Source: Fontibacillus panacisegetis (GTDB lineage: Bacteria > Bacillota > Bacilli > Paenibacillales > Paenibacillaceae). Taken from it: a stretch of DNA of 64,000 nucleotides. This document shows, in pieces, positions 1 through 64,000 of this stretch; position 1 is the first letter of the stretch, and the number at the start of each line of letters is the position of its first letter. Where the stretch lies: assembly GCF_900102215.1 (NCBI RefSeq), contig NZ_FNBG01000014.1:1-64000 (forward strand), in the 5' to 3' direction. The translations under genes were made by a program, and so were the position numbers. Under the pieces are notes generated by a model. The model was not told the DNA's origin. It did no database searches and saw nothing but the letters and a program-made list of their open reading frames with translations.

Positions 1-297
1 CAGCGTCTGTGTATTGCAAGAGCGATAGCGGTTCAACCTGACATTCTGCTTATGGATGAAGCGACTTCGGCACTCGACCCGATTTCGACTTTAAAAATTG
101 AGGAATTAGTGCAGCAGTTAAAAGATAGGTATACTATTGTAATGGTTACGCATAACATGCATCAGGCGGCCCGTATTTCGGATCGGACTGTCTTTTTCCT
201 AAATGGTGAGATCGTAGAGGCTGATGATACTCAGAAGCTATTCTCTACACCGCAGGATGCTCGTACTGAAGATTACATTTCCGGTCGTTTCGGCTAA
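1..297 (+). CDS. pstB: Phosphate ABC transporter ATPase PstB, 3' part
   Basis: The gene is cut by the window edge: the frame is open from base 1 and encodes the last 98 residues. It begins in the ABC signature region ([10 protein letters not shown]), followed by Walker B with the catalytic glutamate ([12 protein letters not shown]) and the switch histidine ([13 protein letters not shown]). The C-terminal sequence DYISGRFG is typical of PstB. PstB is the cytoplasmic ATPase that powers phosphate import through PstA/PstC. phoU follows 21 bases downstream, the usual pst order. A second, complete pstB lies at 38621-39379 and is clearly diverged from this copy, so the genome has at least two phosphate importers. 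Confidence 0.95.
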
Positions 298-318
298 CAG
301 AAGGGGGCTGCTCACGTA

Positions 319-978
319 ATGATTCAAAGAAAAGAATTTGACCAAAATTTAGAGGAACTTCGCCAGCTGCTCAGACAAATGGGTGAGCATGTGGAAAACT
401 CATTAAAGGAATCCATTTCTGCTCTTCAAGCTTTAGATTCTGGGCAAGCTAAACAAATCGTAGAGCGGGATATTCTGCTCAATCAGATGGAAGAACAAGT
501 AATGGAGATCGGTTCACGATTAATCGTGACCCAGCAGCCGGTTGCAAAGGATTTGCGAAGAATCATTGTAGCCTTCAAAATTTCCAGTGATCTGGAACGT
601 ATGGGTGATCTCGCTATCGATATTGCCAAGGTCACAACCCGTCTGGAAGGACAAAAACTGATTAAGCCGCTGATTGATATTCCTAAAATGGCGGATTTGG
701 TTATTCTAATGGTTAAAGAGTCCTTGCAGTCCTACCTCGACGAAAATACCGATTTGGCATATAAGATGGCTAAGGATGATGATGAAGTTGATCATCTGTA
801 CAGTCAAATGATCCGCGACCTATATACTTATATGATTGAGCATCCAGAATCCTTGCATCAATCCATGCTCCTTACGCTGGTTGGTCGCTATATTGAACGG
901 ATTGCAGACCACGCAACAAATATTGGCGAAAGTGCCGTGTACCTCGTAACAGGGCATCGTCCTGATTTGAACCAGTAG
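319..978 (+). CDS. phoU: Phosphate signalling protein PhoU
   Basis: This 219-residue protein has the usual PhoU length. It carries two copies of the three-helix PhoU domain. The metal-binding acidic motifs fall around SSDLERMGDLAIDIAK (about residues 91-106) and GRYIERIADHATNIGE (about 190-205). PhoU couples the Pst importer to the PhoR/PhoP two-component system and restrains phosphate uptake. The ATG is preceded by AAGGGGG. It lies 21 bases after pstB, probably in the same transcript, and ends at a strong terminator. The second pst operon in this window has no phoU, so this copy may serve both. Confidence 0.95.
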   Translation: MIQRKEFDQNLEELRQLLRQMGEHVENSLKESISALQALDSGQAKQIVERDILLNQMEEQVMEIGSRLIVTQQPVAKDLRRIIVAFKISSDLERMGDLAIDIAKVTTRLEGQKLIKPLIDIPKMADLVILMVKESLQSYLDENTDLAYKMAKDDDEVDHLYSQMIRDLYTYMIEHPESLHQSMLLTLVGRYIERIADHATNIGESAVYLVTGHRPDLNQ

Positions 979-996
979 TAATTAACTTCTTAACAT

Positions 997-1045
997 AAAA
1001 AGACGACTCTAAATTCATTTTTTTGAATGAGAGGTCGTCTTTTTT
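997..1045 (+). terminator. Rho-independent terminator after phoU
   Basis: An inverted repeat begins AGACGACTCT, reaches its loop in a T-run, returns as GAGGTCGTCT and ends in a run of T. It closes the pst-phoU transcript. A near copy of the same hairpin sits at 21764-21806, after the last gene of the mannoside locus. Confidence 0.85.
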
Positions 1046-1104
1046 GGTTTCTAATTTGTCGATTTGTGTAACAATATGTCAACTATTTTTCAAATTTATT
1101 CTAA

Positions 1105-1133
1105 CTACTTATCTAGCTGCAGCGTGATATAAT
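1105..1133 (+). promoter_or_regulatory. Candidate extended -10 promoter for the sensor kinase gene
   Basis: TGATATAAT at 1125-1133 is a perfect TATAAT with the upstream TGn extension. It lies about 30 bases before the kinase start codon. No convincing -35 hexamer sits 17 bases upstream, as expected of an extended -10 promoter. Assigned by eye. Confidence 0.45.
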
Positions 1134-1163
1134 TTTTTGCAGAGTAGTTGAGAGGGGGTGTGC

Positions 1164-2990
1164 ATGATAAGAGGAGTCGGAATATACCAAAAGTATTTTA
1201 AAAATAATTCATTCATGAAGATTATTCTGTTTTTCTCTATGATAACCATCCTGACGATCATTTCTTTTTCATACCTAATGTTTAAGTTTATGTCGGAGTC
1301 TGCAGTAGATCGACAGATGGATGTACAGAAGAGCGCGATGGAGAGTGTCAGCAACTACATTGGAGGCAAGTATGAATCTGTGCAGCGAATGATGAGGGAG
1401 GTATACCGGGATAGCGAATTAGCATCCAATACGGCCTACTTTATGGAGCATCCTTACCAGGATTACGTGAATTACCGGCTGGATCGCTTCTTTACGGATA
1501 CAGGCTCTACTACGGATACGGTGCAGTATTTCAGAAATCAGATCGAAGATGACCAGGATATCGTTAGTTTGATGCTGTATAGTGCTGATATGCAGCAGTT
1601 ATACGTATACAACAGCATCAAGCAGTTTAAAATCGTATCCACGAATGCTTCACGCTCCTTTGTACCGGATGCGATGTATCTGGAGGAAGGTATTGATGTA
1701 ACGCTTCCGAATATCTGGATTCGAAAAACAATAGGCATGCCGGATACTCCGGTGTATTCTGTACGTGTTCCGATGAATAATAACCAATCTTTGCGTAACA
1801 TGGGCCAGCTTCTCGTCTATTTCGATACCGAAAAAATACATGAAAGCCTGGAAAAATTCGAAGAAAATCTGAAGGGGCAAATCGTGGTGCTTTCCAGCGA
1901 TGGGGATGTTATGTTTGACAGCGCGGGAATTTATTACGGAAGTAAATATCCCTATTTTAATGAGATCAACTCTGTCTATGATGACGGGATCGTCGGACAG
2001 GATTTGATTGTGACAAAGCTAACGCAGAGTCATGGAGGGTTTACCGTATTGAGCACGGTTCCTGAGGATGAGCTCGCCAAGACGTATCGAGGATTACGCA
2101 ATACCATTATTACGATTAGTTCGATCTGCATCTTGTTTGCCATCATCATTTCATCCTTGTTTATCGGCAATTTTGCTAAACGTACGTACGGTATTGTTCG
2201 AATTACAAGAAAAGTGAGGAATGGTGATTTGACGGTTCGTATTGAGGATAACAAGGATGATGAGTTAGGTCTCATCTCCAAAAGCTTTAATAGCGTGCTC
2301 GACAATTTGAACCTGTATATCGATAAGGTGTATAAAGCTGAAATCAAGCAGAAGCAGGCCGAGCTAGCGGCATTGGAATCAAGAGTAAACCCCCATTTTT
2401 TGTATAATACGCTGGAAGTGATACGTATGAGAGCGGTTTCACAGGGGGCAAACGATGTCGGGGAAATGATCTACAGCTTATCCATGCTGTTCAAAGGCTA
2501 TGTGCAGCAAAAACAAAATTATACGCTAAGGGATGAGCTTGAGGCGTGCAGATTGTATCTTGAGCTGTTCAGAATACGCTATAAAGACAGACTTTCCTAT
2601 GAAATAAACTGTGATAAGGTATTGGAGTCTATTCCGGTAATGAAGATGTCCTTGCAGCCGATTATTGAAAATTATATTATTCACGGTCTCCGTACAGAAC
2701 GAACTGATAATGTGGTTTTCATTTCAATCGTTCGCAAGGATATGGGAATGGTTCAAGCCAGAATTGAGGATAACGGCCGCGGCATCTCCTCAGAAAGATT
2801 GAGTGAAATAACTCGAAATATGAGTAATCCGGATACCTATTCAGAGTCGTTTGGACTGCGAAGCATTCATGAAAGATTAAAGCTACTGTATGGAAACCCT
2901 TATGGCATCGAACTGCATAGTGAGGAGGGGGAGGGAACGACCGTGATCGTTTCATTTCCCGAACAGGAGGAGGCAAACATCATTGTATAA
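1164..2990 (+). CDS. YesM-type sensor histidine kinase
   Basis: A 608-residue membrane kinase. A first transmembrane helix at about residues 18-42 is followed by an extracytoplasmic sensor of about 250 residues. A second helix lies at about 305-330, then a HAMP region (KVRNGDLTVRIEDN), the His_kinase (PF06580) box VNPHFLYNTLE with phospho-acceptor His411, and an HATPase domain with DNGRGIS. This is the YesM family, which senses extracellular carbohydrate or binding-protein signals and phosphorylates a YesN-type regulator, here the next gene (8-base overlap). I chose ATG at 1164 because AGAGGGGG lies 6 bases upstream; a GTG at 1158 would add two residues but leaves no spacer. By context it should control the downstream importer and glycosidases. 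Confidence 0.92.
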   Translation: MIRGVGIYQKYFKNNSFMKIILFFSMITILTIISFSYLMFKFMSESAVDRQMDVQKSAMESVSNYIGGKYESVQRMMREVYRDSELASNTAYFMEHPYQDYVNYRLDRFFTDTGSTTDTVQYFRNQIEDDQDIVSLMLYSADMQQLYVYNSIKQFKIVSTNASRSFVPDAMYLEEGIDVTLPNIWIRKTIGMPDTPVYSVRVPMNNNQSLRNMGQLLVYFDTEKIHESLEKFEENLKGQIVVLSSDGDVMFDSAGIYYGSKYPYFNEINSVYDDGIVGQDLIVTKLTQSHGGFTVLSTVPEDELAKTYRGLRNTIITISSICILFAIIISSLFIGNFAKRTYGIVRITRKVRNGDLTVRIEDNKDDELGLISKSFNSVLDNLNLYIDKVYKAEIKQKQAELAALESRVNPHFLYNTLEVIRMRAVSQGANDVGEMIYSLSMLFKGYVQQKQNYTLRDELEACRLYLELFRIRYKDRLSYEINCDKVLESIPVMKMSLQPIIENYIIHGLRTERTDNVVFISIVRKDMGMVQARIEDNGRGISSERLSEITRNMSNPDTYSESFGLRSIHERLKLLYGNPYGIELHSEEGEGTTVIVSFPEQEEANIIV

Positions 2991-4506
2991 GGTTTTTATC
3001 GTAGACGATGAGCCGTTTATTATCGAAGGGCTGTACGATATAGTCGATTGGTCTATGCTAGGGATGGAGATCGTCGGTTATGCAGAGAATGGCTGTGCAG
3101 CATTGGAAGCGTTGACAGAGACTCCAACTGACATTTTGATTACCGATATTTCAATGCCGAAGATGAACGGGCTGGAGCTGATTCGTCAGATTCGCCAGCT
3201 CAAGCCGGAATTAAAGGTCATTGTGCTTAGCGGCTACGATGAATTTGCTTATTTGAAGGAAGGCATGACTTTAGGAATTGAGAACTATTTACTGAAGCCG
3301 ATTAATCTTGAGGAATTTCAGGCGACTTTGAATGCGGTTCATGAGAAGCTCAATGCTTCCCGGAATGACGAAGCCCTAAGCGAGTACAGCATCCGGATAT
3401 TGCGAGATAACGTGATGTATAGATGGGTATGCAATCAAATCGAAGAGCGGGAGTTTCGGGAAAGAATCGATTTGCTCGGCCTGCAGATCGATAAGCCGTA
3501 TGTGCTGATTACACTTTGCCGTGTTAGAACAGCTTCTTCGGATTTGTTAGATTTAATTGAACAAAGTGTAGATAGTATTGAAAGACTATCAACTGTTATT
3601 ACATTTCAAGACACTGACGGTGATATTATACTGCTGTTCAATTTTGATGATCCCGGCGAAGGCAGACTGGAGTCCGCCGAGTTGATTGATGAGCTGTCAG
3701 AGAAGCTGCGTGATTTAGATGTCCAGCTATCTGAGGGTAGTGTCGAAAGCTTGGAGGATGGGGCTCATCTCAGCTATGAAAATGCAAAAAAGGCGCAGGA
3801 GTATTTTTTGATCTATTCAGAGCAAACCACAATCAGATTTGATGAGCTCAAAAGCCCGGCTACATCAAGCCAACTGGCAGCAATTGACTGGGATGAAAGT
3901 ACAAGACTGCTGCTGGCAAGAGATAGAGAGGAGCTGTTTGCTCTTATTGATCAACAATTTGCCTATATGGGTGAAATAGCCGGTGTTACACCACTGTTCC
4001 TGCAGGATATGGCTTTGGAATGGCTCGTACGCTTCAAGATGCAATTGCAGAAGATTCGATATGCTGAGGAGCCTCGTCTAATTAAAGAGGGGTATGACCA
4101 AATAAAGTCAGCGGGGACCATGGAAGAACTGGTCATTATCGTGAAAAAAATGGCTGAAATGGCAATCGACGTGTTAAACGGCGATGTCAAGAGTCCGATC
4201 GTTCAGCAGGTGCTATCCTATATTCGTGTAGCATACAATCAGGATTTATCGCTTAAAACGCTGGGGAATACCTACAATATTCATCCCGTATATCTTGGGC
4301 AGCTTTTTCATAAGGAAGTTGGAGAGTCCTTCACAGAATACATCAACAGATACCGAATTGAGAAAGCTAAGGAGCTTCTTAAGACAACACATCAGAAGGT
4401 ACATGAGATTGCCCGCAACGTAGGATATTGGGAGACAGGGTATTTTTACAAGCAATTCAAAAAATATGTCGGGGTATCTCCTAAGGAATACAAAGGGCTA
4501 GGCTAG
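2983..4506 (+). CDS. YesN-type AraC-family response regulator
   Basis: A 507-residue protein. Its N-terminal receiver domain has acidic pocket VDDE (8-10), phospho-acceptor Asp55 (ILITDISMPK) and the conserved Lys105 in LLKPI. A linker of roughly 280 residues follows, then a C-terminal AraC/XylS double helix-turn-helix (about residues 405-505, ending in NVGYWETGYFYKQFKKYVGVSPKEY). The start is TTG at 2983, overlapping the kinase stop by 8 bases, with GAGGAGG 10 bases upstream. It is the expected partner of the YesM-type kinase and the likely activator of the transporter and hydrolase genes that follow. Confidence 0.92.
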   Translation: MYKVFIVDDEPFIIEGLYDIVDWSMLGMEIVGYAENGCAALEALTETPTDILITDISMPKMNGLELIRQIRQLKPELKVIVLSGYDEFAYLKEGMTLGIENYLLKPINLEEFQATLNAVHEKLNASRNDEALSEYSIRILRDNVMYRWVCNQIEEREFRERIDLLGLQIDKPYVLITLCRVRTASSDLLDLIEQSVDSIERLSTVITFQDTDGDIILLFNFDDPGEGRLESAELIDELSEKLRDLDVQLSEGSVESLEDGAHLSYENAKKAQEYFLIYSEQTTIRFDELKSPATSSQLAAIDWDESTRLLLARDREELFALIDQQFAYMGEIAGVTPLFLQDMALEWLVRFKMQLQKIRYAEEPRLIKEGYDQIKSAGTMEELVIIVKKMAEMAIDVLNGDVKSPIVQQVLSYIRVAYNQDLSLKTLGNTYNIHPVYLGQLFHKEVGESFTEYINRYRIEKAKELLKTTHQKVHEIARNVGYWETGYFYKQFKKYVGVSPKEYKGLG

Positions 4507-4571
4507 TGGTATATCCACAGCCGGCTCTTTTCTTTATTTTGAACACTGTTTTATTTAGTTTATCTTCTTTT

Positions 4572-4585
4572 TGAAAATGCTTACA
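4572..4585 (+). promoter_or_regulatory. Candidate cre (CcpA) site upstream of the sugar importer
   Basis: TGAAAATGCTTACA matches the catabolite-responsive element consensus TGWAANCGNTNWCA at all but one fixed position: the central CG is TG. It lies 55 bases upstream of the binding-protein ATG, where a promoter-proximal cre would be expected. Functional assignment is inferred. Confidence 0.4.
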
Positions 4586-4640
4586 TCAAATAAAGTAAAG
4601 ATAGTTACATGAGCTTCTACTTCATAAGGGAGGTTTACCA

Positions 4641-6146
4641 ATGAGTAAGACAAAGAAAAGTATTTGTTTACTGTTGGCATCTTTGATGGCGTTTTCATTG
4701 CTATTAAGTGCTTGCGGTGGAGGTAACAAAGCAGAAAATGCGAATTCTGGCAAGACGCAAAACACGGAACCAACGAAGAGCTCGGAAAAACCGGTGGAGC
4801 TGATCTGGTACACGATCGGAGCACCGCAAAAGGACTTGTCCCGAGTCATGGAGGAAGTTAACAAGTACACCAAGGAAAAAATTAATGCCACAGTCGACAT
4901 GAAAATGATTGACTTTGGTGACTACAGCCAAAAAATGCAGGTAATGGTCGCTTCCGGCGAGCCGATGGATATCTTGTTCACATGCTCATGGGCGTTCGAT
5001 TACGTGCAAAATGCTCGTAAAGGCGCGTTTATGGAATTAGATGATCTGCTGGATAAATACGGACAAGGCATCAAGGAAACTCTTGATCCAGCATTCCTGA
5101 AAGGCTCCAAGGTTGATGGACACAACTATGCAATACCTGCTAACAAAGAGCTTCCAGCTCAAGAAGTATGGCGTTTCAACAAGGAGCTTTTGGACAAGTA
5201 CAATCTGGATATGGCAAGCGCAACTACACTGGAAAGTCTTGAGCCATTGCTGAAGACAATCAAGGAAAACGAGCCTGACATTACGCCTTATGCTATGGTT
5301 AAGGATTTTATGCCGCTCATGCCGTTTGACTATGTAATTGAGAAAATGCCTATGGCTGTTTACTTGGATACGAAAGACTACAAAGTAGTCAACATTTTGG
5401 AAACTCCGGAAATCGTAGACACTTTGAAAACGGTTCGTAAATACTATCAAGCTGGTTATCTATCACCTGAAGTAGCTACTACAACTTCTGTAGACGATTT
5501 GTACAAATCAGGAAAATGGTTTATGGACCGTGCTGCAACACAACCATTTGCAGACAACCTGTGGTCAGCTAGCTACGGATATCCTGTAGTTTCAACAGCA
5601 GCAGGCGATCCGTACGTATATAACTGGTCTGTAATGGGCTCGATGCAAGCGATCTCCGCTAACTCCAAGTATCCTGAGAAAGCAATGGAATTCCTTAACC
5701 TGCTCAATACAGATCCAGTTCTTCGCAACATGATCGACTCAGGTATTGAAGGCGTTCACTATGAAAAAGTTAGCGACAACGTAGTCAAGAACCTTCCGGA
5801 CAGCAAGAACTACGATATGCCTACGTTCTCTCTTGGTAACATCATGATCAACTATCTGAATGAAGGCGACCCGGAAAACAAATGGGAAGAATTTAAGAAA
5901 TTCAATGCTTCAGGCATTAATTCTCCTCTTCTTGGCTTTAACTTTGATACATCCAAGATTACAAATGAAATCGCTGCGGTGCAAAACGTTAAAGAAGAGT
6001 TCTGGTCATCCTTGATGACAGGTACAGTTGATCCAGAGGAATATCTGCCAAAAGCTAATGAGAAATTCAAGGCTGCCGGACTGGATGCAATTATTGCAGA
6101 GGCGCAAAGACAAATCGATGAGTGGAGAGCAACAGTAAGCGAATAA
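4641..6146 (+). CDS. Sugar ABC transporter substrate-binding lipoprotein, DUF3502 type
   Basis: A 501-residue lipoprotein. The signal peptide ends in the lipobox LLLSAC (Cys at about residue 25), followed by a Gly/Asn/Lys-rich linker. The body is a family 1 solute-binding fold. The last 130 residues (LLGFNFDTSKITNE to QRQIDEW) match the DUF3502 domain of LplA/YtcQ-type proteins, which bind complex oligosaccharides for CUT1 importers. It is the first gene after the regulators and is followed by a stem-loop and two permease genes. No ATPase is encoded nearby, so a shared MsmX-type ATPase elsewhere is probably used. By context the ligand is a mannose- or GlcNAc-containing oligosaccharide; the sequence alone does not show this. 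Confidence 0.92.
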   Translation: MSKTKKSICLLLASLMAFSLLLSACGGGNKAENANSGKTQNTEPTKSSEKPVELIWYTIGAPQKDLSRVMEEVNKYTKEKINATVDMKMIDFGDYSQKMQVMVASGEPMDILFTCSWAFDYVQNARKGAFMELDDLLDKYGQGIKETLDPAFLKGSKVDGHNYAIPANKELPAQEVWRFNKELLDKYNLDMASATTLESLEPLLKTIKENEPDITPYAMVKDFMPLMPFDYVIEKMPMAVYLDTKDYKVVNILETPEIVDTLKTVRKYYQAGYLSPEVATTTSVDDLYKSGKWFMDRAATQPFADNLWSASYGYPVVSTAAGDPYVYNWSVMGSMQAISANSKYPEKAMEFLNLLNTDPVLRNMIDSGIEGVHYEKVSDNVVKNLPDSKNYDMPTFSLGNIMINYLNEGDPENKWEEFKKFNASGINSPLLGFNFDTSKITNEIAAVQNVKEEFWSSLMTGTVDPEEYLPKANEKFKAAGLDAIIAEAQRQIDEWRATVSE

Positions 6147-6166
6147 TTTCGCCATATTGAACTAGG

Positions 6167-6206
6167 ATCGGGCGGGTGAAAAGCTTAGCCCGATTCTTTT
6201 TCTTTT
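6167..6206 (+). terminator. Intercistronic stem-loop after the binding-protein gene
   Basis: The 7-bp perfect arms ATCGGGC and GCCCGAT enclose a 14-base loop and are followed by TCTTTTTCTTTT. It lies between the binding-protein gene and the permease genes of the same operon. It is therefore likely a partial terminator or mRNA-stabilising hairpin that keeps the binding protein more abundant than the permeases. Confidence 0.7.
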
Positions 6207-6240
6207 CGCCAGCAATGAATAACGATCAGGAGGGATACGC

Positions 6241-7179
6241 ATGAAAGCGGTCGGCGGATTTTTTCAGAATATCTACAAAAGTAAAGTAATGCTGTTTATG
6301 GTTTTACCCGGTGCGTTATGGTTCCTGTTCTTTTCATACCTTCCGATGTTCGGTACGGTGATCGCGTTCAAGGAATATCGATTCAGCCGTGACGGCTTCT
6401 GGGCCAGCATTGTAAACAGTAAATGGGTAGGTTGGGACAACTTCAAGTTTTTGTTCAGCACCAATGATGCTTATGTAATTACACGCAATACGCTTCTCTA
6501 TAATCTCGCGTTTATTTTCATAGGCTTGATCCTTTCCGTTGTTTTAGCAGTCATTTTATCGGAGATATCCAATAAACGGCTAGCGAAGACATATCAAACA
6601 GGTATGTTCATGCCTTATTTTCTCTCATGGGTTATCGTTGGCTATTTTACATTCAGCTTCCTTAGCTCAGAGCGTGGTTTGCTCAACCAAGTACTGCAAA
6701 GCTTCGGGGTAGATACGATTCAATGGTATAACAATCCTAAATTTTGGCCGTACATTTTGATACTCGTCTATTTGTGGAAGGCAGTAGGGTACAACAGCGT
6801 AGTATATTTGGCTGCCATTATGGGGATAGACAGATCGCTGTATGAGGCCGCCATGATTGACGGAGCGAGCAAATTTCAGCAAATTCGCAACATTACAATT
6901 CCGCTGCTTAAACCAATAATTACAATCATGACGCTGCTGGCGATCGGCAAAATATTTTACGCGGATTTCGGATTGTTCTACCAGGTTCCTAGAGATTCAG
7001 GCACATTGTATTCCGTGACTAACGTAATCGATACCTATGTATATCGTGGGCTCAAATCGACCGGTGAAATTGGAATGAGTACTGCCGCAGGTCTATATCA
7101 ATCAGTCGTAGGCTTTATCCTGGTCATTACATCGAACTATATTGTAAGAAAATATGACAAGGACAGCGCATTATTCTAA
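6241..7179 (+). CDS. Sugar ABC transporter permease, LplB type
   Basis: A 312-residue inner-membrane protein with six predicted helices. The first lies at about residues 18-38, after a short cytoplasmic N-terminus. The binding-protein-dependent transport signature (EAA loop) reads YEAAMIDGASKFQQIRNITIPLLKP, where the coupling helix contacts the ATPase. It belongs to the LplB/YteP branch of CUT1 permeases. ATG 6241 has AGGAGG at good spacing. It forms the heterodimeric channel with the next gene, 23 bases downstream. Confidence 0.93.
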   Translation: MKAVGGFFQNIYKSKVMLFMVLPGALWFLFFSYLPMFGTVIAFKEYRFSRDGFWASIVNSKWVGWDNFKFLFSTNDAYVITRNTLLYNLAFIFIGLILSVVLAVILSEISNKRLAKTYQTGMFMPYFLSWVIVGYFTFSFLSSERGLLNQVLQSFGVDTIQWYNNPKFWPYILILVYLWKAVGYNSVVYLAAIMGIDRSLYEAAMIDGASKFQQIRNITIPLLKPIITIMTLLAIGKIFYADFGLFYQVPRDSGTLYSVTNVIDTYVYRGLKSTGEIGMSTAAGLYQSVVGFILVITSNYIVRKYDKDSALF

Positions 7180-7202
7180 TCCAATGGAAGGAGTGAGTTT
7201 AT

Positions 7203-8117
7203 ATGTCTCGGAGAACTAAGCAACGTGATTTTCATCAACTGTCAAAAGTATGGAATATCATATTCAATTCAATAGCTGGGTTATTTGCCTTTCTCTGTGT
7301 ATTTCCATTCTTGTTTGTCGTGATCATTTCCTTCACAGATGAATCAGTTCTGGCCCGGAACGGCTATCGGTTAATCCCTGAAAAATGGAGCCTGGCAGCC
7401 TATCGTTACGTGTTCGAAACGGCCGACACCTTGCTTCAATCTTATGGAGTAACGATCTTTGTCACCATAGTAGGTACTATAGTCAGCCTTCTGATCATTT
7501 CTCTTTATGCCTATGCAGTTTCGCGAAAAAGCTTCAGATATCGTAATTTCTTTTCCTTTTTCGCCTTTTTTACCATGCTGTTTAATGGTGGACTTGTCCC
7601 GACGTATATTGTCGTAACGCAGTTATTGGGGCTGAAGGATAGCGTGTGGGCTCTGATTTTGCCAATGGCGGTTAACGCATTTTACATTATGATTTTACGG
7701 ACGTTTTATACGAGCAGTGTACCGGATGCAATTGTCGAATCAGGGAAAATCGACGGTGCCGGAGAGTTCAGAATTTTCCTCAAGCTGGTGCTCCCGCTAT
7801 CCCTTCCAGGGCTCGCAACCATTGCCTTGTTCAGTACTCTAGGCTACTGGAACGACTGGTTTAATGCTCTGTTGTACATCGATAGTCCGAATCTTGTACC
7901 GCTGCAATCCATGCTGATGCGGATCGAGACAAGCATGCAGTTCATTTTGCAAAACTCGCAAAACAGCTCGCTAAGTCTGGAGGCGCTCCGTTCTATGCCG
8001 CAGGATACTTCGCGGATGGCGATGGTTGTGCTTGCAACAGGACCGATTATTTTTGCTTATCCGTTTTTCCAACGTTATTTCATTCAAGGTCTTACTGTAG
8101 GGGCAGTTAAAGAATAG
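7203..8117 (+). CDS. Sugar ABC transporter permease, LplC/YtcP type
   Basis: A 304-residue polytopic membrane protein, the second permease subunit of the importer. The EAA-loop motif is VESGKIDGAGEFRIFLKLVLPLSLP. The C-terminus has the characteristic YPFFQRYFIQGLTVGAVKE ending of CarB/LplC/YtcP-type CUT1 permeases. The start ATG has AAGGAG upstream. The GH3 gene follows 52 bases later, so transport and degradation are probably co-transcribed. Confidence 0.93.
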   Translation: MSRRTKQRDFHQLSKVWNIIFNSIAGLFAFLCVFPFLFVVIISFTDESVLARNGYRLIPEKWSLAAYRYVFETADTLLQSYGVTIFVTIVGTIVSLLIISLYAYAVSRKSFRYRNFFSFFAFFTMLFNGGLVPTYIVVTQLLGLKDSVWALILPMAVNAFYIMILRTFYTSSVPDAIVESGKIDGAGEFRIFLKLVLPLSLPGLATIALFSTLGYWNDWFNALLYIDSPNLVPLQSMLMRIETSMQFILQNSQNSSLSLEALRSMPQDTSRMAMVVLATGPIIFAYPFFQRYFIQGLTVGAVKE

Positions 8118-8169
8118 ATAATGAAAAATAACCTCTAAAAAGATCATTGCGAAGGAGAGAGCAGATACC

Positions 8170-10467
8170 ATGATCTATAAGGACCATACCAGACCAATTA
8201 ATGAAAGAGTCGAGCATTTGCTTGGGCTTATGACAATGGAAGAAAAGGTCGGCCAGCTGGTGCAGCCTTTTGGCTGGCAGGCCTATACACATATAGACGG
8301 AAAGATTGAGCTTACAGATTCCTTTAAAAAGCAAATAGAAAGCACGGGCGTCGGGTCCCTGTACGGCGCATTGCGCGCCGACCCGTGGACAGGAGTTACC
8401 CTGGAGAAGGGGCTGTCACCGAGACAGGGAGCGGAGGCCGTCAATGAAATTCAAAGATATGCCATCGAAAATTCCCGACTGGGCATCCCGATCCTGATCG
8501 GAGAGGAATGCTCTCATGGACATATGGCCATCGGGGCAACTGTATTTCCGGTTCCATTAACCCTTGGCAGCACATGGAATGTGGATCTGTATCGGGAAAT
8601 GTGCCGGGCCGTAGCCAAAGAAACAAGAAGCCAGGGTGGTGCAGCAACGTATTCACCCGTTCTGGACGTCGTTCGCGATCCTCGCTGGGGACGGACGGAG
8701 GAGTGCTTTGGAGAAGATCCTTACTTGATCAGCGAAATGGCGGTAGCCTCTGTTGAGGGTCTGCAGGGCGATTCCTTGGACAGTCCGGACAGCGTTGTTG
8801 CGACATTGAAGCATTTTGTAGCCTACGGAAGCTCTGAAGGCGGAAGAAATGCAGGTCCAGCACATATGGGCCGACGCGAGCTGCTTGAGGTGGATATGCT
8901 GCCGTTCAAAAAGGCGGTTCAGGCAGGGGCGCAATCGATCATGCCGGCTTATAACGAGATTGATGGCGTTCCATGCACGACCAACAAGGAGTTGCTGCAG
9001 GATATCCTCCGCGATGATTGGGGCTTTGACGGCATGATCATAACAGATTGTGGCGCAATCGACATGCTGGCATCAGGCCATGATGTGGCTGAGGATGGAC
9101 TGGATGCTGCCGTGCAAGCCATTGAGGCAGGAATCGACATGGAAATGTCAGGTGAAATGTTCGGTAATTATTTGCTGATGGCCTTGCAATCCAATCGATT
9201 GAATGCTGAGGTTCTGGATGCGGCAGTACGCAGGGTGCTTGCCTTGAAGTTCAAGCTCGGATTATTCGAGTCACCTTATGGCGATCCGGATCGTGCCGAA
9301 GAGATTATCGCCAGCAAGGAGCATATATCATTAGCTCGTAAAATCGCAGGCGAAGGCATCGTTTTGTTGAAGAACGAAGGAGGACTGCTCCCGTTGTCCG
9401 ATGCTACAGGAACCATTGCTGTAATTGGACCTAACGCAGACGCGGGCTACAATCAGTTGGGCGATTACACGTCTCCGCAGCCGCCAGGCACGGTGGTGAC
9501 GGTGCTGGACGGCATTCGTGAAAAGCTGAAAGACGACAGCGGGCGTGTTCTGTATGCGCCGGGCTGCAGAATCAGAGGGGAATCGCGCGAGGGATTTGAG
9601 CTCGCCCTTTCCACAGCGGAGAAGGCCGATACCATCGTGATGGTAGTTGGAGGCTCCAGTGCGCGTGATTTCGGCGAAGGCAGCATTGACTTAAAGACAG
9701 GAGCCTCAAAGGTAACCGGACATTCGTGGAGTGATATGGACTGTGGCGAAGGCATCGATCGAATGTCATTGAGCCTGTCCGGTGTACAGCTTGAATTGCT
9801 GCAGGAAATCAGCAAGCTGGGAAAACAGCTTGTAGTTGTATATATTAACGGTCGTCCTATTGTCGAGCCATGGATCGATGAGCATGCGGACGCCATTGTG
9901 GAAGCATGGTATCCGGGTCAGGAGGGCGGCCATGCGGTAGCTGACATTTTGTTCGGTGATGTCAATCCATCCGGACGTTTGACGGTGTCCATTCCAAAGC
10001 ATGTCGGCCAATTGCCTGTGTATTATAACGGCAAACGCTCTCGCGGGAAGCGATATCTGGAGGATAATTCCCAGCCACGCTATCCGTTCGGATTTGGACT
10101 CAGCTATACGGAATTTGCTTATTCCAACCTCAAGCTTGAATCACAGGAGCTCGCTGTTAACGGAAGCACTGTAGCCGCTGTTGAAGTAACTAACGTCGGC
10201 AAACGGGCAGGTGCGGAGGTCGTGCAGCTTTATATCTCCGATAAGGTCAGCACTGTAACACGTCCGGCCAAGGAATTGAAAGGGTTCCGCAAAATTTATT
10301 TGGAGCCGGGTGAAACTCAAACCGTGAAATTTACGATCGGTGCGGAGGAGCTTCAATATATCGGTCGGGATATGAAAACCGTTGTGGAGCCTGGAGAATT
10401 TCAGGTATGCATCGGCAGACATGTAAATGATACTTTAAGCGCCGCATTGCAGGTGCGAAAGGAGTAG
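8170..10467 (+). CDS. Glycoside hydrolase family 3 (beta-glucosidase type)
   Basis: A 765-residue cytoplasmic enzyme without signal peptide. The order is an N-terminal (beta/alpha)8 barrel (about 10-330) with the family motif ATLKHFVAYG, the catalytic nucleophile Asp293 in GMIITDCGAIDML, the alpha/beta sandwich (about 380-600) and a C-terminal fibronectin-III-like domain (about 650-760). This architecture is typical of beta-glucosidases and beta-xylosidases. It is not that of the two-domain GH3 N-acetylglucosaminidases (NagZ), so its part in a mannose/GlcNAc pathway is unclear: it may act on a beta-glucosyl or other terminal sugar. The following GH38 start lies 3 bases after its stop, with the ribosome binding site AAAGGAG inside this gene. 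Confidence 0.92.
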   Translation: MIYKDHTRPINERVEHLLGLMTMEEKVGQLVQPFGWQAYTHIDGKIELTDSFKKQIESTGVGSLYGALRADPWTGVTLEKGLSPRQGAEAVNEIQRYAIENSRLGIPILIGEECSHGHMAIGATVFPVPLTLGSTWNVDLYREMCRAVAKETRSQGGAATYSPVLDVVRDPRWGRTEECFGEDPYLISEMAVASVEGLQGDSLDSPDSVVATLKHFVAYGSSEGGRNAGPAHMGRRELLEVDMLPFKKAVQAGAQSIMPAYNEIDGVPCTTNKELLQDILRDDWGFDGMIITDCGAIDMLASGHDVAEDGLDAAVQAIEAGIDMEMSGEMFGNYLLMALQSNRLNAEVLDAAVRRVLALKFKLGLFESPYGDPDRAEEIIASKEHISLARKIAGEGIVLLKNEGGLLPLSDATGTIAVIGPNADAGYNQLGDYTSPQPPGTVVTVLDGIREKLKDDSGRVLYAPGCRIRGESREGFELALSTAEKADTIVMVVGGSSARDFGEGSIDLKTGASKVTGHSWSDMDCGEGIDRMSLSLSGVQLELLQEISKLGKQLVVVYINGRPIVEPWIDEHADAIVEAWYPGQEGGHAVADILFGDVNPSGRLTVSIPKHVGQLPVYYNGKRSRGKRYLEDNSQPRYPFGFGLSYTEFAYSNLKLESQELAVNGSTVAAVEVTNVGKRAGAEVVQLYISDKVSTVTRPAKELKGFRKIYLEPGETQTVKFTIGAEELQYIGRDMKTVVEPGEFQVCIGRHVNDTLSAALQVRKE

Positions 10468-10470
10468 AGT

Positions 10471-13400
10471 ATGGAACGAATGCAGCGTTTTATTCGCGAA
10501 CTGTTGGAAGCCTCATGGCTGGAGGAACAAGAGGTGCGAAGCTGGGAGATCACTTCGGCAACGTACAAGCTGCCGGGAGAGTATGAGAATGTAGCTCCTT
10601 ATTCGGAGGGACTGAACTTTGAACGGTTTCCAAGCACACAAGGCACGACCTACTTTTTCCGTACGCAATTGTCTGTTCCTTCTTCCTGGCAGGAAGGTCA
10701 TGTAGGACTGATTTTCAAATCAGGTGGAGAAGGCTTGCTCAGAGTTAATGGTAAATCGTACCAAGGTCTAGACCGCAACCATACCTTTGTGACACTGCGT
10801 GAGGAAAAGAGCGCTCCGCTGGAGCTTGAGATCGAGCTGTTCGATCCTGTACCGGAACCAGTTGATCCATTAAATCAGCAGGCTGTTATTCAGCCGCCGA
10901 TCACTGCGGTTCAATGCAAGCTGGTGCTAGTTAATCGGCCTGTTCAGAGCTTGATGTATACCGCGACAATCATTCGCGACTCGGTGGTATTGCTGCCTGA
11001 GCAGGATTTTCGCAGAACTCGCTTGATTGAGGCGTTGTACCGGGCTATGGATGAATTTGTCGGACTGAGCAAGACAGAGGTTCGGGAAGGTGTTTCTGCT
11101 TCGGCGATTGAGGAACGGTTGATGCAGCGTGTGCAGGAGATCGGAGGAAATGCCGAAGGAATCATGCACATGGTTGGCCAGTCGCACATCGATATTGCTT
11201 GGCTGTGGCCGGCACGAGAGACCGTCCGCAAGACGAGTCGTACGTTCTCAACCGTTGATGCATTGATGTCGGAATACCCGGATTTCAAATATGCACAAAG
11301 TCAGCCGCTGCTGTTTGAATATCTTAAGAATAACGATCCCGAGCTGTATGAGCGGGTAAAGGCCAGAATTTCCGAGGGTCGCTGGGAGCTGGTTGGAGGC
11401 ATGTGGATCGAACCGGATCTGAACCTGCCTAATGGGGAGTCGCTGATGCGGCAAATGCTGTACGGTCAGTCCTTTTACCGGCAAGAATTCGGGAAAACCT
11501 CTGATATTGAATGGCTCCCGGATACGTTTGGTTATTGCGCTTCTTTGCCGCAAATTTTGAAGCATGGTGGTATTCGGTTTTTTATGACGACCAAGCTGGG
11601 CTGGAACGATACCAATGTATTTCCTTACGATTTGTTCCATTGGGTCGGGATCGACGGAACACCAATGCTCTCTTATTTGAATCACGGGGTAAACGAAAAT
11701 ACACTTCCGAAAGACATCCATGATCATTGGCAGTCTTTCCGGGAAAAAGCGAGTCATCCCGAGCAGATGCTGCTGTACGGACATGGTGATGGAGGCGGCG
11801 GCGTAACTCGCGAGATGCTCGAATATATCGATCGTTCGGAGCTAATGGTTGGTCAACCGTCCAGTGTTTACAGCACGGCAGCGCAATTTTTTGACGGTAT
11901 TGCCGGGCATAGACCTCAAATTCCTGAATGGAGAGGCGATTTGTATCTGGAGCTGCACCGGGGAACGTATACAACCCATGGTCGCAATAAACGGAACAAT
12001 CGAAAAGCAGAGATTATGTATCGTGAGGCTGAATTGTGGAACACGCTCGCCGCTAGCTTCATGAAAGAAGAAAAACGGCGGGACAGCCTGCAATCGCTGC
12101 ATGATGGCTGGAAGCTGATCCTGTTGAATCAATTCCATGACATCATCCCGGGCTCAGCCATTACAGAAGCCTACGAAACTTCGGAAAAAGAATACAAGGA
12201 TATTTTCAGCTTCGGTAACGCCAGCCTAATGACAGGACTGACAACGCTAAGCGAACGAATAACGATGACGGGCGAAGGAACGCCGTACGTTGTGTACAAC
12301 AGTCTGGGCTGGTCCAGGGACGTCGTCGTTTCAATTAACGATTCCGGCTTCAACCGCCGTGGCACCAAGGTATACGATTCGGAAGGCAATCGCTTGGAAG
12401 CTGATTTAATTGCAGGAGCTGGACACGAAAATTCGGACCATGTATGGATTCGAGTGCCGAACGTTCCGGCCTTTGGTTACAAAACGATCTGGTTCAGGGA
12501 TGACGAAGCATCTGTTGCGCCTACTAGCGGTGAGGTCAACTCATCCTGCGGAACCGGGCAGTGGAATGGTGACGTATGGGAGACAGAGTATTACTCTATC
12601 CGATTTAACGAGAAAGGCGAGATCATCAGCCTGCTGGATAAAGCAGTGAACCGGGAAATAGTCCAGCCTGGCGAAGCGGCGAACAGATTCCACTTCTTCC
12701 ATGACCGTCCTATCCTTTGGGATGCATGGGATATTGACAGCAGATACGAGGAGCAGCCGGCTGGAGAAGCGAAGCTTGTGGAGCGTACGGTGCTTCTTCA
12801 GGGCGATGTCATGGATGTTCTGCGTTTTCGTTGGAGTTTGAGCCAGTCGGATATCGAGCAGGATATCATTCTGTATCACCATGATCGAAGAATTGATTTC
12901 AAAACAAGAGTGAACTGGAATGAAGCACATAAGCTGCTTAAGGTAGGATTCCCTATAGATGTAGTTGCCGATAAGGCAACCTATGAGATACCGTATGGCG
13001 CACTGGAGCGGCCGACTCATCGCAATACGAGCTGGGAGCAGGCACAATATGAGGTTTGCGGTCATCGCTTTGTAGATGTGTCCGAGCACGGTTACGGTGT
13101 CAGCCTGTTGAATGATTGCAAATACGGTTATGACGTGCAAGGAAGCACCATACGACTATCGCTGCTGCGCGCGCCTAAATGGCCGGATAAAACCGCAGAT
13201 TTGGGAGCTCACGAATTTATCTATTCCTTGTATCCGCATGCCGGAAGCTGGCAGGAAGCACATATTGTCAGAAAAGCAGCCGAGCTGAATCACGAGGCTC
13301 CTGTCATTGGATGTGCAGGACAGACTGAAGCTGCTGTCGGCTCTCTGCCGAACGAAGGAAGCTTACTTGGCTTCAACGGGCAGCATGTCATGCTGGACAC

Positions 13401-13617
13401 AGTCAAGCCTGCCGAGGAAGGCAGCGGAGTTATTCTTCGCCTTTATGAGTCCGCAGGGGGACGGGAAAAAGTTGCTTTGGAATGGCCGGAGCAGGTTCAA
13501 AGCATATATATTTCCAATGCTCTTGAAAAGGAATTTGAGCAGCTCCCGCATAATGAAGGTCAGTTTGAGCTTGATTTTGCACCATATGAAATTAAGACGA
13601 TCAGAATCAACTACTAA
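10471..13617 (+). CDS. Alpha-mannosidase, GH38, Ams1/MAN2C1 type
   Basis: A 1048-residue cytoplasmic enzyme. An N-terminal beta-rich domain of about 220 residues precedes the GH38 catalytic domain, which opens with the zinc motif GQSHIDIAWLWP (His239, Asp241). The nucleophile is Asp351 in EWLPDTFGYCASLPQIL. Next come the alpha-mannosidase middle three-helix domain (LLNQFHDIIPGSAITEAY) and C-terminal beta domains to the end. Length and N-terminal domain place it with yeast Ams1 and human MAN2C1, which remove alpha-1,2-, 1,3- and 1,6-mannose from free oligomannosides in the cytosol. No signal peptide. It differs clearly from the shorter GH38 at 17087-19831, so the two probably split linkage specificities. 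Confidence 0.95.
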   Translation: MERMQRFIRELLEASWLEEQEVRSWEITSATYKLPGEYENVAPYSEGLNFERFPSTQGTTYFFRTQLSVPSSWQEGHVGLIFKSGGEGLLRVNGKSYQGLDRNHTFVTLREEKSAPLELEIELFDPVPEPVDPLNQQAVIQPPITAVQCKLVLVNRPVQSLMYTATIIRDSVVLLPEQDFRRTRLIEALYRAMDEFVGLSKTEVREGVSASAIEERLMQRVQEIGGNAEGIMHMVGQSHIDIAWLWPARETVRKTSRTFSTVDALMSEYPDFKYAQSQPLLFEYLKNNDPELYERVKARISEGRWELVGGMWIEPDLNLPNGESLMRQMLYGQSFYRQEFGKTSDIEWLPDTFGYCASLPQILKHGGIRFFMTTKLGWNDTNVFPYDLFHWVGIDGTPMLSYLNHGVNENTLPKDIHDHWQSFREKASHPEQMLLYGHGDGGGGVTREMLEYIDRSELMVGQPSSVYSTAAQFFDGIAGHRPQIPEWRGDLYLELHRGTYTTHGRNKRNNRKAEIMYREAELWNTLAASFMKEEKRRDSLQSLHDGWKLILLNQFHDIIPGSAITEAYETSEKEYKDIFSFGNASLMTGLTTLSERITMTGEGTPYVVYNSLGWSRDVVVSINDSGFNRRGTKVYDSEGNRLEADLIAGAGHENSDHVWIRVPNVPAFGYKTIWFRDDEASVAPTSGEVNSSCGTGQWNGDVWETEYYSIRFNEKGEIISLLDKAVNREIVQPGEAANRFHFFHDRPILWDAWDIDSRYEEQPAGEAKLVERTVLLQGDVMDVLRFRWSLSQSDIEQDIILYHHDRRIDFKTRVNWNEAHKLLKVGFPIDVVADKATYEIPYGALERPTHRNTSWEQAQYEVCGHRFVDVSEHGYGVSLLNDCKYGYDVQGSTIRLSLLRAPKWPDKTADLGAHEFIYSLYPHAGSWQEAHIVRKAAELNHEAPVIGCAGQTEAAVGSLPNEGSLLGFNGQHVMLDTVKPAEEGSGVILRLYESAGGREKVALEWPEQVQSIYISNALEKEFEQLPHNEGQFELDFAPYEIKTIRINY

Positions 13618-13646
13618 TCTAACTCACGATAAAGGAGCGAGAAGCT

Positions 13647-14966
13647 TTGGAACAATTTAGACTCCCGAAAATAAACATGCCGAAGCTGGAATTGCCGAAT
13701 GCGGTGCAGGATGTGCTGCGGGAAGCGGATGAGAAGCTTGCACATCGTCCAAAGCTGCTGAAGCAGTTCAAAAACTGCTTTCCCAATACGCTGGAGACGA
13801 CGACCAAGCTAATGGAGGACGGAACGACCTTTGTCATTACAGGAGATATTCCGGCCTCCTGGCTGCGGGATTCGGTAGAGCAGGTGATCCACTACGTGCC
13901 TATAGCGAAAGAAGACGCGGATTTGCAGCGGATTATTTCCGGACTGATCAAGCGTCATATCCAATACATCCACATTGACCCGTATGCCAATGCATTCAAT
14001 GAATCGGCCAACGATTGGCACTGGAATACGACGGATGAGACAGACATGTCGCCATGGGTATGGGAACGGAAATTCGAAATCGATTCCCTTTGCTTTGTAG
14101 TCCGGCTCGCATACACGTACTGGAAAGAAACCGGGCGTGCTGATATTTTTGACGCCGGATTTAAATCCGCCATGCGGAAAATTTATGATGTGTTCCGTAC
14201 CGAGCAGCGGCATTTTGAACAGTCGCCATATCGGTTTACACGCAATAATGGCATCATTGAGGATTCGCTGCGAAATGCCGGAATGGGCATGCCGGTCAAT
14301 TACACCGGAATGATCTGGTCAGGCTTCCGTTCCAGCGACGATGCCTGTGATTTCCATTACAACATTCCGGGTAATATGTTTGCGGTCGTGGCGCTTCGCC
14401 AAATGCAGGAATTCGCGGAATGGGTATTCCGTGACATGGGTTTTCTGGCACAGCTTCAGACACTGGAGCTTGAAATAGACTACGGGATCAAGCTGTATGG
14501 CATTTACCGTCATCCTGAATTTGGACCCATTTATGCTTACGAGACGGACGGGTTTGGCAACTATTGTCTGATGGATGATGCTGGGACTCCAGGATTGATG
14601 TCGATTCCTTATCTAGGCTATGTCACTGCTGACGATCCGATTTACCAAAATACGCGGCGTTTTGCGCTTAGCAAGGAAAATCCGTTCTACTTTGAAGGGA
14701 AAGCAGCCAAAGGAATAGGCAGCCCGCATACACCGAAGGATTACATTTGGCATATGGCGTTATCGATGCAGGGGATCACGGCTCAGACTGCCGAGGAGAA
14801 GCTGGAGATGATTGCGATACTGGAAGCGACGGATGCTGACACTGGTTATATGCATGAAGGCTTCCATTCGGACGATCCAACGATCTTTACCCGCAGCTGG
14901 TTCGCTTGGTCGAACAGCCTGTTTTCACAGCTAGTTTACCGTGCGATGAAGGAAGACATTCTGTAA
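13647..14966 (+). CDS. Exo-alpha-1,6-mannosidase, GH125
   Basis: A 439-residue protein of usual GH125 length (formerly DUF1237). The (alpha/alpha)6 barrel carries the family motif PASWLRDSVEQV (Asp75), then HWNTTDETDMSPWVWERKFE and SGFRSSDDAC. Characterised bacterial members are inverting exo-alpha-1,6-mannosidases that act on N-glycan core or branch alpha-1,6-mannose. The start is TTG at 13647 with AAAGGAG nine bases upstream. No signal peptide, so it works in the cytoplasm on imported glycan. A GH125 next to GH38 and GH20 recalls streptococcal N-glycan loci. Confidence 0.93.
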   Translation: MEQFRLPKINMPKLELPNAVQDVLREADEKLAHRPKLLKQFKNCFPNTLETTTKLMEDGTTFVITGDIPASWLRDSVEQVIHYVPIAKEDADLQRIISGLIKRHIQYIHIDPYANAFNESANDWHWNTTDETDMSPWVWERKFEIDSLCFVVRLAYTYWKETGRADIFDAGFKSAMRKIYDVFRTEQRHFEQSPYRFTRNNGIIEDSLRNAGMGMPVNYTGMIWSGFRSSDDACDFHYNIPGNMFAVVALRQMQEFAEWVFRDMGFLAQLQTLELEIDYGIKLYGIYRHPEFGPIYAYETDGFGNYCLMDDAGTPGLMSIPYLGYVTADDPIYQNTRRFALSKENPFYFEGKAAKGIGSPHTPKDYIWHMALSMQGITAQTAEEKLEMIAILEATDADTGYMHEGFHSDDPTIFTRSWFAWSNSLFSQLVYRAMKEDIL

Positions 14967-15014
14967 GTCGTATTGACCTTTAAAATATAAGTGTCGTAAA
15001 AAGGAGATTTGAAA

Positions 15015-16007
15015 ATGAGCAGAATTATTGGAGAAAACCTGAACCATATTCCCTGGCAGGATAAACCTGAAGGCTATAATGCACCCGTTTGGAGATATTC
15101 ACACAATCCGATTATTAAGCGTGACGCAATTCCAAGCTCCAACAGTATATTTAATTCGGCTGTAATTCCTTTTGAAGACGGGTTCGCCGGTGTATTCCGC
15201 TGCGACTCCAAATCCGTCAGCATGGACATTTTCGCCGGCTTCAGCAAGGATGGTGTGAACTGGGAAATCAATCACGAGCCCATCGTATTCCAGGGAGATG
15301 AGGAAGTCATTAAACGGGAATACCGTTATGATCCGCGGGTCTGCAAAATTGGAGATCGTTATTACATCTCATGGTGCAACGGCTATCATGGCCCAACGAT
15401 TGGACTTGCTTATACATTTGATTTTCAGACTTTCCATCAAATTGAGAATGCCTTCTTGCCGTATAACCGAAACGGAGTGCTGTTCCCGCGCAAGATTGGC
15501 GACAATTATGCAATGGTTAGCCGTCCTAGCGATACAGGCCATACTCCTTTCGGTGACATATTTTACAGCGAAAGTCCTGACCTCACCTTCTGGGGGAAAC
15601 ACCGCTATGTGATGGGTACGATCGATGGAGATGCCTCTGCATGGCAGTCCAAAAAAATCGGACCGGGTCCGATTCCGATCGAAACCGACAAGGGCTGGCT
15701 GCTGATTTACCATGGCGTAATCAATACTTGCAACGGCTTTGTCTATCGCATGGGCTGTGCGCTTCTGGATATTGATCAGCCTTGGAAAGTAAAAGCGCGG
15801 TCACGCAATTATATTTTGGGGCCTGAAACCTTGTATGAATGCGTCGGAGATGTACCGAATGTGACTTTCCCGTGTGCGGCTTTGACCGATGCTGCAACCG
15901 GACGTATTGCTATTTATTATGGATGCGCGGATACGGTAACGGGATTGGCATTTACTACTGTTGACGAACTGCTCGATTATATGGAGAAGTACCCTTTGGA
16001 AGGGTAA
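15015..16007 (+). CDS. Beta-mannoside phosphorylase, GH130
   Basis: A 330-residue five-bladed propeller protein of the GH130 family. The general-acid region reads [17 protein letters not shown] (Asp106). Further phosphate- and substrate-site motifs lie in [12 protein letters not shown] and [18 protein letters not shown]130 enzymes phosphorolyse beta-1,4- (or beta-1,2-) mannosides to mannose-1-phosphate. With GH38, GH125 and GH20 around it, the likely substrate is Man-beta-1,4-GlcNAc from the N-glycan core, but a beta-1,2-mannobiose or mannosyl-glucose activity cannot be excluded by eye. I chose ATG 15015 because AAGGAG (15001-15006) is then correctly spaced; the in-frame TTG at 15009 is too close. 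Confidence 0.9.
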
Positions 16008-16049
16008 GTTGATCAATCGAAGTAAATGAAGCAGGAATGAGGAAATAAA

Positions 16050-17027
16050 ATGAATACAGCGTCAATCTTGTTTGAAGAAGTGCCATTTGAGACCCTCCGC
16101 AGCATAGTTAAAAGGTATTTTGGACATGCGGAGGAGTTGGAATGCACGCTGTTGAAGGGAGGACTCTTCAACACTACCTACAAGTTGACGCTTCCTTTAT
16201 TGCAGCGGAAATTAATTTTGAGATTAGGTCCAGTGAATCGCCAGCACCTGCTGCCCTTTGAGCATCATCTAATGAAGGCGGAGGAAATGGCATATCAACT
16301 GCTTTCCACTCTGGATATTCCTTGTCCGGATGTTCTGGTATGCGATAACACCAAGCAGTATCTGGATCGGGATTTCATGATCACTGACTATATTCCCGGC
16401 ATATCCTTGGCAGATGAGTCTATTTCTGAGGAGAGCAAAAAGGGTATCTACAAGCAAGTTGCAGAATTGACGGCCAGGATGCACTCCATTACTGGCCCTG
16501 CATATGGCAGAATAGCTGATTTATTGCAAGGCAGAGGATATTACAAATGGCAGGAATTTCTGCTCGCGCATGCTGCGGAGGTGGGGGATTCCTGTCTGAA
16601 TTATGGAGTATTCAAGCCAGAGGAAGTACAGCGAATTCTGCGGATATATGAGGAGAACTCCGAGCTTTACCGGGATATCAGGACTCCTCGTATGCTCCAC
16701 GGGGATTTGTGGGCTGGCAACGTGCTTGTTCAGCGCCGCCCGGAAGAAGAACGTTACGAGGTTACAGCGATCCTTGATGCGGATAGAGCGTTGTTCGGGG
16801 ACAGCGATTTTGAATTTGCCAGTCCTTGGCTTCCATTCTCAGACGAAGCCAAAGACGAGTCATCTCAAAGGAATGCTGTTCGAATATTGAAAATGGACAC
16901 GTATCGTATGCTGTTCACTTTTATAGATACTTACATCTGGAATGTCCAATATCGTGATCATGCTCAATTTGAGAGTAACAAGCAGCGTACACTGGACATG
17001 CTTTGTTCTATTGAGAAGCGATTGTAA
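16050..17027 (+). CDS. APH-fold phosphotransferase, possible sugar kinase
   Basis: A 325-residue kinase-like protein of the aminoglycoside phosphotransferase superfamily. An N-lobe with GGLFNTTYKL and ILRLG is followed by the catalytic loop HGDLWAGN (His217, Asp219, Asn224) and the metal-binding Asp243 in AILDADRALFGDSDFEFA. The superfamily also includes choline, homoserine and N-acetylhexosamine 1-kinase (NahK) enzymes. Lying between GH130 and the second GH38, it is more likely a carbohydrate kinase for released mannose or GlcNAc than an antibiotic-resistance enzyme, but the substrate is not shown by sequence. ATG 16050 has ATGAGGAA upstream. Confidence 0.75.
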   Translation: MNTASILFEEVPFETLRSIVKRYFGHAEELECTLLKGGLFNTTYKLTLPLLQRKLILRLGPVNRQHLLPFEHHLMKAEEMAYQLLSTLDIPCPDVLVCDNTKQYLDRDFMITDYIPGISLADESISEESKKGIYKQVAELTARMHSITGPAYGRIADLLQGRGYYKWQEFLLAHAAEVGDSCLNYGVFKPEEVQRILRIYEENSELYRDIRTPRMLHGDLWAGNVLVQRRPEEERYEVTAILDADRALFGDSDFEFASPWLPFSDEAKDESSQRNAVRILKMDTYRMLFTFIDTYIWNVQYRDHAQFESNKQRTLDMLCSIEKRL

Positions 17028-17086
17028 AAAAAGATTCCCAGACATGGGACATCATTATTAGTTGTAATTAGAAGGGAATGATCAAT

Positions 17087-19831
17087 ATGAACAAACAAAA
17101 AAGAGCCCATATCATCTCCCATACGCATTGGGACAGGGAATGGTATTTACCCTATGAGAAGCATCATGTAAGGCTTGTCGCTTTGGTCGATTCTCTCCTG
17201 GACAAGCTGGATAAGGGCAGTGATTTCAGAAGCTTCTATTTGGATGGTCAAACGATTATTCTGGAGGATTATCTTCAGGTCCGTCCAGAGAACAAGGAAC
17301 GGCTGGAGAAGCATATTCGCGAAGGTAGAATTCTGATAGGCCCATGGTATATTTTGCAGGATGCTTTTTTGACAAGCGGTGAGGCGAATGTGCGCAACAT
17401 GCAGATCGGTCACCGTGATGCCAAGCAGTACGGAGAGCCGGCCAAGATCGGATACTTCCCGGACACCTTCGGCTTAGTCGGACAGACTCCGCAGTTGATG
17501 CAGCAGTCCGGCATTAGCAATGCCTTTTTTGGTCGCGGTGTAAAACCGACGGGCTTTAACAATACAGTATCTGATGGAGGCTATGAGTCTTCGTTCTCCG
17601 AACTGATCTGGGAAGGTCCCGATGGCTCGAAAGTGCTGGGTATATTGTTCGCTAACTGGTATTCCAATGGCAATGAGGTGCCGGTAGACGAAGCTGAAGC
17701 TAAGACGTTTTGGGACAAAAAGCTGGCGGATGCAGAAAAATATGCGGCCACGGGAGAACTCCTCTTTATGAACGGCTGCGACCACCAGCCAATTCAGCTT
17801 GATCTGCCTGAGGCGATCGAGACAGCTTCCAGATTGTACTCGGATACGGAGTTTATCCACTCCAGTCTGCCGGAGTATTTACAGTCTCTGGAAGGGGCAC
17901 TGGACCGCGATTTGTCCTCGGTGAAGGGCGAATTGCGCAGTCAGCGGACGGACGGCTGGGGGACCCTGGTCAACACAGCCTCGGCTCGCGTGTATTTGAA
18001 GCAGATGAATCAGGAAGGACAAGCGCTGCTTGAAAAAGTAGCCGAGCCGCTGGCTTCGTTTGCTCATCTTTTAGGGCAGTCCTATCCTCATCATCTATTT
18101 ACTTACGCCTGGAAGACCTTGATGCAGAACCACCCGCACGACAGCATCTGTGGCTGCAGTGTGGATGAAGTGCACCGGGAGATGGTGACCCGCTTTGATA
18201 AAAGCCGTCATGTAGCGGAAGCAATTATAGATGAGAGCAAGCAGGTGATCGCTGAGAAGGTAGATACTTCTGTCTTCTGCGAATATGGGGAGGACCCGCT
18301 GCCGTTGATTGCGATGAATACTACCGGATGGGCTCGCTCAGGGGTGCTGTCGGTGGAGCTGGATGCAGCACGTCTGTATTTGCGGGAAGGCTTTACGCTT
18401 GAAGAAACCTCGCGCCGGATGAAGGAGACGGATTTATCAGGGCGGGTTCTGGTTGACGAGCAGGGGAACGCAGTTCCTTGCAGTGTAGAAGATTTAGGCT
18501 TGCTGTTTGGCTATGATTTGCCTGAGGACAAGTTCCGTCAGCCTTACATGTGCCGCAGGGTGCGGATTACGTTCCAAGCGAAGGAGGTTCCGGCTCTGGG
18601 ACTGCGTGCATACGCTTGGGTACGCCGTGAGGAGCAGCAACAGGAGGCAGCTTCTCTACTTACGGGACAGCGTGTGATGGAGAATGAGGCACTTAAAGTG
18701 GAGATTGCGGAGGACGGCTCTTTTGCACTAATTCACAAAAAAACAGGCCAAACGTATCGTGATCTTGGGGTTTATGAGGATACGGGAGATATCGGCAATG
18801 AATACATGTACAGACAGCCTGAAGGAGAAGAAGCTCTAACTACAAAAGGGTTGGCTGCGCAAATCCGCGTGTTGGAGGATACGCCTTATCGTGCATCTGT
18901 AGAAATCGTGCACGAATTGGAAATTCCCGTCTCCGGGGATGAAAAGCTGGATCAGGAGCAGCGGGAATTGGTGTATTATCCGGAGCGTAAGGCGCAGCGC
19001 AGCGACAGCCTCGTACCGCTTCGAATATGTACCGTGATTACGCTTGAAGCGGATGCAAAAGGTGTTTTTGTAGAGACGAAGCTTAACAATCAGGCGAAGG
19101 ATCACAGACTTAGAGCATTGTTTCCGACTGATCTGGACGCTGCCACACATCTTGCAGATTCGATGTTTGAAATCGCGGAAAGAGATAACGTTCCGGCATC
19201 TGAATGGGAAAATCCGAGCAATACGCAGCACCAGCAAGCTTTTGTTGACATTAAGGATGCTCACTCAGGACTGACGATCGCGAATCTCGGCTTGAATGAA
19301 TACGAAGTGCTTCGGGATGGGCGCAACACCATTGCGATTACGCTGCTTCGAGCTGTAGGGGAATTAGGCGACTGGGGATTGTTCCCTACACCGGAAGCGC
19401 AATGCCTGGGTGAGCATACCTTCCGGATGGAGCTGATTCCATATTGCGCAGACGATGAGGCAAACGGGGCATTTGAAGCTTATACCGAGGCTTATCAATT
19501 CCAGATTCCATGGACAGTGTGTCAGACCGGAGTACATTCCGGTCAGATTGCTCCTATTTACACTCCTCTGCGCTGGGAAAGCGCGGAGCTTGCCTTCTCC
19601 TCAATGAAGATGAATGAGGATACCGATAATTTGCTGCTTCGCTGGTTCAATATGAGCGGAAGTAACACTCAGCTTATCTTTAGCACAAAAATTTCTGTCG
19701 AGAGCATGTACAAGACTACTATCATGGAGGAACTAGCACCGCCGATCGCGAGAACTGCGGTTGGTGAATTGAATGTAGCGGTTGGTCCATGCGAGATCGT
19801 CACGATCGGAATGAAGCCGATATTGCCATGA
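17087..19831 (+). CDS. Alpha-mannosidase, GH38, MngB/streptococcal type
   Basis: A 914-residue cytoplasmic enzyme that begins almost directly with the catalytic domain. The zinc motif is HIISHTHWDREW (His14, Asp16) and the nucleophile is Asp126 in GYFPDTFGLVGQ. The zinc-ligand HPHDSICGCSVDEVH motif follows at about 347-361, then C-terminal beta domains. This is the short bacterial class that includes E. coli MngB and the streptococcal alpha-1,3-mannosidase SpGH38. I chose ATG 17087 because GAAGGGA sits nine bases before it; the in-frame ATG at 17078 overlaps that ribosome binding site. The next gene begins inside its 3' end region. Together with the Ams1-type enzyme it should cover several alpha-mannosyl linkages. 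Confidence 0.94.
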   Translation: MNKQKRAHIISHTHWDREWYLPYEKHHVRLVALVDSLLDKLDKGSDFRSFYLDGQTIILEDYLQVRPENKERLEKHIREGRILIGPWYILQDAFLTSGEANVRNMQIGHRDAKQYGEPAKIGYFPDTFGLVGQTPQLMQQSGISNAFFGRGVKPTGFNNTVSDGGYESSFSELIWEGPDGSKVLGILFANWYSNGNEVPVDEAEAKTFWDKKLADAEKYAATGELLFMNGCDHQPIQLDLPEAIETASRLYSDTEFIHSSLPEYLQSLEGALDRDLSSVKGELRSQRTDGWGTLVNTASARVYLKQMNQEGQALLEKVAEPLASFAHLLGQSYPHHLFTYAWKTLMQNHPHDSICGCSVDEVHREMVTRFDKSRHVAEAIIDESKQVIAEKVDTSVFCEYGEDPLPLIAMNTTGWARSGVLSVELDAARLYLREGFTLEETSRRMKETDLSGRVLVDEQGNAVPCSVEDLGLLFGYDLPEDKFRQPYMCRRVRITFQAKEVPALGLRAYAWVRREEQQQEAASLLTGQRVMENEALKVEIAEDGSFALIHKKTGQTYRDLGVYEDTGDIGNEYMYRQPEGEEALTTKGLAAQIRVLEDTPYRASVEIVHELEIPVSGDEKLDQEQRELVYYPERKAQRSDSLVPLRICTVITLEADAKGVFVETKLNNQAKDHRLRALFPTDLDAATHLADSMFEIAERDNVPASEWENPSNTQHQQAFVDIKDAHSGLTIANLGLNEYEVLRDGRNTIAITLLRAVGELGDWGLFPTPEAQCLGEHTFRMELIPYCADDEANGAFEAYTEAYQFQIPWTVCQTGVHSGQIAPIYTPLRWESAELAFSSMKMNEDTDNLLLRWFNMSGSNTQLIFSTKISVESMYKTTIMEELAPPIARTAVGELNVAVGPCEIVTIGMKPILP

Positions 19832-19845
19832 ACGGGGGTGAAGCT

Positions 19846-21753
19846 ATGAAGCTACTATTTTCCGGGCTATCTAAGGACACGCTGCGTGGTGTGGCAGAGC
19901 TTGGTGGAATGCTGGGCATAGAAACGCAGGCGGAAGACGCAATATCGGTTGAGGTTGTTCAGGCAAATGGGCCGCTGAAGGTGACTCGAAACGGCAACCG
20001 AGGGTTTATCCAATATGAGAAGAAGATACATTTTTACCGCGGGCTTGGCTTGTTTGTGGAACACGCACGTACTATGGAAGCCTTCACGATAAATGAACAG
20101 CCAAGATTCGATTACAACGGCACGATGCTCGACGTATCCCGCAACGGGGTGTTGCGAGTGGACACGATCAAGCAGTTCATCCGTTACATGGCCTTGATGG
20201 GGCTCAACGGTCTTATGCTCTATACCGAGGACACCTATGAAATTGAAGGTTTGCCGTATTTCGGATATATGCGTGGCCGCTACTCGAAAGAGGAGCTTCG
20301 TGCCTGTGATGACTACGCTGATATGTTCGGGATCGAAATGATTCCCTGTATCCAGACCTTGGGGCATCTGCATCATGCTTTAAAATGGAACTATGCCGAA
20401 CCGATCAGGGATCATCATGATATTTTGCTTCCGGATGAGCCTAAAACCTATGAATTCATTGAGCAGATGATCAGCACCGCTGCATCTACCTTCCGCTCGA
20501 AACGGATTCATATCGGCATGGACGAAGCTTTTCAGGTAGGGCTTGGTCGCTATTTACGCGAGCATGGCTACCGCAATCGTTTTGATATTATGAATGAGCA
20601 TGTAGGAAAGGTTCTGGAAATCACCAGCAAGTATGGTCTTCGTCCGATGATCTGGAGCGATATGTATTTCAATTTGCTCGCCAATGATAATCAGGGACAG
20701 CTGTATAACATGAATGCCGATTTTTCTGCCGAGAATATGTCCAAAATTCCTGAGGGCGTTCAATTCGTGTTCTGGGATTATGGCAGAGGTGAAGAGGAAG
20801 GTTATGAGCTCGTCTTTGATATGCATAAAAAATTCGGGTCAATGCCGATTTTTGCCGGCGGGATTCACATGTGGAACTCTATCGCTCCGAACTATGGAAA
20901 GACGTGGAAGACGAGTCATCCGGCTCTTCGGGCAGCCAAGAAAAAGGGGCTTAGGGAGGTATTCGCTACCGCTTGGGGCGATAATGGTACTGAAACGAAT
21001 CATTATGTGATTCTGGCCGGCCTGCAGCTGTTTGCGGAGCATGGCTATGGCGATGAGGTCGATGATGAGACGCTTGCCAAGCGATTGAAGGCCTGTACCG
21101 GAATTGATCTTTTTGAACCCCTAGTGTCTCTGAAATATATGGATGAGGTTCCGGGTGTCGATGAAGGCAATCATTGGATGGCTAACCCTTCCAAATTTTT
21201 GCTGTGGCAGGATTTAATGGTTGGTATTTTTGATAAGCATATTGAAGCGGATACCGAAGAAGTACTGCCTGGGTATTACAGGGATATGGAAGTAAAATGG
21301 CGCAATGTCAAGGAGTGTATGCCTGCTCCGTTTCATGCGCTGTTCGAAACCTATGAGAAGCTGGCCGCAGTGCTGTCGATGAAGACTGCTTTAGGAGTGC
21401 GTATCACGAGATACTATAAGGAGCAGCGGAAGGAAGAGCTGGCGAAGATTGCGAGCAGCGAGCTGCCGGAGCTTTATTCACGGGTGGAAAGCCTGCGGCT
21501 TGCCCATCGACGAATGTGGATGCTGACCTATAAACCGTTTGGCTGGGAAACGCTCGACATTCGCTACGGCGGGTTGAAGTCTCGTATTCAATCGGCAGGA
21601 GACAGATTGTGTGATTATCTCGATGGACGTGTAGATGTGCTGGAGGAGCTTGAAGCCGAGCGGCTCGTTTTTGATCAGAATGGTACACCAACGGCTCCGA
21701 TGAATGTGACAGGGCTGTATCAGTTGATTGTAACAGCAACCTCGCTGACGTAA
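19846..21753 (+). CDS. Beta-N-acetylhexosaminidase, GH20, GcnA type
   Basis: A 635-residue protein. An N-terminal GH20b-like domain is followed by the barrel starting at MLDVSRNGVLRVD. The catalytic Asp226-Glu227 pair sits in IHIGMDEAF, where Asp stabilises the substrate acetamido group and Glu is the acid. The absence of a signal peptide and the C-terminal helical domain resemble the intracellular streptococcal GcnA/GH20C enzymes, which remove terminal GlcNAc or GalNAc. I chose ATG 19846 because GGGGGTG lies just upstream; the frame stays open to 19789 but that would overlap the GH38 gene by 43 bases. It is the last gene of the locus and is followed by a terminator. Confidence 0.9.
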   Translation: MKLLFSGLSKDTLRGVAELGGMLGIETQAEDAISVEVVQANGPLKVTRNGNRGFIQYEKKIHFYRGLGLFVEHARTMEAFTINEQPRFDYNGTMLDVSRNGVLRVDTIKQFIRYMALMGLNGLMLYTEDTYEIEGLPYFGYMRGRYSKEELRACDDYADMFGIEMIPCIQTLGHLHHALKWNYAEPIRDHHDILLPDEPKTYEFIEQMISTAASTFRSKRIHIGMDEAFQVGLGRYLREHGYRNRFDIMNEHVGKVLEITSKYGLRPMIWSDMYFNLLANDNQGQLYNMNADFSAENMSKIPEGVQFVFWDYGRGEEEGYELVFDMHKKFGSMPIFAGGIHMWNSIAPNYGKTWKTSHPALRAAKKKGLREVFATAWGDNGTETNHYVILAGLQLFAEHGYGDEVDDETLAKRLKACTGIDLFEPLVSLKYMDEVPGVDEGNHWMANPSKFLLWQDLMVGIFDKHIEADTEEVLPGYYRDMEVKWRNVKECMPAPFHALFETYEKLAAVLSMKTALGVRITRYYKEQRKEELAKIASSELPELYSRVESLRLAHRRMWMLTYKPFGWETLDIRYGGLKSRIQSAGDRLCDYLDGRVDVLEELEAERLVFDQNGTPTAPMNVTGLYQLIVTATSLT

Positions 21754-21763
21754 AAAGAAACAA

Positions 21764-21806
21764 GAAGACGACCTTTATTCATTTTTGAATGAGGAGTCGT
21801 CTTTTT
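21764..21806 (+). terminator. Rho-independent terminator closing the mannoside locus
   Basis: AGACGACCTTTATTCA and TGAATGAGGAGTCGTCT form a long stem with a short T-rich loop and a T-tail. It resembles the phoU terminator at 997-1045: the outer AGACGAC/GTCGTCT arms and the inner ATTCATTTTT-TGAATGAG are shared in the same orientation. Confidence 0.85.
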
Positions 21807-21819
21807 GCTGAATTGACAT

Positions 21820-22746
21820 CTACCTTGCAATCCAAGCTGCATATTCCTCTTCATTAGCTAACACCCAGTGAGTATCAGATACTTGCTGCTGAATGCCCTT
21901 CGAATAATCGATTCCACTGGTCGCGTAATTATACGTTATTGCAACCCTTTGCTTCTCCTTGATCGGGTTGGCATGAGGGATAGCGGACAAGAGTGACTTG
22001 GTGTATGGATGGATCGGATGCTCGAAAATATCATGAGTTGTTCCGGTTTCAACCAAATGCCCCAGATGCAGCACGCCGATACGATCAGATATATATTTGA
22101 CCATGGACAAATCATGGGCGATAAACAAAAAGGCGGTGTTTGTCTCCTCTTGAATGTCCTTCAGGAGATTTACAATCTGCGCTTGAATGGAGACATCGAG
22201 AGCGCTGATCGCTTCATCGGCAATAATCAGCTTAGGCTCCATAATTAGAGCTCTTGCAATACCGATGCGTTGACGTTGTCCACCTGAAAATTGATGAGGA
22301 TAGCGGTTCGCATGCTCACGAGAGAGACCCACCTTGTCTAAAATTCGATATACCTTCTCAGTGCGTTCCTGCTTAGTTTTGTAAAGCTTATGGATATCAA
22401 GCCCTTGAGCAATAATGTCGATGACTTTTTTTCGTGGATTAAGACAAGCCATTGGATCTTGAAATATCATTTGCATCTTGGTGCGGAGCAAAGTCTGTTC
22501 CTTTTCCTTGAGCGGTCCGGATATATCGACACCCTGGAAAGTAACCTTACCTGCACTAGGCTGATACAGGCGAATAATTGATCTGCCAATCGTGGATTTA
22601 CCGCTGCCGGATTCTCCAACAAGGCCATAGGTTTCGCCCGCGTGAATATTAAATGATACGCCATCTACAGCTTTTAGTGTAAATTTGCTGCTCATTTTAA
22701 AATGCTGCTTTAGATCCGTTACTTGTAAGAGTGGGGCTGCATCCAT
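21820..22746 (-). CDS. oppF: Oligopeptide ABC transporter ATPase OppF
   Basis: A 308-residue cytoplasmic ATPase. It has Walker [11 protein letters not shown]-loop MIFQDPMACLNPRK, signature FSGGQRQRIGIARAL, Walker B LIIADEAISALD and switch histidine FIAHDLSMVKYISD. The C-terminal oligopeptide/dipeptide transporter extension (SAIPHANP) is typical of OppF. It pairs with OppD to power peptide import. The start ATG (22746) has GGAGGTAGGAAGCG upstream and the gene overlaps the end of oppD by 28 bases. It is the last gene of the operon. Confidence 0.93.
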   Translation of the reverse strand: MDAAPLLQVTDLKQHFKMSSKFTLKAVDGVSFNIHAGETYGLVGESGSGKSTIGRSIIRLYQPSAGKVTFQGVDISGPLKEKEQTLLRTKMQMIFQDPMACLNPRKKVIDIIAQGLDIHKLYKTKQERTEKVYRILDKVGLSREHANRYPHQFSGGQRQRIGIARALIMEPKLIIADEAISALDVSIQAQIVNLLKDIQEETNTAFLFIAHDLSMVKYISDRIGVLHLGHLVETGTTHDIFEHPIHPYTKSLLSAIPHANPIKEKQRVAITYNYATSGIDYSKGIQQQVSDTHWVLANEEEYAAWIAR

Positions 22747-23813
22747 TCGCTTCCTACCTCCTTGACGACCTTATCGATTCTTTTTCGCAATGTATCGGAC
22801 ATTTCTACTCTAGGTGCGTTGTCATGCAGCAGCCAGGTTGCAGCATAATGGGTATCCGAAACTTTAAACATAGGAGGCTCCTGCTTGAAATCGATATTCA
22901 GGGCATGAACATTTCTTGGTGCAAAAGCATCTCCCACAACCTTGTTCAGCAGATTGGGCGGGCTTCCGGGTATCGTGTACAGCTTCTCATTTTCGGAGCC
23001 TATATCCGGCATAGAGGATAGAAGACCCCATGTATAAGGATGCTTAGGATCGTAGAAAATCTCGTTGACTGAACCTCGTTCTACAATTTTTCCGGCATAC
23101 ATGACAGCTACATAATCAGCTACCTTGGCAACAACGCCTAAATCATGAGTAATATAGATTACGGAAATATTCGTTTTGGCTTGAATATCCTTGATCAGCT
23201 CCAGAATTTTCGCTTGAATGGTTACATCAAGGGCGGTGGTTGGTTCATCACATATGAGCACTTCCGGATTGCAGGCCAGCATAATGGCGATGACAACACG
23301 CTGCCGCATGCCGCCGGATAACTGGTGGGGATAGCACTTCATTCTCTTTTCCGGAGCAGTAATGCCGACCAGTGTCAACAATTCCAAGGCGCGTTCATAA
23401 GCCTCAGATCTGCTCTTTTTCAAGTGGATGATCATCCCCTCCATAATCTGATGGCCTATTGTCATTGTAGGATTGAGGGACGTCATAGGGTCCTGAAAGA
23501 CCATAGCGATTCGTTTGCCATTGATTCTGTTGCGCATTTCCTTTTTGGAGAGCTTGAGCAAATCCTGACTGACCCGTTTGCCGTCACGCTCATAGTTAAA
23601 TGTAATGCTGCCTGAATTGATCCTTTGATTAGAGCTGAGTATTCTCATGATGGCTTTAACAGTAACAGATTTTCCGCTGCCGGATTCACCGACTATAGCT
23701 ACTGTCTCGCCTTTATGCAAATCCAGATCCACGCCCCGGATAGCATTTACCATGCCGTTTGAAGTCTTAAAAGATATGGATAAGTTGCGTATGGAAAGTA
23801 CAGTTTCGCTCAT
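22719..23813 (-). CDS. oppD: Oligopeptide ABC transporter ATPase OppD
   Basis: A 364-residue ATPase with Walker [10 protein letters not shown], signature [15 protein letters not shown], Walker [13 protein letters not shown] and switch [14 protein letters not shown]. The C-terminal region [16 protein letters not shown] lacks the cysteines that many DppD-type proteins carry there. The [19 protein letters not shown] segment matches OppD of Bacillus. It should form the ATPase heterodimer with OppF. The start ATG has GGAGGATTGCAAG upstream. Confidence 0.93.
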
Positions 23814-23825
23814 CTTGCAATCCTC

Positions 23826-24839
23826 CTACATTTCTTTCATTTTTGGGTCTAGTGCATCTCTGAGTCCGTCAGCTAACAGGTTAAAGCTCAACATAAGCAA
23901 GGCAAGCACCGTTACTGGCGCGGCGATCATATACGGATATATGGTCATCGATTTGAAGCCTTCACTGATTAATGAGCCGAGGGAAGCCATAGGCTGAGGA
24001 ATACCTAACCCGATAAAAGCCAGAAATGCTTCAGTAAAGATGGCGCTTGGAATTGAAAACATCGACATAATGATGATCTGACCAAAAATATTCGGCAAAA
24101 TGTCTTTAAAGATAATGCTGAGATTGCTGGCACCCAAGGTTCGAGAGGCCAGAACAAATTCCTGCTCCTTAAGCTTTAGCATTTGTGCGCGCGCTACCTT
24201 GCTCATGCCGATCCAGCCAGTGATCAATAAAGCGAGCGTAATCGTGACGAGCCCGGGTTTGAGGACGATGATTAGAAGGGTAACAATGACCAGATTGGGT
24301 ATGCTGCTTAAAATTTCGATAAATCGCTGCATCACATTATCTATTGCTCCGCCAAAGTAACCGGAAATGAGACCGTAGCACATCCCGATGACCATATCAA
24401 TAACTACTGCAATGATTGCGATATAGAGTGAAATGCGGGTCCCTTCCCAGACGCGTGTCCACAAGTCCCTTCCTAAGGTATCTGTGCCAAAGAAATAGTA
24501 GACATCGTGCAATCCCTTTTGTTTGTATGAATTTATCCCATTAGCGACACCATTGAAAATAAATGAGTTCTCGAATCCTTCAATTCGAGGAGCAAGACTC
24601 TTGTGCTTGATGTTCATCGATTTATAGGTGTGATCATTCATCATGGGTCCAAATGCCGCAAAAAATGAAATGATCAGGATAATGATTAAGCCAAAAACAG
24701 CGCCTTTGTTTGATTTAAAACGAATGAAGGCGTCCTTCCAATACGATTGGCTGGTGTAGTTATGATCGATTTGAATTCGCCCGTTATCGTTGGCTAATTC
24801 AAAATCGCTATTATTGATTACTTGTGCCGGTTCACCCAT
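23826..24839 (-). CDS. oppC: Oligopeptide ABC transporter permease OppC
   Basis: A 337-residue inner-membrane permease. The first helix (about 40-62) is followed by a large extracytoplasmic loop of about 90 residues containing YYFFGTDTLGRDLWTRVWEGTRISL, a hallmark of OppC/DppC. The EAA loop is VLASRTLGASNLSIIFKDILPN. I chose ATG at 24839, with GGGGGAG upstream and an 8-base overlap with oppB. A longer in-frame reading up to 24884 would overlap oppB by more than 50 bases and has no better signal. Confidence 0.92.
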   Translation of the reverse strand: MGEPAQVINNSDFELANDNGRIQIDHNYTSQSYWKDAFIRFKSNKGAVFGLIIILIISFFAAFGPMMNDHTYKSMNIKHKSLAPRIEGFENSFIFNGVANGINSYKQKGLHDVYYFFGTDTLGRDLWTRVWEGTRISLYIAIIAVVIDMVIGMCYGLISGYFGGAIDNVMQRFIEILSSIPNLVIVTLLIIVLKPGLVTITLALLITGWIGMSKVARAQMLKLKEQEFVLASRTLGASNLSIIFKDILPNIFGQIIIMSMFSIPSAIFTEAFLAFIGLGIPQPMASLGSLISEGFKSMTIYPYMIAAPVTVLALLMLSFNLLADGLRDALDPKMKEM

Positions 24840-25773
24840 GTTTCTCCCCCTTTGCCAAACGGATTCTCGGGTCAATGATGCCATATAGAATATCGACTAA
24901 TAACATGATGCCGACAAACATAATGCTGTAAATAAAAGTCACGGCAAGAATCACGTTGTAATCGTTGATCTGAATGGCGGTCACGAGGAGACTTCCGATT
25001 CCCGGGATAGAGAAAATTTGTTCTATGACCAGGCTTCCTGTCATTAAAGTTACAACTAGTGGCGCAAGTACCGTGATGATTGGAATTAATGCATTGCGCA
25101 ATGCATGGATGAAAATGAGTCTTCTTTTGGTTACACCTTTACTTTCAGACAGTAGGATATAATCCGAATTCAGCACTTCAATCATTTCAGACCTTGCAAA
25201 CCGTGCAACGGTGGCGATAGTAAACATAGAAAGTGCTATGGTTGGAAGGATGGAGGAAACGATTGGTTTTGCCGGGCTGTACAAAATCGGAAACCAATGC
25301 AGCTTGGAGCCGAGAAAGAAGGATAATGCCAAGGCAAATACATACGATGGAAAGCTGACGCCGATGACGGAAATAAAGGTCGTCAGTGTATCAATGATGC
25401 TGTTATGTCTTAACGCAGCGATAATTCCGAGGATAAGTCCGATTAAGGTACCAAGCAGTATAGCTTGTGCACCGATTTGAATCGTGACCGGAAGGCGTGC
25501 CTCCAGCATGGTGGAGATCGGCATATTTTTCTGGATGACATAAGAAACCCCGAAATCACCGGTTAGCATGGACTTCACATAATCGATAAACCGAAAAAAA
25601 ACGGGTTGATCCAGCCCGTATTTAGCATCCAATACAGCTCTTTGGGCGGCGGTTATTTTTTCATCATTAAAAGGCGACCCCGGCATATACTCGAGCATCA
25701 GAAAAAGTACCATTAATATGATGAGGATCGTAATCGCTGCAAGTGCTAATCTTTTGAATATATACCTTCCCAT
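24832..25773 (-). CDS. oppB: Oligopeptide ABC transporter permease OppB
   Basis: A 313-residue permease with the OppB/DppB signature at its start (MGRYIFKRLALAAITILIILM), the short conserved segment AKYGLDQPVFFRFIDYVKSMLTGDFGVSY and the EAA loop LLSESKGVTKRRLIFIHALRN. It partners OppC. The start ATG at 25773 fits AGAGGTG upstream; a GTG three codons earlier overlaps that ribosome binding site. A stem-loop separates it from oppA. Confidence 0.93.
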   Translation of the reverse strand: MGRYIFKRLALAAITILIILMVLFLMLEYMPGSPFNDEKITAAQRAVLDAKYGLDQPVFFRFIDYVKSMLTGDFGVSYVIQKNMPISTMLEARLPVTIQIGAQAILLGTLIGLILGIIAALRHNSIIDTLTTFISVIGVSFPSYVFALALSFFLGSKLHWFPILYSPAKPIVSSILPTIALSMFTIATVARFARSEMIEVLNSDYILLSESKGVTKRRLIFIHALRNALIPIITVLAPLVVTLMTGSLVIEQIFSIPGIGSLLVTAIQINDYNVILAVTFIYSIMFVGIMLLVDILYGIIDPRIRLAKGEKHG

Positions 25774-25792
25774 TACTTTCACCTCTAAAAAT

Positions 25793-25831
25793 GCAGGACT
25801 ACAGCTGAGAAATTAGTCACTGTAGTCCTGC
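25793..25831 (-). terminator. Intercistronic stem-loop between oppA and oppB
   Basis: Perfect 12-bp arms GCAGGACTACAG and CTGTAGTCCTGC enclose a 15-base loop. On the minus strand the stem is followed by ATTTTTAG. It lies directly after oppA and before oppB, so it probably terminates part of the transcription and leaves oppA mRNA in excess. Confidence 0.75.
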
Positions 25832-25887
25832 TGCTTTTATGACAGCTTAAAGCTGCAAATCATTGAGGAAAGAGGTTTGCTTGTTAA

Positions 25888-27555
25888 TTATTGCTTGTCA
25901 GCACTTTTATAGAAAATGTTAACACCCACGGAGTGGAACTCTATTCCGCTTACTTCAGGCTTAATCAATACGGCATTCCCTTTTTGATACACAGGGAAAA
26001 TAACCGCTTGATCCATCACGATGCCCTCCGCCTTTTTCAAAGCCTCCCATCTTTCTTCAGGCTTGCTGGCGAGGTCACCCTTGCTTGCTCTGTTAACCAG
26101 CTCGTCATACTCTTTGTTTTCCCAAGCTCCATAGTTGTTAGGGCTTCCGGTAGTCCACATATCCAGATAGGTCATTGGATCGGCATAGTCCGGTCCCCAT
26201 CTTGTGAGTCCAACCTCGTAGTCTCCTTGCTGCATCAGCTCAACCCGATTTTTCTTCGGCTGGGATTTAAGAGTAAAGGTTACGCCTGGGAGCGTGCTTT
26301 CGACTTCAGATTGAATAAATTGTGCAACAAGTGTTGCCGATTCTGTATCTTCAAACAGTAATTCCAGATTGATTGAACTAATGCCTAGATCAGCTTTTGC
26401 TTTTTCCCAATACTTCAATGCTTCTTCCTTATTAGTAGAAGGGTATGTTTCGGCTGTCTCTCTATAGTCCTTACCATCAGGGCCGGTTGCCAACAAAGTA
26501 GGAACAGCAAAGTCAGCTTTTATAGAACCATCCTTCAAAATGTCATTAACAATAGCTTCTTTATCATAGGCTAAGGAGAGCGCCTTACGTAGATTCAAGT
26601 TTTCTAAGCCTGCGACCTTTTGGTTAGGAGAAAGATACCATAAGTAACCTGCAACAATGTTGTGATACTCGGGACTGTCTTGATAGTTCACGATTTGTTC
26701 GCCGGAGAGCATGATATAGTCGAGGTCGCCGTTTTCATAGGCCAGGATCGATTGTTGAGTGTCTTTGATAACTTGATAATTCAAGCCGTCCAGCTTAATG
26801 CTGTCAGCAGCAAAATAGTCAGGGTTCTTTTCCAGATAAAATGTAGTGCCGCCAACTTCCCAGGTTTTCATTTTAAAAGGACCGTTAGCCAGCAATGCAT
26901 CGGATGTCAAAGCGTATTCTGCGCCTTTTTCATTATAAAAGGCTTCGTTGATAGGGTAGAAGGAGGGGAATGCCATGAGGGAATTAAAGAAAGCGACCGG
27001 ACGGTCAAGCTCGACTACGAGTGTTTTTTCATCGACTGCTTTTACACCAAGTTCTTCGATCCCTTTCTCACCTGCGACAATAGCGTCGGCATTCTTCACG
27101 CCTGCTACGCCCATGATGAAGCTGTATTCACTGGCAGTTTCTGGGTTCACCAGACGTTTCCATGCAAATTCAAAGTCATTAGCGGTAACGGGTGTTCCAT
27201 TTGACCACTTCGCATCGCGGATGGTGAAGGTATATTTCGTGCCATCATCGCTAAGGTCGACTTTTTCTGCTATAGCAAGCTGAGGTACGCCATCGGCGTC
27301 AATGGTATAGAGTCCTTCAATGGTTGCAGCAATAACTTCAAATGATAGACCATCCGTTGCGATCGCGGAGTCCATAGACGCTAATTCTACATCCTTGCCA
27401 AGATTAAGTACCTTTGCTTTAGTATCGCTTGTGGTGTTATTTGATGGAGTTGTGTTTTCTGTTGTTGCGGGTGTGTTTGGCGTAGCAGATTTAGAACAGC
27501 CTGCAATTAAAAAAATAATGGAGAAGATGGCGAAAGCTAACTTAACGTTTCTCAA
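25888..27555 (-). CDS. oppA: Oligopeptide-binding lipoprotein OppA
   Basis: A 555-residue lipoprotein with signal peptide and lipobox FLIAGC (Cys at residue 20) and a Thr/Asn-rich linker. The peptide-binding SBP_bac_5 fold includes the family motif AKWSNGTPVTANDFEFAWKRL (about 119-139). It captures extracellular oligopeptides for OppBCDF, which in Gram-positives also serves signal peptide uptake. The start is TTG at 27555 with GAGGGGGG seven bases upstream. It is the first gene of the operon, behind a consensus promoter. Confidence 0.94.
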   Translation of the reverse strand: MRNVKLAFAIFSIIFLIAGCSKSATPNTPATTENTTPSNNTTSDTKAKVLNLGKDVELASMDSAIATDGLSFEVIAATIEGLYTIDADGVPQLAIAEKVDLSDDGTKYTFTIRDAKWSNGTPVTANDFEFAWKRLVNPETASEYSFIMGVAGVKNADAIVAGEKGIEELGVKAVDEKTLVVELDRPVAFFNSLMAFPSFYPINEAFYNEKGAEYALTSDALLANGPFKMKTWEVGGTTFYLEKNPDYFAADSIKLDGLNYQVIKDTQQSILAYENGDLDYIMLSGEQIVNYQDSPEYHNIVAGYLWYLSPNQKVAGLENLNLRKALSLAYDKEAIVNDILKDGSIKADFAVPTLLATGPDGKDYRETAETYPSTNKEEALKYWEKAKADLGISSINLELLFEDTESATLVAQFIQSEVESTLPGVTFTLKSQPKKNRVELMQQGDYEVGLTRWGPDYADPMTYLDMWTTGSPNNYGAWENKEYDELVNRASKGDLASKPEERWEALKKAEGIVMDQAVIFPVYQKGNAVLIKPEVSGIEFHSVGVNIFYKSADKQ

Positions 27556-27635
27556 AAAAATCCCCCCTCGTTAGTGATAAATAAAAGGTGAAAACGACCC
27601 AATCCCAAATTGAATTTCTCCAACCTTTTTTCTGA

Positions 27636-27664
27636 ATTATACAAATCAAGTAATTATATGTCAA
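27636..27664 (-). promoter_or_regulatory. Consensus sigma-A promoter of the opp operon
   Basis: On the minus strand TTGACA (27659-27664) and TATAAT (27636-27641) are separated by exactly 17 bases, so both hexamers are perfect. The -10 lies about 80 bases before the oppA start codon. Confidence 0.85.
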
Positions 27665-27688
27665 TAAACCTTACAACAATATTTGAAG

Positions 27689-27785
27689 TTAATGTTATAT
27701 TACTAGCATATATTAGATTATATGAAAGTTTTATCTATAAAATAGGTGGAATTTATCGTTTTGATGTTAGAATATATAACATTAA
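27689..27785. repeat. 12-bp inverted repeat upstream of the opp promoter
   Basis: TTAATGTTATAT at 27689-27700 returns as its exact reverse complement ATATAACATTAA at 27774-27785. A second short inverted repeat, ATGTTA and TAACAT, is nested at 27764-27782. The gap 27556-27936 is otherwise AT-rich and holds the opp promoter and a probable polA promoter; I see no gene in it. The repeat could be a pair of operators or chance in AT-rich DNA. Confidence 0.35.
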
Positions 27786-27875
27786 ATAGGTTTTGGGAAT
27801 TGTGGGACAGATTACTCACACCCACCAGTGTAAAATATGATGTTCCTCGAATAGGTACGTATTGGTTTTTGTTTT

Positions 27876-27902
27876 TTGATTACGCGAGGCATGTGTTAGA
27901 AT
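27876..27902 (+). promoter_or_regulatory. Candidate extended -10 promoter for polA
   Basis: TGTTAGAAT (27894-27902) is an extended -10 element with one mismatch to TATAAT. TTGATT (27876-27881) is a possible -35 at the short spacing of 15. It lies 35 bases before the polA ATG. Confidence 0.4.
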
Positions 27903-27936
27903 AGGGAAAGGAGTAAGCTTAAGGACGAGGTGTCTA

Positions 27937-30618
27937 ATGGATAAATTAATTCTAATTGATGGAAATAGCATCATTTATCGGGCGTTTTTCGCTATGCCGC
28001 CGCTTACCAATTCAAGCGGATTGCATACGAATGCTGTGTACGGATTCACAAATATGTTGCTTCGTTTAATTCAAGAGGAGAAACCAACTCATATATTAGT
28101 TGCATTTGATGCAGGCAAGGTTACGTTCCGCCATGAGGGTTACCAAGAATACAAGGGTGGACGTGACAAGACTCCGCCAGAACTGTCGGAACAATTCCCG
28201 CTTATGCGCGAATTGCTTGAAAGCTTCGGAATCTCCTGGTTTGAACTCGCGGGATATGAGGCGGATGACATCATTGGTACGCTCAGCAAGCAAGGTGAGG
28301 ATTCCGGACGTGAAGTGCTTGTTGTTACGGGTGATAAGGATATGCTTCAGGTGGTCAGTGACAAGGTTACGGTGGCATTGACGCGTAAAGGAATCAGTGA
28401 GGTTGAACCTTACGGCCCTAAGGAGATTGAAGAAAAATACGGCTTAAGTCCTTTGCAGATTATCGATCTAAAAGGGTTAATGGGCGATGCTTCGGATAAC
28501 ATTCCCGGAGTGCCGGGGATTGGAGAGAAAACTGCGCTGAAGCTGCTGCATCAGTTCGGTTCAGTTGAGGAAGTGCTTGCACGTACGGATGAATTAAAAG
28601 GTAAGATGAAGGAAAATCTCGTCAATCACTCCGATGATGCTGTCATGAGTAAACGGCTGGCTACTATTTTCCGCGAAGTACCCGTTGAACGGTCTTGGGA
28701 GGATATGACTTTTAACGGCATTCAAGGCGATACAGCTGCTCCTATGCTGCGCAAACTGGAGTTTAAATCGCTTATAGAACGTTTGTCACTAATAAGTGGC
28801 GATGGCAATAATGAAAATGATGGAAGCAATGAAAAGGATCAAGCTGCGGCTGCATCTGAGGTAGAAGTTACTGTTGTTGATTCTGAATCTGTATCTGAAT
28901 TAAACGAATTGCTGCCGACGATCGAGAGTATGTATTTGGAATCGTATGGGGAAAACCCGCATCATGCAAACATTATGGGGTTGATTCTATCTACAGGAGA
29001 GCGTCATTTTTACCTTTCAGATCAGTTCTTGTTGGATAAATCCCAAGCAGAGGCTGTTATCAAATGGCTTGGTGACGGCAACTATCCAAAACGTGGATAT
29101 GATTTGCATCGCACGGATTTGGTATTGCATTGGCATGGCATCCCGTTTGCGGGGGCAAGTCATGATATCGAGCTTGCGGCCTACCTGCTGGATCCGACGA
29201 ACAATGATCAGACAGTGAGTGCACTGGCGGAGAAATACGGACTTGCTCATGTGGCTTCTGATGATGATGTATATGGCAAAGGAGCAAAATTCAAGGTTCC
29301 TGATACGGGAACTTTGAGCAAGCATCTTGCTCATAAAATTGAAGCTATCACCAAAATAATTCCGCTGCAGCAGGGCGATTTGAAAAAGAACGAGATGAAT
29401 GCTCTTTTCTTTGATCTGGAAATGCCGCTATCTCGAATTCTGGCGGATATGGAGAAGCAAGGTGTGTCCGTAGATCGTGAGTCACTAGTTGAGCTTGGCA
29501 AGGAATTTGAAGTGCAAATCAATAAGCTGGTTTCACAGATTTATGATATAGCAGGCCAGGAATTTAATTTGAATTCACCGAAGCAGTTAGGCGAAATTTT
29601 GTTTGATAAGCTTGGAATGCCCGTCGTTAAGAAGACGAAAACAGGTTATTCTACAGATGCAGAAGTGCTGGAGAAGCTTGCTCCGTACAATCCGATTGTC
29701 CAATACATTCTGGAATATCGTCAGCTTGCCAAACTTCAGTCCACTTATGTGGAAGGTCTGCTCAAAGAAATTCGACCTGAGACTGGAAAGGTTCATACTT
29801 ATTTCCGTCAGACGGTTGCAGCAACCGGAAGGCTCAGCAGTCAGTTTCCTAACTTGCAGAACATTCCGATTCGACTTGAGGAAGGCCGGAAGATTCGTAA
29901 AGTATTTGTTCCATCTGAAGAAGGCTGGTTTATGCTGGCAGCTGACTACTCTCAGATTGAGCTGCGTGTATTAGCAGACATTTCCGGAGATAAGGGTCTT
30001 CAGGAAGCTTTTTTACATGATATGGATATTCACACCAAAACGGCGATGAAAGTATTTGGTGTATCGGCTGAGGATGTTGATTCCAATATGCGTCGTTCTG
30101 CCAAGGCGGTAAACTTCGGTATTGTATACGGTATTAGTGATTATGGTCTGTCACAAAACCTGAACATCACTCGTAAAGAGGCAGCCAAGTTTATTGACCA
30201 ATATTTTGAGGCCTTTCAGGGTGTCCGTGAGTATATGGACAGCATCGTGAAGGAAGCGAGACGTGACGGGTACGTGAAGACGCTTCTGGAGCGTAGAAGA
30301 TATTTGCCGGAAATTAATGCGTCGAACTTCAATTTGCGTTCTTTTGCAGAACGTACTGCAATGAATACACCTATTCAAGGCACGGCGGCGGATATTATTA
30401 AGCTCGCTATGGTGCTGATGGATAAGGCGTTATACGATCATCAACTAAAGAGTCGTATGCTCCTTCAGGTGCACGATGAATTGGTATTTGAGGTTCCGCC
30501 CGAGGAACTGGAGCTTATGACTAAGCTTGTTCCGGAAACGATGGAGAAGGCGTTGTCGCTTTCGGTTCCGCTTAAATCGGAAGTCAGCAGCGGCGTGAAT
30601 TGGTATGAGACCAAGTAG
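27937..30618 (+). CDS. polA: DNA polymerase I
   Basis: An 893-residue polymerase. The N-terminal 5'-3' exonuclease (about 1-290) has the acidic clusters FDAGKVTFRHE, YEADDIIGTL, VTGDKDMLQ and GDASDNIPGVPGIGEKTA. A middle domain in the 3'-5' exonuclease position follows (about 310-480). The family A polymerase domain has motif A DYSQIELRVLA, motif B RRSAKAVNFGIVYG and motif C VHDELVFE near the end. The usual DxE exonuclease residues are not apparent in the middle domain, as in Bacillus PolA. It functions in gap filling, Okazaki fragment maturation and repair. mutM and coaE follow in the common Bacillales order. Confidence 0.97.
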   Translation: MDKLILIDGNSIIYRAFFAMPPLTNSSGLHTNAVYGFTNMLLRLIQEEKPTHILVAFDAGKVTFRHEGYQEYKGGRDKTPPELSEQFPLMRELLESFGISWFELAGYEADDIIGTLSKQGEDSGREVLVVTGDKDMLQVVSDKVTVALTRKGISEVEPYGPKEIEEKYGLSPLQIIDLKGLMGDASDNIPGVPGIGEKTALKLLHQFGSVEEVLARTDELKGKMKENLVNHSDDAVMSKRLATIFREVPVERSWEDMTFNGIQGDTAAPMLRKLEFKSLIERLSLISGDGNNENDGSNEKDQAAAASEVEVTVVDSESVSELNELLPTIESMYLESYGENPHHANIMGLILSTGERHFYLSDQFLLDKSQAEAVIKWLGDGNYPKRGYDLHRTDLVLHWHGIPFAGASHDIELAAYLLDPTNNDQTVSALAEKYGLAHVASDDDVYGKGAKFKVPDTGTLSKHLAHKIEAITKIIPLQQGDLKKNEMNALFFDLEMPLSRILADMEKQGVSVDRESLVELGKEFEVQINKLVSQIYDIAGQEFNLNSPKQLGEILFDKLGMPVVKKTKTGYSTDAEVLEKLAPYNPIVQYILEYRQLAKLQSTYVEGLLKEIRPETGKVHTYFRQTVAATGRLSSQFPNLQNIPIRLEEGRKIRKVFVPSEEGWFMLAADYSQIELRVLADISGDKGLQEAFLHDMDIHTKTAMKVFGVSAEDVDSNMRRSAKAVNFGIVYGISDYGLSQNLNITRKEAAKFIDQYFEAFQGVREYMDSIVKEARRDGYVKTLLERRRYLPEINASNFNLRSFAERTAMNTPIQGTAADIIKLAMVLMDKALYDHQLKSRMLLQVHDELVFEVPPEELELMTKLVPETMEKALSLSVPLKSEVSSGVNWYETK

Positions 30619-30656
30619 AATAGAACAGCATGGGAATAAGCGAGGTGAATTGAACA

Positions 30657-31589
30657 ATGCCCGAATTACCTGAGGTAGAGACGGTTAGAAGGACATTAAC
30701 CGAGCTCATTGTCGGGAAACAAATTGAATCTGTGACTGTGTCATTGCCGAGAATTATTCAGCGTCCAGATGATATTCGGAGATTTGAAACTGAGCTTATG
30801 GGACATCACATTCAGGCTGTTGGCCGCAGAGGAAAATTTTTGCTGATTATTATGGATGGACTTGTCCTCGTTTCTCATTTGCGAATGGAAGGCCGTTACG
30901 GAGTATATGATCGCAGTGAGCCTGCCGAGAAACATACACATGTCATTTTTCATTTTACCGATGGTACAGATTTAAGATATAGGGATGTTCGGCAATTCGG
31001 TACGATGCATTTATTTCGGGCCGGGGATGAATTTAACAATAAACCGCTGATGAAGCTGGGGCTTGAGCCGCTTGAGGAATCTTTTACTGTTGAAGCTTTT
31101 CGTGAAGTGATGTCCAAGCGTACTACCAAGATCAAGCCCGCGCTGCTCAATCAGGAATATATCGTAGGGCTTGGGAATATTTATGTGGATGAAGCGCTGT
31201 TTGAGGCGGGAATTCATCCTGAGCATCCGGCGAATACGCTTACTGAAGATGAGCTTCATCGGCTGCACGAAGCAATTGTAAATACGTTGGCTCATGCGGT
31301 AGAGGCGGGTGGTTCCTCCATCAAATCCTATGTTAATGGACAAGGTGAAATGGGGATGTTCCAGCATTCTCTGAAGGTATATGGACGAAAGGGAGAATCT
31401 TGCGTAGTATGTGGTTATCCCATAGAGAAAACTGTTGTTGGTGGGCGTGGAACTCATTTCTGCCCTGCTTGCCAGCCGCTGATATGGACAAGTCATGACA
31501 AGTCTAAATCAATAAGCCGTAAAATTTCTGGAAATAGAAAAAAGACTTCTCCACGCGGTGCAAATGACGGAAGCGGGGTGAAAGGATGA
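30657..31589 (+). CDS. mutM: Formamidopyrimidine-DNA glycosylase MutM
   Basis: A 310-residue base-excision repair enzyme. The mature N-terminus PELPEVETVRRTL supplies the catalytic proline and Glu. The helix-two-turn-helix region contains NQEYIVGLGNIYVDEALF, and the C-terminal zinc finger is CVVCGYPIEKTVVGGRGTHFCPAC. It removes 8-oxoguanine and formamidopyrimidines. The typical length is about 275 residues; here a basic, low-complexity tail of about 33 residues follows the zinc finger (WTSHDKSKS to GSGVKG). The stop overlaps the coaE ATG by four bases (ATGA), implying translational coupling. Confidence 0.95.
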   Translation: MPELPEVETVRRTLTELIVGKQIESVTVSLPRIIQRPDDIRRFETELMGHHIQAVGRRGKFLLIIMDGLVLVSHLRMEGRYGVYDRSEPAEKHTHVIFHFTDGTDLRYRDVRQFGTMHLFRAGDEFNNKPLMKLGLEPLEESFTVEAFREVMSKRTTKIKPALLNQEYIVGLGNIYVDEALFEAGIHPEHPANTLTEDELHRLHEAIVNTLAHAVEAGGSSIKSYVNGQGEMGMFQHSLKVYGRKGESCVVCGYPIEKTVVGGRGTHFCPACQPLIWTSHDKSKSISRKISGNRKKTSPRGANDGSGVKG

Positions 31590-32182
31590 ATATAGGTTTG
31601 ACCGGAGGGATTGCGGCAGGTAAAAGTACGGTTTCACAGATGCTGGTGAATCGTGGAGCAGCCCTGATTGATGCAGATGTTGTCGCAAGGGAAATTATGG
31701 AGCCCGGACATCCCGTGCTTCAAAGGGTGGTTGAGCGCTTTGGGCAGGAAGTGCTGCATGAGGACGGTACTCTTGATCGCAAAAAACTGGGGTCAATCGT
31801 TTTCTCTGATCCAACGCAGCGAAAAGCGCTCGAAGAGATAACTCATCCGGCAATTCGTAGTGAAATGCGCGAAGCTATGAGCCGGCTTGAAGCCGAGAAT
31901 CCGAGGCGTCTTGTCATTGCGGATATTCCACTTCTATATGAATCCGGACTTGAAAATCTGTATGAAGAAATTATGGTTGTTTATGTACCAAGAGAGATTC
32001 AGCTTGATCGCCTTATGCAGCGGGATGGGCTTAGTTTATCTGGAGCAGAAGCTAGATTAAGCGCTCAGATGGACATCGAGCTTAAGAAGCAGAGAGCGGA
32101 TATTGTTATTGATAACAGTTATGGATTTAACGAGACAGAACGCCAAATCGATGAATTTTGGCGAAACAAGGGCCTCTCATGA
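31586..32182 (+). CDS. coaE: Dephospho-CoA kinase
   Basis: A 198-residue enzyme for the last step of coenzyme A synthesis, ATP-dependent phosphorylation of dephospho-CoA. It has the P-loop GLTGGIAAGKSTV at the N-terminus, the DADVVAREI substrate motif and the lid region RLMQRDGLSLSGAEARLSAQM. Length is normal. It is coupled to mutM by ATGA overlap and to the following transglycosylase gene by another ATGA overlap. Confidence 0.96.
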   Translation: MNIGLTGGIAAGKSTVSQMLVNRGAALIDADVVAREIMEPGHPVLQRVVERFGQEVLHEDGTLDRKKLGSIVFSDPTQRKALEEITHPAIRSEMREAMSRLEAENPRRLVIADIPLLYESGLENLYEEIMVVYVPREIQLDRLMQRDGLSLSGAEARLSAQMDIELKKQRADIVIDNSYGFNETERQIDEFWRNKGLS

Positions 32183-32742
32183 AGTGGCTGCAGAAAAAAC
32201 GTGTGCTGCTTCTGTTGTTCTTAGGTTTTCTCGTTATTATCTTTTTTAATTCATCCTGGCTTTCGTTATTTTATCCGATCCATTACAAAGAAGAAATTAA
32301 GTATCATGCATCCAATAATGACCTCGATCCGTTGATGGTTGCAGCAATCATCAAGGTTGAGAGTAACTTTAAGACAGGCTCGGAATCGAAAAAAGGTGCT
32401 CTTGGCGTTATGCAGATCATGCCGGATACGGCAAAATGGGTCATTTTAAAGGCTAAATTTGAAGATATTCCTCTTGAAAAGGTAAAAGGGGAGACGGGCG
32501 CGAATATTCAGATTGGTACTTGGTATCTAAAATCGTTGTCTGATCAGTTTGAAGGGAATCCAATCGCCATGATTGCTGCTTACAATGCGGGTCCGACGAA
32601 TGTGAAAAACTGGATTAAGAGCGGCAGATGGGATGGAAGCCTGGAGAAATCGAATGATATTCCATTTGGCGAGACCCGGCATTATGTGAAAAGAGTGTCT
32701 CATTATTATGAGCAATATCAAAACATTTATGAGAACCTTTAA
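32179..32742 (+). CDS. Membrane-anchored lytic transglycosylase (SLT domain)
   Basis: A 187-residue protein with a basic N-terminus and one transmembrane or signal-anchor helix (about 8-28), followed by an SLT/GEWL domain. The catalytic Glu is in IIKVESNFKTGSESKKGALGVMQIMPDTA, and the later motif AAYNAGPTNVKNWI is typical. It cleaves peptidoglycan glycan strands outside the membrane. I chose ATG 32179, overlapping the coaE stop as ATGA; the open frame extends back to a TTG at 32158 but with less plausible signals. Confidence 0.9.
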   Translation: MKWLQKKRVLLLLFLGFLVIIFFNSSWLSLFYPIHYKEEIKYHASNNDLDPLMVAAIIKVESNFKTGSESKKGALGVMQIMPDTAKWVILKAKFEDIPLEKVKGETGANIQIGTWYLKSLSDQFEGNPIAMIAAYNAGPTNVKNWIKSGRWDGSLEKSNDIPFGETRHYVKRVSHYYEQYQNIYENL

Positions 32743-32747
32743 GTAAA

Positions 32748-32779
32748 GGAGTATTGACAACAGGGGTTGTCAATACTCC
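32748..32779 (-). terminator. Terminator of the SASP gene
   Basis: Perfect 14-bp arms (GGAGTATTGACAAC and GTTGTCAATACTCC) enclose a four-base loop. On the minus strand the stem runs into TTTACTT, so it mainly serves the SASP gene. It may also stop read-through from the transglycosylase gene on the plus strand. Confidence 0.75.
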
Positions 32780-32791
32780 TCGATTGATCGG

Positions 32792-33028
32792 TTATTTATA
32801 TTGACCCGCTAATTGTTGTTCGGCTAAAGTAACCAAACGTTTAGTAATATAACCACCGATCGAACCGTTTTCATAAGAAGTCAAGTTGCCTGCATATCCG
32901 TCTTGTGGGAAAGCGATACCTAGCTCTTGAGCAACTTCATATTTCATTTGCTCTAGCGCACCGGAAGCTTGTCTAACTACCAAATTGTTTGTATTGCTGA
33001 ATCCATTGCCATTGGTGTTTTGGCTCAT
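32792..33028 (-). CDS. Small acid-soluble spore protein, alpha/beta type
   Basis: A 78-residue DNA-binding spore protein. The germination-protease region KYEVAQELGI and the second conserved block GGYITKRLVTLAEQQLA are both present, after an Asn/Gly-rich N-terminus. These proteins coat DNA in the spore core and are degraded at germination. The start is ATG 33028 with AAGGAGGTGAAC upstream; the open frame continues upstream but has no such signal. A sigma-G-like promoter precedes it. Confidence 0.95.
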   Translation of the reverse strand: MSQNTNGNGFSNTNNLVVRQASGALEQMKYEVAQELGIAFPQDGYAGNLTSYENGSIGGYITKRLVTLAEQQLAGQYK

Positions 33029-33057
33029 ACTGTTCACCTCCTTGTGGTTGGTAACAG

Positions 33058-33087
33058 TATTATGTGTCATGAAGTCGAACTTCATTA
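33058..33087 (-). promoter_or_regulatory. Sigma-G-like promoter of the SASP gene
   Basis: On the minus strand CATAATA fits the sigma-G -10 consensus CATNMTA. TAATG stands 18 bases upstream, fitting the HATR core of the -35. The position, about 30 bases before the start codon, and the forespore role of SASPs agree. Confidence 0.5.
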
Positions 33088-33160
33088 CGAAATTCGGAAG
33101 TAATATTTTGGTACTTTTTACATGGCTATAATATTGAATAAATAAAGGAGGGCTTCACGC

Positions 33161-33628
33161 TTGAGATGTCCGTATTGTGATTATTTTGGGACTAAGGTGC
33201 TGGATTCAAGACCTGCTAACGAGAATCGCTCTATTCGCCGCCGCAGGGAATGTGAGAAATGCAGCCGCCGCTTCACTACATTCGAGATGGTTGAGGAAAT
33301 GCCGCTCATTGTAATTAAAAAGGACGGAAGTCGTGAGGAATTTAGTCGTGAGAAAATGCTCCGCGGCTTGATCCGCGCTTGTGAGAAGCGGCCCGTATCC
33401 GTTGACCAGCTGGAATCCATCGTGTCTGAGGTTGAACGCTCGCTTCGTCAGTCTGCAAATGCAGAAGTAGAGAGTCGTGGAATTGGAGAACTGGTGATGG
33501 AGCAGCTTTATCCCGTTGATGAAGTTGCTTACGTACGTTTTGCATCCGTTTACCGTCAGTTTAAAGATATCAATATGTTTATGAAAGAACTGACAGGCTT
33601 ATTGTCCAAAGGCCCTCAGGATAACTAA
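33161..33628 (+). CDS. nrdR: Transcriptional repressor NrdR
   Basis: A 155-residue regulator of ribonucleotide reductase genes. The N-terminal zinc ribbon has four cysteines ([17 protein letters not shown] and [12 protein letters not shown]), followed by an ATP-cone domain from about residue 49 ([17 protein letters not shown]). The start is TTG at 33161: the conserved family N-terminus MxCPxC begins there and AAAGGAGGG lies nine bases upstream. Length is standard. Confidence 0.96.
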
Positions 33629-33687
33629 TGAAGATGATGCAACTTTAAAAATAACAATTGATTTCAGTCCGATAAGATGTGCAAATT

Positions 33688-33865
33688 CCTGCAAATGTGC
33701 AGTTAATACTCAGCAGAAATAACGAAAAGTAGCAAAAGCCTGCAAAAGTGCAGGAATAACTTATCATATTGTTTATTCAAAGCATAATTAAGTTGAATTC
33801 CTGCACTATTGCAGGGATTGTGAACTTGAAGACTAGTTAGAACCAAAAGCCTGCACATATGCAGG
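33688..33865. repeat. Cluster of four CCTGCA-N4-TGCAGG palindromes
   Basis: Four short palindromes lie at 33688-33702, 33739-33754, 33800-33815 and 33850-33865. Each has the core CTGCA-N4/5-TGCAG with variable centres (for example CCTGCAAAAGTGCAGG and CCTGCACATATGCAGG), usually flanked by AAAAGC or GAATTC. Spacing is about 50 to 60 bases. They fill the gap after nrdR, which holds no gene that I can support. A related copy lies at 60128-60142. The set looks like an interspersed intergenic repeat family. Confidence 0.75.
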
Positions 33866-33947
33866 AATTCACCAAGCTTTGACTCGACGGATTTGATGAA
33901 TACGATGAATGTCGATGAACCTAAGAACATGACTGAACTTAAAAATC

Positions 33948-33985
33948 AAAACGAAGGACCGTCCAAATGGGCGGTCCTTCGTTTT
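33948..33985 (-). terminator. Terminator of the secreted Ig-domain protein gene
   Basis: AAAACGAAGGACCG and CGGTCCTTCGTTTT form 14-bp perfect arms around a ten-base loop. The minus-strand reading ends in TTTT just beyond the stop codon at 33988. Confidence 0.85.
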
Positions 33986-33987
33986 AA

Positions 33988-35583
33988 TTAGTATACATCG
34001 ATAGTGGCTGTAGCGTGAACTCCGTTATAGGTGACCGTAAGGGTTGTCTGACCCCTTTTCAATCCAATAATGTTACCTTCTTGATCTACAATAGCTATCG
34101 AAGGATCGCTTGTACTGTAGCTACTGGAAATCGTAACATTGGTAATCTGATCAACTTCCTCGTAGGTTACGACAAGATCGATGGGTTGTCCGATATTGAC
34201 ACTGTATTCGGTATCATCTAGCCGCAGACCTGTAAATATGTTGATTACGTTTACAGTTGCTTGTGCTTCTATACCGTTCCATGTAGCGCGAATCTGTGTT
34301 TTGCCTGGTTGTAGTCCAGTAATATTACCTAATTCATCAATGGATACAACAGAATCATCATATGAAGCGAAAATAGCTTGGTACGTAACATCTGTAGCCG
34401 TTGATCCATTATGAGCAGTTACAACAGTGTCCAGTGTCTGCCCAACGGTTAGAGTGTACTGTGTAGAATCAAAACTTAGATTTTCTTCTCCAGGTATAGA
34501 ACCACCCTCATTAAATTTTAGTAATTTACCATTCGCTATAACAGCAGCACCTCCATCCGTTGTAGTGATGACTTGTTTAATATTATCTATAGATTGGGAC
34601 CATTGGATATTTCCATTTGTATCAGTTCTGTATAAGCCCTCTGTGGTTCCAAAATAATAGCCATTGTCGACTGTTGTTACTATAGATTTTAATTGACCGC
34701 CAAATGATAACGTTTGTTGGAAGGTTTCATTGTTATAGGCATCATTCTTAACCAAGACTACTTCATTCGTTGCATTTGTACCTGCAATGGAATATCCACC
34801 ATCTGCTTCAGCAACGATATCTCCGACATAAGAAAGATTCGGGTAGTTGTTACTCCATGAGATCGTTTTCGTTGAATCTAGTCTCCATACTTGAAGCTTG
34901 TCATCAATAGAACCAATGACTAAATAATTGTTACTTCCCAATTCCTCGATGTTATTAGCGCTAATAAATGGACCCCGAGGTCCGGCACTACCTAATGAAG
35001 TTTGCCACTCTGTAGAGTGATTTGAAATTAGTTTACCTACACTTGCGCTGCTAAATCCTACATTTAGGCTCTCCATAGAACTAACATACAAATATGATCC
35101 GTCGTTTATTTGCTTAATATCATTTATTGAACCGTAAGCACCTGCATTTTCTTCAACTGTCCATTCGACAGATCCATTAACATTAATTTTTGCAAAGAAA
35201 TAATCTCTGTATCGCCAATGGGTTTGTGAAGTAATAGCACCACCTAGTATATATCCACCATCAATTGTAGAATCAGCAGAAATCAGCTCTATTAATTTTC
35301 CGCTACTACCTCTTAGCTCTAAGCTTGTATCCCAGTTCGTATGTCCATTTGCATCTGTCTTGGCTAAGTAAATAAAATTGTTGTCCATATTAGTTCCAAC
35401 TAACGAATAGCCCTCTGCAGTTTCTTTAACATGAATCAGATCAATATTTCCGTAATTTTTTTCCCATTCGAGGTTAGAGTTTTCCTCTGCTGCAGCCCAA
35501 CCGGTTGGGAGAGTGAACAATAGTAATGCTGATACTAATGCTACGAATAACCATTGCCTTGGTAATGCTTGTCGTTTGTACAT
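33988..35583 (-). CDS. Secreted protein with propeller-like repeats and two BIG2 domains
   Basis: A 531-residue exported protein of unknown function. The signal peptide (about 1-31) ends near GWAAAEEN. Residues about 35-360 contain repeated units of the pattern DGGYxIxGTxxxxEVxLVKxDxxG, typical of delta-60 or PQQ-like beta-propellers. Two bacterial Ig-like (BIG2) domains follow, each with SxxYTLxVGQxxD at its start and LQPGKTQIRATWNG or LKRGQTTLTVTYNG near its end. No sorting signal is seen, so it is probably released or held by cell-wall interactions. I chose ATG 35583 because TTGGAGGAAAATT precedes it. It is monocistronic. Confidence 0.8.
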   Translation of the reverse strand: MYKRQALPRQWLFVALVSALLLFTLPTGWAAAEENSNLEWEKNYGNIDLIHVKETAEGYSLVGTNMDNNFIYLAKTDANGHTNWDTSLELRGSSGKLIELISADSTIDGGYILGGAITSQTHWRYRDYFFAKINVNGSVEWTVEENAGAYGSINDIKQINDGSYLYVSSMESLNVGFSSASVGKLISNHSTEWQTSLGSAGPRGPFISANNIEELGSNNYLVIGSIDDKLQVWRLDSTKTISWSNNYPNLSYVGDIVAEADGGYSIAGTNATNEVVLVKNDAYNNETFQQTLSFGGQLKSIVTTVDNGYYFGTTEGLYRTDTNGNIQWSQSIDNIKQVITTTDGGAAVIANGKLLKFNEGGSIPGEENLSFDSTQYTLTVGQTLDTVVTAHNGSTATDVTYQAIFASYDDSVVSIDELGNITGLQPGKTQIRATWNGIEAQATVNVINIFTGLRLDDTEYSVNIGQPIDLVVTYEEVDQITNVTISSSYSTSDPSIAIVDQEGNIIGLKRGQTTLTVTYNGVHATATIDVY

Positions 35584-35712
35584 AATTTTCCTCCAATAAT
35601 TTGATTTGGCCAATCAATGATTAGACTCGTAAAACAACTGGAAGTTTCGTTATTTATTACATTAATTTATATAATAAGGAAAATAATATAAGTAATTACG
35701 TCTTGTCGTGAG

Positions 35713-35777
35713 GTTATGTATTTTTTACATTGCGTTAACAAAAGTAAAACACGGATTTGATATTTGAGCTCTATAAT
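35713..35777 (+). promoter_or_regulatory. PhoP box and -10 of the pstSCAB operon
   Basis: TTTACA (35724-35729) and TTAACA (35735-35740) are direct repeats with 11-base periodicity. Weaker flanking units, TTATGT before and AAAACA after, extend the array. This is the layout of a Bacillus PhoP box. TATAAT at 35772-35777 lies about 20 bases downstream, with no -35 hexamer, as in PhoP-activated promoters. pstS begins 38 bases after the -10. Confidence 0.7.
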
Positions 35778-35814
35778 CAATTTTGTACAAACAAAAGAGG
35801 GGGAAACTAGAACA

Positions 35815-36744
35815 ATGAAGAAAAGTTTGATGCTTGTATTAACTCTGATTTTGACATTTACACTGGCAGCATGTGGTCAAAGCAACACGAGCAGCAATAA
35901 GTCAAATGAAGGTAGCCAAGAGGGTACTAATGGAGGAAACGCTGCTGCGTCCGAGTTGTCTGGTTCTATTTTGGCAGTAGGTTCGTCTGCACTTCAACCA
36001 TTGGTGGATCAAGCATCCAAAAAATTCATGGATCTGAATCCTAAAGTTTCTATTCAAGTTCAAGGCGGAGGCAGTGGAACTGGTTTGACTCAAGTATCTG
36101 GAGGACAAGCTGATATCGGTAACTCTGATGTGTTTGCAGAAGAGAAGCTTGATGCTGGTCCTGCGGCAGAGCTTGTAGATCATCAAGTAGCCGTAGTTGC
36201 TATGGCAGCTGTTATTAATCCTGACGTGAATGTTGATAATTTAACAAAAGATCAATTGGTCAAAATTTTTACCGGCGAAGTTAAAAATTGGAGCGAAGTT
36301 GGCGGACCGGATCAAGCTATCCAAATCGTTAACAGACCTGCAAGCTCCGGTACACGGGCCACTTTTGAAAAATATGCATTAGGAACAAAAACTGACGATC
36401 TTGAAGGTTCGATTCAAGAAGATTCTTCCGGTACTGTTAAAAAGCTTGTAGGCGAAACTCCCGGGGCAATCGGTTATCTTGCATTATCTTACCTCGATGA
36501 TTCCGTCAAGGTTGTTAAATATGATGGAGTAGAAGCTACTGAAGAAAATGTAGCGAACGGTACTTATCCGGTATGGGCTTACGAGCATATGTACACTAAA
36601 GGTGAGCCAAATGACGTTGTCAAAGCATTCCTTGAGTTCATGGCGTCTGATGAAGTACAAAACAAGGACGTAGTAGAACTCGGCTACATTCCAGTAAGCA
36701 AGATGGAAGTTACACGCGATCTGGACGGGAATATTACTAAATAA
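35815..36744 (+). CDS. pstS: Phosphate-binding lipoprotein PstS
   Basis: A 309-residue lipoprotein. The signal peptide ends in the lipobox TLAAC (Cys21). A Ser/Asn/Gly linker is followed by the PstS fold with phosphate-binding loops GSSALQPLVDQA, GGGSGTGLTQVSGGQADIGNSD and RPASSGTRATFEKYA. It captures inorganic phosphate for PstCA. I chose ATG 35815, with AGAGGGGG upstream; the frame is open further 5' but runs through the promoter region. A small stem-loop separates it from pstC. Confidence 0.95.
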   Translation: MKKSLMLVLTLILTFTLAACGQSNTSSNKSNEGSQEGTNGGNAAASELSGSILAVGSSALQPLVDQASKKFMDLNPKVSIQVQGGGSGTGLTQVSGGQADIGNSDVFAEEKLDAGPAAELVDHQVAVVAMAAVINPDVNVDNLTKDQLVKIFTGEVKNWSEVGGPDQAIQIVNRPASSGTRATFEKYALGTKTDDLEGSIQEDSSGTVKKLVGETPGAIGYLALSYLDDSVKVVKYDGVEATEENVANGTYPVWAYEHMYTKGEPNDVVKAFLEFMASDEVQNKDVVELGYIPVSKMEVTRDLDGNITK

Positions 36745-36773
36745 ATGATCGCCAACATCATATCAGCAAGGTT

Positions 36774-36798
36774 AGAGGCGGAGCATTCTGCCTCTTTC
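36774..36798 (+). terminator. Intercistronic stem-loop between pstS and pstC
   Basis: AGAGGC and GCCTCT form a 6-bp stem with a ten-base loop, followed by TTC. It is weak as a terminator but placed like the stem-loops after the other binding-protein genes of this window. Confidence 0.5.
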
Positions 36799-36823
36799 TG
36801 TGCTGTGTAAAGGGAGAGGTTTC

Positions 36824-37726
36824 ATGATTCAATCCGGTGAGAAGCCAAAAGTAAAGAAACATATAATAGAAGAGTGGACAGGTAAAATCGTCACTTCTTT
36901 ATGTATAGTGCTTTTGGTGGTGACCATTTTTTCGATGGTCTATTTTGTGGCGACTAAAGGCTTAAGTTCATTTTTTAAGGATGGCATCAATTTAGGAGAA
37001 GTACTTGGAGGATCAAAATGGAAGCCGGAAGGCGAACCTCCTATGTTTGGAGCTCTGCCGTTTATAATCGGTTCATTTAGCACTTCCATTCTTGCAGCAC
37101 TAATTGCCGCTCCCCTTGGCATTTGTGCCGCGTTGCTAATGGTTGAGATTTTGCCGAAATTCGGTAGAAAATATTTGCAACCAGCAATCGAGTTGTTAGC
37201 AGGTATTCCTTCCGTAGTCTACGGTTTTGTTGGCCTAAGTGTAATTGTTCCATTGTATAGAGATCTGTTTCCGGGTCAGGGGCTTGGTATTGCTGCAGGA
37301 GCAAGCGTACTGTCTATCATGATTCTGCCGACGATTACTTCGATTGCTACAGATGCACTTGCTGCTCTCCCGGCTGGACTAAAGGAAGGATCGTATGCGT
37401 TAGGTGCTACTCGTTGGCAAACTTTGTATCGTACAGTACTGCCAACAACAATGCCATCTTTGTTAACCGGTGTTGTGCTCGGTATGGCTCGGGCTTTTGG
37501 TGAAGCACTTGCTGTGCAAATGGTTATCGGTAATGCGCCGCATATTCCAAACTCGCTGTTTGAGTCTACGTCTACATTAACAAGTGTAATTACGTTAAGT
37601 ATGGGCAACACCGTTATGGGATCGATGCAAAATAACGTATTGTGGACACTTGCTCTTATTCTAATGATGATGACCTTTGTCTTTGTCTTTATTGTTCGGT
37701 GGCTGGAAAGGAGAGCTCAACGATGA
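36824..37726 (+). CDS. pstC: Phosphate ABC transporter permease PstC
   Basis: A 300-residue inner-membrane permease. The first helix (about 22-44) is followed by an extracytoplasmic segment, then the conserved block GIPSVVYGFVGLSVIVPL and the EAA loop LKEGSYALGATRWQTLYRTVLPTTMPS. It forms the phosphate channel with PstA. I chose ATG 36824, with GGGAGAGG upstream. The stop overlaps the pstA start (ATGA). Confidence 0.95.
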   Translation: MIQSGEKPKVKKHIIEEWTGKIVTSLCIVLLVVTIFSMVYFVATKGLSSFFKDGINLGEVLGGSKWKPEGEPPMFGALPFIIGSFSTSILAALIAAPLGICAALLMVEILPKFGRKYLQPAIELLAGIPSVVYGFVGLSVIVPLYRDLFPGQGLGIAAGASVLSIMILPTITSIATDALAALPAGLKEGSYALGATRWQTLYRTVLPTTMPSLLTGVVLGMARAFGEALAVQMVIGNAPHIPNSLFESTSTLTSVITLSMGNTVMGSMQNNVLWTLALILMMMTFVFVFIVRWLERRAQR

Positions 37727-38610
37727 GTGCAAAAACAGCAGATAAAATCGCTACGGCCGTCATTATAACGTTAGCCGGATTTATAGTTCTCGTTATGCTG
37801 GGCTTGCTTGGATTTATATTGGTGAGAGGTTTGGGCCATATCAGCTGGGACTTTCTGACTTCAGCGCCTGAGACAATTAAGGAAGGCGGGGGGATTGGTC
37901 CTCAGCTTTTTAACTCACTCTTTTTGCTTGTATTAACCTTAATTATTACAGTTCCTCTCGGTTTGGGTGCGGGCATCTACATGAGCGAATATGCCAAGCC
38001 GGGAAAAGTCACAGATTTTATTCGTTTGATCGTTGAAGTATTGTCTTCTTTCCCTTCCATTGTAGTAGGTTTGTTCGGTTTACTCGTTTTTGTTAATGTG
38101 TTTGGTTTTGGTTTCTCGTTGTTCTCCGGTGCACTTGCGCTGACTGTATTTAACTTACCGCTTATGGTCCGTATTACAGAGCAAGGGTTGGCAAGTGTTC
38201 CTCAGGCACAGAAGGAAGCGAGTCTGGCTTTGGGCTTGTCCAAATGGAAAACGATCAAATCGATTATGTTGCCGATTGCGACGCCGATCATTCTTACAGG
38301 AACTATTTTGGCTGCAGGCCGTGTGTTTGGTGAGGCTGCAGCGCTATTGTTTACAGCGGGTATGAGTAGTCCAAGACTGGATTTCTCAGATTGGAATCCA
38401 CTTAGCCCGATGTCTCCGCTGAACCCGTTCCGTCCGGCTGAGACACTAGCTGTACACATTTGGAAGATTAATTCCGAGGGATTGGCACCGGATGCACCGG
38501 AAATTGCGGCAGGAGCTTCAGCAGTGCTGATTTTGATGGTCCTGGTCTTTAATCTTCTGGCGCGCTTTATCGGTCGCCTCATCCACAAGAAATTTACGGC
38601 TACGAAATAG
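37723..38610 (+). CDS. pstA: Phosphate ABC transporter permease PstA
   Basis: A 295-residue permease with a first helix at about 12-36, the PstA motif [17 protein letters not shown] and the EAA loop [26 protein letters not shown]. It is the partner of PstC. The start ATG overlaps the pstC stop by four bases; a longer open frame upstream lies inside pstC and has no signal of its own. pstB starts ten bases after its stop. Confidence 0.95.
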
Positions 38611-38620
38611 GAGGTCTACC

Positions 38621-39379
38621 ATGCAAAATGTAGCATTGTCGACAAAAGATTTGAACGTGTTCTATGGGGAAAAGCAAGCCGTTAAAAATATATCGCTTGA
38701 TTTTGCTTCCAGGGAGGTAACGGCCTTGATCGGACCTTCCGGTTGTGGTAAATCAACGTTTCTGCGGAGCTTGAACCGGATGAATGATTTAATTAGCGGA
38801 GCAAAAATTACAGGCGATATCTGGATCGGTGATCAAAATATTAATGATCAGAAAACAGACGTAGTGCTTCTGCGGCAAAAGATCGGGATGGTGTGGCAGC
38901 GTCCGAACCCGTTCCATAAATCGATCTATGAGAACATTGCATTTGGTCCACGTTATCACGGCATTCGTGACAAGAAGAAGCTGGATCAAATCGTGGAGGA
39001 TTCGTTAACAAAGGCTGCTCTGTGGGATGAAACGAAGGACAGACTGAATCGCTCAGCATTGTCATTGTCTGGTGGGCAACAGCAGCGTCTATGTATTGCT
39101 AGATCGATTGCCGTAAGTCCAAGCATTATCTTGATGGATGAACCTGCATCGGCGTTGGACCCAATCTCCAGTGCAAAGGTTGAAGAGCTGATCGCGGATC
39201 TAAAGCGTGAATACTCCATCATTATCGTCACTCATAATATGCAGCAGGCGGCTCGTGTTTCGCAAAAAACTGCATTTTTCTTGATGGGTGAAGTTGTAGA
39301 GTATGATGATACTAGTAAAATATTTACGAATCCGTCAGAAAAGCGTACCGATGATTATATTTCGGGTAGATTCGGATAA
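38621..39379 (+). CDS. pstB: Phosphate ABC transporter ATPase PstB
   Basis: A complete 252-residue ATPase with Walker [11 protein letters not shown]-loop [20 protein letters not shown] (typical of PstB), signature [14 protein letters not shown], Walker [13 protein letters not shown] and switch [13 protein letters not shown]. The RBS is AGGAGG. Its C-terminal 98 residues align without gaps to the pstB fragment at 1-297 but differ at many positions, so the two are paralogues rather than a recent duplication. Confidence 0.96.
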
Positions 39380-39396
39380 CACGATATGAGAACAAT

Positions 39397-39454
39397 AAAA
39401 AAGAGCAGCAGAACAAGATGATCACACAATCTTGTCCTGCTGCTCTTATTTTTT
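39397..39454 (+). terminator. Terminator of the pstSCAB operon
   Basis: AAGAGCAGCAG (39401-39411) pairs with CTGCTGCTCTT (39437-39447). An inner ACAAGAT/ATCTTGT extends the stem, and ATTTTTTC follows. Confidence 0.85.
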
Positions 39455-39651
39455 CTACGAAATGCTGCCTGGATTAGTAAGAGAGATAATTGGAACTTAT
39501 TGATGGATAGAGTAAAATAAAGAAATGATGAAGGTCGGAGGCACGTAGCATGTAGAGGACAAACAGCGGCGACTGGAGCAATTGTCCCTGATTGAATCAT
39601 TAAATGATCAATCGGATCTATCAGGATCTATGAGTGAGGCCCAAGCGTAAA
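39455..39651. other. Intergenic stretch without a supported gene
   Basis: Between the pst terminator and the terminator of the next minus-strand gene I see only a short open frame (39559-39650, ending SGSMSEAQA) that is preceded by GGAGG but by the codons ATG-TAG in other phase and has no start codon. It may be a decayed small gene; the evidence is thin. Confidence 0.3.
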
Positions 39652-39697
39652 TTGACAAAAAAATAAGACTCTGAGGAGTCGAATTCAGCAGTCTTAT
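39652..39697 (-). terminator. Terminator of the 120-residue conserved protein gene
   Basis: On the minus strand ATAAGACT and AGTCTTAT enclose a 19-base loop and are followed by a run of seven T. It lies 29 bases after the stop codon of the gene at 39726-40088. Confidence 0.7.
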
Positions 39698-39725
39698 CTC
39701 TAATACTATATATTTTGCTATTGGG

Positions 39726-40088
39726 TTAAGTATAAAGCAGCGTAATTACGAGCAGTTCATACAGGACCAGAGGCAAAATTACATTGTTGTAGTAATATTG
39801 GTTGTATAGTAGTCCACGCGGCTGAGGATAACCTCCATAAGGCTGATGAGAATAACCGTAACCACCATGTCCTCCTTGTGGATTCGAGACGATAAGGAAG
39901 ATGAAAGGACCTTCTGCATGGGAAATGATTCCTTCATAAATCATACCGTCAATCGTTTGTATCCGAACGTGGCGATTCTTGTAGTCTCTTCCCACTTTAT
40001 GAAGCTGATGTCGTGCATCTTTGATCGTTTGCGTCACGTTGGGTCTTGCTTGATAAATCACTTGACTCTGATTTCCTAATAGTGCCAT
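39726..40088 (-). CDS. Conserved protein with a small beta-barrel-like segment and Gly/Tyr-rich tail
   Basis: A 120-residue protein that I do not recognise by name. The central segment GRDYKNRHVRIQTIDGMIYEGIISHAEGPFIFLIV (shown here only to its extent, about residues 33-67) has the alternating pattern of an Sm-like or SH3-like small barrel. It is followed by a Gly/Tyr/Pro-rich stretch (GGHGGYGYSHQPYGGYPQP) and a hydrophobic C-terminal helix (VILPLVLYELLVITLL). Such tails occur in spore-coat or surface proteins of Bacillales. I chose ATG 40088 because GGTGGAGG is ten bases upstream; the frame is open to 40169. Confidence 0.6.
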   Translation of the reverse strand: MALLGNQSQVIYQARPNVTQTIKDARHQLHKVGRDYKNRHVRIQTIDGMIYEGIISHAEGPFIFLIVSNPQGGHGGYGYSHQPYGGYPQPRGLLYNQYYYNNVILPLVLYELLVITLLYT

Positions 40089-40175
40089 TTCTCTAAAACC
40101 TCCACCTGACCTGTATTTGCCTTCTGCGTTATCGTATGCAAATTCATTTGGGGAGGTGCCTAAGGGCAAAGAGAA

Positions 40176-40203
40176 TTGCCATCGCCTTAAATACAGGTAT
40201 AAT
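40176..40203 (+). promoter_or_regulatory. Candidate promoter for the DedA-family gene
   Basis: TTGCCA (40176-40181) and TATAAT (40198-40203) are 16 bases apart. The pair points at the dedA-like gene, which begins about 120 bases later, leaving a moderate leader in which I see no recognisable riboswitch. Confidence 0.4.
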
Positions 40204-40321
40204 ATTCATTTGTAATGGAATGACCAGGTAATAGCTTGGTACATACTAAATTAAAGTATAGAGTCATAAGACAGAATTATCGCAACCTTTTTGAAAGAGG
40301 AAGAGGAGATCAGGATTAATT

Positions 40322-40954
40322 ATGAATGTGTTGGAATGGATTGAAGCGATGTTTGAGCACTATGGATATTTGGTGCTATTGCTTGGACTTCCTGTCGATT
40401 TTATCGCGTTGCCGCTGCCCCCGGGTCAAACTACGTTAACTTTTACCGGATTTTTGGCCTTTAAAGGCTCTTTGAATCTTGTCTCTGCTCTGCTTGCAGC
40501 ATATTTTGGAACTGTGCTCGGTATCACGATAACATATACCATCGGATACAAATTAGGATCACCATTAATCCATCGATACGGGAAGTGGTTCTTTTTGAAA
40601 CCGTCCCATTTGGAGAAAACGAGACAGCAATATCAAAAATATGGTAACAAACTGCTGTTAGTAAGTTATTTCGTGCCTGGAGTCAGGCAATTTTTTGGTT
40701 ATTTTGTAGGTATTATTCGTATTCCTTACCGGACATTTGCTCTGTATGCATACCCTGGAGCAGCGATATGGGTATTTGCCTTTGTCGGCATCGGATATGT
40801 GTTTGGTGAGCAGTGGCAGCAAGTGATTGTATGGGTTGAGAAATACTTATCGTATTTCTTCAGCGGTCTGGGCACTGTTCTCCTGTTGTTCCTGTATTTT
40901 AAATGGAGAAAGTGGCGAATGAAAGGGCCAGTGACTAAAAAAGAATTAAGCTAA
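40322..40954 (+). CDS. DedA/SNARE-associated family membrane protein
   Basis: A 210-residue polytopic protein with the VTT/DedA domain. It has the re-entrant motif region FIALPLPPGQTTLTFTGFLA near the N-terminus, then GTVLGITITYTIGYKLG and the family motif FVPGVRQFFGYFVGIIRIPYRTF. Four or five hydrophobic helices are visible. DedA proteins act as lipid scramblases/flippases, several for undecaprenyl phosphate or phosphatidylethanolamine. The substrate is not deducible here. ATG 40322 has GAGGAGATCAGG upstream. Confidence 0.9.
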   Translation: MNVLEWIEAMFEHYGYLVLLLGLPVDFIALPLPPGQTTLTFTGFLAFKGSLNLVSALLAAYFGTVLGITITYTIGYKLGSPLIHRYGKWFFLKPSHLEKTRQQYQKYGNKLLLVSYFVPGVRQFFGYFVGIIRIPYRTFALYAYPGAAIWVFAFVGIGYVFGEQWQQVIVWVEKYLSYFFSGLGTVLLLFLYFKWRKWRMKGPVTKKELS

Positions 40955-40967
40955 TCATTGCAGCTAA

Positions 40968-41207
40968 TTATTCTTTTGATGATTTTCCTTCCTCAGTCGC
41001 CGCTTCGATCTCCTCTTCTCTAACTTTTACTAGTGATAAAAAAGCAAATAGGTCGCCTAGAACTGTAAGTCCTGCTCCGATAATAGCTAAATCGTCAGAA
41101 GTGACCTCAGCTCCGATAAGGCTGTTATTGTTGTTATTACTTTTAGTTTGACCCTTTTTTTTCTTGCGCAAATCCACCACCTGCTTTAAGTCAACTTTAT
41201 TTATCAT
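40968..41207 (-). CDS. Conserved small protein of unknown function
   Basis: A 79-residue protein. A basic, Asn-rich N-terminus (LRKKKKGQTKSNNNNNS) is followed by a hydrophobic stretch AIIGAGLTVLGDLFAFLSLV (about 44-63), possibly one membrane helix, and a strongly acidic tail. I chose ATG 41207, with AGGTGC upstream. It faces the dedA-like gene tail-to-tail, 13 bases away. I cannot assign a function; nearby small sporulation-type genes suggest a similar setting. Confidence 0.6.
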   Translation of the reverse strand: MINKVDLKQVVDLRKKKKGQTKSNNNNNSLIGAEVTSDDLAIIGAGLTVLGDLFAFLSLVKVREEEIEAATEEGKSSKE

Positions 41208-41357
41208 ATGCAGTTGCACCTTAGCTTGAATAGGCGAATGAACAGATGATGATAGATGTGAATGAACAGAACGAGTTAAACAATATTAAGGCTCTTGCCG
41301 TGTCAGTATGAGATTAATTCCAATATGATGTCTTATACTGAAAAGGGAGGGAAAACA

Positions 41358-41468
41358 ATGTCTGAATGTGGAAACGTAGGTCCTGGTGTAGGCGGAATTT
41401 TTACTTCTACTGGCGTTATTCTCGTATTGTTCATTCTTTTGGTTATTGTATCTAGAACTTTCATCTAA
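41358..41468 (+). CDS. YjcZ-type tiny sporulation membrane protein
   Basis: A 36-residue protein: MSECGNVGPGVGGIFTSTG, then the hydrophobic helix VILVLFILLVIVSRTFI. The N-terminal Gly-rich part followed by a single helix containing LVLFILLVIV is the hallmark of the tiny transmembrane YjcZ family of spore formers. The ATG has AGGGAGGG eight bases upstream. It is followed by a long near-perfect palindromic terminator. Family members are known from small-protein surveys of sporulating Bacillus; their role is unclear. Confidence 0.8.
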   Translation: MSECGNVGPGVGGIFTSTGVILVLFILLVIVSRTFI

Positions 41469-41530
41469 TTTAGTTCACGCCTCTTAGAATAATCTCCACT
41501 TGCAGTAAGCATCTCCTTTATTAATAGTAT

Positions 41531-41570
41531 AAAGAGACCCGCCTGAGCATATGCTCGGGCGGGTCTCTTT
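41531..41570. terminator. Bidirectional terminator between the YjcZ-type gene and the ABC exporter
   Basis: A nearly perfect 40-base palindrome, AAAGAGACCCGCC to GGCGGGTCTCTTT with GAGCATATGCTC at the centre. It can serve the plus-strand tiny gene and the minus-strand permease gene. Confidence 0.8.
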
Positions 41571-41613
41571 GCTATTATTTATATTTCATATTCCTGAATC
41601 TTGTGGGTTTGAA

Positions 41614-42291
41614 CTATACAATATCCTTGGTTTCAATGTTTCGAATAGATATGAAGCCAATCAGAACGCCGAGTGCGGATAAAGCAAGTGGAATATAGAT
41701 AATAGAGCTTAATGTGAACTCTGTTCCAAATTGAGAATTCAGAATACTTGAGATGATGATAGCCGACACAATGGTAGCAGGAGTTGAATATTTCCTCATT
41801 CCGAAATAGAGAGGAATGAGACTTATGCAGCCGGCAGTTAACGAGTTGACTATTCCAATGAAAAACTGGTTGCGAATCATTTCAAACGTAAGTTCCTCCT
41901 GAATAAAATGCGTGTATTGATTGATGAAGCTGAATCCAGAGATGATAATGATTTTAGCTAGGAGGCTGAATATAAATGTAAAAGCAACAACGATGATCAG
42001 TTTTGCGATTAACACCTTTTTTCGATTAACGGGATACATGAACAGGACGGTAATTGTTTTGCTCTTGAATTCATCGATGATCAGCTTGGACAAGAGTACG
42101 GAAGCGAAAATAATAAATGTGACCGTGGTAATGACATTCGTAAGACTGAAGATGTCTTTATAACTGAGGAGAGGCTCCTCGAAATTTACGACCGTTAAGA
42201 GTGTAAGAATAATGAAAATTGCGATGAAGGCTCCTCCAATGTTGCCGCCAATTCCATTCTTTTTTAATTCAAGCCGGGTTAATTTAAGCAC
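41614..42291 (-). CDS. ABC-2 type exporter permease, BcrB/lantibiotic-immunity type
   Basis: A 225-residue membrane protein with six predicted helices. It has the ABC-2 pattern: a short cytoplasmic N-terminus (LTRLELKKN), a helix at about 17-37, and the conserved basic segment VLFMYPVNRKKVLIAKLI. It is the permease partner of the ATPase encoded just upstream, with an 8-base overlap and a GTG start preceded by GGAGGGG. Homologous pairs export or protect against bacitracin and lantibiotics. Confidence 0.82.
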   Translation of the reverse strand: MLKLTRLELKKNGIGGNIGGAFIAIFIILTLLTVVNFEEPLLSYKDIFSLTNVITTVTFIIFASVLLSKLIIDEFKSKTITVLFMYPVNRKKVLIAKLIIVVAFTFIFSLLAKIIIISGFSFINQYTHFIQEELTFEMIRNQFFIGIVNSLTAGCISLIPLYFGMRKYSTPATIVSAIIISSILNSQFGTEFTLSSIIYIPLALSALGVLIGFISIRNIETKDIV

Positions 42292-43204
42292 TTATATCCC
42301 CTCCATGAAGTAAGGATAAGAAGTAATCTTCAAGTGAACTGCTTTTCTTGTGCAAGGACTCAATGGTTACATCGTTTATGACTAATGCTTTTGTTAGATC
42401 ATTTTGGGAGATAGCGTCATAAATACGAATATTGTGGTTATCCAGAACCCGTATATTGTTTACGTTCAGTTTGTTGGACAGGATAAAGGCCGCTTTTTTG
42501 GTATCGTTCACAACGAGCTCAATGTAAGCTGTATTGTTTTCTCGAATCTCATCCATGCTGACCTCCTTGATCAGCTTTCCTTGATTAATTACACCAATTG
42601 TATCTGCGATTTGTTCAATCTCGGCCAGAATATGACTCGAAATGAGAATCGTAATGCCATATTCTTTGCTCAGCATGTTGAACAGGTCACGGATCTCCTT
42701 AATCCCGACAGGGTCCAGTCCATTGATCGGTTCGTCTAAAATAAGCAGTTCAGGTTTAGTGATAATAGCTCTGGCGATACCTAATCTTTGCTTCATTCCG
42801 AGTGAGAAGTCCTTCACCTTGGTCTGATTAATCTGTCTCAAATTAACTAGCTCCAGTGCTTCATCAATGGATTTGTTATTGTAATATCCCATATACTCGC
42901 AATGCAGCTCAAGATTTCCTCTTGCTGAGAGCTTGTCATAAAATACTGGATATTCGATAATGCTGCCTATTCTGCCAAGCTGGTCATAAGAAGATGGTGT
43001 TAATTTTTGTCCGAAAATTTCAATGTCTCCGTAAGTAGGCTTGATGAGATTGGTGATTAATCGCATAATTGTAGTTTTTCCCGCACCGTTAGGTCCCAGA
43101 AATCCGTAGATTTCACCTTTTTTAATACTCATATTTACGTTGGATACGACTTCAAGACCCTTATAGGACTTGGTCAATTGAGTCGTTTTTAAAATGTAGC
43201 TCAT
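42284..43204 (-). CDS. ABC exporter ATPase, BcrA type
   Basis: A 306-residue ATPase with Walker A GPNGAGKTT, Q-loop SIIEYPVFYDKLSARGNLELH, signature FSLGMKQRLGIARAI, Walker B LLILDEPINGLD and switch ISSHILAEIEQIAD. The EYPVFY/SARGNLE pattern and the C-terminal extension of about 90 residues are typical of BcrA/MutF-type peptide-antibiotic ATPases. I chose ATG 43204, with GAAGGAGGACC upstream. It lies just downstream of a two-component system and its own operator-like repeats. Confidence 0.9.
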   Translation of the reverse strand: MSYILKTTQLTKSYKGLEVVSNVNMSIKKGEIYGFLGPNGAGKTTIMRLITNLIKPTYGDIEIFGQKLTPSSYDQLGRIGSIIEYPVFYDKLSARGNLELHCEYMGYYNNKSIDEALELVNLRQINQTKVKDFSLGMKQRLGIARAIITKPELLILDEPINGLDPVGIKEIRDLFNMLSKEYGITILISSHILAEIEQIADTIGVINQGKLIKEVSMDEIRENNTAYIELVVNDTKKAAFILSNKLNVNNIRVLDNHNIRIYDAISQNDLTKALVINDVTIESLHKKSSSLEDYFLSLLHGGDISA

Positions 43205-43249
43205 ATGGTCCTCCTTCAACAACGTTTAGTAAATTTGTTTTCTAAATGT

Positions 43250-43304
43250 ATTGTATAAAGTGAATTATTCTTTTTTCTTAATCAAATCTTAAGTGATTCT
43301 TAAG
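43250..43304 (-). promoter_or_regulatory. Tandem 11-bp operator and promoter of the ABC exporter genes
   Basis: Three units begin at exact 11-base intervals on the plus strand: CTTAAT at 43277, CTTAAG at 43288 and CTTAAG at 43299. Read on the minus strand they are ACTTAAG, ACTTAAG and GATTAAG. A -10-like TACAAT lies at 43250-43255 (minus strand), about 22 bases from the array, with no -35. This is the arrangement expected for an OmpR/PhoB-family response regulator that activates the ATPase-permease operon. Confidence 0.6.
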
Positions 43305-43356
43305 TTCAAAAAAGCTTATAGCTTGGGATTGGCAATCCCGCCAGGCTATAAGCTAA
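43305..43356 (-). terminator. Terminator after the sensor kinase gene
   Basis: On the minus strand AGCTTATAGC and GCTATAAGCT enclose an inner GGGATTGCCAATCCC hairpin and are followed by a T-run. The stem overlaps the stop codon of the kinase gene. It separates the two-component genes from the exporter genes. Confidence 0.75.
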
Positions 43357-44288
43357 TAGACCATCTCTCTTAACCGTACAGTGAATACAGTTCTAACGAA
43401 CGGAGTACTTATTAATGTAACTTCTCCGCCCATGCTCTGGATCAATCTCTTCGTAATAGTTAGCCCCAGCCCGCTTCCTTGAAAGGATTTATTTCGTGAG
43501 TCCTCCAAGGTATACAAGCGTTCAAAAACCTGATCCTGATAGACCTCGGGAATTCCTTGCCCCTTGTCCCATACATCAATATATAAAAACTGTTCATCCT
43601 TCCGAAGGGTTATTCCAAGAAATTGGCCTTCAGCTCCATAACGAATGGCATTGGAAATAAGATTGTGAAGGATTCGATCCAGTGCCCCTTCGTTAGCATG
43701 TGCATAAATCGGTTCTTCGGGAATTTGAATGTCTACCTCAAAACCTTTATTTTGTAGAATGTCATAGAAGGTCAGTATATTTTTGCGGCACACTTCATTT
43801 ATACAAACCCGTGTAAGAGAGAGATTTTGATCTCCGGATTCAAGTTTAGCCAAGTCAAAAAAATGCTGTATTAGTCCGGACACCTCGTTTGCCTTCGCCT
43901 GCACCTTGCTCAAAAGTACAGTTCTATCCTCATCGGGCATTTTGGGATCAAGCAGCATCGTCTCAATATACCCGAGCACGACAGTCAGTGGCGTCTTTAA
44001 ATCATGTGAAATGTTCGAGAGCATTCTTCGAATCGAAAATTCTGTTTTGATCCCCTTGGCGGCATCTTTTTGACGAGTTTCCAGCACTTCATTAATATCG
44101 CTAAGCAGAAGCTTGAGTTCAGCGTCCTCTGTGAACAAAAGGAGCTTTTCGCTTGATTGCTCAGACAGAATATTTGTCAGCTTGTCATGTATGTGATTTA
44201 ATTGCCGACTTCTGGTACGGATTTTACGGTACTGCCAAAAGATCACGAACAATAATAGGATCATGCAGCAAATGAGTGCCGTAATCAT
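43353..44288 (-). CDS. Sensor histidine kinase of the exporter two-component system
   Basis: A 311-residue kinase with a single N-terminal membrane helix (about 2-19) and no extracellular sensor of note. HisKA has phospho-acceptor His95 in SNISHDLKTPLTVVLGY. The N box is ILHNLISNAIRYG, then G1 DKGQGIP and G2 GSGLGLTITKRL. The lack of a sensor domain suggests that it senses through the membrane or through the ABC transporter, as in BceS-like systems. I chose ATG 44288, overlapping the regulator stop as ATGA. Confidence 0.88.
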   Translation of the reverse strand: MITALICCMILLLFVIFWQYRKIRTRSRQLNHIHDKLTNILSEQSSEKLLLFTEDAELKLLLSDINEVLETRQKDAAKGIKTEFSIRRMLSNISHDLKTPLTVVLGYIETMLLDPKMPDEDRTVLLSKVQAKANEVSGLIQHFFDLAKLESGDQNLSLTRVCINEVCRKNILTFYDILQNKGFEVDIQIPEEPIYAHANEGALDRILHNLISNAIRYGAEGQFLGITLRKDEQFLYIDVWDKGQGIPEVYQDQVFERLYTLEDSRNKSFQGSGLGLTITKRLIQSMGGEVTLISTPFVRTVFTVRLREMVY

Positions 44289-45016
44289 GGTGTGTGACCT
44301 TCCCATTTGTAGCCAATTCCCCATAAGGTCTTTATGTATTTAGGTTCTGAAGGGTTATCTTCTAACTTCTCCCTCAATCTTCGGATATGAACATTAATGA
44401 CGTTCTCATCACCATAATATTCCTCATTCCAAACAAATCCATAAATTTGCGCCTTAGTGAACACTCGATTGGGGTTGTTAAGAAACAGCTTGAGAATCTC
44501 GGATTCCTTGGCTGTCAGCTTGAGTTCTTCACCCTGTTTAGTGACAGAGTAGTTGTTTAAATCAATGGTAAGGTGATCCAGGTTAATTAATTGTGGTGAT
44601 GATGACTCAGATCCTGAATCTGATGATGAATTGTTTGATAGCGCAGCATATTGTGTAGTTCTTCTGATACTGGCCTTGATTCGCGCCGTAATTTCTATCA
44701 TGGAAAATGGTTTGGCTATGTAATCATCGGCTCCAAAACCGAGACCGATGGCCTTGTCGATGTCGTTATCTTTGGCAGACATGATCAGTATTGGGATTAA
44801 ACTGCTTTCACGTATGATTTTGATGACTTCAATCCCATCGAGTTTGGGCATCATTATGTCCACAACGATGAGGTCATAATGATCTTGTCTGAATTTAGTG
44901 ATGCCATCTTCTCCATCTAATGCAGAAGTAACATGAAAGCCTTCTTTTGTTAAATAATTGGATAACATTTCAATGATCGAAATGTCATCTTCAATGATTA
45001 ATATTGTATGAGCCAT
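44285..45016 (-). CDS. OmpR/PhoB-family response regulator
   Basis: A 243-residue regulator. The receiver domain has Asp10/Asp11, phospho-acceptor Asp53 (LIVVDIMMPKLDG) and a conserved Lys in IAKPFS. A Ser-rich linker of about 25 residues (SNNSSSDSGSESSS) precedes the winged-helix output domain (KESEILKLFLNNPNRVFTKAQIYGFVW; VHIRRLREKLEDNPSEPKYIKTLWGIGYKW). It is coupled to the kinase gene. The 11-bp tandem repeats in front of the exporter ATPase gene are its probable binding site. Confidence 0.92.
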   Translation of the reverse strand: MAHTILIIEDDISIIEMLSNYLTKEGFHVTSALDGEDGITKFRQDHYDLIVVDIMMPKLDGIEVIKIIRESSLIPILIMSAKDNDIDKAIGLGFGADDYIAKPFSMIEITARIKASIRRTTQYAALSNNSSSDSGSESSSPQLINLDHLTIDLNNYSVTKQGEELKLTAKESEILKLFLNNPNRVFTKAQIYGFVWNEEYYGDENVINVHIRRLREKLEDNPSEPKYIKTLWGIGYKWEGHTP

Positions 45017-45035
45017 GCGTCAGATCTCCTTACTT

Positions 45036-45884
45036 CTAATGATCCAGTGAATTGACTGTATTTATATAGCCTACTGGAGATTTACCGACAATTGCTTTGA
45101 AGTCTTTGATGAAGTGGGCTTGGTCAAAATACCCAAGATTCTGAGCTAAATTTGCCCAATCCAGCAATTCACCCTGGTCCATTTGCTCCGCGGCTTCATG
45201 CAGCCGGTAGCGTTGTATGACCCATTTGGGCCCTATTCCAATATATCGATGGAACAGTCGCTGCAGGGTACGCGGATTGGTTGCAATTTCATTTGCGAGT
45301 CGATTGACTCTGGTGATATGAGGGTTATTTTTGATCCTATCTACGATAGCGTTGACTTTTTCTCCGGAGGCATCGCGCTTAGGAAGCCTGCGCTTGATTA
45401 AATTCTCAAGCTGAATAACCCATCGTATATTCTCTGTCTCCGTATTTTTTGAGTATACTTGATTCGCTTGCTGGATAGAGGCAGCCAGAGCTAAAATTTC
45501 CTCACCAAATAACTTGTCAGCTGCTATGGAAATGTTGATGAGTTGATCCAGAGACTGATTCCAAAACGGATAGAAGCCACCAGACGTAAATTTTACACCA
45601 AGTACTGCGCCTTTATTTTTAAGCAAATGAGTAGAGGTTATTCTGGAGATGCCAAAAATTCTCGCTTGCCCGTCCTCTAATACCATATTGACATTTGGAT
45701 GGGAGAGAATGGTTTGCTGGTAAGGCTCTTGGTCACGCAGATCCCATCTGACGATCCAATAATGTTTGATGAAAGGAGCTAGTTCGATGGATGGCTGATA
45801 TCTTGTAAGCTCGAACTTTTGATGGTTTACATCATATTGTAAAATTCCTTTGCCTGCCCAGCTTAATTCTGATGAACGCTCCAA
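45036..45884 (-). CDS. AraC-family transcriptional regulator
   Basis: A 282-residue protein. The N-terminal domain (YQPSIELAPFIKHYWIVRWDL, VNMVLEDGQARIFG) is of the DUF6597 type found in many AraC regulators. The C-terminal double helix-turn-helix is NRLANEIATNPRTLQRLFHRYIGIGPKWV and ANLAQNLGYFDQAHFIKDFKAIVGKSPVGY. The start is TTG 45884 with AGGAGG seven bases upstream. The response regulator gene starts 19 bases after its stop. The AHSA1-type gene diverges from it, a common arrangement for regulator and target. Confidence 0.88.
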   Translation of the reverse strand: MERSSELSWAGKGILQYDVNHQKFELTRYQPSIELAPFIKHYWIVRWDLRDQEPYQQTILSHPNVNMVLEDGQARIFGISRITSTHLLKNKGAVLGVKFTSGGFYPFWNQSLDQLINISIAADKLFGEEILALAASIQQANQVYSKNTETENIRWVIQLENLIKRRLPKRDASGEKVNAIVDRIKNNPHITRVNRLANEIATNPRTLQRLFHRYIGIGPKWVIQRYRLHEAAEQMDQGELLDWANLAQNLGYFDQAHFIKDFKAIVGKSPVGYINTVNSLDH

Positions 45885-46021
45885 ATCATCGCCTCCTGAG
45901 GTGATGTCGCATTTTTACAATACCTGATATTCCCTACGTTTTATAGTAAATGGAGACAAGTAACATAGCAACAAATACTTGAGAAACGATAAGAACATGA
46001 CATAACAAATTGGGGGAAACG

Positions 46022-46483
46022 ATGATGGAATCTAAAGAACTGAAATATGATTTGTACATTGGAGCAGCGCCGGAAAAAGTATGGGATTTATTGGTGTCTC
46101 CCGAAGGCTGTAGACAGCTCTTTTTCGGCTGCGAGCTTAAATCTTCTTTTGAGGTTGGGGCGCCATATGCTTATGTTGGACCTGGCGCGGATGGTGATGC
46201 AACAATACATGTATACGGGAAAATTTTGACCTTTGAACCACATCAAAGTATGAGCTATACCGAGCATCCTGGCCCTTCGTATTATGAGAACCATGAGGAA
46301 CTGGAGACAAGAGTTTCTTTATATCTTGAGCTTGTTGGGAACAGCACCAAGGTGACGCTAGTCAATGACAACTGGCCCGACAACCATCCCGGATACAGCA
46401 AGGCTGCCGATTCATGGGTTTATATTTTAAGTAATTTAAAGACGTTGGCTGAGACGGGGAAGACGCTTGATTTAGGATGGTAG
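46022..46483 (+). CDS. SRPBCC/AHSA1-domain protein
   Basis: A 153-residue protein with the START-like helix-grip fold of the AHSA1 family. It begins KELKYDLYIGAAPEKVWDLLVSPEG, has the internal strand KILTFEPHQSMSYTEHPG and a C-terminal helix from GYSKAADSWVYILSNLKTLAETG. Such proteins bind hydrophobic ligands or act as stress proteins; the function here is unknown. GGGGGAAACG precedes ATG 46022; ATG 46025 is an alternative. It diverges from the AraC regulator. Confidence 0.85.
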   Translation: MMESKELKYDLYIGAAPEKVWDLLVSPEGCRQLFFGCELKSSFEVGAPYAYVGPGADGDATIHVYGKILTFEPHQSMSYTEHPGPSYYENHEELETRVSLYLELVGNSTKVTLVNDNWPDNHPGYSKAADSWVYILSNLKTLAETGKTLDLGW

Positions 46484-46499
46484 GGGAACAAGGGGAATA

Positions 46500-46551
46500 A
46501 ATAGAGCCTTATTCTTGGACATAACACAGTTCGAGAATAAGGCTCTTATTT
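46500..46551 (+). terminator. Terminator of the AHSA1-type gene
   Basis: Perfect 13-bp arms AGAGCCTTATTCT and AGAATAAGGCTCT are followed by TATTTAAG, a weak T-tail. Confidence 0.65.
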
Positions 46552-46562
46552 AAGATGCAAAA

Positions 46563-46586
46563 TAAAAAAACGGCATCTCTGCCGTT
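46563..46586 (-). terminator. Terminator of the tRNA pair
   Basis: On the minus strand AACGGCA and TGCCGTT close a four-base loop and run into TTTTTTTATT, 17 bases after the tRNA-Lys 3' end. Confidence 0.75.
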
Positions 46587-46602
46587 TAGTAGGTTATATA
46601 GA

Positions 46603-46675
46603 TGGATCGTCAGGGGCTCGAACCCTGGACCACATGATTAAGAGTCACGTGCTCTACCAACTGAGCTAACGATCC
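46603..46675 (-). tRNA. tRNA-Lys (anticodon CTT)
   Basis: A 73-base cloverleaf on the minus strand. Acceptor arms GGATCGT/ACGATCC pair fully. The D arm is GCTC-AGTTGGTA-GAGC. The anticodon stem CGTGA/TCATG encloses loop CTCTTAA with anticodon CTT. The T arm contains GGTTCGAGCCC. Discriminator A at 46603; CCA is not encoded. Confidence 0.95.
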
Positions 46676-46698
46676 ATGATGTAAAGTGGAGCAATCTC

Positions 46699-46774
46699 TG
46701 GTGGAGCCTAGGGGGATCGAACCCCTGACCTCATCGCTGCCAGCGATGCGCTCTCCCAGCTGAGCTAAGGCCCC
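46699..46774 (-). tRNA. tRNA-Ala (anticodon GGC)
   Basis: A 76-base cloverleaf on the minus strand that includes an encoded CCA. Acceptor GGGGCCT/AGGCTCC contains the G3-T70 wobble pair that is the identity element of alanine tRNA. The anticodon loop CTGGCAG gives GGC. The T loop is TTCGATC. It is transcribed ahead of tRNA-Lys, 23 bases apart. Confidence 0.96.
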
Positions 46775-46830
46775 AAGTGCGGTGCGTAAATGATCACGAT
46801 AACCAGTACGTCGTTTTGTTCCGCTCAAAT

Positions 46831-46860
46831 AATATAACATATATTCGCTGGTGAATGCAA
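46831..46860 (-). promoter_or_regulatory. Candidate promoter of the tRNA-Ala/tRNA-Lys pair
   Basis: On the minus strand TTGCAT (46855-46860) and TATATT (46831-46836) are 18 bases apart and about 57 bases before the tRNA-Ala 5' end. Moderate match only. Confidence 0.35.
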
Positions 46861-46982
46861 GTCCTAATTTGTTGTGTACGTCAACCTTTTCCATAGTTAT
46901 CCGTTATGGTATATTTTTTATGAATAGTGGTTTAATAAAGAGTAAGCACCATGATTCTGATAGATGAAGGAGAGATGATGCA

Positions 46983-47270
46983 ATGATCAAGCATATCGTT
47001 CTATTCAAGCTTAAAGACTCTTCTCCAGAGAGCGTTCAGCTTACAACAGACGTTCTGCGTGGACTGAAGGGAAAGGTGGAGCAGCTTAGAGAGCTGGAGG
47101 TTGGTATTGATGTTGTCAAATCGCCACGTTCTTATGACATCGCCCTAGTAGCTACATTCGATTCCCTGGAAGATTTGGAAGGCTATCAAGTGCATCCGGA
47201 GCATAAAAAGGTTATCGAGCATATGAGCCAGGTTCGTGAGAGTCAGGTTGCTGTTGATTTCGAATTTTAA
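46983..47270 (+). CDS. Stress-responsive alpha/beta barrel (Dabb) protein
   Basis: A 95-residue protein with the Dabb ferredoxin-like fold. It has the start MIKHIVLFKLKD, the central LRELEVGIDVVKSPRSYDIALVATFDSLEDLEGYQVHPEHKKV (about 37-79) with the conserved His, and the end VDFEF. Dabb proteins dimerise into a barrel; some are stress-induced or act on small aromatic substrates. The function here is unknown. The RBS is AAGGAGAG. Confidence 0.88.
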   Translation: MIKHIVLFKLKDSSPESVQLTTDVLRGLKGKVEQLRELEVGIDVVKSPRSYDIALVATFDSLEDLEGYQVHPEHKKVIEHMSQVRESQVAVDFEF

Positions 47271-47288
47271 TAGAAGGGCCTGTTTCTA

Positions 47289-47402
47289 GTGGATGATTTG
47301 AAGGACGTAATGTTTTCTATATTTATTTTATGTCTTGTCGTTGCGGCATTTGCAATCATGGTATTTTTGTTAAAAAGAAAAGGCCGCAACAAAGGTCACT
47401 AA
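47289..47402 (+). CDS. Possible 37-residue single-helix membrane protein
   Basis: A GTG-initiated frame preceded by AGAAGGG ten bases upstream. It encodes an acidic start (MDDLKDV), one strongly hydrophobic helix (FSIFILCLVVAAFAIMVFLL) and a basic end (KRKGRNKGH), the positive-inside layout of a small membrane protein. It lies 18 bases after the Dabb gene and 33 before the HepT-like gene. I know no family for it. Confidence 0.45.
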   Translation: MDDLKDVMFSIFILCLVVAAFAIMVFLLKRKGRNKGH

Positions 47403-47435
47403 TATGATACCCGCTAATTGACTAGGAGGAGAGCC

Positions 47436-47864
47436 ATGTACTATGTAAACCGGGAACAAATTGAGCACAGATTACATGTCATTCCGGAGCTGGTGCAGGT
47501 TCTTGAATCGACGACTGCACTTCAGGACAAGACGCTTATAGAACGTTACGCCGAGGAAAGATCGCTTCATTTGGCCATTGAAATTGTGACGGATGTCGGT
47601 AGTTATTTGATTGACGGGTTTATCATGCGTGATGCTAGCAGCTATGAGGATATAGTCGATATTATGTATGACGAGAAAGTGATCGATGAAAATCTGCATA
47701 AAATATTTACAGAGTTAGTAAGAATGCGCAGGCCGTTAGTGCAGGAATATTTCGATGACTGTCGAAAAGGATATCATGAGCTGACGGTACAAATCAGTGC
47801 TTCATTGGAGCGCTTTTCTCACAAAGTTCTAGAATATTTGGACAAGGAAGGGATACCTACCTGA
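47436..47864 (+). CDS. DUF86/HepT-like protein (YutE type)
   Basis: A 142-residue all-helical protein of the HepT/DUF86 family, close in layout to Bacillus YutE: MYYVNREQIEHRL, AEERSLHLAIEIVTDVGSYLIDGFIMRD and SYEDIVDIMYDEKVI. HepT toxins carry the motif RX4HXY; here the aligned site reads R98-RPLV-Q103-E-Y105, so the key histidine is Gln. No MNT nucleotidyltransferase gene lies beside it. It is therefore more likely a stand-alone housekeeping member than an active toxin. I chose ATG 47436 with AGGAGGAG upstream. Confidence 0.82.
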   Translation: MYYVNREQIEHRLHVIPELVQVLESTTALQDKTLIERYAEERSLHLAIEIVTDVGSYLIDGFIMRDASSYEDIVDIMYDEKVIDENLHKIFTELVRMRRPLVQEYFDDCRKGYHELTVQISASLERFSHKVLEYLDKEGIPT

Positions 47865-48047
47865 CCCAATTCTCCAAAAATTAGAATTGAGAAGTGTGAC
47901 GGGACAAGTATCATCTGCTTATAATAAACTAACTATATAGGCATTCGCCCTAGAATTCGGGAGCCGAATAAGGATATTGTATTACGAATGATTTCGATCC
48001 CCGGAATATAATTGTGGCGGTTGATGCCGAACAAGGAGAGATGAGAC

Positions 48048-48536
48048 ATGAGTAATGAAAACAAAGGCAAGGATAGCAAAGGTTGGTTGTGGGGTGCTGT
48101 AATTGGTACTGTTGTAGGTTCTGTTACGGCTTTGTTATTTGCACCAAAGGCTGGTCGTGAACTCCGTAAGGATATTGCCGATGGCGCACGTCAGGTTGGT
48201 GATAAGACGCAGGAAGTAGCGAGTAAAGTTAGCGAAAAGACACAAGAGGTTGCCGGCAAAGTAAGTGAACAAAGTGTTCAATTGGCTGGCAAGGTTAAGG
48301 ACTCAGCTGGTGAATTGGTGAATGATATCAAAAACTGGCGTGCGTCTAAGCAAGCCGACGAAGAAACATTGCAAATTTCATCTGTTGAGGATGTAAATGA
48401 TGCTGATGCTTCCGCTGATGAAGAGACTGCAGTCATTGGAGTAGCCGATGAGACGGTTGAAGGTGACGCTGAAAGTGAAGCTGCTGCAGGGGAAGAAGCC
48501 AGCTTGACTGAGGAAGAAGATACAAAGAAAGCCTAA
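48048..48536 (+). CDS. YtxH-domain general stress protein
   Basis: A 162-residue protein. The N-terminal YtxH motif GWLWGAVIGTVVGSVTALLFAPKAGRELRKDI (about 11-42) is a Gly-rich membrane helix followed by APKxGxELR. A heptad-like coiled coil follows, with four short repeats of the type VASKVSEKTQEVAGKVSEQ. The tail is very acidic (about 105-162, rich in Ala, Glu, Asp). Family members are membrane-associated general stress proteins of unknown mechanism. The RBS is AAGGAGAG. Confidence 0.87.
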   Translation: MSNENKGKDSKGWLWGAVIGTVVGSVTALLFAPKAGRELRKDIADGARQVGDKTQEVASKVSEKTQEVAGKVSEQSVQLAGKVKDSAGELVNDIKNWRASKQADEETLQISSVEDVNDADASADEETAVIGVADETVEGDAESEAAAGEEASLTEEEDTKKA

Positions 48537-48565
48537 TTATACTTAACGGACAACTAACTATAAAT

Positions 48566-48605
48566 AAAAGGACGGGGCAGGGCATTGTGCCCTGTCCTTT
48601 TGTTT
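48566..48605 (+). terminator. Terminator of the YtxH gene
   Basis: CAGGGCA and TGCCCTG, extended by imperfect GGAC/GTCC pairs, form a GC-rich hairpin followed by TTTTGTTTT. Confidence 0.8.
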
Positions 48606-48732
48606 TAATGATTAAGGTTCTTTCTTGTACCGATACATAAATTGAGTTACTATTTAGGTACGCTTTATGGCAGCTCTTCATAAAGTATTGGAGAATGAAC
48701 TTAATAATACAGACAAAGGAAGCGGTATTTTC

Positions 48733-49545
48733 GTGCAGCAGCAAGCAATAGCAATACTAGACTCAGGCGTAGGTGGGCTCACCGTCGCCAAGGAAGTCAT
48801 GAGACAGCTTCCAAGAGAAAAAATCATTTATTTCGGAGATACTGCTCGTAGCCCTTATGGTCCCAGATCTCCACAGGAGGTTCGTCTTTTTACTGAACAA
48901 ATTGTAGATTATTTGATTCAATATGATCCTAAAATGATTGTTATAGCCTGTAATACCGCGACAGCCGCCGCATTGGAATATATTAAGTCAAAGGTAAACA
49001 TTCCTGTAATAGGAGTTATTCATCCCGGAGCACGTGCGGCAATTAGTGCAACGAAGACGAATAAGGTTGGCGTTATCGGAACGATTGGCACTATCAATAG
49101 TGAGGCTTATACGTCGGCTCTAAAGGAGCTGAATCCAGCGATTGAGATTTTTAGTGAAGCGTGTCCAACACTTGCGCCGTTAGTAGAGCAAGGTAAATAT
49201 GAGACGGAAGAGGCGTTGGAGGTCGTCCAGGAATCGCTCATGAATATTAAGCATTGTCCGATAGATTGCCTGATTCTCGGCTGTACTCATTATCCGTTTC
49301 TTAGAGATCAAATCAAACAGGTCATGGGGAAAACAGTAAAACTGATCAGTTCTGCGGATGAGACGGCAAGAGAGATTAGTACCGTGCTTCATCAGAAGGG
49401 TCGTCTTGCGAGAGGGAATGAGATTCCTGTTCATCAGTTTTTTTGCAGCGGAGACCCTAGCATGTTTAAGAAAATTGCTCTTCAATGGTTAGGAGAGCAG
49501 ATTGAATTAACCCCTATTGTATGGCAAGTTTCCAATCCTATTTAA
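48733..49545 (+). CDS. racE: Glutamate racemase
   Basis: A 270-residue enzyme that makes D-glutamate for peptidoglycan. Motifs are AILDSGVGGLTVAKE, the catalytic Cys in VIACNTATAAALE, IGVIHPGARAA and the second catalytic Cys in LILGCTHYPFL. I chose GTG 48733, which has AAAGGAAG upstream and gives the usual family length and N-terminus; an in-frame ATG at 48667 would add 22 residues without similarity. Confidence 0.94.
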   Translation: MQQQAIAILDSGVGGLTVAKEVMRQLPREKIIYFGDTARSPYGPRSPQEVRLFTEQIVDYLIQYDPKMIVIACNTATAAALEYIKSKVNIPVIGVIHPGARAAISATKTNKVGVIGTIGTINSEAYTSALKELNPAIEIFSEACPTLAPLVEQGKYETEEALEVVQESLMNIKHCPIDCLILGCTHYPFLRDQIKQVMGKTVKLISSADETAREISTVLHQKGRLARGNEIPVHQFFCSGDPSMFKKIALQWLGEQIELTPIVWQVSNPI

Positions 49546-49554
49546 TACAAGCAG

Positions 49555-49592
49555 AAAAAAACCTTTGGAGCTTTCTTGGCCAAAGGTTTTTT
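49555..49592. terminator. Bidirectional terminator between racE and the lipid kinase gene
   Basis: AAAAAAACCTTTGG and CCAAAGGTTTTTT flank an 11-base loop, with A and T runs on both sides, between convergent genes. Confidence 0.8.
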
Positions 49593-49602
49593 CACCCTAT
49601 GT

Positions 49603-50508
49603 CTAGATGGAATGAGATGTCATTACTGTCATTGCTCCAGGGTCTGCCGATGCTGTTAGTGGTGTAGACGTAATGTGTTCACCATCGCCAAGCGCTAATC
49701 GTGGCAGACTGCTTTGGATGGAAACGAGACGCCCTCTGAGCATTTTTACAAAGGGGAGTCTGGTATGTTTACCGTAAAGCAGTGTTGGAAAGAGCATCAT
49801 TAACTGAAGGCGGGAACAGTCATGCACGACGCAAATATCAAGGACTCCGTCATCGGGTAATGCATCAGGACAGATCGTAAGTCCGCCGCCGTAACTAGTC
49901 ACATTATTCACTGCTGCCATCCAAGCAGAGGAGAAGTGGTGTGTCTCACCGTCACATTCAATAGTCAGAGGGGCAGGACGAAAGGTAAGCAAAGTATGGA
50001 ACACACCGATTACGTAAGCTACTCTGCCGAGCCCGAACTTGTTACATATTTTTTTATAACGGCTGTTGTTGACATTCTGAGCTACCTGGGCATCAAAGCC
50101 GACTGCAAGAGCAGTGAGGGTGCTTTTGCCTGAAATGGAGATCAGGTCTGCGACTTTGGGCAACCCTTCGAGCATAATATCTAATGCAGCAGTTGTTTTC
50201 ATCGGAATACGGAAACCACGGGCAGTGTCATTACCCGAGCCTGCCGGGAACACAGCAAGTGGAATTCCTGTATCTCGAAGTGCCGGAAGCAGACTGTGTA
50301 TCGTTCCATCTCCACCAACGACGCCTACAGCGTTCCAGCTTATTGATGTTGACAGCTTCTCCTGCAGAAATGTATGCGCTTGCTCAGCACTATCTGTAAA
50401 GGTATATTCATAGGATATATTCCGATTTCGGAGGGTTTCCTGTATTTTTTTCCATACTCGAAAGCCGCCTCCGTTTCCAGAATTTTTGTTCACGATAAAC
50501 AAATACAT
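49603..50508 (-). CDS. Diacylglycerol/lipid kinase family protein
   Basis: A 301-residue protein of the DagK/YegS family. The ATP-binding N-terminal domain has NKNSGNGGG, GGDGTIHSLLPAL and PAGSGNDTARGF; the C-terminal beta-sandwich includes VGFDAQVAQNVN. Members phosphorylate diacylglycerol or other lipids for phospholipid recycling. I chose ATG 50508 because GGAGGA lies seven bases upstream. Confidence 0.9.
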   Translation of the reverse strand: MYLFIVNKNSGNGGGFRVWKKIQETLRNRNISYEYTFTDSAEQAHTFLQEKLSTSISWNAVGVVGGDGTIHSLLPALRDTGIPLAVFPAGSGNDTARGFRIPMKTTAALDIMLEGLPKVADLISISGKSTLTALAVGFDAQVAQNVNNSRYKKICNKFGLGRVAYVIGVFHTLLTFRPAPLTIECDGETHHFSSAWMAAVNNVTSYGGGLTICPDALPDDGVLDICVVHDCSRLQLMMLFPTLLYGKHTRLPFVKMLRGRLVSIQSSLPRLALGDGEHITSTPLTASADPGAMTVMTSHSI

Positions 50509-50608
50509 AACCATTCCTCCATCAACATTGCAAGCGTAATCTGATAGTGTTAGTGTAAGCAAAATTGGTTCAAAAGGAAATCATTAAATTTTTAGGGGGT
50601 AGGCACAT

Positions 50609-51238
50609 ATGCAATTTATTGCCATGCTGACAATGCTAATGGATCATATTGGATTAATCTTTTTTCCTGGCGACATGCTGTGGAGAATCGTGGGCCGGAT
50701 CGCATTCCCTATTTATGCATATGCGCTTGTTCAGGGACACACCTATACATCGAATTATGGAAAATATGTGATACGTCTCTTTTTGATTGCTGTTGTCTCG
50801 CAAGTACCTTATCAAATGGCTTTTAATACAAACGCATTGAATGTAGTTGCCACTTTATTTATGGCGTCCCTTGTATTACGGGTGCTTGACGGAGTTAAAC
50901 CTGGAATCTGGTCGGCTCTGTTTATTTGTGGAATGTGTGTTTTTCTAGAGGTGCTGCCGTTTGATTATGGTGCATATGGACTGTTTCTCGTGCTTATATT
51001 CAAATATGGAAAGTCGACAGAAATGGTGATCATGCATTTGCTGCTTAACTTGATTTATTTGTTATCTTACGGATGGCTTATTCAAATGATTAGCATTGTA
51101 CCAACCCTGATAATTGTGTATGGTCCGAGATTATGGCAAAGGCTGGAGTCATGGAAATTGCCAGGATGGGTGTGGAGAAGCTTCTATCCTGCACATTTGG
51201 CAATGCTTGCGGCATTTGTATATTGGATGAAGGTTTGA
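50609..51238 (+). CDS. TraX-family membrane protein
   Basis: A 209-residue polytopic protein with the TraX signature at its start (QFIAMLTMLMDHIGLIFFPG) and GRIAFPIYAYALVQGHTYTSNYGKYVIRLFLIAVVSQVPYQMAF, which holds the conserved Gly/Arg segments. About seven helices. TraX-type proteins are acyltransferase-like; the E. coli member N-acetylates F pilin, while chromosomal members in Bacillota have no defined role. The RBS is AGGGGG. Confidence 0.88.
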   Translation: MQFIAMLTMLMDHIGLIFFPGDMLWRIVGRIAFPIYAYALVQGHTYTSNYGKYVIRLFLIAVVSQVPYQMAFNTNALNVVATLFMASLVLRVLDGVKPGIWSALFICGMCVFLEVLPFDYGAYGLFLVLIFKYGKSTEMVIMHLLLNLIYLLSYGWLIQMISIVPTLIIVYGPRLWQRLESWKLPGWVWRSFYPAHLAMLAAFVYWMKV

Positions 51239-51269
51239 AGCAGGATGCTGAAGTAATAGGAGGGTACGA

Positions 51270-52175
51270 ATGGAAAAGAAGCAGAATGATGTGTGTCGGA
51301 TTATTCATTTGGTTGATGGAGGTTATCGGTATAGTGACTACATGGTGCAAAGTGAAGGACTGCTTAGAACCTATGCTTGCTTAAACCAAATACAAATTGG
51401 AGAGAGTGTTCTTGGAAAGCCCATTCATGCATGGGTTATTGGAAATGGAAAAGAGCTCTTGCATATTAATGCCGCGGTGCATGCCAATGAATGGATTACG
51501 GCTCCATTATTACTGCGTTTTATTGAAGATTTAGCTACTGAGTATGGGTTGATACAAAAAATTGAAGATAAAATTGCTCTCTGGGTAGTCCCCATGGTGA
51601 ATCCCGACGGGATAGATTTGGTCCAGAATGGTATTCCTAATGGATGCACTGATCTGGAACGAGAGCAGCTTTTGGCGTGGAATGATGGCAATCCCGATTT
51701 TAGCCGCTGGAAAGCTAACATTCGAGGCGTTGATTTGAACGACCAATTTCCGGCTTTTTGGGAAGAAGAACGGGGCAGACGCGGGCGAAAAGGTCCGGCC
51801 TGGCAGGATTACAGCGGACCTCATCCGCTCAGTGAGCCAGAGGCAATCGCATTGGCGGATTTAACGAGAAAATGCAATTTTAGTCGTGTTATGTCGCTTC
51901 ATACTCAAGGGCGGGAAATTTATTGGAATTATCGTGATATGGAACCTCAGCAAGCGGAAGAAATAGCAAATCAGCTTGCAAATACTGGCGGATATCGAGC
52001 AGTCAGGCTAAGTGGAAGTGATGCTGGTTATAAAGACTGGTTTATTCAGGAGTTTCGACGTCCCGGTTTTACTGTTGAAGCAGGGGAAGGGATTAATCCG
52101 CTGCCTGCTGAGCAGTTTGATAAGATTTATGATGAGTTGGCTCTAATTATGGATAAATTTGTGCGGGGCAACTGA
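51270..52175 (+). CDS. M14-family zinc carboxypeptidase
   Basis: A 301-residue peptidase. The zinc motif HxxE is in NAAVHANEWITAP (His71, Glu74), the third ligand His is in VMSLHTQGREIYWN, the substrate-binding NPDG is in VPMVNPDGIDL, and the catalytic Glu region is GFTVEAGEG near the end. It resembles gamma-D-glutamyl-meso-diaminopimelate peptidases (YqgT/ENP1), which cut peptidoglycan peptides. No signal peptide is seen, so it may act in the cytoplasm or sporangium. The RBS is AGGAGGG. Confidence 0.9.
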   Translation: MEKKQNDVCRIIHLVDGGYRYSDYMVQSEGLLRTYACLNQIQIGESVLGKPIHAWVIGNGKELLHINAAVHANEWITAPLLLRFIEDLATEYGLIQKIEDKIALWVVPMVNPDGIDLVQNGIPNGCTDLEREQLLAWNDGNPDFSRWKANIRGVDLNDQFPAFWEEERGRRGRKGPAWQDYSGPHPLSEPEAIALADLTRKCNFSRVMSLHTQGREIYWNYRDMEPQQAEEIANQLANTGGYRAVRLSGSDAGYKDWFIQEFRRPGFTVEAGEGINPLPAEQFDKIYDELALIMDKFVRGN

Positions 52176-52264
52176 CGTTGGTTAGCTAACTTGAGATTCA
52201 TGATCCTATGTTAGATAATGGAGGAAGATGAGGGTATTCTAAAGATAAAAGGGAGGCAAACAAT

Positions 52265-52510
52265 ATGAAATGGTCCAAACTGTGGTCGTTTCGCCATTGG
52301 GGCAGTATTTTTCGCAGAGTTCCGCGGTTGCTTACGTCCCCGCGAATCCCTCTGCTGGACAAGCTGCTGCTTGTAGTACCTGCCCTTGTATATTGGGTCA
52401 TTCCTGATGTGCTTCCTTTTATTCCGATCGATGATATAGCAGTAACGATGCTGTTAATGAACTGGTTCGTTAGCCGGGCTGAACGTAAGGATGACATTAT
52501 GAAACAGTGA
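52265..52510 (+). CDS. DUF1232 (YkvA-type) small membrane protein
   Basis: An 81-residue protein that carries the DUF1232 motif: LLDKLLLVVPALVYWVIPDVLPFIPIDDIAVTMLLMNWF (about 30-68), in which the PDxxPFxPIDD core follows a hydrophobic helix. The function of the family is unknown. The RBS is GGGAGG before ATG 52265. Confidence 0.85.
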   Translation: MKWSKLWSFRHWGSIFRRVPRLLTSPRIPLLDKLLLVVPALVYWVIPDVLPFIPIDDIAVTMLLMNWFVSRAERKDDIMKQ

Positions 52511-52629
52511 AAATATTTGGGATAAATACTTGTTAAATTCAAATCAATACTTCTTTCCCCGGTTTGTTCTATTGTTTTTATTGAAACAAAATCATTATTT
52601 AATGCGTCTGATTGGTTGGAGGTGTTTTT

Positions 52630-53109
52630 ATGAAGAATATACTTATTTTATTATTGATAACTATATTTGGAATCCAATTTTCAGAATCAGAGCAAACAGC
52701 ACTTGTAAAAACGAACGCGTTACCACTTGCTACATCTGAAAATGAACTTTTTTCCGTTAATATTGTAGTTCCAGAAGCAGTTGAAGCGAATGAATCTTTT
52801 ACAATTAATGTCGAATTAAATAATCTAACTGAAAGAGCAATCGAAATAACGACTGGTGATCCGGTATTTTATTATCTGGTACGTGATAGCAGTGGTAAAA
52901 CGATGAACACGATTACAAGAAAGGATGTAGGAATTGTGCAACTGCTGGAGAAAAAAGATGCTCTTACAGAAAAATATCCGTATAGGTTAAAAAAACCAGG
53001 GGTATATGAAATCTCAGCAGTCGCAGAATTTTCTCTACATGTTGGTGATGGCAAAAGTAGAGCTTACAAGATGGAGACAGATTGGAAAAAGATAAAAGTG
53101 ATTGAATAA
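52630..53109 (+). CDS. Exported protein with an Ig-like/BsuPI-like domain
   Basis: A 159-residue protein with a signal peptide (about 1-18, no lipobox Cys). A single beta-rich domain follows: EANESFTINVELNNLTERAIEI, a central DPVFYYLVRDSSGKTM and the end KKPGVYEISAVAEFSLHVGDG. The pattern is like that of BsuPI-type proteinase inhibitor domains but I cannot assign it firmly. ATG 52630 has GGAGG upstream. It appears to be monocistronic. Confidence 0.65.
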   Translation: MKNILILLLITIFGIQFSESEQTALVKTNALPLATSENELFSVNIVVPEAVEANESFTINVELNNLTERAIEITTGDPVFYYLVRDSSGKTMNTITRKDVGIVQLLEKKDALTEKYPYRLKKPGVYEISAVAEFSLHVGDGKSRAYKMETDWKKIKVIE

Positions 53110-53286
53110 TTATAGCCCAGTTTGCCACTTGGACGTATCATCCAAGAATGGGTAGATATTAGGCTGATTATGATGAATAGGCATGATTTATTTGCTTTTG
53201 CGGCCTTGCATGATAGTGCTTGTTTCTTTACAATAGGAATGTTAAGAATATAAAATCAAAAGTCATATTGGAATAGGAGAGATTGT

Positions 53287-53589
53287 ATGAGCGTCAAAAT
53301 TACCCGCAATGCGGCCAAAGTGATAAAGAAAGAACTCGATAAGGAAGAAAATAAGGGTCTTGTACTGAAAGTATTCATTACTCATGCTCATGGAGATCAC
53401 GCTCATTATGGTCTTGATTTGGTGAAGCCAAGCGACAACGATAACATTGTATCAACTGATAAAGAAATCGACGTTATCGTTGATCCGAATGAAAGTCTCC
53501 TTGAGGGCGTGAAGATTGATTATTTGTATCTCCCGGAAGAAGGGTTCATCATTACGAATCCATCCAAAGGCAATCACGGGGACCACTAG
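53287..53589 (+). CDS. HesB/IscA-like protein lacking the ligand cysteines
   Basis: A 100-residue protein with the fold pattern of A-type Fe-S carriers (MSVKITRNAAKVIKKEL; FIITNPSKG at the end). Instead of the three conserved cysteines it has His-rich segments: ITHAHGDHAHYGLDL (His33, 35, 38, 40) where the first Cys lies, and GNHGDH (His97, Asp99, His100) in place of the usual GxCGCG. It contains no cysteine at all. It may bind another metal such as zinc or iron through His/Asp. The DUF1450 gene follows 18 bases later. The RBS is AGGAGAG. Confidence 0.75.
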   Translation: MSVKITRNAAKVIKKELDKEENKGLVLKVFITHAHGDHAHYGLDLVKPSDNDNIVSTDKEIDVIVDPNESLLEGVKIDYLYLPEEGFIITNPSKGNHGDH

Positions 53590-53607
53590 GAAAAAGAAGG
53601 TATTGAC

Positions 53608-53844
53608 ATGGCTAACGATATTCGCATTTGCGACAAATGTAATCATATCCGTATGAAGACATTTATACCCAAGCTCCAAAAGCTCGCACCGGATGCCGAG
53701 ATCAAAGTCGGCTGCAAATCCTATTGCGGACCTTGTGGCAAAAGGGCTTTCGTATATATTAACGGTCGATACGTCAGCGGACCGACTGAGGACGAAGTGC
53801 TGGCGAAGGCCGCTCCTTTCGTCAAGAAGCCTAAGGCAGAGTAA
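53608..53844 (+). CDS. DUF1450 (YuzB-type) cysteine-rich protein
   Basis: A 78-residue protein with five conserved cysteines: CDKCNHI near the start and VGCKSYCGPCGKRAFVYINGRYV in the middle. This is the DUF1450/YuzB family, a thioredoxin-like ferredoxin-type fold of unknown role. It follows the HesB-like gene closely, so the two are probably co-transcribed. The RBS is AGAAGG before ATG 53608. Confidence 0.88.
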   Translation: MANDIRICDKCNHIRMKTFIPKLQKLAPDAEIKVGCKSYCGPCGKRAFVYINGRYVSGPTEDEVLAKAAPFVKKPKAE

Positions 53845-53868
53845 CAGGATCAATCAGATAGTTAGACA

Positions 53869-53932
53869 AAAAAACACCTTTAAGTTGAAAGCAAGTGTTG
53901 AACATGCTTGCCTAGCTTAAAGGTGTTTTATT
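53869..53932. terminator. Bidirectional terminator between the DUF1450 and LTA synthase genes
   Basis: ACACCTTTAAG pairs with CTTAAAGGTGT, with an inner GCAAG/CTTGC stem and A and T runs outside, between convergent genes. Confidence 0.8.
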
Positions 53933-53939
53933 TATTTGG

Positions 53940-55946
53940 TTATTCTCGCAATTTTGGAATCAGATTTGAAGTGATGATGGACTCTGAAATATGAAGCCTC
54001 TTTTTAGCTTCATCATAAGGGATGCGGCATTCCTCAATATTCGTCAATTGGCGGTTACTAAGATTGTAGCAGGACCCGTTCTCAAATCTGTTATCAGATG
54101 AAGGGATATAATATAAATGTTCGGTGCTGAAAGCCCCTGATCGCTGTACAACAAGATACTGCAAGCTTGAAGCTACGTTATCATCATTGTTTTTGTTCGA
54201 AAACATATTATTCCCCATCATAAAACTCTGCTCGGTAGATATTCCTAACAAATGAAGAAGCGATGGTGTCATATCAAGTTGACCTGCAGGCTCTTGACGT
54301 ATTCCAGTTAATTGCCCATCCGGTAAATGGACGAGAAGAGGAACCTGGTTCATGATCTGATGCAAGTCGAGATCACTTAACGATTTTCCTAGAAATTTCT
54401 CATAGTCTGCCTTGCCAGTAATCGAATTATCATGATCACCGTAGAAATATAGAATCGTATTGTCCCAAAGCCCGGCCTCTTTCATCTCTGCTACCAACTG
54501 ACCGAGAGCATCGTCAACATAATGAACCGATTGTAAATAATCACCGAACATCGTACCTTTAAATTTACCTGTATCAAGCGTTTGTAATTCTTCCGGCAAA
54601 GTATACGGGTGATGACTGGACAACGTAATTAAGAAGGAATAGAATGGTTCTTTATTTTTTGACATAAGCTGAAGAGACTGACGGAAAAATGATTGATCGC
54701 CAAGTGACCAGCCAAGCGGTTCATCTATGATGTAGTCTTTTTTGGAATAAAATTGATCGTACCCCAGCTCCCGATACATATTGGTTCGGTTCCAAAAGCT
54801 GCCTTCATAAGCGTGAAATGCTGACGTTGAATACCCGTTTTCTTTCAGGATAAGGGGTAATGCATCATAAGTGTGATCTGGATAACGAACAAATACAGAC
54901 CCGGTTGGCAGCGGATGAAGCGATGTTTGTGAAGAAAAGTCTGCATCAGAGGTTCTGCCTTGACCAGTCTGATGATAGAAATTTGAGAAATACAGGCTCT
55001 CTTTCATCAGCTTATTGAAGTTAGGTGTAATCTCCTGACCATGGATACTTTGACCAATCATAAAGTTCATAAATGCTTCAGCCTGAATTACAACGACATT
55101 ACTGCCTTTATAAGCGCCAAATGTATCGTTAGGGTCGTAACGATTTTGTTTTGTTGTACTAAACCAATTCTCAATGTCATTCATTTCTTCCGTAGAAAGC
55201 TCCGGCTTACCGAGCAGATGCTCTTTAGTGTAGCGGTAAGTATCGAAATAATGGAAGCCTAATAGTCCAGTAACATTATACAAAGACATATTCCACCAAT
55301 TTCCCTTGAACAATTCTCCTGCCCAAGAGTCGGTATAATGCTTGATTGGACCCATTGTCATGACAAAACCGAGTATAAAGGTTACGATTCCAGTGATGAG
55401 ACGTTTAAAAAACGATCTCGATCTTGAGGTATTGTTTTGAGACAGGAACGATAACTGGGAATGAGTCCGGTAATTATATTGGTGTCCGAAGTATTGGTTA
55501 CGACGTTTACGACGGAAGGTGATTGTTATGATCACCAGAGCCCACAGGAACCAATCCGCTATAAACCACAGATCTGACCAATAAATTAGCGATAAAATGC
55601 TGTCCCCAAGCTCTCCGACTTGCCCTGCTTGCATAAGAACTGGAATCGTGATGAAATCCCCGAAATATCGGTAATAAACCATGTCTGAAAATATCAATGC
55701 AGTAAGCAAAACATTTAACACAGCGAGTGATATGGTTCTTGCCCGTTTCGGCAGCCACAAGGTCCAGAACGAAATCATGATGACTGAACCGATGGCAATG
55801 AGGTCGTCGAGCCGATTCATATCGATGTATCTCGCATGAAGATGAGAGTGGAGTATTCTAAGCTTCATATAAATAAATGCGATGAATGCTAGATACTCCA
55901 GCAGCCCTTGTATGGAAGATTTGTTTTGTTTAATTAAAGCTTTCAC
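53940..55946 (-). CDS. LTA synthase family protein (membrane sulfatase fold)
   Basis: A 668-residue protein. Five N-terminal helices (about 15-210) are followed by an extracellular sulfatase-fold domain. The metal site begins at NVVVIQAEAFMNF; the catalytic threonine region is YHQTGQGRTSDADF; later metal motifs are LYFYGDHDNS and HQIMNQVPLLVHLPD. The family polymerises glycerol-phosphate from phosphatidylglycerol into lipoteichoic acid or primes it. The start is GTG 55946 with AAAGGAGC upstream. Monocistronic. Confidence 0.92.
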   Translation of the reverse strand: MKALIKQNKSSIQGLLEYLAFIAFIYMKLRILHSHLHARYIDMNRLDDLIAIGSVIMISFWTLWLPKRARTISLAVLNVLLTALIFSDMVYYRYFGDFITIPVLMQAGQVGELGDSILSLIYWSDLWFIADWFLWALVIITITFRRKRRNQYFGHQYNYRTHSQLSFLSQNNTSRSRSFFKRLITGIVTFILGFVMTMGPIKHYTDSWAGELFKGNWWNMSLYNVTGLLGFHYFDTYRYTKEHLLGKPELSTEEMNDIENWFSTTKQNRYDPNDTFGAYKGSNVVVIQAEAFMNFMIGQSIHGQEITPNFNKLMKESLYFSNFYHQTGQGRTSDADFSSQTSLHPLPTGSVFVRYPDHTYDALPLILKENGYSTSAFHAYEGSFWNRTNMYRELGYDQFYSKKDYIIDEPLGWSLGDQSFFRQSLQLMSKNKEPFYSFLITLSSHHPYTLPEELQTLDTGKFKGTMFGDYLQSVHYVDDALGQLVAEMKEAGLWDNTILYFYGDHDNSITGKADYEKFLGKSLSDLDLHQIMNQVPLLVHLPDGQLTGIRQEPAGQLDMTPSLLHLLGISTEQSFMMGNNMFSNKNNDDNVASSLQYLVVQRSGAFSTEHLYYIPSSDNRFENGSCYNLSNRQLTNIEECRIPYDEAKKRLHISESIITSNLIPKLRE

Positions 55947-56016
55947 AACGTTTATTGCTCCTTTACTAAATGGCAGATTGTTAAGGGGAGGTAAAATTAT
56001 ATGATTATCATACCAC

Positions 56017-56685
56017 TTAAGACACGCGTGTGCTTTGATTGGAAGGTGGAACAGATGTTTTTTGTCTTTTCAAAATTAGCTCAGCCACTATCAAATTAGG
56101 TACCCAGCAGAGCCAGGCGATCACTCGGTAATATTCATTAAAATGTTCTATTCCGAAAATGAGCATGGAAACAGGCAAATAGATTCTAAGAGTTACAGCT
56201 GCAAAAGTAAGAGCATAGTTTCGGGTCATCCATTTTTGATGTGCGATGCGATCTTTATTGACTGCAATGGCTCGAATACCTTGAAGCAAGGTATATAGCC
56301 AAGACATGGATAACAGAAAAAAGCCGATGCTTGAAATGAGGCCACCTGTGGCATAGAATGACAAATAAATCCCTGATAGTCCTGAAAGCACAATACTGCC
56401 GCTATATATTTTACCTATTATTTTGTGAATCTGACTAGATTTAGCTCTAAGCTTGCTAATGAACTGCAACCAGCCAATGGAGATCGCTACAATTGCAGTT
56501 ATGATGTGAATGTAGAGCATAACGTACCAAAGATCAAGAAGCTGCATTTCATTCCATTTGTTCAGAACAAACTCAGCTTTATCAGCTCCGAACCAAAAAT
56601 ACTGTATCGCAAAATACAGACTTACTCCAATCGCCAGAAACGCAACAACACCTAACCTTGTATTAATCTTGATCATTCTTTTCAA
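56017..56685 (-). CDS. DUF2306-family membrane protein
   Basis: A 222-residue protein with six or seven predicted helices. The family pattern is visible as YIHIITAIVAISIGWLQFI, KIIGKIYSGSIVLSGLSGIYLSFYATGG, and RIAHQKWMTRNYALTFAAVTLRIYLP, where conserved His residues (HxxxGKIY, HQKWM) may bind heme or metal. The function is unknown. The start is TTG 56685 with GGGGGGAG five bases upstream. Confidence 0.85.
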   Translation of the reverse strand: MKRMIKINTRLGVVAFLAIGVSLYFAIQYFWFGADKAEFVLNKWNEMQLLDLWYVMLYIHIITAIVAISIGWLQFISKLRAKSSQIHKIIGKIYSGSIVLSGLSGIYLSFYATGGLISSIGFFLLSMSWLYTLLQGIRAIAVNKDRIAHQKWMTRNYALTFAAVTLRIYLPVSMLIFGIEHFNEYYRVIAWLCWVPNLIVAELILKRQKTSVPPSNQSTRVS

Positions 56686-56872
56686 GTATGCTCCCCCCTA
56701 TTATTGAAAACTATCTTCATGCATGTATTGATCTTACAAAAATATCCATGCATAATAATCCGTCTCCAGAAGGATTCTGCATGGAACCAAGGTCGGGTCT
56801 GTTGGTGTGTTGAATATTTTTATTGATGAAAATCACTTACAGCATTTACACTACGCATTAGAGTATATTTAA

Positions 56873-56886
56873 TGTAAACGCTTACT
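56873..56886 (+). promoter_or_regulatory. cre (CcpA) site upstream of the esterase lipoprotein gene
   Basis: TGTAAACGCTTACT matches the cre consensus at all fixed positions except the last base. It lies 19 bases before the esterase start codon, downstream of or overlapping the promoter, where CcpA would repress. Confidence 0.6.
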
Positions 56887-56904
56887 ATAGAAGGGAGTTA
56901 GGCA

Positions 56905-58095
56905 ATGAAAATATTTTGGAGAAAGGGATTACGAATATTTCTTTTGAATATGCTGCTAATCGCAACATTTCTGCTGTCCGCATGCCAAAACAACAGTATT
57001 CAGAAAGAAGAAGGCAAATCAGCTGAGGCTCAGCCTGCCGTAGTTGAGGGTGAAGATGCTAAGAGGGACGTAGTTCAGACGCTCGCTTCTAAAGGCACTG
57101 TCCAATTGGATGAGTTTGAAGGACGTACCATCTACATTTACCTGCCTGCAAACTATCAAAATTCTGACAAGCGGTATCCTGTGGTTTATATGCATGACGG
57201 GCAAAATGTATTTGATGCAAGCACAAGCGGATACGGCAAGGAATGGCAAGTAGATGAGGTTCTGGATAAGCTTGGGCTGGAGCATACAATGAAAGAGGTC
57301 ATTGTTGCTGCGGTAGCTCACGGAGAGGCTGACCGGGCACTTGAGTATGTACCTTTTACAGATCCGATGATTCCTTCTGATGGATTGATTGCTGAAGAGT
57401 TTACTAAATATTTCATTGATCAGATTATTCCTTATGTGGATAGTAAATATCGAACGATTCCGGATCGGGACAACCGAATGATTATGGGTTCTTCCTTTGG
57501 TGGAATACAGGCCTTTTGGATGGGGTATCAACATCCGGAAATTTTTTCGGCAATAGGTGCGGTTTCTCCTTCTACTTGGGTCGATAATCACAGGATATTC
57601 CGGGAAATGGAGAAAACGACAACAGAACATCCTGATGTTCGGATTTGGCTGGATATGGGCGGCACTGAGGGAATGAAGATTGATCCTTTGGTAGATGCTT
57701 TGATAGCACAGGGATTCAAATATGGAGAGGACCTCTTTTATCTAATGGATAAAGAAGGTGAACATGATGAGTTGTCTTGGTCAAAACGTGTGCATAATCC
57801 GCTCCTCATGTTTGGTGGAGATGACCCAAAACAAGCCGTAAGTTTGGAAGTTAATGATTACATGACGTCCTCGCTAGTGGGCGATGGTCTAACCAAGATT
57901 AATCCTGTAGTGACTATGGATAATGGTATGTCCTATACCGTGTCCCAGTTAGCGACCTATAAGGTGCTGAATCCAGAGAACGGGCAAGTTGACAGCAAAG
58001 GCAATGTTACATTTCTTAAAACGGAACGCATCGATGTAGAAGTAAGTTATATGGGAATTACTAAACTTCACACCATTGAATACGGCGGATATTGA
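56905..58095 (+). CDS. Esterase-family lipoprotein (EstD/enterochelin-esterase type)
   Basis: A 396-residue lipoprotein. The signal peptide ends in the lipobox LLSAC (Cys at residue 24), followed by an alpha/beta-hydrolase domain (about 70-310). The oxyanion/active-site motifs are YMHDGQNVFD and the nucleophile elbow MGSSFGGIQAFW; the catalytic His is probably in EGEHDELSW. A C-terminal domain of about 80 residues (VTMDNGMSYTVSQLATYKVLN) is of unknown role. It is likely a surface carbohydrate or siderophore esterase. The cre site suggests carbon catabolite control, favouring a carbohydrate substrate. Confidence 0.88.
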   Translation: MKIFWRKGLRIFLLNMLLIATFLLSACQNNSIQKEEGKSAEAQPAVVEGEDAKRDVVQTLASKGTVQLDEFEGRTIYIYLPANYQNSDKRYPVVYMHDGQNVFDASTSGYGKEWQVDEVLDKLGLEHTMKEVIVAAVAHGEADRALEYVPFTDPMIPSDGLIAEEFTKYFIDQIIPYVDSKYRTIPDRDNRMIMGSSFGGIQAFWMGYQHPEIFSAIGAVSPSTWVDNHRIFREMEKTTTEHPDVRIWLDMGGTEGMKIDPLVDALIAQGFKYGEDLFYLMDKEGEHDELSWSKRVHNPLLMFGGDDPKQAVSLEVNDYMTSSLVGDGLTKINPVVTMDNGMSYTVSQLATYKVLNPENGQVDSKGNVTFLKTERIDVEVSYMGITKLHTIEYGGY

Positions 58096-58137
58096 AAAAC
58101 CCTCCTTGCGGCAATTAATGCCGCGGCGGGAGGGGTC
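58096..58137. terminator. Bidirectional terminator between the esterase and methyltransferase genes
   Basis: CCCTCCTTGCGGCA pairs with TGCCGCGGCGGGAGGG around an ATTAA loop, with an A-run before it. On the minus strand it ends in TTTTT and overlaps the last codons of the methyltransferase gene. Confidence 0.75.
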
Positions 58138-59260
58138 CAAGATACTGCAAATATTGGCATTCGATACGACCGTTAAACAGCTTGCGGCGTTTATCTGCTT
58201 TTCGGCCAAAGTCATGCTCAAATTGCTTTGTAGGAGTAATGGCGAAAAACGACCAGGTTGGAAGCTCTGCCGTTACTCGTCCTAATTGAGATATGAGTCT
58301 GCGAATTTCCTTCTCTTCGCCTATCCGTTCACCATAAGGTGGATTGGTGATCATACAGCCATAATCTCCTTCAGGACGAATTCTGGCGGCAGGCATGACC
58401 TCAAATTTGATCTCTTTAGCCAGTCCTGCGCTTTTAGCGGAGGCATTGGCAATTTCGATCGCAACTGGATCAATATCGCTGCCGGTAATGTTCAGCTCGA
58501 TGTCATCTCTTGAAGCATCGATCGCTTCCTCACGTGCTTGCTGCCACAGTCTCTCTGGAATTTCAGGCCAGGATTCGGCATTAAAGGAACGACGAAGTCC
58601 AGGAGCGATGTTCCAGGCGATTAATGCAGCTTCGATCGGCAAGGTTCCTGATCCACAGCACGGATCGTAGAACGGACGTGAAGGATTCTGATTCCAGCGG
58701 CTAAGCAAAATAAGCGCAGCAGCCATCGTTTCTTTTAACGGAGCTTCTGTTGCTACCTTGCGGTATCCCCGTTTATGAAGTGCTGGACCTGTCGTATCGA
58801 GAGTAAGCAGTGCCATGTCATTAAGCAAAATAATCTCAATCACATAACGTGGACCATTTTCCTGAAACCATTCTGTATGGTAGGACTCTTTCAGCTTCTC
58901 AACAATCGCCTTTTTCACAATTCCCTGACAGGCAGGTACGCTGCTCAGCTGGGATTTGTGAGATCTTCCTTCAACAGGGAATTCACCGTGGGAAGGAATC
59001 CAATCCTGCCAAGGCAGTGCTTTTGTCCCTTCGAACAATTCATCGAAAGTAACAGCCTTGAATTCGCCCATCTTGATCAGGATACGATCGGAAGTTCGCA
59101 GCCATAAATTACATCTGCAAATGTCGATCAGGTCACCTTTAAAGTTAACTCTTCCATTTTCAACCACTGTCTCGGTGTAGCCTAAATCTTTAAGCTCACG
59201 CGCAACTACAGCTTCAAGACCCATAGGCGCGGTAGCGATTAAATCCAATTTACCTGACAT
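58115..59260 (-). CDS. THUMP-domain class I RNA methyltransferase (RlmL/YpsC type)
   Basis: A 381-residue methyltransferase. A N-terminal ferredoxin-like/THUMP region (LIATAPMGLEAVVARELKDLGY to TLDTTGPALHKRGYR) is followed by the SAM-binding domain with DPCCGSGTLPIEAALIAWN and catalytic MITNPPYGERIG. Bacterial members make m2G in 23S rRNA. I chose ATG 59260, which gives the conserved N-terminus of the family; the frame is open to 59329. Confidence 0.9.
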   Translation of the reverse strand: MSGKLDLIATAPMGLEAVVARELKDLGYTETVVENGRVNFKGDLIDICRCNLWLRTSDRILIKMGEFKAVTFDELFEGTKALPWQDWIPSHGEFPVEGRSHKSQLSSVPACQGIVKKAIVEKLKESYHTEWFQENGPRYVIEIILLNDMALLTLDTTGPALHKRGYRKVATEAPLKETMAAALILLSRWNQNPSRPFYDPCCGSGTLPIEAALIAWNIAPGLRRSFNAESWPEIPERLWQQAREEAIDASRDDIELNITGSDIDPVAIEIANASAKSAGLAKEIKFEVMPAARIRPEGDYGCMITNPPYGERIGEEKEIRRLISQLGRVTAELPTWSFFAITPTKQFEHDFGRKADKRRKLFNGRIECQYLQYLGPLPPRH

Positions 59261-59373
59261 TACATTGATCAACTCCATACACTTACTTGTAGGAAATGCT
59301 GAAAAACCATACAATTCAGTATAGGACAATGTGATGTAAATTGCGAGAGGGAAGAAAGGAACGATGTTGTATT

Positions 59374-60003
59374 ATGCTTACGCCTGAACAATATAGCGAT
59401 GATTTATATGAAAAAGACGAGGTTCTGGAGGCAGTGACTCGCTCCATTCAGGATCATGGCATAAATGATGTTTCGATCGCTCCGGGGTATGGGAGACTGC
59501 TGACTTTGCTGGTTAGATCATCAGGTGCTCATTCGGTGCTGGAAATTGGTGCGCTTGGTGGATATAGCGGGGTATGCCTGGCTAAAGGATTGAAGGATGA
59601 CGGTAAAATTGTATCGTTGGAAATAAGTGAAGATAACGCGAAATTAGCAAAAAGCAACATGGAGAATGCCGGCTATGGGGGGATGGTGCAATATATGATT
59701 GGACCCGCGCTGGACAGTCTCGAAGTGCTGAAAAGCGAGGGTGCTGTTTTCGATTTCTTTTTTATCGATGCTGACAAGGAGAACTATCCGCACTATTTGG
59801 AATATGCGATCTCATTGGCGGCTCCTGGAGCGCTTATCGCAGGGGACAATTTCTTATTGCGCGGACGTACACTGAATACAGATAAGAACGGACCATCGGT
59901 ACAGGCTATCCGTAAATTTAATGAAATGATCGCTAGAGATGAACGCTTGATCAGTACGATGCTTCCAGCCTATGATGGGCTGGCTTTGGCAATGGTAAAG
60001 TAA
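59374..60003 (+). CDS. SAM-dependent O-methyltransferase (class I, YrrM type)
   Basis: A 209-residue methyltransferase of the cation-dependent CCoAOMT-like group. It has SAM motif I VLEIGALGGYSGVCLAKGL, then IVSLEISEDNAKLAKSNMENAG and the metal-binding FFIDADKENYPHYLEYA with a later DNFLLRG. It is related to tRNA 5-hydroxyuridine methyltransferase TrmR (YrrM), so tRNA or a small catechol-type substrate are both possible. I chose ATG 59374; AAGGA lies 12 bases upstream. Confidence 0.88.
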   Translation: MLTPEQYSDDLYEKDEVLEAVTRSIQDHGINDVSIAPGYGRLLTLLVRSSGAHSVLEIGALGGYSGVCLAKGLKDDGKIVSLEISEDNAKLAKSNMENAGYGGMVQYMIGPALDSLEVLKSEGAVFDFFFIDADKENYPHYLEYAISLAAPGALIAGDNFLLRGRTLNTDKNGPSVQAIRKFNEMIARDERLISTMLPAYDGLALAMVK

Positions 60004-60127
60004 TATAGGATTTGGAGCAAGGGAGAAGATCCCCTTACCGCTTGAGCTATCTATGTAGAGGCACAATTATAGATTATTGGTTCTACTCACTAATATACTC
60101 CGAATGCCCTTCCAAGGCATTGAATTG

Positions 60128-60142
60128 CTGCGAATGTGCAGG
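60128..60142. repeat. Fifth copy of the CTGCA-TGCAGG palindrome
   Basis: CTGCGAATGTGCAGG with AATTG before and ATTTC after. It is the same short element as the four units after nrdR at 33688-33865, here at the head of a second repeat array. Confidence 0.55.
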
Positions 60143-60218
60143 ATTTCACTAAGGACTCTTTTCAAAAAGCATCGTGGCTACATTTGGCGTTTTCAGCCTA
60201 CCTTAGCACTTCGGTAGC

Positions 60219-60418
60219 AATAAAGGAAAAAAGTTCCCCTATTCCACCAGGATTCGCTCAAGATTATAAAATAAAGGAACTTAATTCCTCTATTTTGGTG
60301 CTAAATGCTAATTTTTCGCATTTTAGGGCAATTTCAGTAAAGATAGGAGAAAATACTTCCTCTATTTTCTTTAAAATCATCCCATTTTCGAAAATAAAGG
60401 AGATTTTTTCCTCTACTG
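60219..60418. repeat. Array of four AATAAAGGA-TTCCTCTATT palindromes
   Basis: Four imperfect palindromes lie at 60219-60243, 60270-60296, 60340-60368 and 60393-60418. Each reads AATAAAGGAN(5-9)TTCCTCTATT or close to it, spaced about 50 to 70 bases. The surrounding gap 60004-60686 (683 bases) contains no gene that I can support; a 107-codon frame from 60136 merely runs through the repeats. A small GACGCC-TG-GGCGTC hairpin follows at 60533-60546. Confidence 0.75.
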
Positions 60419-60615
60419 TGTTCTATCTGCAATCCTCTGACTTCTCACGAATAAGCTAGCTGTACTATTTCGCTAAAGCGCAATTTGGAAATTTGGAGTA
60501 TCTTATTTTCATTTTAGGTGGTGACGCCTGGGCGTCTTAGTTGTTTTTGCATTTTTGTCTGATATCGTGCCTGTTCACTGCTAATGATAGGAGCTTCTAT
60601 ATTCCCACTCTATTA

Positions 60616-60668
60616 AGAAGGGGCATCTCTCAAAGTTATCCTGGATGATTTTTGGGGATGCCTCTTTA
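60616..60668 (-). terminator. Terminator of the MBL-fold hydrolase gene
   Basis: On the minus strand AAGAGGCATC pairs with GATGCCCCTT, with an imperfect stem and large loop, followed by CTTAATAG. It lies shortly after the stop codon at 60687. Confidence 0.55.
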
Positions 60669-60686
60669 TGAATATATCCGTTCGCA

Positions 60687-61445
60687 TTAAAAAGTGTAGG
60701 ATTCTCCATCATCTGGGACTAGAACAGTGGAGGAGATTTCTTTTTCATGAATAAAGCTTTTTAAATCTTCTCTTGACAGTGTCCAATGATTCACAGCCTC
60801 CATATGGCTAACAACAATTTTTGCGTTAGGGGCAGCCTGATACACTTCATAAATATCGCCTTTGCCCATGATTAAGGAACCGCCCTCGAAGAATTGATTA
60901 TCTCCACCATTTACAACAATGATTTGTGGTTGATGTGTTTCGATTACTTCTTGCACTGCTGTATACCACACCGTATCTCCAGCTACATATAAAGTTTGCT
61001 CATTTGGGTGTTTAAAGACAATGCCACATACTAGGCCAACAATTTTAAGTATTTCTCCTCTTCCGTGCTCGCCTTTCGTTTTAATTAATTTGATACCCTC
61101 AAAAACTGTATCTTCTTGTAGAACTTCTACATTTAGAAAACCAGCGTCATGAACGACAATAGCATCTTCTTCATTTTGTACAAACAATTTAATGCCCTTC
61201 GGCAATACATCTTTCGCAACATGATCCCAATGATCCAAATGCAGGTGAGTGACAATTACTGCATCGACATTGATTAATTCATCGATTGATTTAGGTAAGC
61301 TAACTAACGGGTTGTTATGGTCTTGTCGCAATGAATTAGGAAAAGGCGGATAAGTACCTTTTTCTGCTAACATGGGATCGATTAAAAATTTTTTCCCTGC
61401 ATATTGGACAACTAATGTGGCGTTTCTAATCTGTTCTATATTCAT
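60687..61445 (-). CDS. Metallo-beta-lactamase-fold hydrolase (UlaG-like)
   Basis: A 252-residue protein that begins IEQIRNATLVVQYAGKKFLIDPMLAEKG. The metal motif VTHLHLDHWDHVAKD (HxHxDH) follows, then a later His in TKGEHGRGE, VAGDTVWY and a C-terminal VSHMEAVNHW. The lineage is that of UlaG-type lactonases and L-ascorbate-6-phosphate lactonase relatives; the substrate is unknown. ATG 61445 has AAAGGAGA upstream. An Lrp-type regulator gene diverges from it. Confidence 0.88.
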   Translation of the reverse strand: MNIEQIRNATLVVQYAGKKFLIDPMLAEKGTYPPFPNSLRQDHNNPLVSLPKSIDELINVDAVIVTHLHLDHWDHVAKDVLPKGIKLFVQNEEDAIVVHDAGFLNVEVLQEDTVFEGIKLIKTKGEHGRGEILKIVGLVCGIVFKHPNEQTLYVAGDTVWYTAVQEVIETHQPQIIVVNGGDNQFFEGGSLIMGKGDIYEVYQAAPNAKIVVSHMEAVNHWTLSREDLKSFIHEKEISSTVLVPDDGESYTF

Positions 61446-61472
61446 ATTTTTATCTCCTTTTTTTCGATGTGC

Positions 61473-61485
61473 GTATAGTTTATAC
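61473..61485. promoter_or_regulatory. Possible operator in the MBL-lrp divergent gap
   Basis: GTATAGTTTATAC is a 13-base palindrome (arms GTATA/TATAC) in the 116-base space between the divergent hydrolase and Lrp-type genes, 28 bases from the hydrolase start. It could bind the Lrp-type protein; this is inferred from position only. Confidence 0.3.
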
Positions 61486-61561
61486 TATGACCAATTAAGG
61501 ATTACATAGATAAAATCAGGTTTTTTTGCAGTTTGACTTGATAAATGAAAGGATTTGAAAA

Positions 61562-61969
61562 ATGTTAGATAGCACGGATATGCTTATCCTGGATGAATTA
61601 TCCAAAAACAGTCGAATCACGATGAAAGAATTGGGTGAGAAGGTCCATTTGACAGGACAAGCTGCTTCAGCCAGGGTTGCTAAATTAGAGGATCAAGGAA
61701 TCATTGAGGGGTACACAATTAAAGTGAATCAGGTTAAACTGGGGTTTCCTGTTCATACTTTTATTACGATTTTTACACAAAGTTCAAATCATAAACCTTA
61801 TCTGTCGTTCATCAAAGCACAAGAACAATTCATCATACGTAATCATAAAATTAGTGGAGAAGGTTGTTACCTTCTCGAATGCCAATTTCCTTCCAATGAA
61901 ATATTAGATAAGTTTTTGGAAAATCTAAACGAGTTTGCAAACTATAAATTGTCGATTGTTATTAATTAA
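61562..61969 (+). CDS. Lrp/AsnC-family transcriptional regulator
   Basis: A 135-residue regulator. The N-terminal helix-turn-helix is LDSTDMLILDELSKNSRITMKELGEKVHLTGQAASARVAKLEDQGIIEGYTIKVN (residues 2-56), followed by a RAM ligand-binding domain (GFPVHTFITIFT; GEGCYLLECQF). It is about 15-20 residues shorter than Lrp, normal for small Lrp-like regulators of Bacillus. It diverges from the MBL hydrolase gene and may control it. ATG 61562 has AAAGGA upstream. Confidence 0.9.
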   Translation: MLDSTDMLILDELSKNSRITMKELGEKVHLTGQAASARVAKLEDQGIIEGYTIKVNQVKLGFPVHTFITIFTQSSNHKPYLSFIKAQEQFIIRNHKISGEGCYLLECQFPSNEILDKFLENLNEFANYKLSIVIN

Positions 61970-61984
61970 TAGTGCATGTACAAA

Positions 61985-62034
61985 AAAGGATAGATATAGC
62001 AGGAAAAATATCTGCTTTATCTATCCTTTAATTT
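61985..62034. terminator. Bidirectional terminator between the lrp-like and MFS genes
   Basis: AAAGGATAGATA and TATCTATCCTTT with an inner AGCAG/CTGCT stem form a long hairpin with A/T runs on both sides. Confidence 0.8.
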
Positions 62035-62052
62035 ATAGACTTTTAATGAAAG

Positions 62053-63261
62053 TTAATGACCAGGAACCTTCGGTCTTACATACAGCTTCCAGCGTACCCA
62101 TACGGTATTTATGACGAGCAAAATGCCGGATATGATAAAGATGCCCTCGATCCCGATATATCCTGACAAAAAGCCGCCAATCAGCGAACCAAGCATGTTG
62201 CCGAGTGAAAGTGTGCTGCTGTTGAATCCAAAGGCGCGGCTCTCCATTCCGTCGGGAGTGTAGAATCTGATCAAAGCATTGACACTTGGCAGTAAACCAC
62301 CCAAGAACATGCCAAGGAGGAAGCGAACTATGATGAGCTGCCATACTGAGTCAACAAAGGCTTGAGGTATGAGAGTAGCCGCAGCCCCGACTAAAGATAA
62401 GGTTAGCACACGATGTGCACCGATATTGTCACTAACCTTTCCAAGGAGAGGCGACATTAACATGTTCGATATACCAGTTACAGCAGTGGCTAATCCAGCC
62501 CAAAATGCGACATTTACTGCTGTACCATGCAGCTTTTCCACGTAGAGGGGTAGCAGTGACATTGGACTAAGCATCGCGAATTGAAGCAAAAATGTGACCG
62601 CAAACAAGGAGGTTAGCTGCGGGGTCTTATTTAGTTCAATTAAGCCTTGAATTACTGAAATTTCCGGAGATTTTGCTGCTTCTGCCCGATTGAATTTTTC
62701 CCGAACGAAGAACAGGGCTAGTAGAGAGGCAAGGAATAACAGAGCACCCGTAATGTAAAATATCGGACGGAAACCAACCCATTCTGCCAGGAAGCCTCCG
62801 ATTAAAGGACCCAGAATCGTACCTGCGACATTTCCTGATTGAACCGTTCCCATTGCAAAGCCCATACGCTCTTTAGGTGCAGTGCCAGAAATAAGTGAAA
62901 TCGCAGCTGGATTAAAGCCGGAAATTGTACCGTTTAGCAGCCTTAATGCCAGTAGATGCCATGGTTGAGTGGCGAAGCCCATTAAAGCCATGACAATCGC
63001 CATGCCAAAGCCTGAGCGAAGGAGCATAATCTTCCGCCCGTATCTATCAGCAAGTTTACCCCAGAGCGGCTGGAAAATGAACGATGTAACAAAATTTGCT
63101 GCAAAGATCATACCTGCCCAGAGTCCGATGGATTGATCGCCTTGCACACCAAGGTCTTTGGACAGATAAAGTGAGAGAAAAGGAATAATCATTGTCATCC
63201 CTGCATTGACCAGAAAGAGCCCAAACCATAGCACAATGAGATTAACCTTCCACGACTTCAA
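62053..63261 (-). CDS. MFS multidrug efflux transporter
   Basis: A 402-residue, 12-helix transporter of the drug:H+ antiporter group. Motif A is GKLADRYGRKIMLLRSG between helices 2 and 3; the antiporter motif C is GNVAGTILGPLIGGFLAEWVG in helix 5. It resembles MdtG/YttB-like exporters; the substrate is unknown. I chose TTG 63261, preceded by GGAAAGGAAG, because the first helix starts right after it. The frame extends to 63336 but the added 25 residues are not membrane-like. Confidence 0.88.
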   Translation of the reverse strand: MKSWKVNLIVLWFGLFLVNAGMTMIIPFLSLYLSKDLGVQGDQSIGLWAGMIFAANFVTSFIFQPLWGKLADRYGRKIMLLRSGFGMAIVMALMGFATQPWHLLALRLLNGTISGFNPAAISLISGTAPKERMGFAMGTVQSGNVAGTILGPLIGGFLAEWVGFRPIFYITGALLFLASLLALFFVREKFNRAEAAKSPEISVIQGLIELNKTPQLTSLFAVTFLLQFAMLSPMSLLPLYVEKLHGTAVNVAFWAGLATAVTGISNMLMSPLLGKVSDNIGAHRVLTLSLVGAAATLIPQAFVDSVWQLIIVRFLLGMFLGGLLPSVNALIRFYTPDGMESRAFGFNSSTLSLGNMLGSLIGGFLSGYIGIEGIFIISGILLVINTVWVRWKLYVRPKVPGH

Positions 63262-63383
63262 TGTGCTGTCACTTCCTTTCCGGAATCTTGATGAATGGTC
63301 GATTTTCTCAGTATACCACAATATTTGGCGAATCATTGGGAGATGATGTCATATGTTTGTCATAGTATTGGCTTGTGTGATAG

Positions 63384-63412
63384 TTGTTACTTACTACTAA
63401 AAAGGGCATAAT
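63384..63412 (+). promoter_or_regulatory. Candidate promoter of hemE
   Basis: TTGTTA (63384-63389) and CATAAT (63407-63412) are separated by 17 bases and lie about 45 bases before the hemE start. Confidence 0.45.
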
Positions 63413-63457
63413 GTAAAATAGATTAGTTTAGAATAATTTTAGATTGGGGGCCTGTTT

Positions 63458-64000
63458 GTGGCTTACAACGATCGGTTTATCCGTGCCTGTCTCAAGAAAG
63501 AAGTCGAACGACTTCCTGTCTGGTACATGCGTCAGGCGGGTAGATACGACCCGGAATACCGGAAAATCAAAGAAAAATACAGTCTTCTTGAAATTTGTCG
63601 TCAGCCTGAACTTGCAGCAGAAATTACTCTTATGCCTGTACACAAGCTTGGCGTGGATGCGGCAATTTTATACTCAGATATTATGAACCCGGTGGCATCT
63701 CTTGGCATTGATTTTGATATTGTCAAAAATATCGGACCTGTGATCAACAATCCAATCCGTTCAAAAAGCGACATAGAGCGCTTGAAACCGATTGATGTTG
63801 AGAAAGACCTTTCACATATTTTGGAGACCATCTCCATTTTGGACAAGGAGCTGGAGGTTCCTCTGATCACTTTTGCCGGAGCACCTTTTACTATAGCTAG
63901 TTATTTGATCGAAGGTCGTCCATCCAAAAGCTACATTCGTACAAAAAGTTTAATGTATGGCGAACCTGAGTTGTGGGACCAGTTGATGGGTAAACTAGGG
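63458..64000 (+). CDS. hemE: Uroporphyrinogen decarboxylase, 5' part
   Basis: The frame is open to the window edge and encodes the first 181 residues of HemE (about half of the usual 350). The family motifs are near the N-terminus: RLPVWYMRQAGRYDPEYR, with substrate-binding Arg residues, and AAILYSDIMNPVASLGIDFD, with the catalytic Asp. It converts uroporphyrinogen III to coproporphyrinogen III in heme synthesis. The start is GTG 63458, seven bases after TTGGGGG. hemH and hemY usually follow in Bacillales. Confidence 0.95.
   Translation, partial: MAYNDRFIRACLKKEVERLPVWYMRQAGRYDPEYRKIKEKYSLLEICRQPELAAEITLMPVHKLGVDAAILYSDIMNPVASLGIDFDIVKNIGPVINNPIRSKSDIERLKPIDVEKDLSHILETISILDKELEVPLITFAGAPFTIASYLIEGRPSKSYIRTKSLMYGEPELWDQLMGKLG

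What the first reader, a model, noticed from the sequence alone, without database searches (positions are those of the whole stretch)
1164..21753. Intracellular N-glycan-type mannoside utilisation locus
One plus-strand locus combines a YesM/YesN two-component system, an Lpl-type importer, GH3, two GH38, GH125, GH130, an APH-fold kinase and GH20. GH38, GH125 and GH20 occur together in streptococcal N-glycan loci, and GH130 releases mannose-1-phosphate from Man-beta-1,4-GlcNAc in Bacteroides. Joining both schemes with a kinase in one Gram-positive cluster would give a full cytoplasmic route for imported core glycans. No GH18/GH85 endoglycosidase and no GH92 is present, so release from protein must happen elsewhere or the cell scavenges free oligosaccharides. 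The families are seen; the substrate is inferred.
Basis: partly seen in the sequence, partly recalled or inferred. Interest (0 to 1): 0.8.

Follow-up and report, generated by a model that had tools for sequence, protein, structure and literature searches.

The report
Paenibacillus N-glycan feeding regulon
This gene cluster most likely lets a soil-type bacterium import and eat the sugar trees cut from eukaryotic glycoproteins, and it appears to share its switch with a distant gene for a cell-surface enzyme that cuts those trees off.

Summary
In detail: window 1158-21753 encodes, on one strand, YesM, YesN, a DUF3502 binding protein, two permeases, GH3, GH38, GH125, GH130, an APH-fold kinase, a second GH38 and GH20C. 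N-glycan use is well supported. The binding protein's best solved match is pneumococcal NgtS. The GH130 matches UhgbMP best, while the genome's other GH130_2 matches TM1225. Relatives carry GH85 endoglycosidases beside this importer or a paralogue.

The missing endoglycosidase exists: an SLH-anchored GH85 on another contig. Its promoter carries the element found before the binding-protein gene; in 5.26 Mb these are the only two matches with at most 2 mismatches. A matrix trained on 23 relatives' importer promoters finds it before 8 of 10 own-type GH85 genes of relatives; permuted matrices find almost nothing. A second GH85 type lacks it.

The kinase is not core (0 of 25 relatives have it there); GH20C is accessory. 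GH3 is core and most likely removes plant-type beta-1,2-xylose; that is inferred. New variant of a known kind, unusually well connected.

The parts
1158..2990 (+). YesM-type sensor histidine kinase
   Evidence: Pfam His_kinase, HATPase_c, HAMP; syntenic in relatives
2983..4506 (+). YesN-type response regulator (receiver + AraC HTH), proposed regulator of the regulon
   Evidence: Pfam Response_reg, HTH_18; syntenic
4531..4600 (+). Conserved promoter element of the regulon (TCTTTATTTTGAAC ... CTTCTTTTTGAAAATGCTTACAT)
   Evidence: Conserved in 23 relatives; pattern search of own genome; matrix scans and column-permuted control
4641..6146 (+). Lipoprotein solute-binding protein, DUF3502 type, NgtS-like
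   Evidence: Best PDB matches 5swa/5swb, 5mlt, 5suo; only DUF3502 match found in the genome
6241..7179 (+). ABC permease 1
   Evidence: Pfam BPD_transp_1
7203..8117 (+). ABC permease 2
   Evidence: Pfam BPD_transp_1
8170..10467 (+). GH3, three-domain type, proposed beta-1,2-xylosidase
   Evidence: Pfam; best PDB match beta-xylosidase 7zb3; present in 23 of 25 syntenic stretches
10471..13617 (+). GH38a alpha-mannosidase, Ams1-like long type
   Evidence: Pfam; PDB 7vqo, 6lz1, 7ufs
13647..14966 (+). GH125 exo-alpha-1,6-mannosidase
   Evidence: Pfam 515 bits; PDB 2nvp/6rqk
15009..16007 (+). GH130_2 phosphorylase, proposed Man-beta-1,4-GlcNAc phosphorylase
   Evidence: Best PDB match UhgbMP 4udg, 514 bits; contrast with paralogue on contig C44
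16050..17027 (+). APH-fold kinase, local addition; substrate unknown
   Evidence: Pfam APH; not in place in relatives
17078..19831 (+). GH38b, streptococcal-type alpha-mannosidase
   Evidence: PDB 3lvt/5kbp and 2wyh; that 2wyh is streptococcal is recalled
19789..21753 (+). GH20C exo-beta-N-acetylhexosaminidase, accessory (true start may be about 57 bp downstream)
   Evidence: Pfam Glyco_H_20C_C; PDB 5a6b, 2epk

Best explanation
A substrate-induced N-glycan utilisation regulon of Paenibacillus. A secreted, SLH-anchored GH85 endoglycosidase (unlinked gene, contig C35) cuts N-glycans between the two core GlcNAc residues. The released ManxGlcNAc is captured by the NgtS-like lipoprotein and imported by the two permeases, presumably with a shared ATPase. 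In the cytoplasm GH38b (alpha-1,3), GH38a (broad) and GH125 (alpha-1,6) remove the alpha-mannose arms; GH3 removes a beta-linked decoration, most likely the core beta-1,2-xylose of plant-type glycans; GH20C removes antennary GlcNAc when present. GH130 then phosphorolyses Man-beta-1,4-GlcNAc to mannose-1-phosphate and GlcNAc, and GlcNAc enters the NagA route. YesM senses the glycan and YesN switches on the importer operon and the distant GH85 through one promoter element. Shown by computation: gene content, synteny, the shared element, family placement. Inferred: substrates, enzyme linkages, that YesN binds the element, the GH3 and kinase roles.
For: NgtS is the top solved match of the binding protein (278.9 bits), and NgtS binds Man5GlcNAc and Man1GlcNAc (PMC5215778, passages and section 10). 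GH130: UhgbMP 514 bits, RaMP2 475, TM1225 422; the C44 paralogue: TM1225 504, RaMP2 405, UhgbMP 394. One GH85 in the genome, with N-terminal signal (by eye) and three SLH repeats. Promoter element: 0 mismatches before the binding-protein gene, 2 before GH85, no other match with at most 2 in 5.26 Mb; a matrix trained without the window ranks these two first in 159 kb of own-genome stretches (64.9 and 30.3 bits, next 12.8); in 37 loci, most of them fetched for GH85, 13 hits exceed 12 bits, at binding-protein or GH85 promoters, against 2 in all of 40 column-permuted matrices. Neighbourhoods: L099 has nagB, nagA and GH85 directly upstream of YesM; L133/L134 has the orthologous importer divergent from GH85, with GH3 and GH38a following; L127/L126 has GH3-GH38a-GH85-importer-YesM/YesN; a paralogous importer stands with GH85 in L097, L098, L110, L111, L112 and L131, with YesM and YesN also seen in L097, L098, L110 and L131. 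NagA is in the genome.
Against: GH85 at E below 1e-40 is in only 14 of 25 locus-bearing genus relatives against 3 of 10 others, weak co-occurrence; 11 locus-bearing relatives must use another release enzyme or free glycans. The element is not before every GH85: two of ten own-type genes (L117, L121) and all genes of the second type (L097, L098, L110-L114, L131) and of more divergent types (L130, L132, L133) stay below 12 bits. NgtS aromatic positions are kept as aromatic residues, but so they are in three distant binding proteins. NCBIfam places neither GH3 nor GH130 above any equivalog cut-off. No biochemistry exists, and no fold prediction could be made.
Confidence: 0.82

Rival explanations
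1. The regulon serves fungal mannoprotein N-glycans rather than plant or animal glycoproteins; the enzymes are the same and GH3 removes another sugar.
For: The core is shared by all eukaryotes; Paenibacillus meets fungi in soil (recalled). GH125 and GH38 also occur in yeast mannan systems (PMC10154615, passage).
Against: GH3 is in 23 of 25 stretches and is not named in the fungal mannan passage that I saw. No GH92 found in the genome. GH76 and GH99 were not searched.
Confidence: 0.25
2. The cell mainly scavenges free N-glycans, for example those shed in plant tissue, and GH85 is an occasional extra.
For: 11 of 25 locus-bearing genus relatives have no GH85 hit at E below 1e-40.
Against: The window genome's GH85 has the same promoter element, and so do 8 of 10 own-type GH85 genes of relatives.
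Confidence: 0.25
3. The locus is a beta-mannan or glucomannan locus, with GH130 acting on beta-1,4-mannooligosaccharides.
For: GH130_2 members act on both kinds of substrate (PMC8950772, passages).
Against: A separate locus on contig C44 has a TM1225-like GH130 and a second GH130; three alpha-mannosidases have no use on beta-mannan (inference); relatives link the importer to GH85.
Confidence: 0.03

Closest known systems
Streptococcus pneumoniae N-glycan system (TCS07 regulon: NgtS-NgtP1-NgtP2, EndoD GH85, StrH, GH20, ROK, GH38, GH125, GH92, GH29; PMC5215778, PMC7075642, passages)
   Same: Two-component control of a regulon with an unlinked GH85, NgtS-like importer, GH38, GH125, GH20C.
   Different: Here regulators, importer and enzymes are one cluster; GH130 handles Man-beta-1,4-GlcNAc, where the pneumococcal model stops; GH3 is added; GH92 and GH29 were not found in the genome; the GH85 is SLH-anchored.
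UhgbMP / BT1033 GH130 N-glycan phosphorylases of gut bacteria (PMC8950772, passages)
   Same: UhgbMP is the closest solved GH130; phosphorolysis of the core mannose.
   Different: Known context is Bacteroidota loci (GH18 and GH92 neighbours recalled); here an ABC importer locus of a Gram-positive.
Bacteroides plant N-glycan loci with a GH3 beta-1,2-xylosidase (B035DRAFT_00995; PMC9522356, passages)
   Same: A GH3 together with alpha-mannosidase and, in some loci, GH130; release of xylose follows alpha-1,3-mannose removal.
   Different: PNGase and GH92 there, GH85 and GH38 here; the two GH3 sequences could not be compared.
Bifidobacterium longum high-mannose N-glycan operon (three GH38 and a GH125; PMC10154615, passage)
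   Same: Several GH38 and a GH125 in one Gram-positive operon.
   Different: Man-beta-1,4-GlcNAc is left to GH5_18 there and no GH130 is involved (both recalled).

Membership tests
Pneumococcal-type N-glycan utilisation system | NgtS-like binding protein with two permeases | tested here: met
   Best PDB match is NgtS, 278.9 bits over residues 44-495
Pneumococcal-type N-glycan utilisation system | Secreted GH85 in the same regulon | tested here: met
   GH85 on C35 with shared promoter element; regulator binding itself not shown
Pneumococcal-type N-glycan utilisation system | GH38, GH125 and GH20C | tested here: met
Pneumococcal-type N-glycan utilisation system | GH92 and GH29 | tested here: not met
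   No PF07971 or PF01120 match in the genome; each search rings in 3 of 14 control genomes
GH130_2 N-glycan (UhgbMP) subgroup | Closer to UhgbMP than to mannan phosphorylases | tested here: met
   514 against 475 and 422 bits
GH130_2 N-glycan (UhgbMP) subgroup | Phosphorolysis of Man-beta-1,4-GlcNAc | not testable with these tools
   Needs purified enzyme
Beta-mannan GH130 locus | GH130 closest to a mannooligosaccharide phosphorylase | tested here: not met
   That type is on C44 of the same genome
Plant N-glycan beta-1,2-xylosidase (GH3) | Sequence kinship to B035DRAFT_00995 | not tested
   That sequence was not at hand; nearest solved chain is beta-xylosidase 7zb3
NagZ-type GH3 beta-N-acetylglucosaminidase | Match to the NagZ-type model | tested here: not met
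   PRK05337 model scores 57 against a cut-off of 207 bits; three-domain GH3 with Fn3-like domain

The most novel reading that the evidence does not exclude
A complete plant-type N-glycan feeding route in a soil Gram-positive: one YesN-controlled regulon couples a surface GH85 to an NgtS-like importer, an intracellular GH3 beta-1,2-xylosidase that works after alpha-1,3-mannose removal, and energy-saving phosphorolysis of the core mannose by GH130. [quoted passage not shown] A GH130-based variant of this route is common in Clostridia.
Probability: 0.4. Interest if true: 0.68.

Novelty: new variant of a known kind. Interest (0 to 1): 0.56.

Why it matters
N-glycan feeding has been worked out mostly in streptococci, bifidobacteria and Bacteroides. 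This predicts a full route in free-living Paenibacillus and, from the neighbourhoods, in many Clostridia, with the last step that the pneumococcal model leaves open (ManGlcNAc) done by a phosphorylase. The shared promoter element turns a loose guess about substrate into a regulon that can be tested with one reporter and one binding assay, and the GH3 could be a new source of plant N-glycan xylosidases.

Tried and rejected
Rejected: beta-mannan locus (C44 holds that type). Rejected: NagZ-like role of GH3. Not settled: the kinase. A peptide-pattern scan of genome contigs found no relative; homologues of 46-52% are in 3 of 39 other genus genomes, away from GH130; the best solved match has only 34 bits; structure prediction was off. 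Co-occurrence of GH85 with the locus among 35 genus genomes is weak (14 of 25 against 3 of 10 at E below 1e-40, where 20 of 35 pass the family cut-off if short weak hits are counted). The NgtS Trp386 and Trp81 positions are Phe in the window; all 25 binding proteins of at least 65% identity, window included, have Phe or Tyr and Phe or Trp there, but so have 3 of 3 distant ones, so no weight is given. PNGase F (PF09112) gave nothing, but no control genome rang either, so absence is not shown. Promoter and terminator consensus scans were at chance level. Of 20 GH130 loci (64-75%) drawn from the phylum, 19 show no GH38, GH125 or GH85 in the fetched stretch, several being cut by contig ends; one, L190 (75%), has GH125, GH38, GH85 and importer. 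So a GH130 at 64-69% identity alone says little.

That this locus was not found in print rests on open-access full-text searches only. Papers: of PMC10154615 I saw outline, abstract and passages; of PMC5215778 passages and section 10; of PMC7075642, PMC8950772, PMC9522356 and PMC4599007 passages; of all others the search listing.
Full report
What is there. The window lies on a 132 kb contig of a 5.26 Mb genome. From 1158 to 21753 twelve genes on the plus strand form one cluster, listed under parts with the promoter element.

The cluster is conserved. A GH130 of 87-91% identity occurs in 24 of 35 genus genomes, and a copy split into two frames (86 and 91%) in one more, G030. In the 25 stretches fetched around it the order YesM-YesN-SBP-P1-P2-GH3-GH38a-GH125-GH130-GH38b recurs: GH125 25, GH3 23, binding protein 23, GH38a 22, GH38b 21 of 25 (L044 and L049 are cut by contig ends). 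The kinase is in place in 0 of 25 and GH20C in 1 of 25 (L046). GH20C lies some 7-8 kb downstream of GH130 in three others, L104, L210 and L218.

The importer points to N-glycans. The binding protein is the only DUF3502 match found in the genome, and its best solved matches are 5swa/5swb, 5mlt and 5suo. 5SUO, 5SWA and 5SWB are NgtS of S. pneumoniae, free or with Man1GlcNAc and Man5GlcNAc (PMC5215778, passages and section 10); what 5mlt is I did not check. The family has few solved members, so this alone is a lead.

GH130 placement. The window protein scores 514 bits to UhgbMP, 475 to RaMP2 and 422 to TM1225. The paralogue on contig C44, with a further GH130 some 7 kb away, scores 504 to TM1225, 405 to RaMP2 and 394 to UhgbMP. 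[quoted passage not shown] The genome therefore seems to keep a separate enzyme for beta-mannan.

The endoglycosidase is on another contig. A GH85 search of the whole genome finds one gene on C35, an open frame of 1962 codons with an N-terminal signal (by eye), GH85, LRR, F5/8 type C, Ig-like and three SLH stretches. An N-Q-E motif is present where GH85 enzymes have their catalytic Asn and Glu (recalled).

One promoter element joins the two. Alignment of the regions before the binding-protein gene in 23 relatives and the window shows a conserved block of about 60 bases. The pattern CTTCTWTTTGWAANNGCTTWCAT has, in the own genome, a perfect match at window 4564 and a two-mismatch match at C35:72225-72247, about 139 bp before the GH85 start; two further matches have three mismatches, and the backwards control has one match in all at up to three. 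A 53-column matrix trained on the 23 relatives without the window gives 64.9 and 30.3 bits for these two sites, next best 12.8 in 159,000 bases of own-genome stretches on both strands (two of these stretches overlap by 10 kb). In 558,734 bases of 37 loci, most of them fetched for GH85, 13 hits exceed 12 bits. They are the window's own site (L125); two binding-protein promoters (L133, and L099, which is the training site of L037); eight own-type GH85 promoters at 53-125 bp (L115, L116, L118, L119, L120, L122, L123, L124); one of these again in the overlapping stretch L129; and a weak site (13.3) at the GH85 of L099 that overlaps the called start. Own-type GH85 genes (65% or more to the window genome's) are ten in these loci; L117 and L121 stay below 12 bits, L117 with a shortened version. 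Against the reading: no hit lies before the second GH85 type (L097, L098, L110-L114, L131), several of which have their own YesM/YesN pair, nor before the divergent ones in L130, L132 and L133. Forty column-permuted matrices give 2 hits in all against 13.

Across 35 genus genomes the pattern with at most 2 mismatches has 43 matches against 3 for the backwards control: 29 precede the binding-protein gene, 2 a GH85, 1 a GH125 where the cluster is truncated (G001), 1 has none of the query genes near, and 10 were not examined.

Neighbourhood evidence. L099: an RpiR-type regulator, nagB and nagA (NagA 316 bits against a cut-off of 226, NagB 294 against 237) and GH85 stand directly upstream of YesM on the same strand. 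L133/L134: a genome without this GH130 keeps the orthologous importer and regulators (50-79%) with GH3 and GH38a following and a GH85 divergent from them. L127/L126: GH3, GH38a, GH85, importer, YesM, YesN in a row. L097 and L098: beside the main cluster, a second YesM-YesN-permeases-binding protein-GH85 set; the same set stands alone in L110 and, with YesM and YesN split, in L131; in L112 YesN and in L111 neither regulator is seen before the stretch ends.

Against. GH85 at E below 1e-40 is in 14 of 25 locus-bearing and 3 of 10 other genus genomes. All 3 of the latter have the importer with the element, but 11 locus-bearing relatives lack a GH85 at that level and must rely on something else.

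GH3. It is as constant as the importer. Its best solved match is a beta-xylosidase (7zb3, 595 bits; best glucosidase 521), though NCBIfam models for xylosidase and glucosidase score alike and all below cut-off. In Bacteroides massiliensis a GH3 removes the beta-1,2-xylose of plant N-glycans after the alpha-1,3-mannose is gone (PMC9522356, passages). I propose the same role here; it is inferred. GH3-like genes also stand near GH130 in 16 of 71 loci of other bacteria.

Beyond close Paenibacillus. Nine have GH130 of 87% or more, eight Paenibacillus and one Paenibacillaceae; all nine have GH125, GH3 and a permease, eight have GH38. Of the other 71 (66-82%; mostly Clostridia by title, three Paenibacillus), 33 have GH38, 5 GH125, 5 GH85, 30 a permease, 35 any of GH38/GH125/GH85 and 20 such an enzyme with a permease, at more than 60 bits in stretches of up to 21 kb, many cut short. 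Permease and GH3 hits are to broad families and may include unrelated neighbours.

How it works, and novelty. The mechanism is under Best explanation. It works like the pneumococcal system, whose model ends at ManGlcNAc (PMC7075642, passages), with a GH130 finishing step known from gut bacteria. It is a new variant of a known kind; the combination with a shared promoter element was not found in the open-access papers searched.

Noticed in passing
window 319-978 and 35764-39379: A PhoU gene sits directly before the cluster, and a phosphate-binding-protein-like gene with an ABC ATPase (Pst-like by family and order; the genes between were not checked) lies 35 kb away; normally these are neighbours (recalled).
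   Followed up: no
L059 (G030), 6097-14286: GH3, GH38a and GH130 of this relative are each split into two frames, from decay or sequencing errors; described only.
   Followed up: no
L101 4387-10135 and L102 3871-9618: In two relatives without GH38b the place after GH130 holds a response regulator, a histidine kinase and a large GH20 (Pfam on L101, with F5/8 and laminin-G-like domains; L102 by size and order).
   Followed up: partly
L101 10180-13384, L103, L104, L105: Two xylose-isomerase-like TIM-barrel genes and a GFO/IDH/MocA oxidoreductase (Pfam on L101; the others by size and order) recur beyond the cluster in several relatives, possibly a neighbour operon.
   Followed up: partly
window 16050-17027: The APH-fold kinase has no relative by peptide-pattern scan of the species-genome collection and homologues at E up to 1e-30 in only 3 of 39 other genus genomes; its substrate is open.
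   Followed up: partly
window 53940-55946: A sulfatase-family protein of 668 aa, possibly an LTA-synthase-like enzyme (guess).
   Followed up: no
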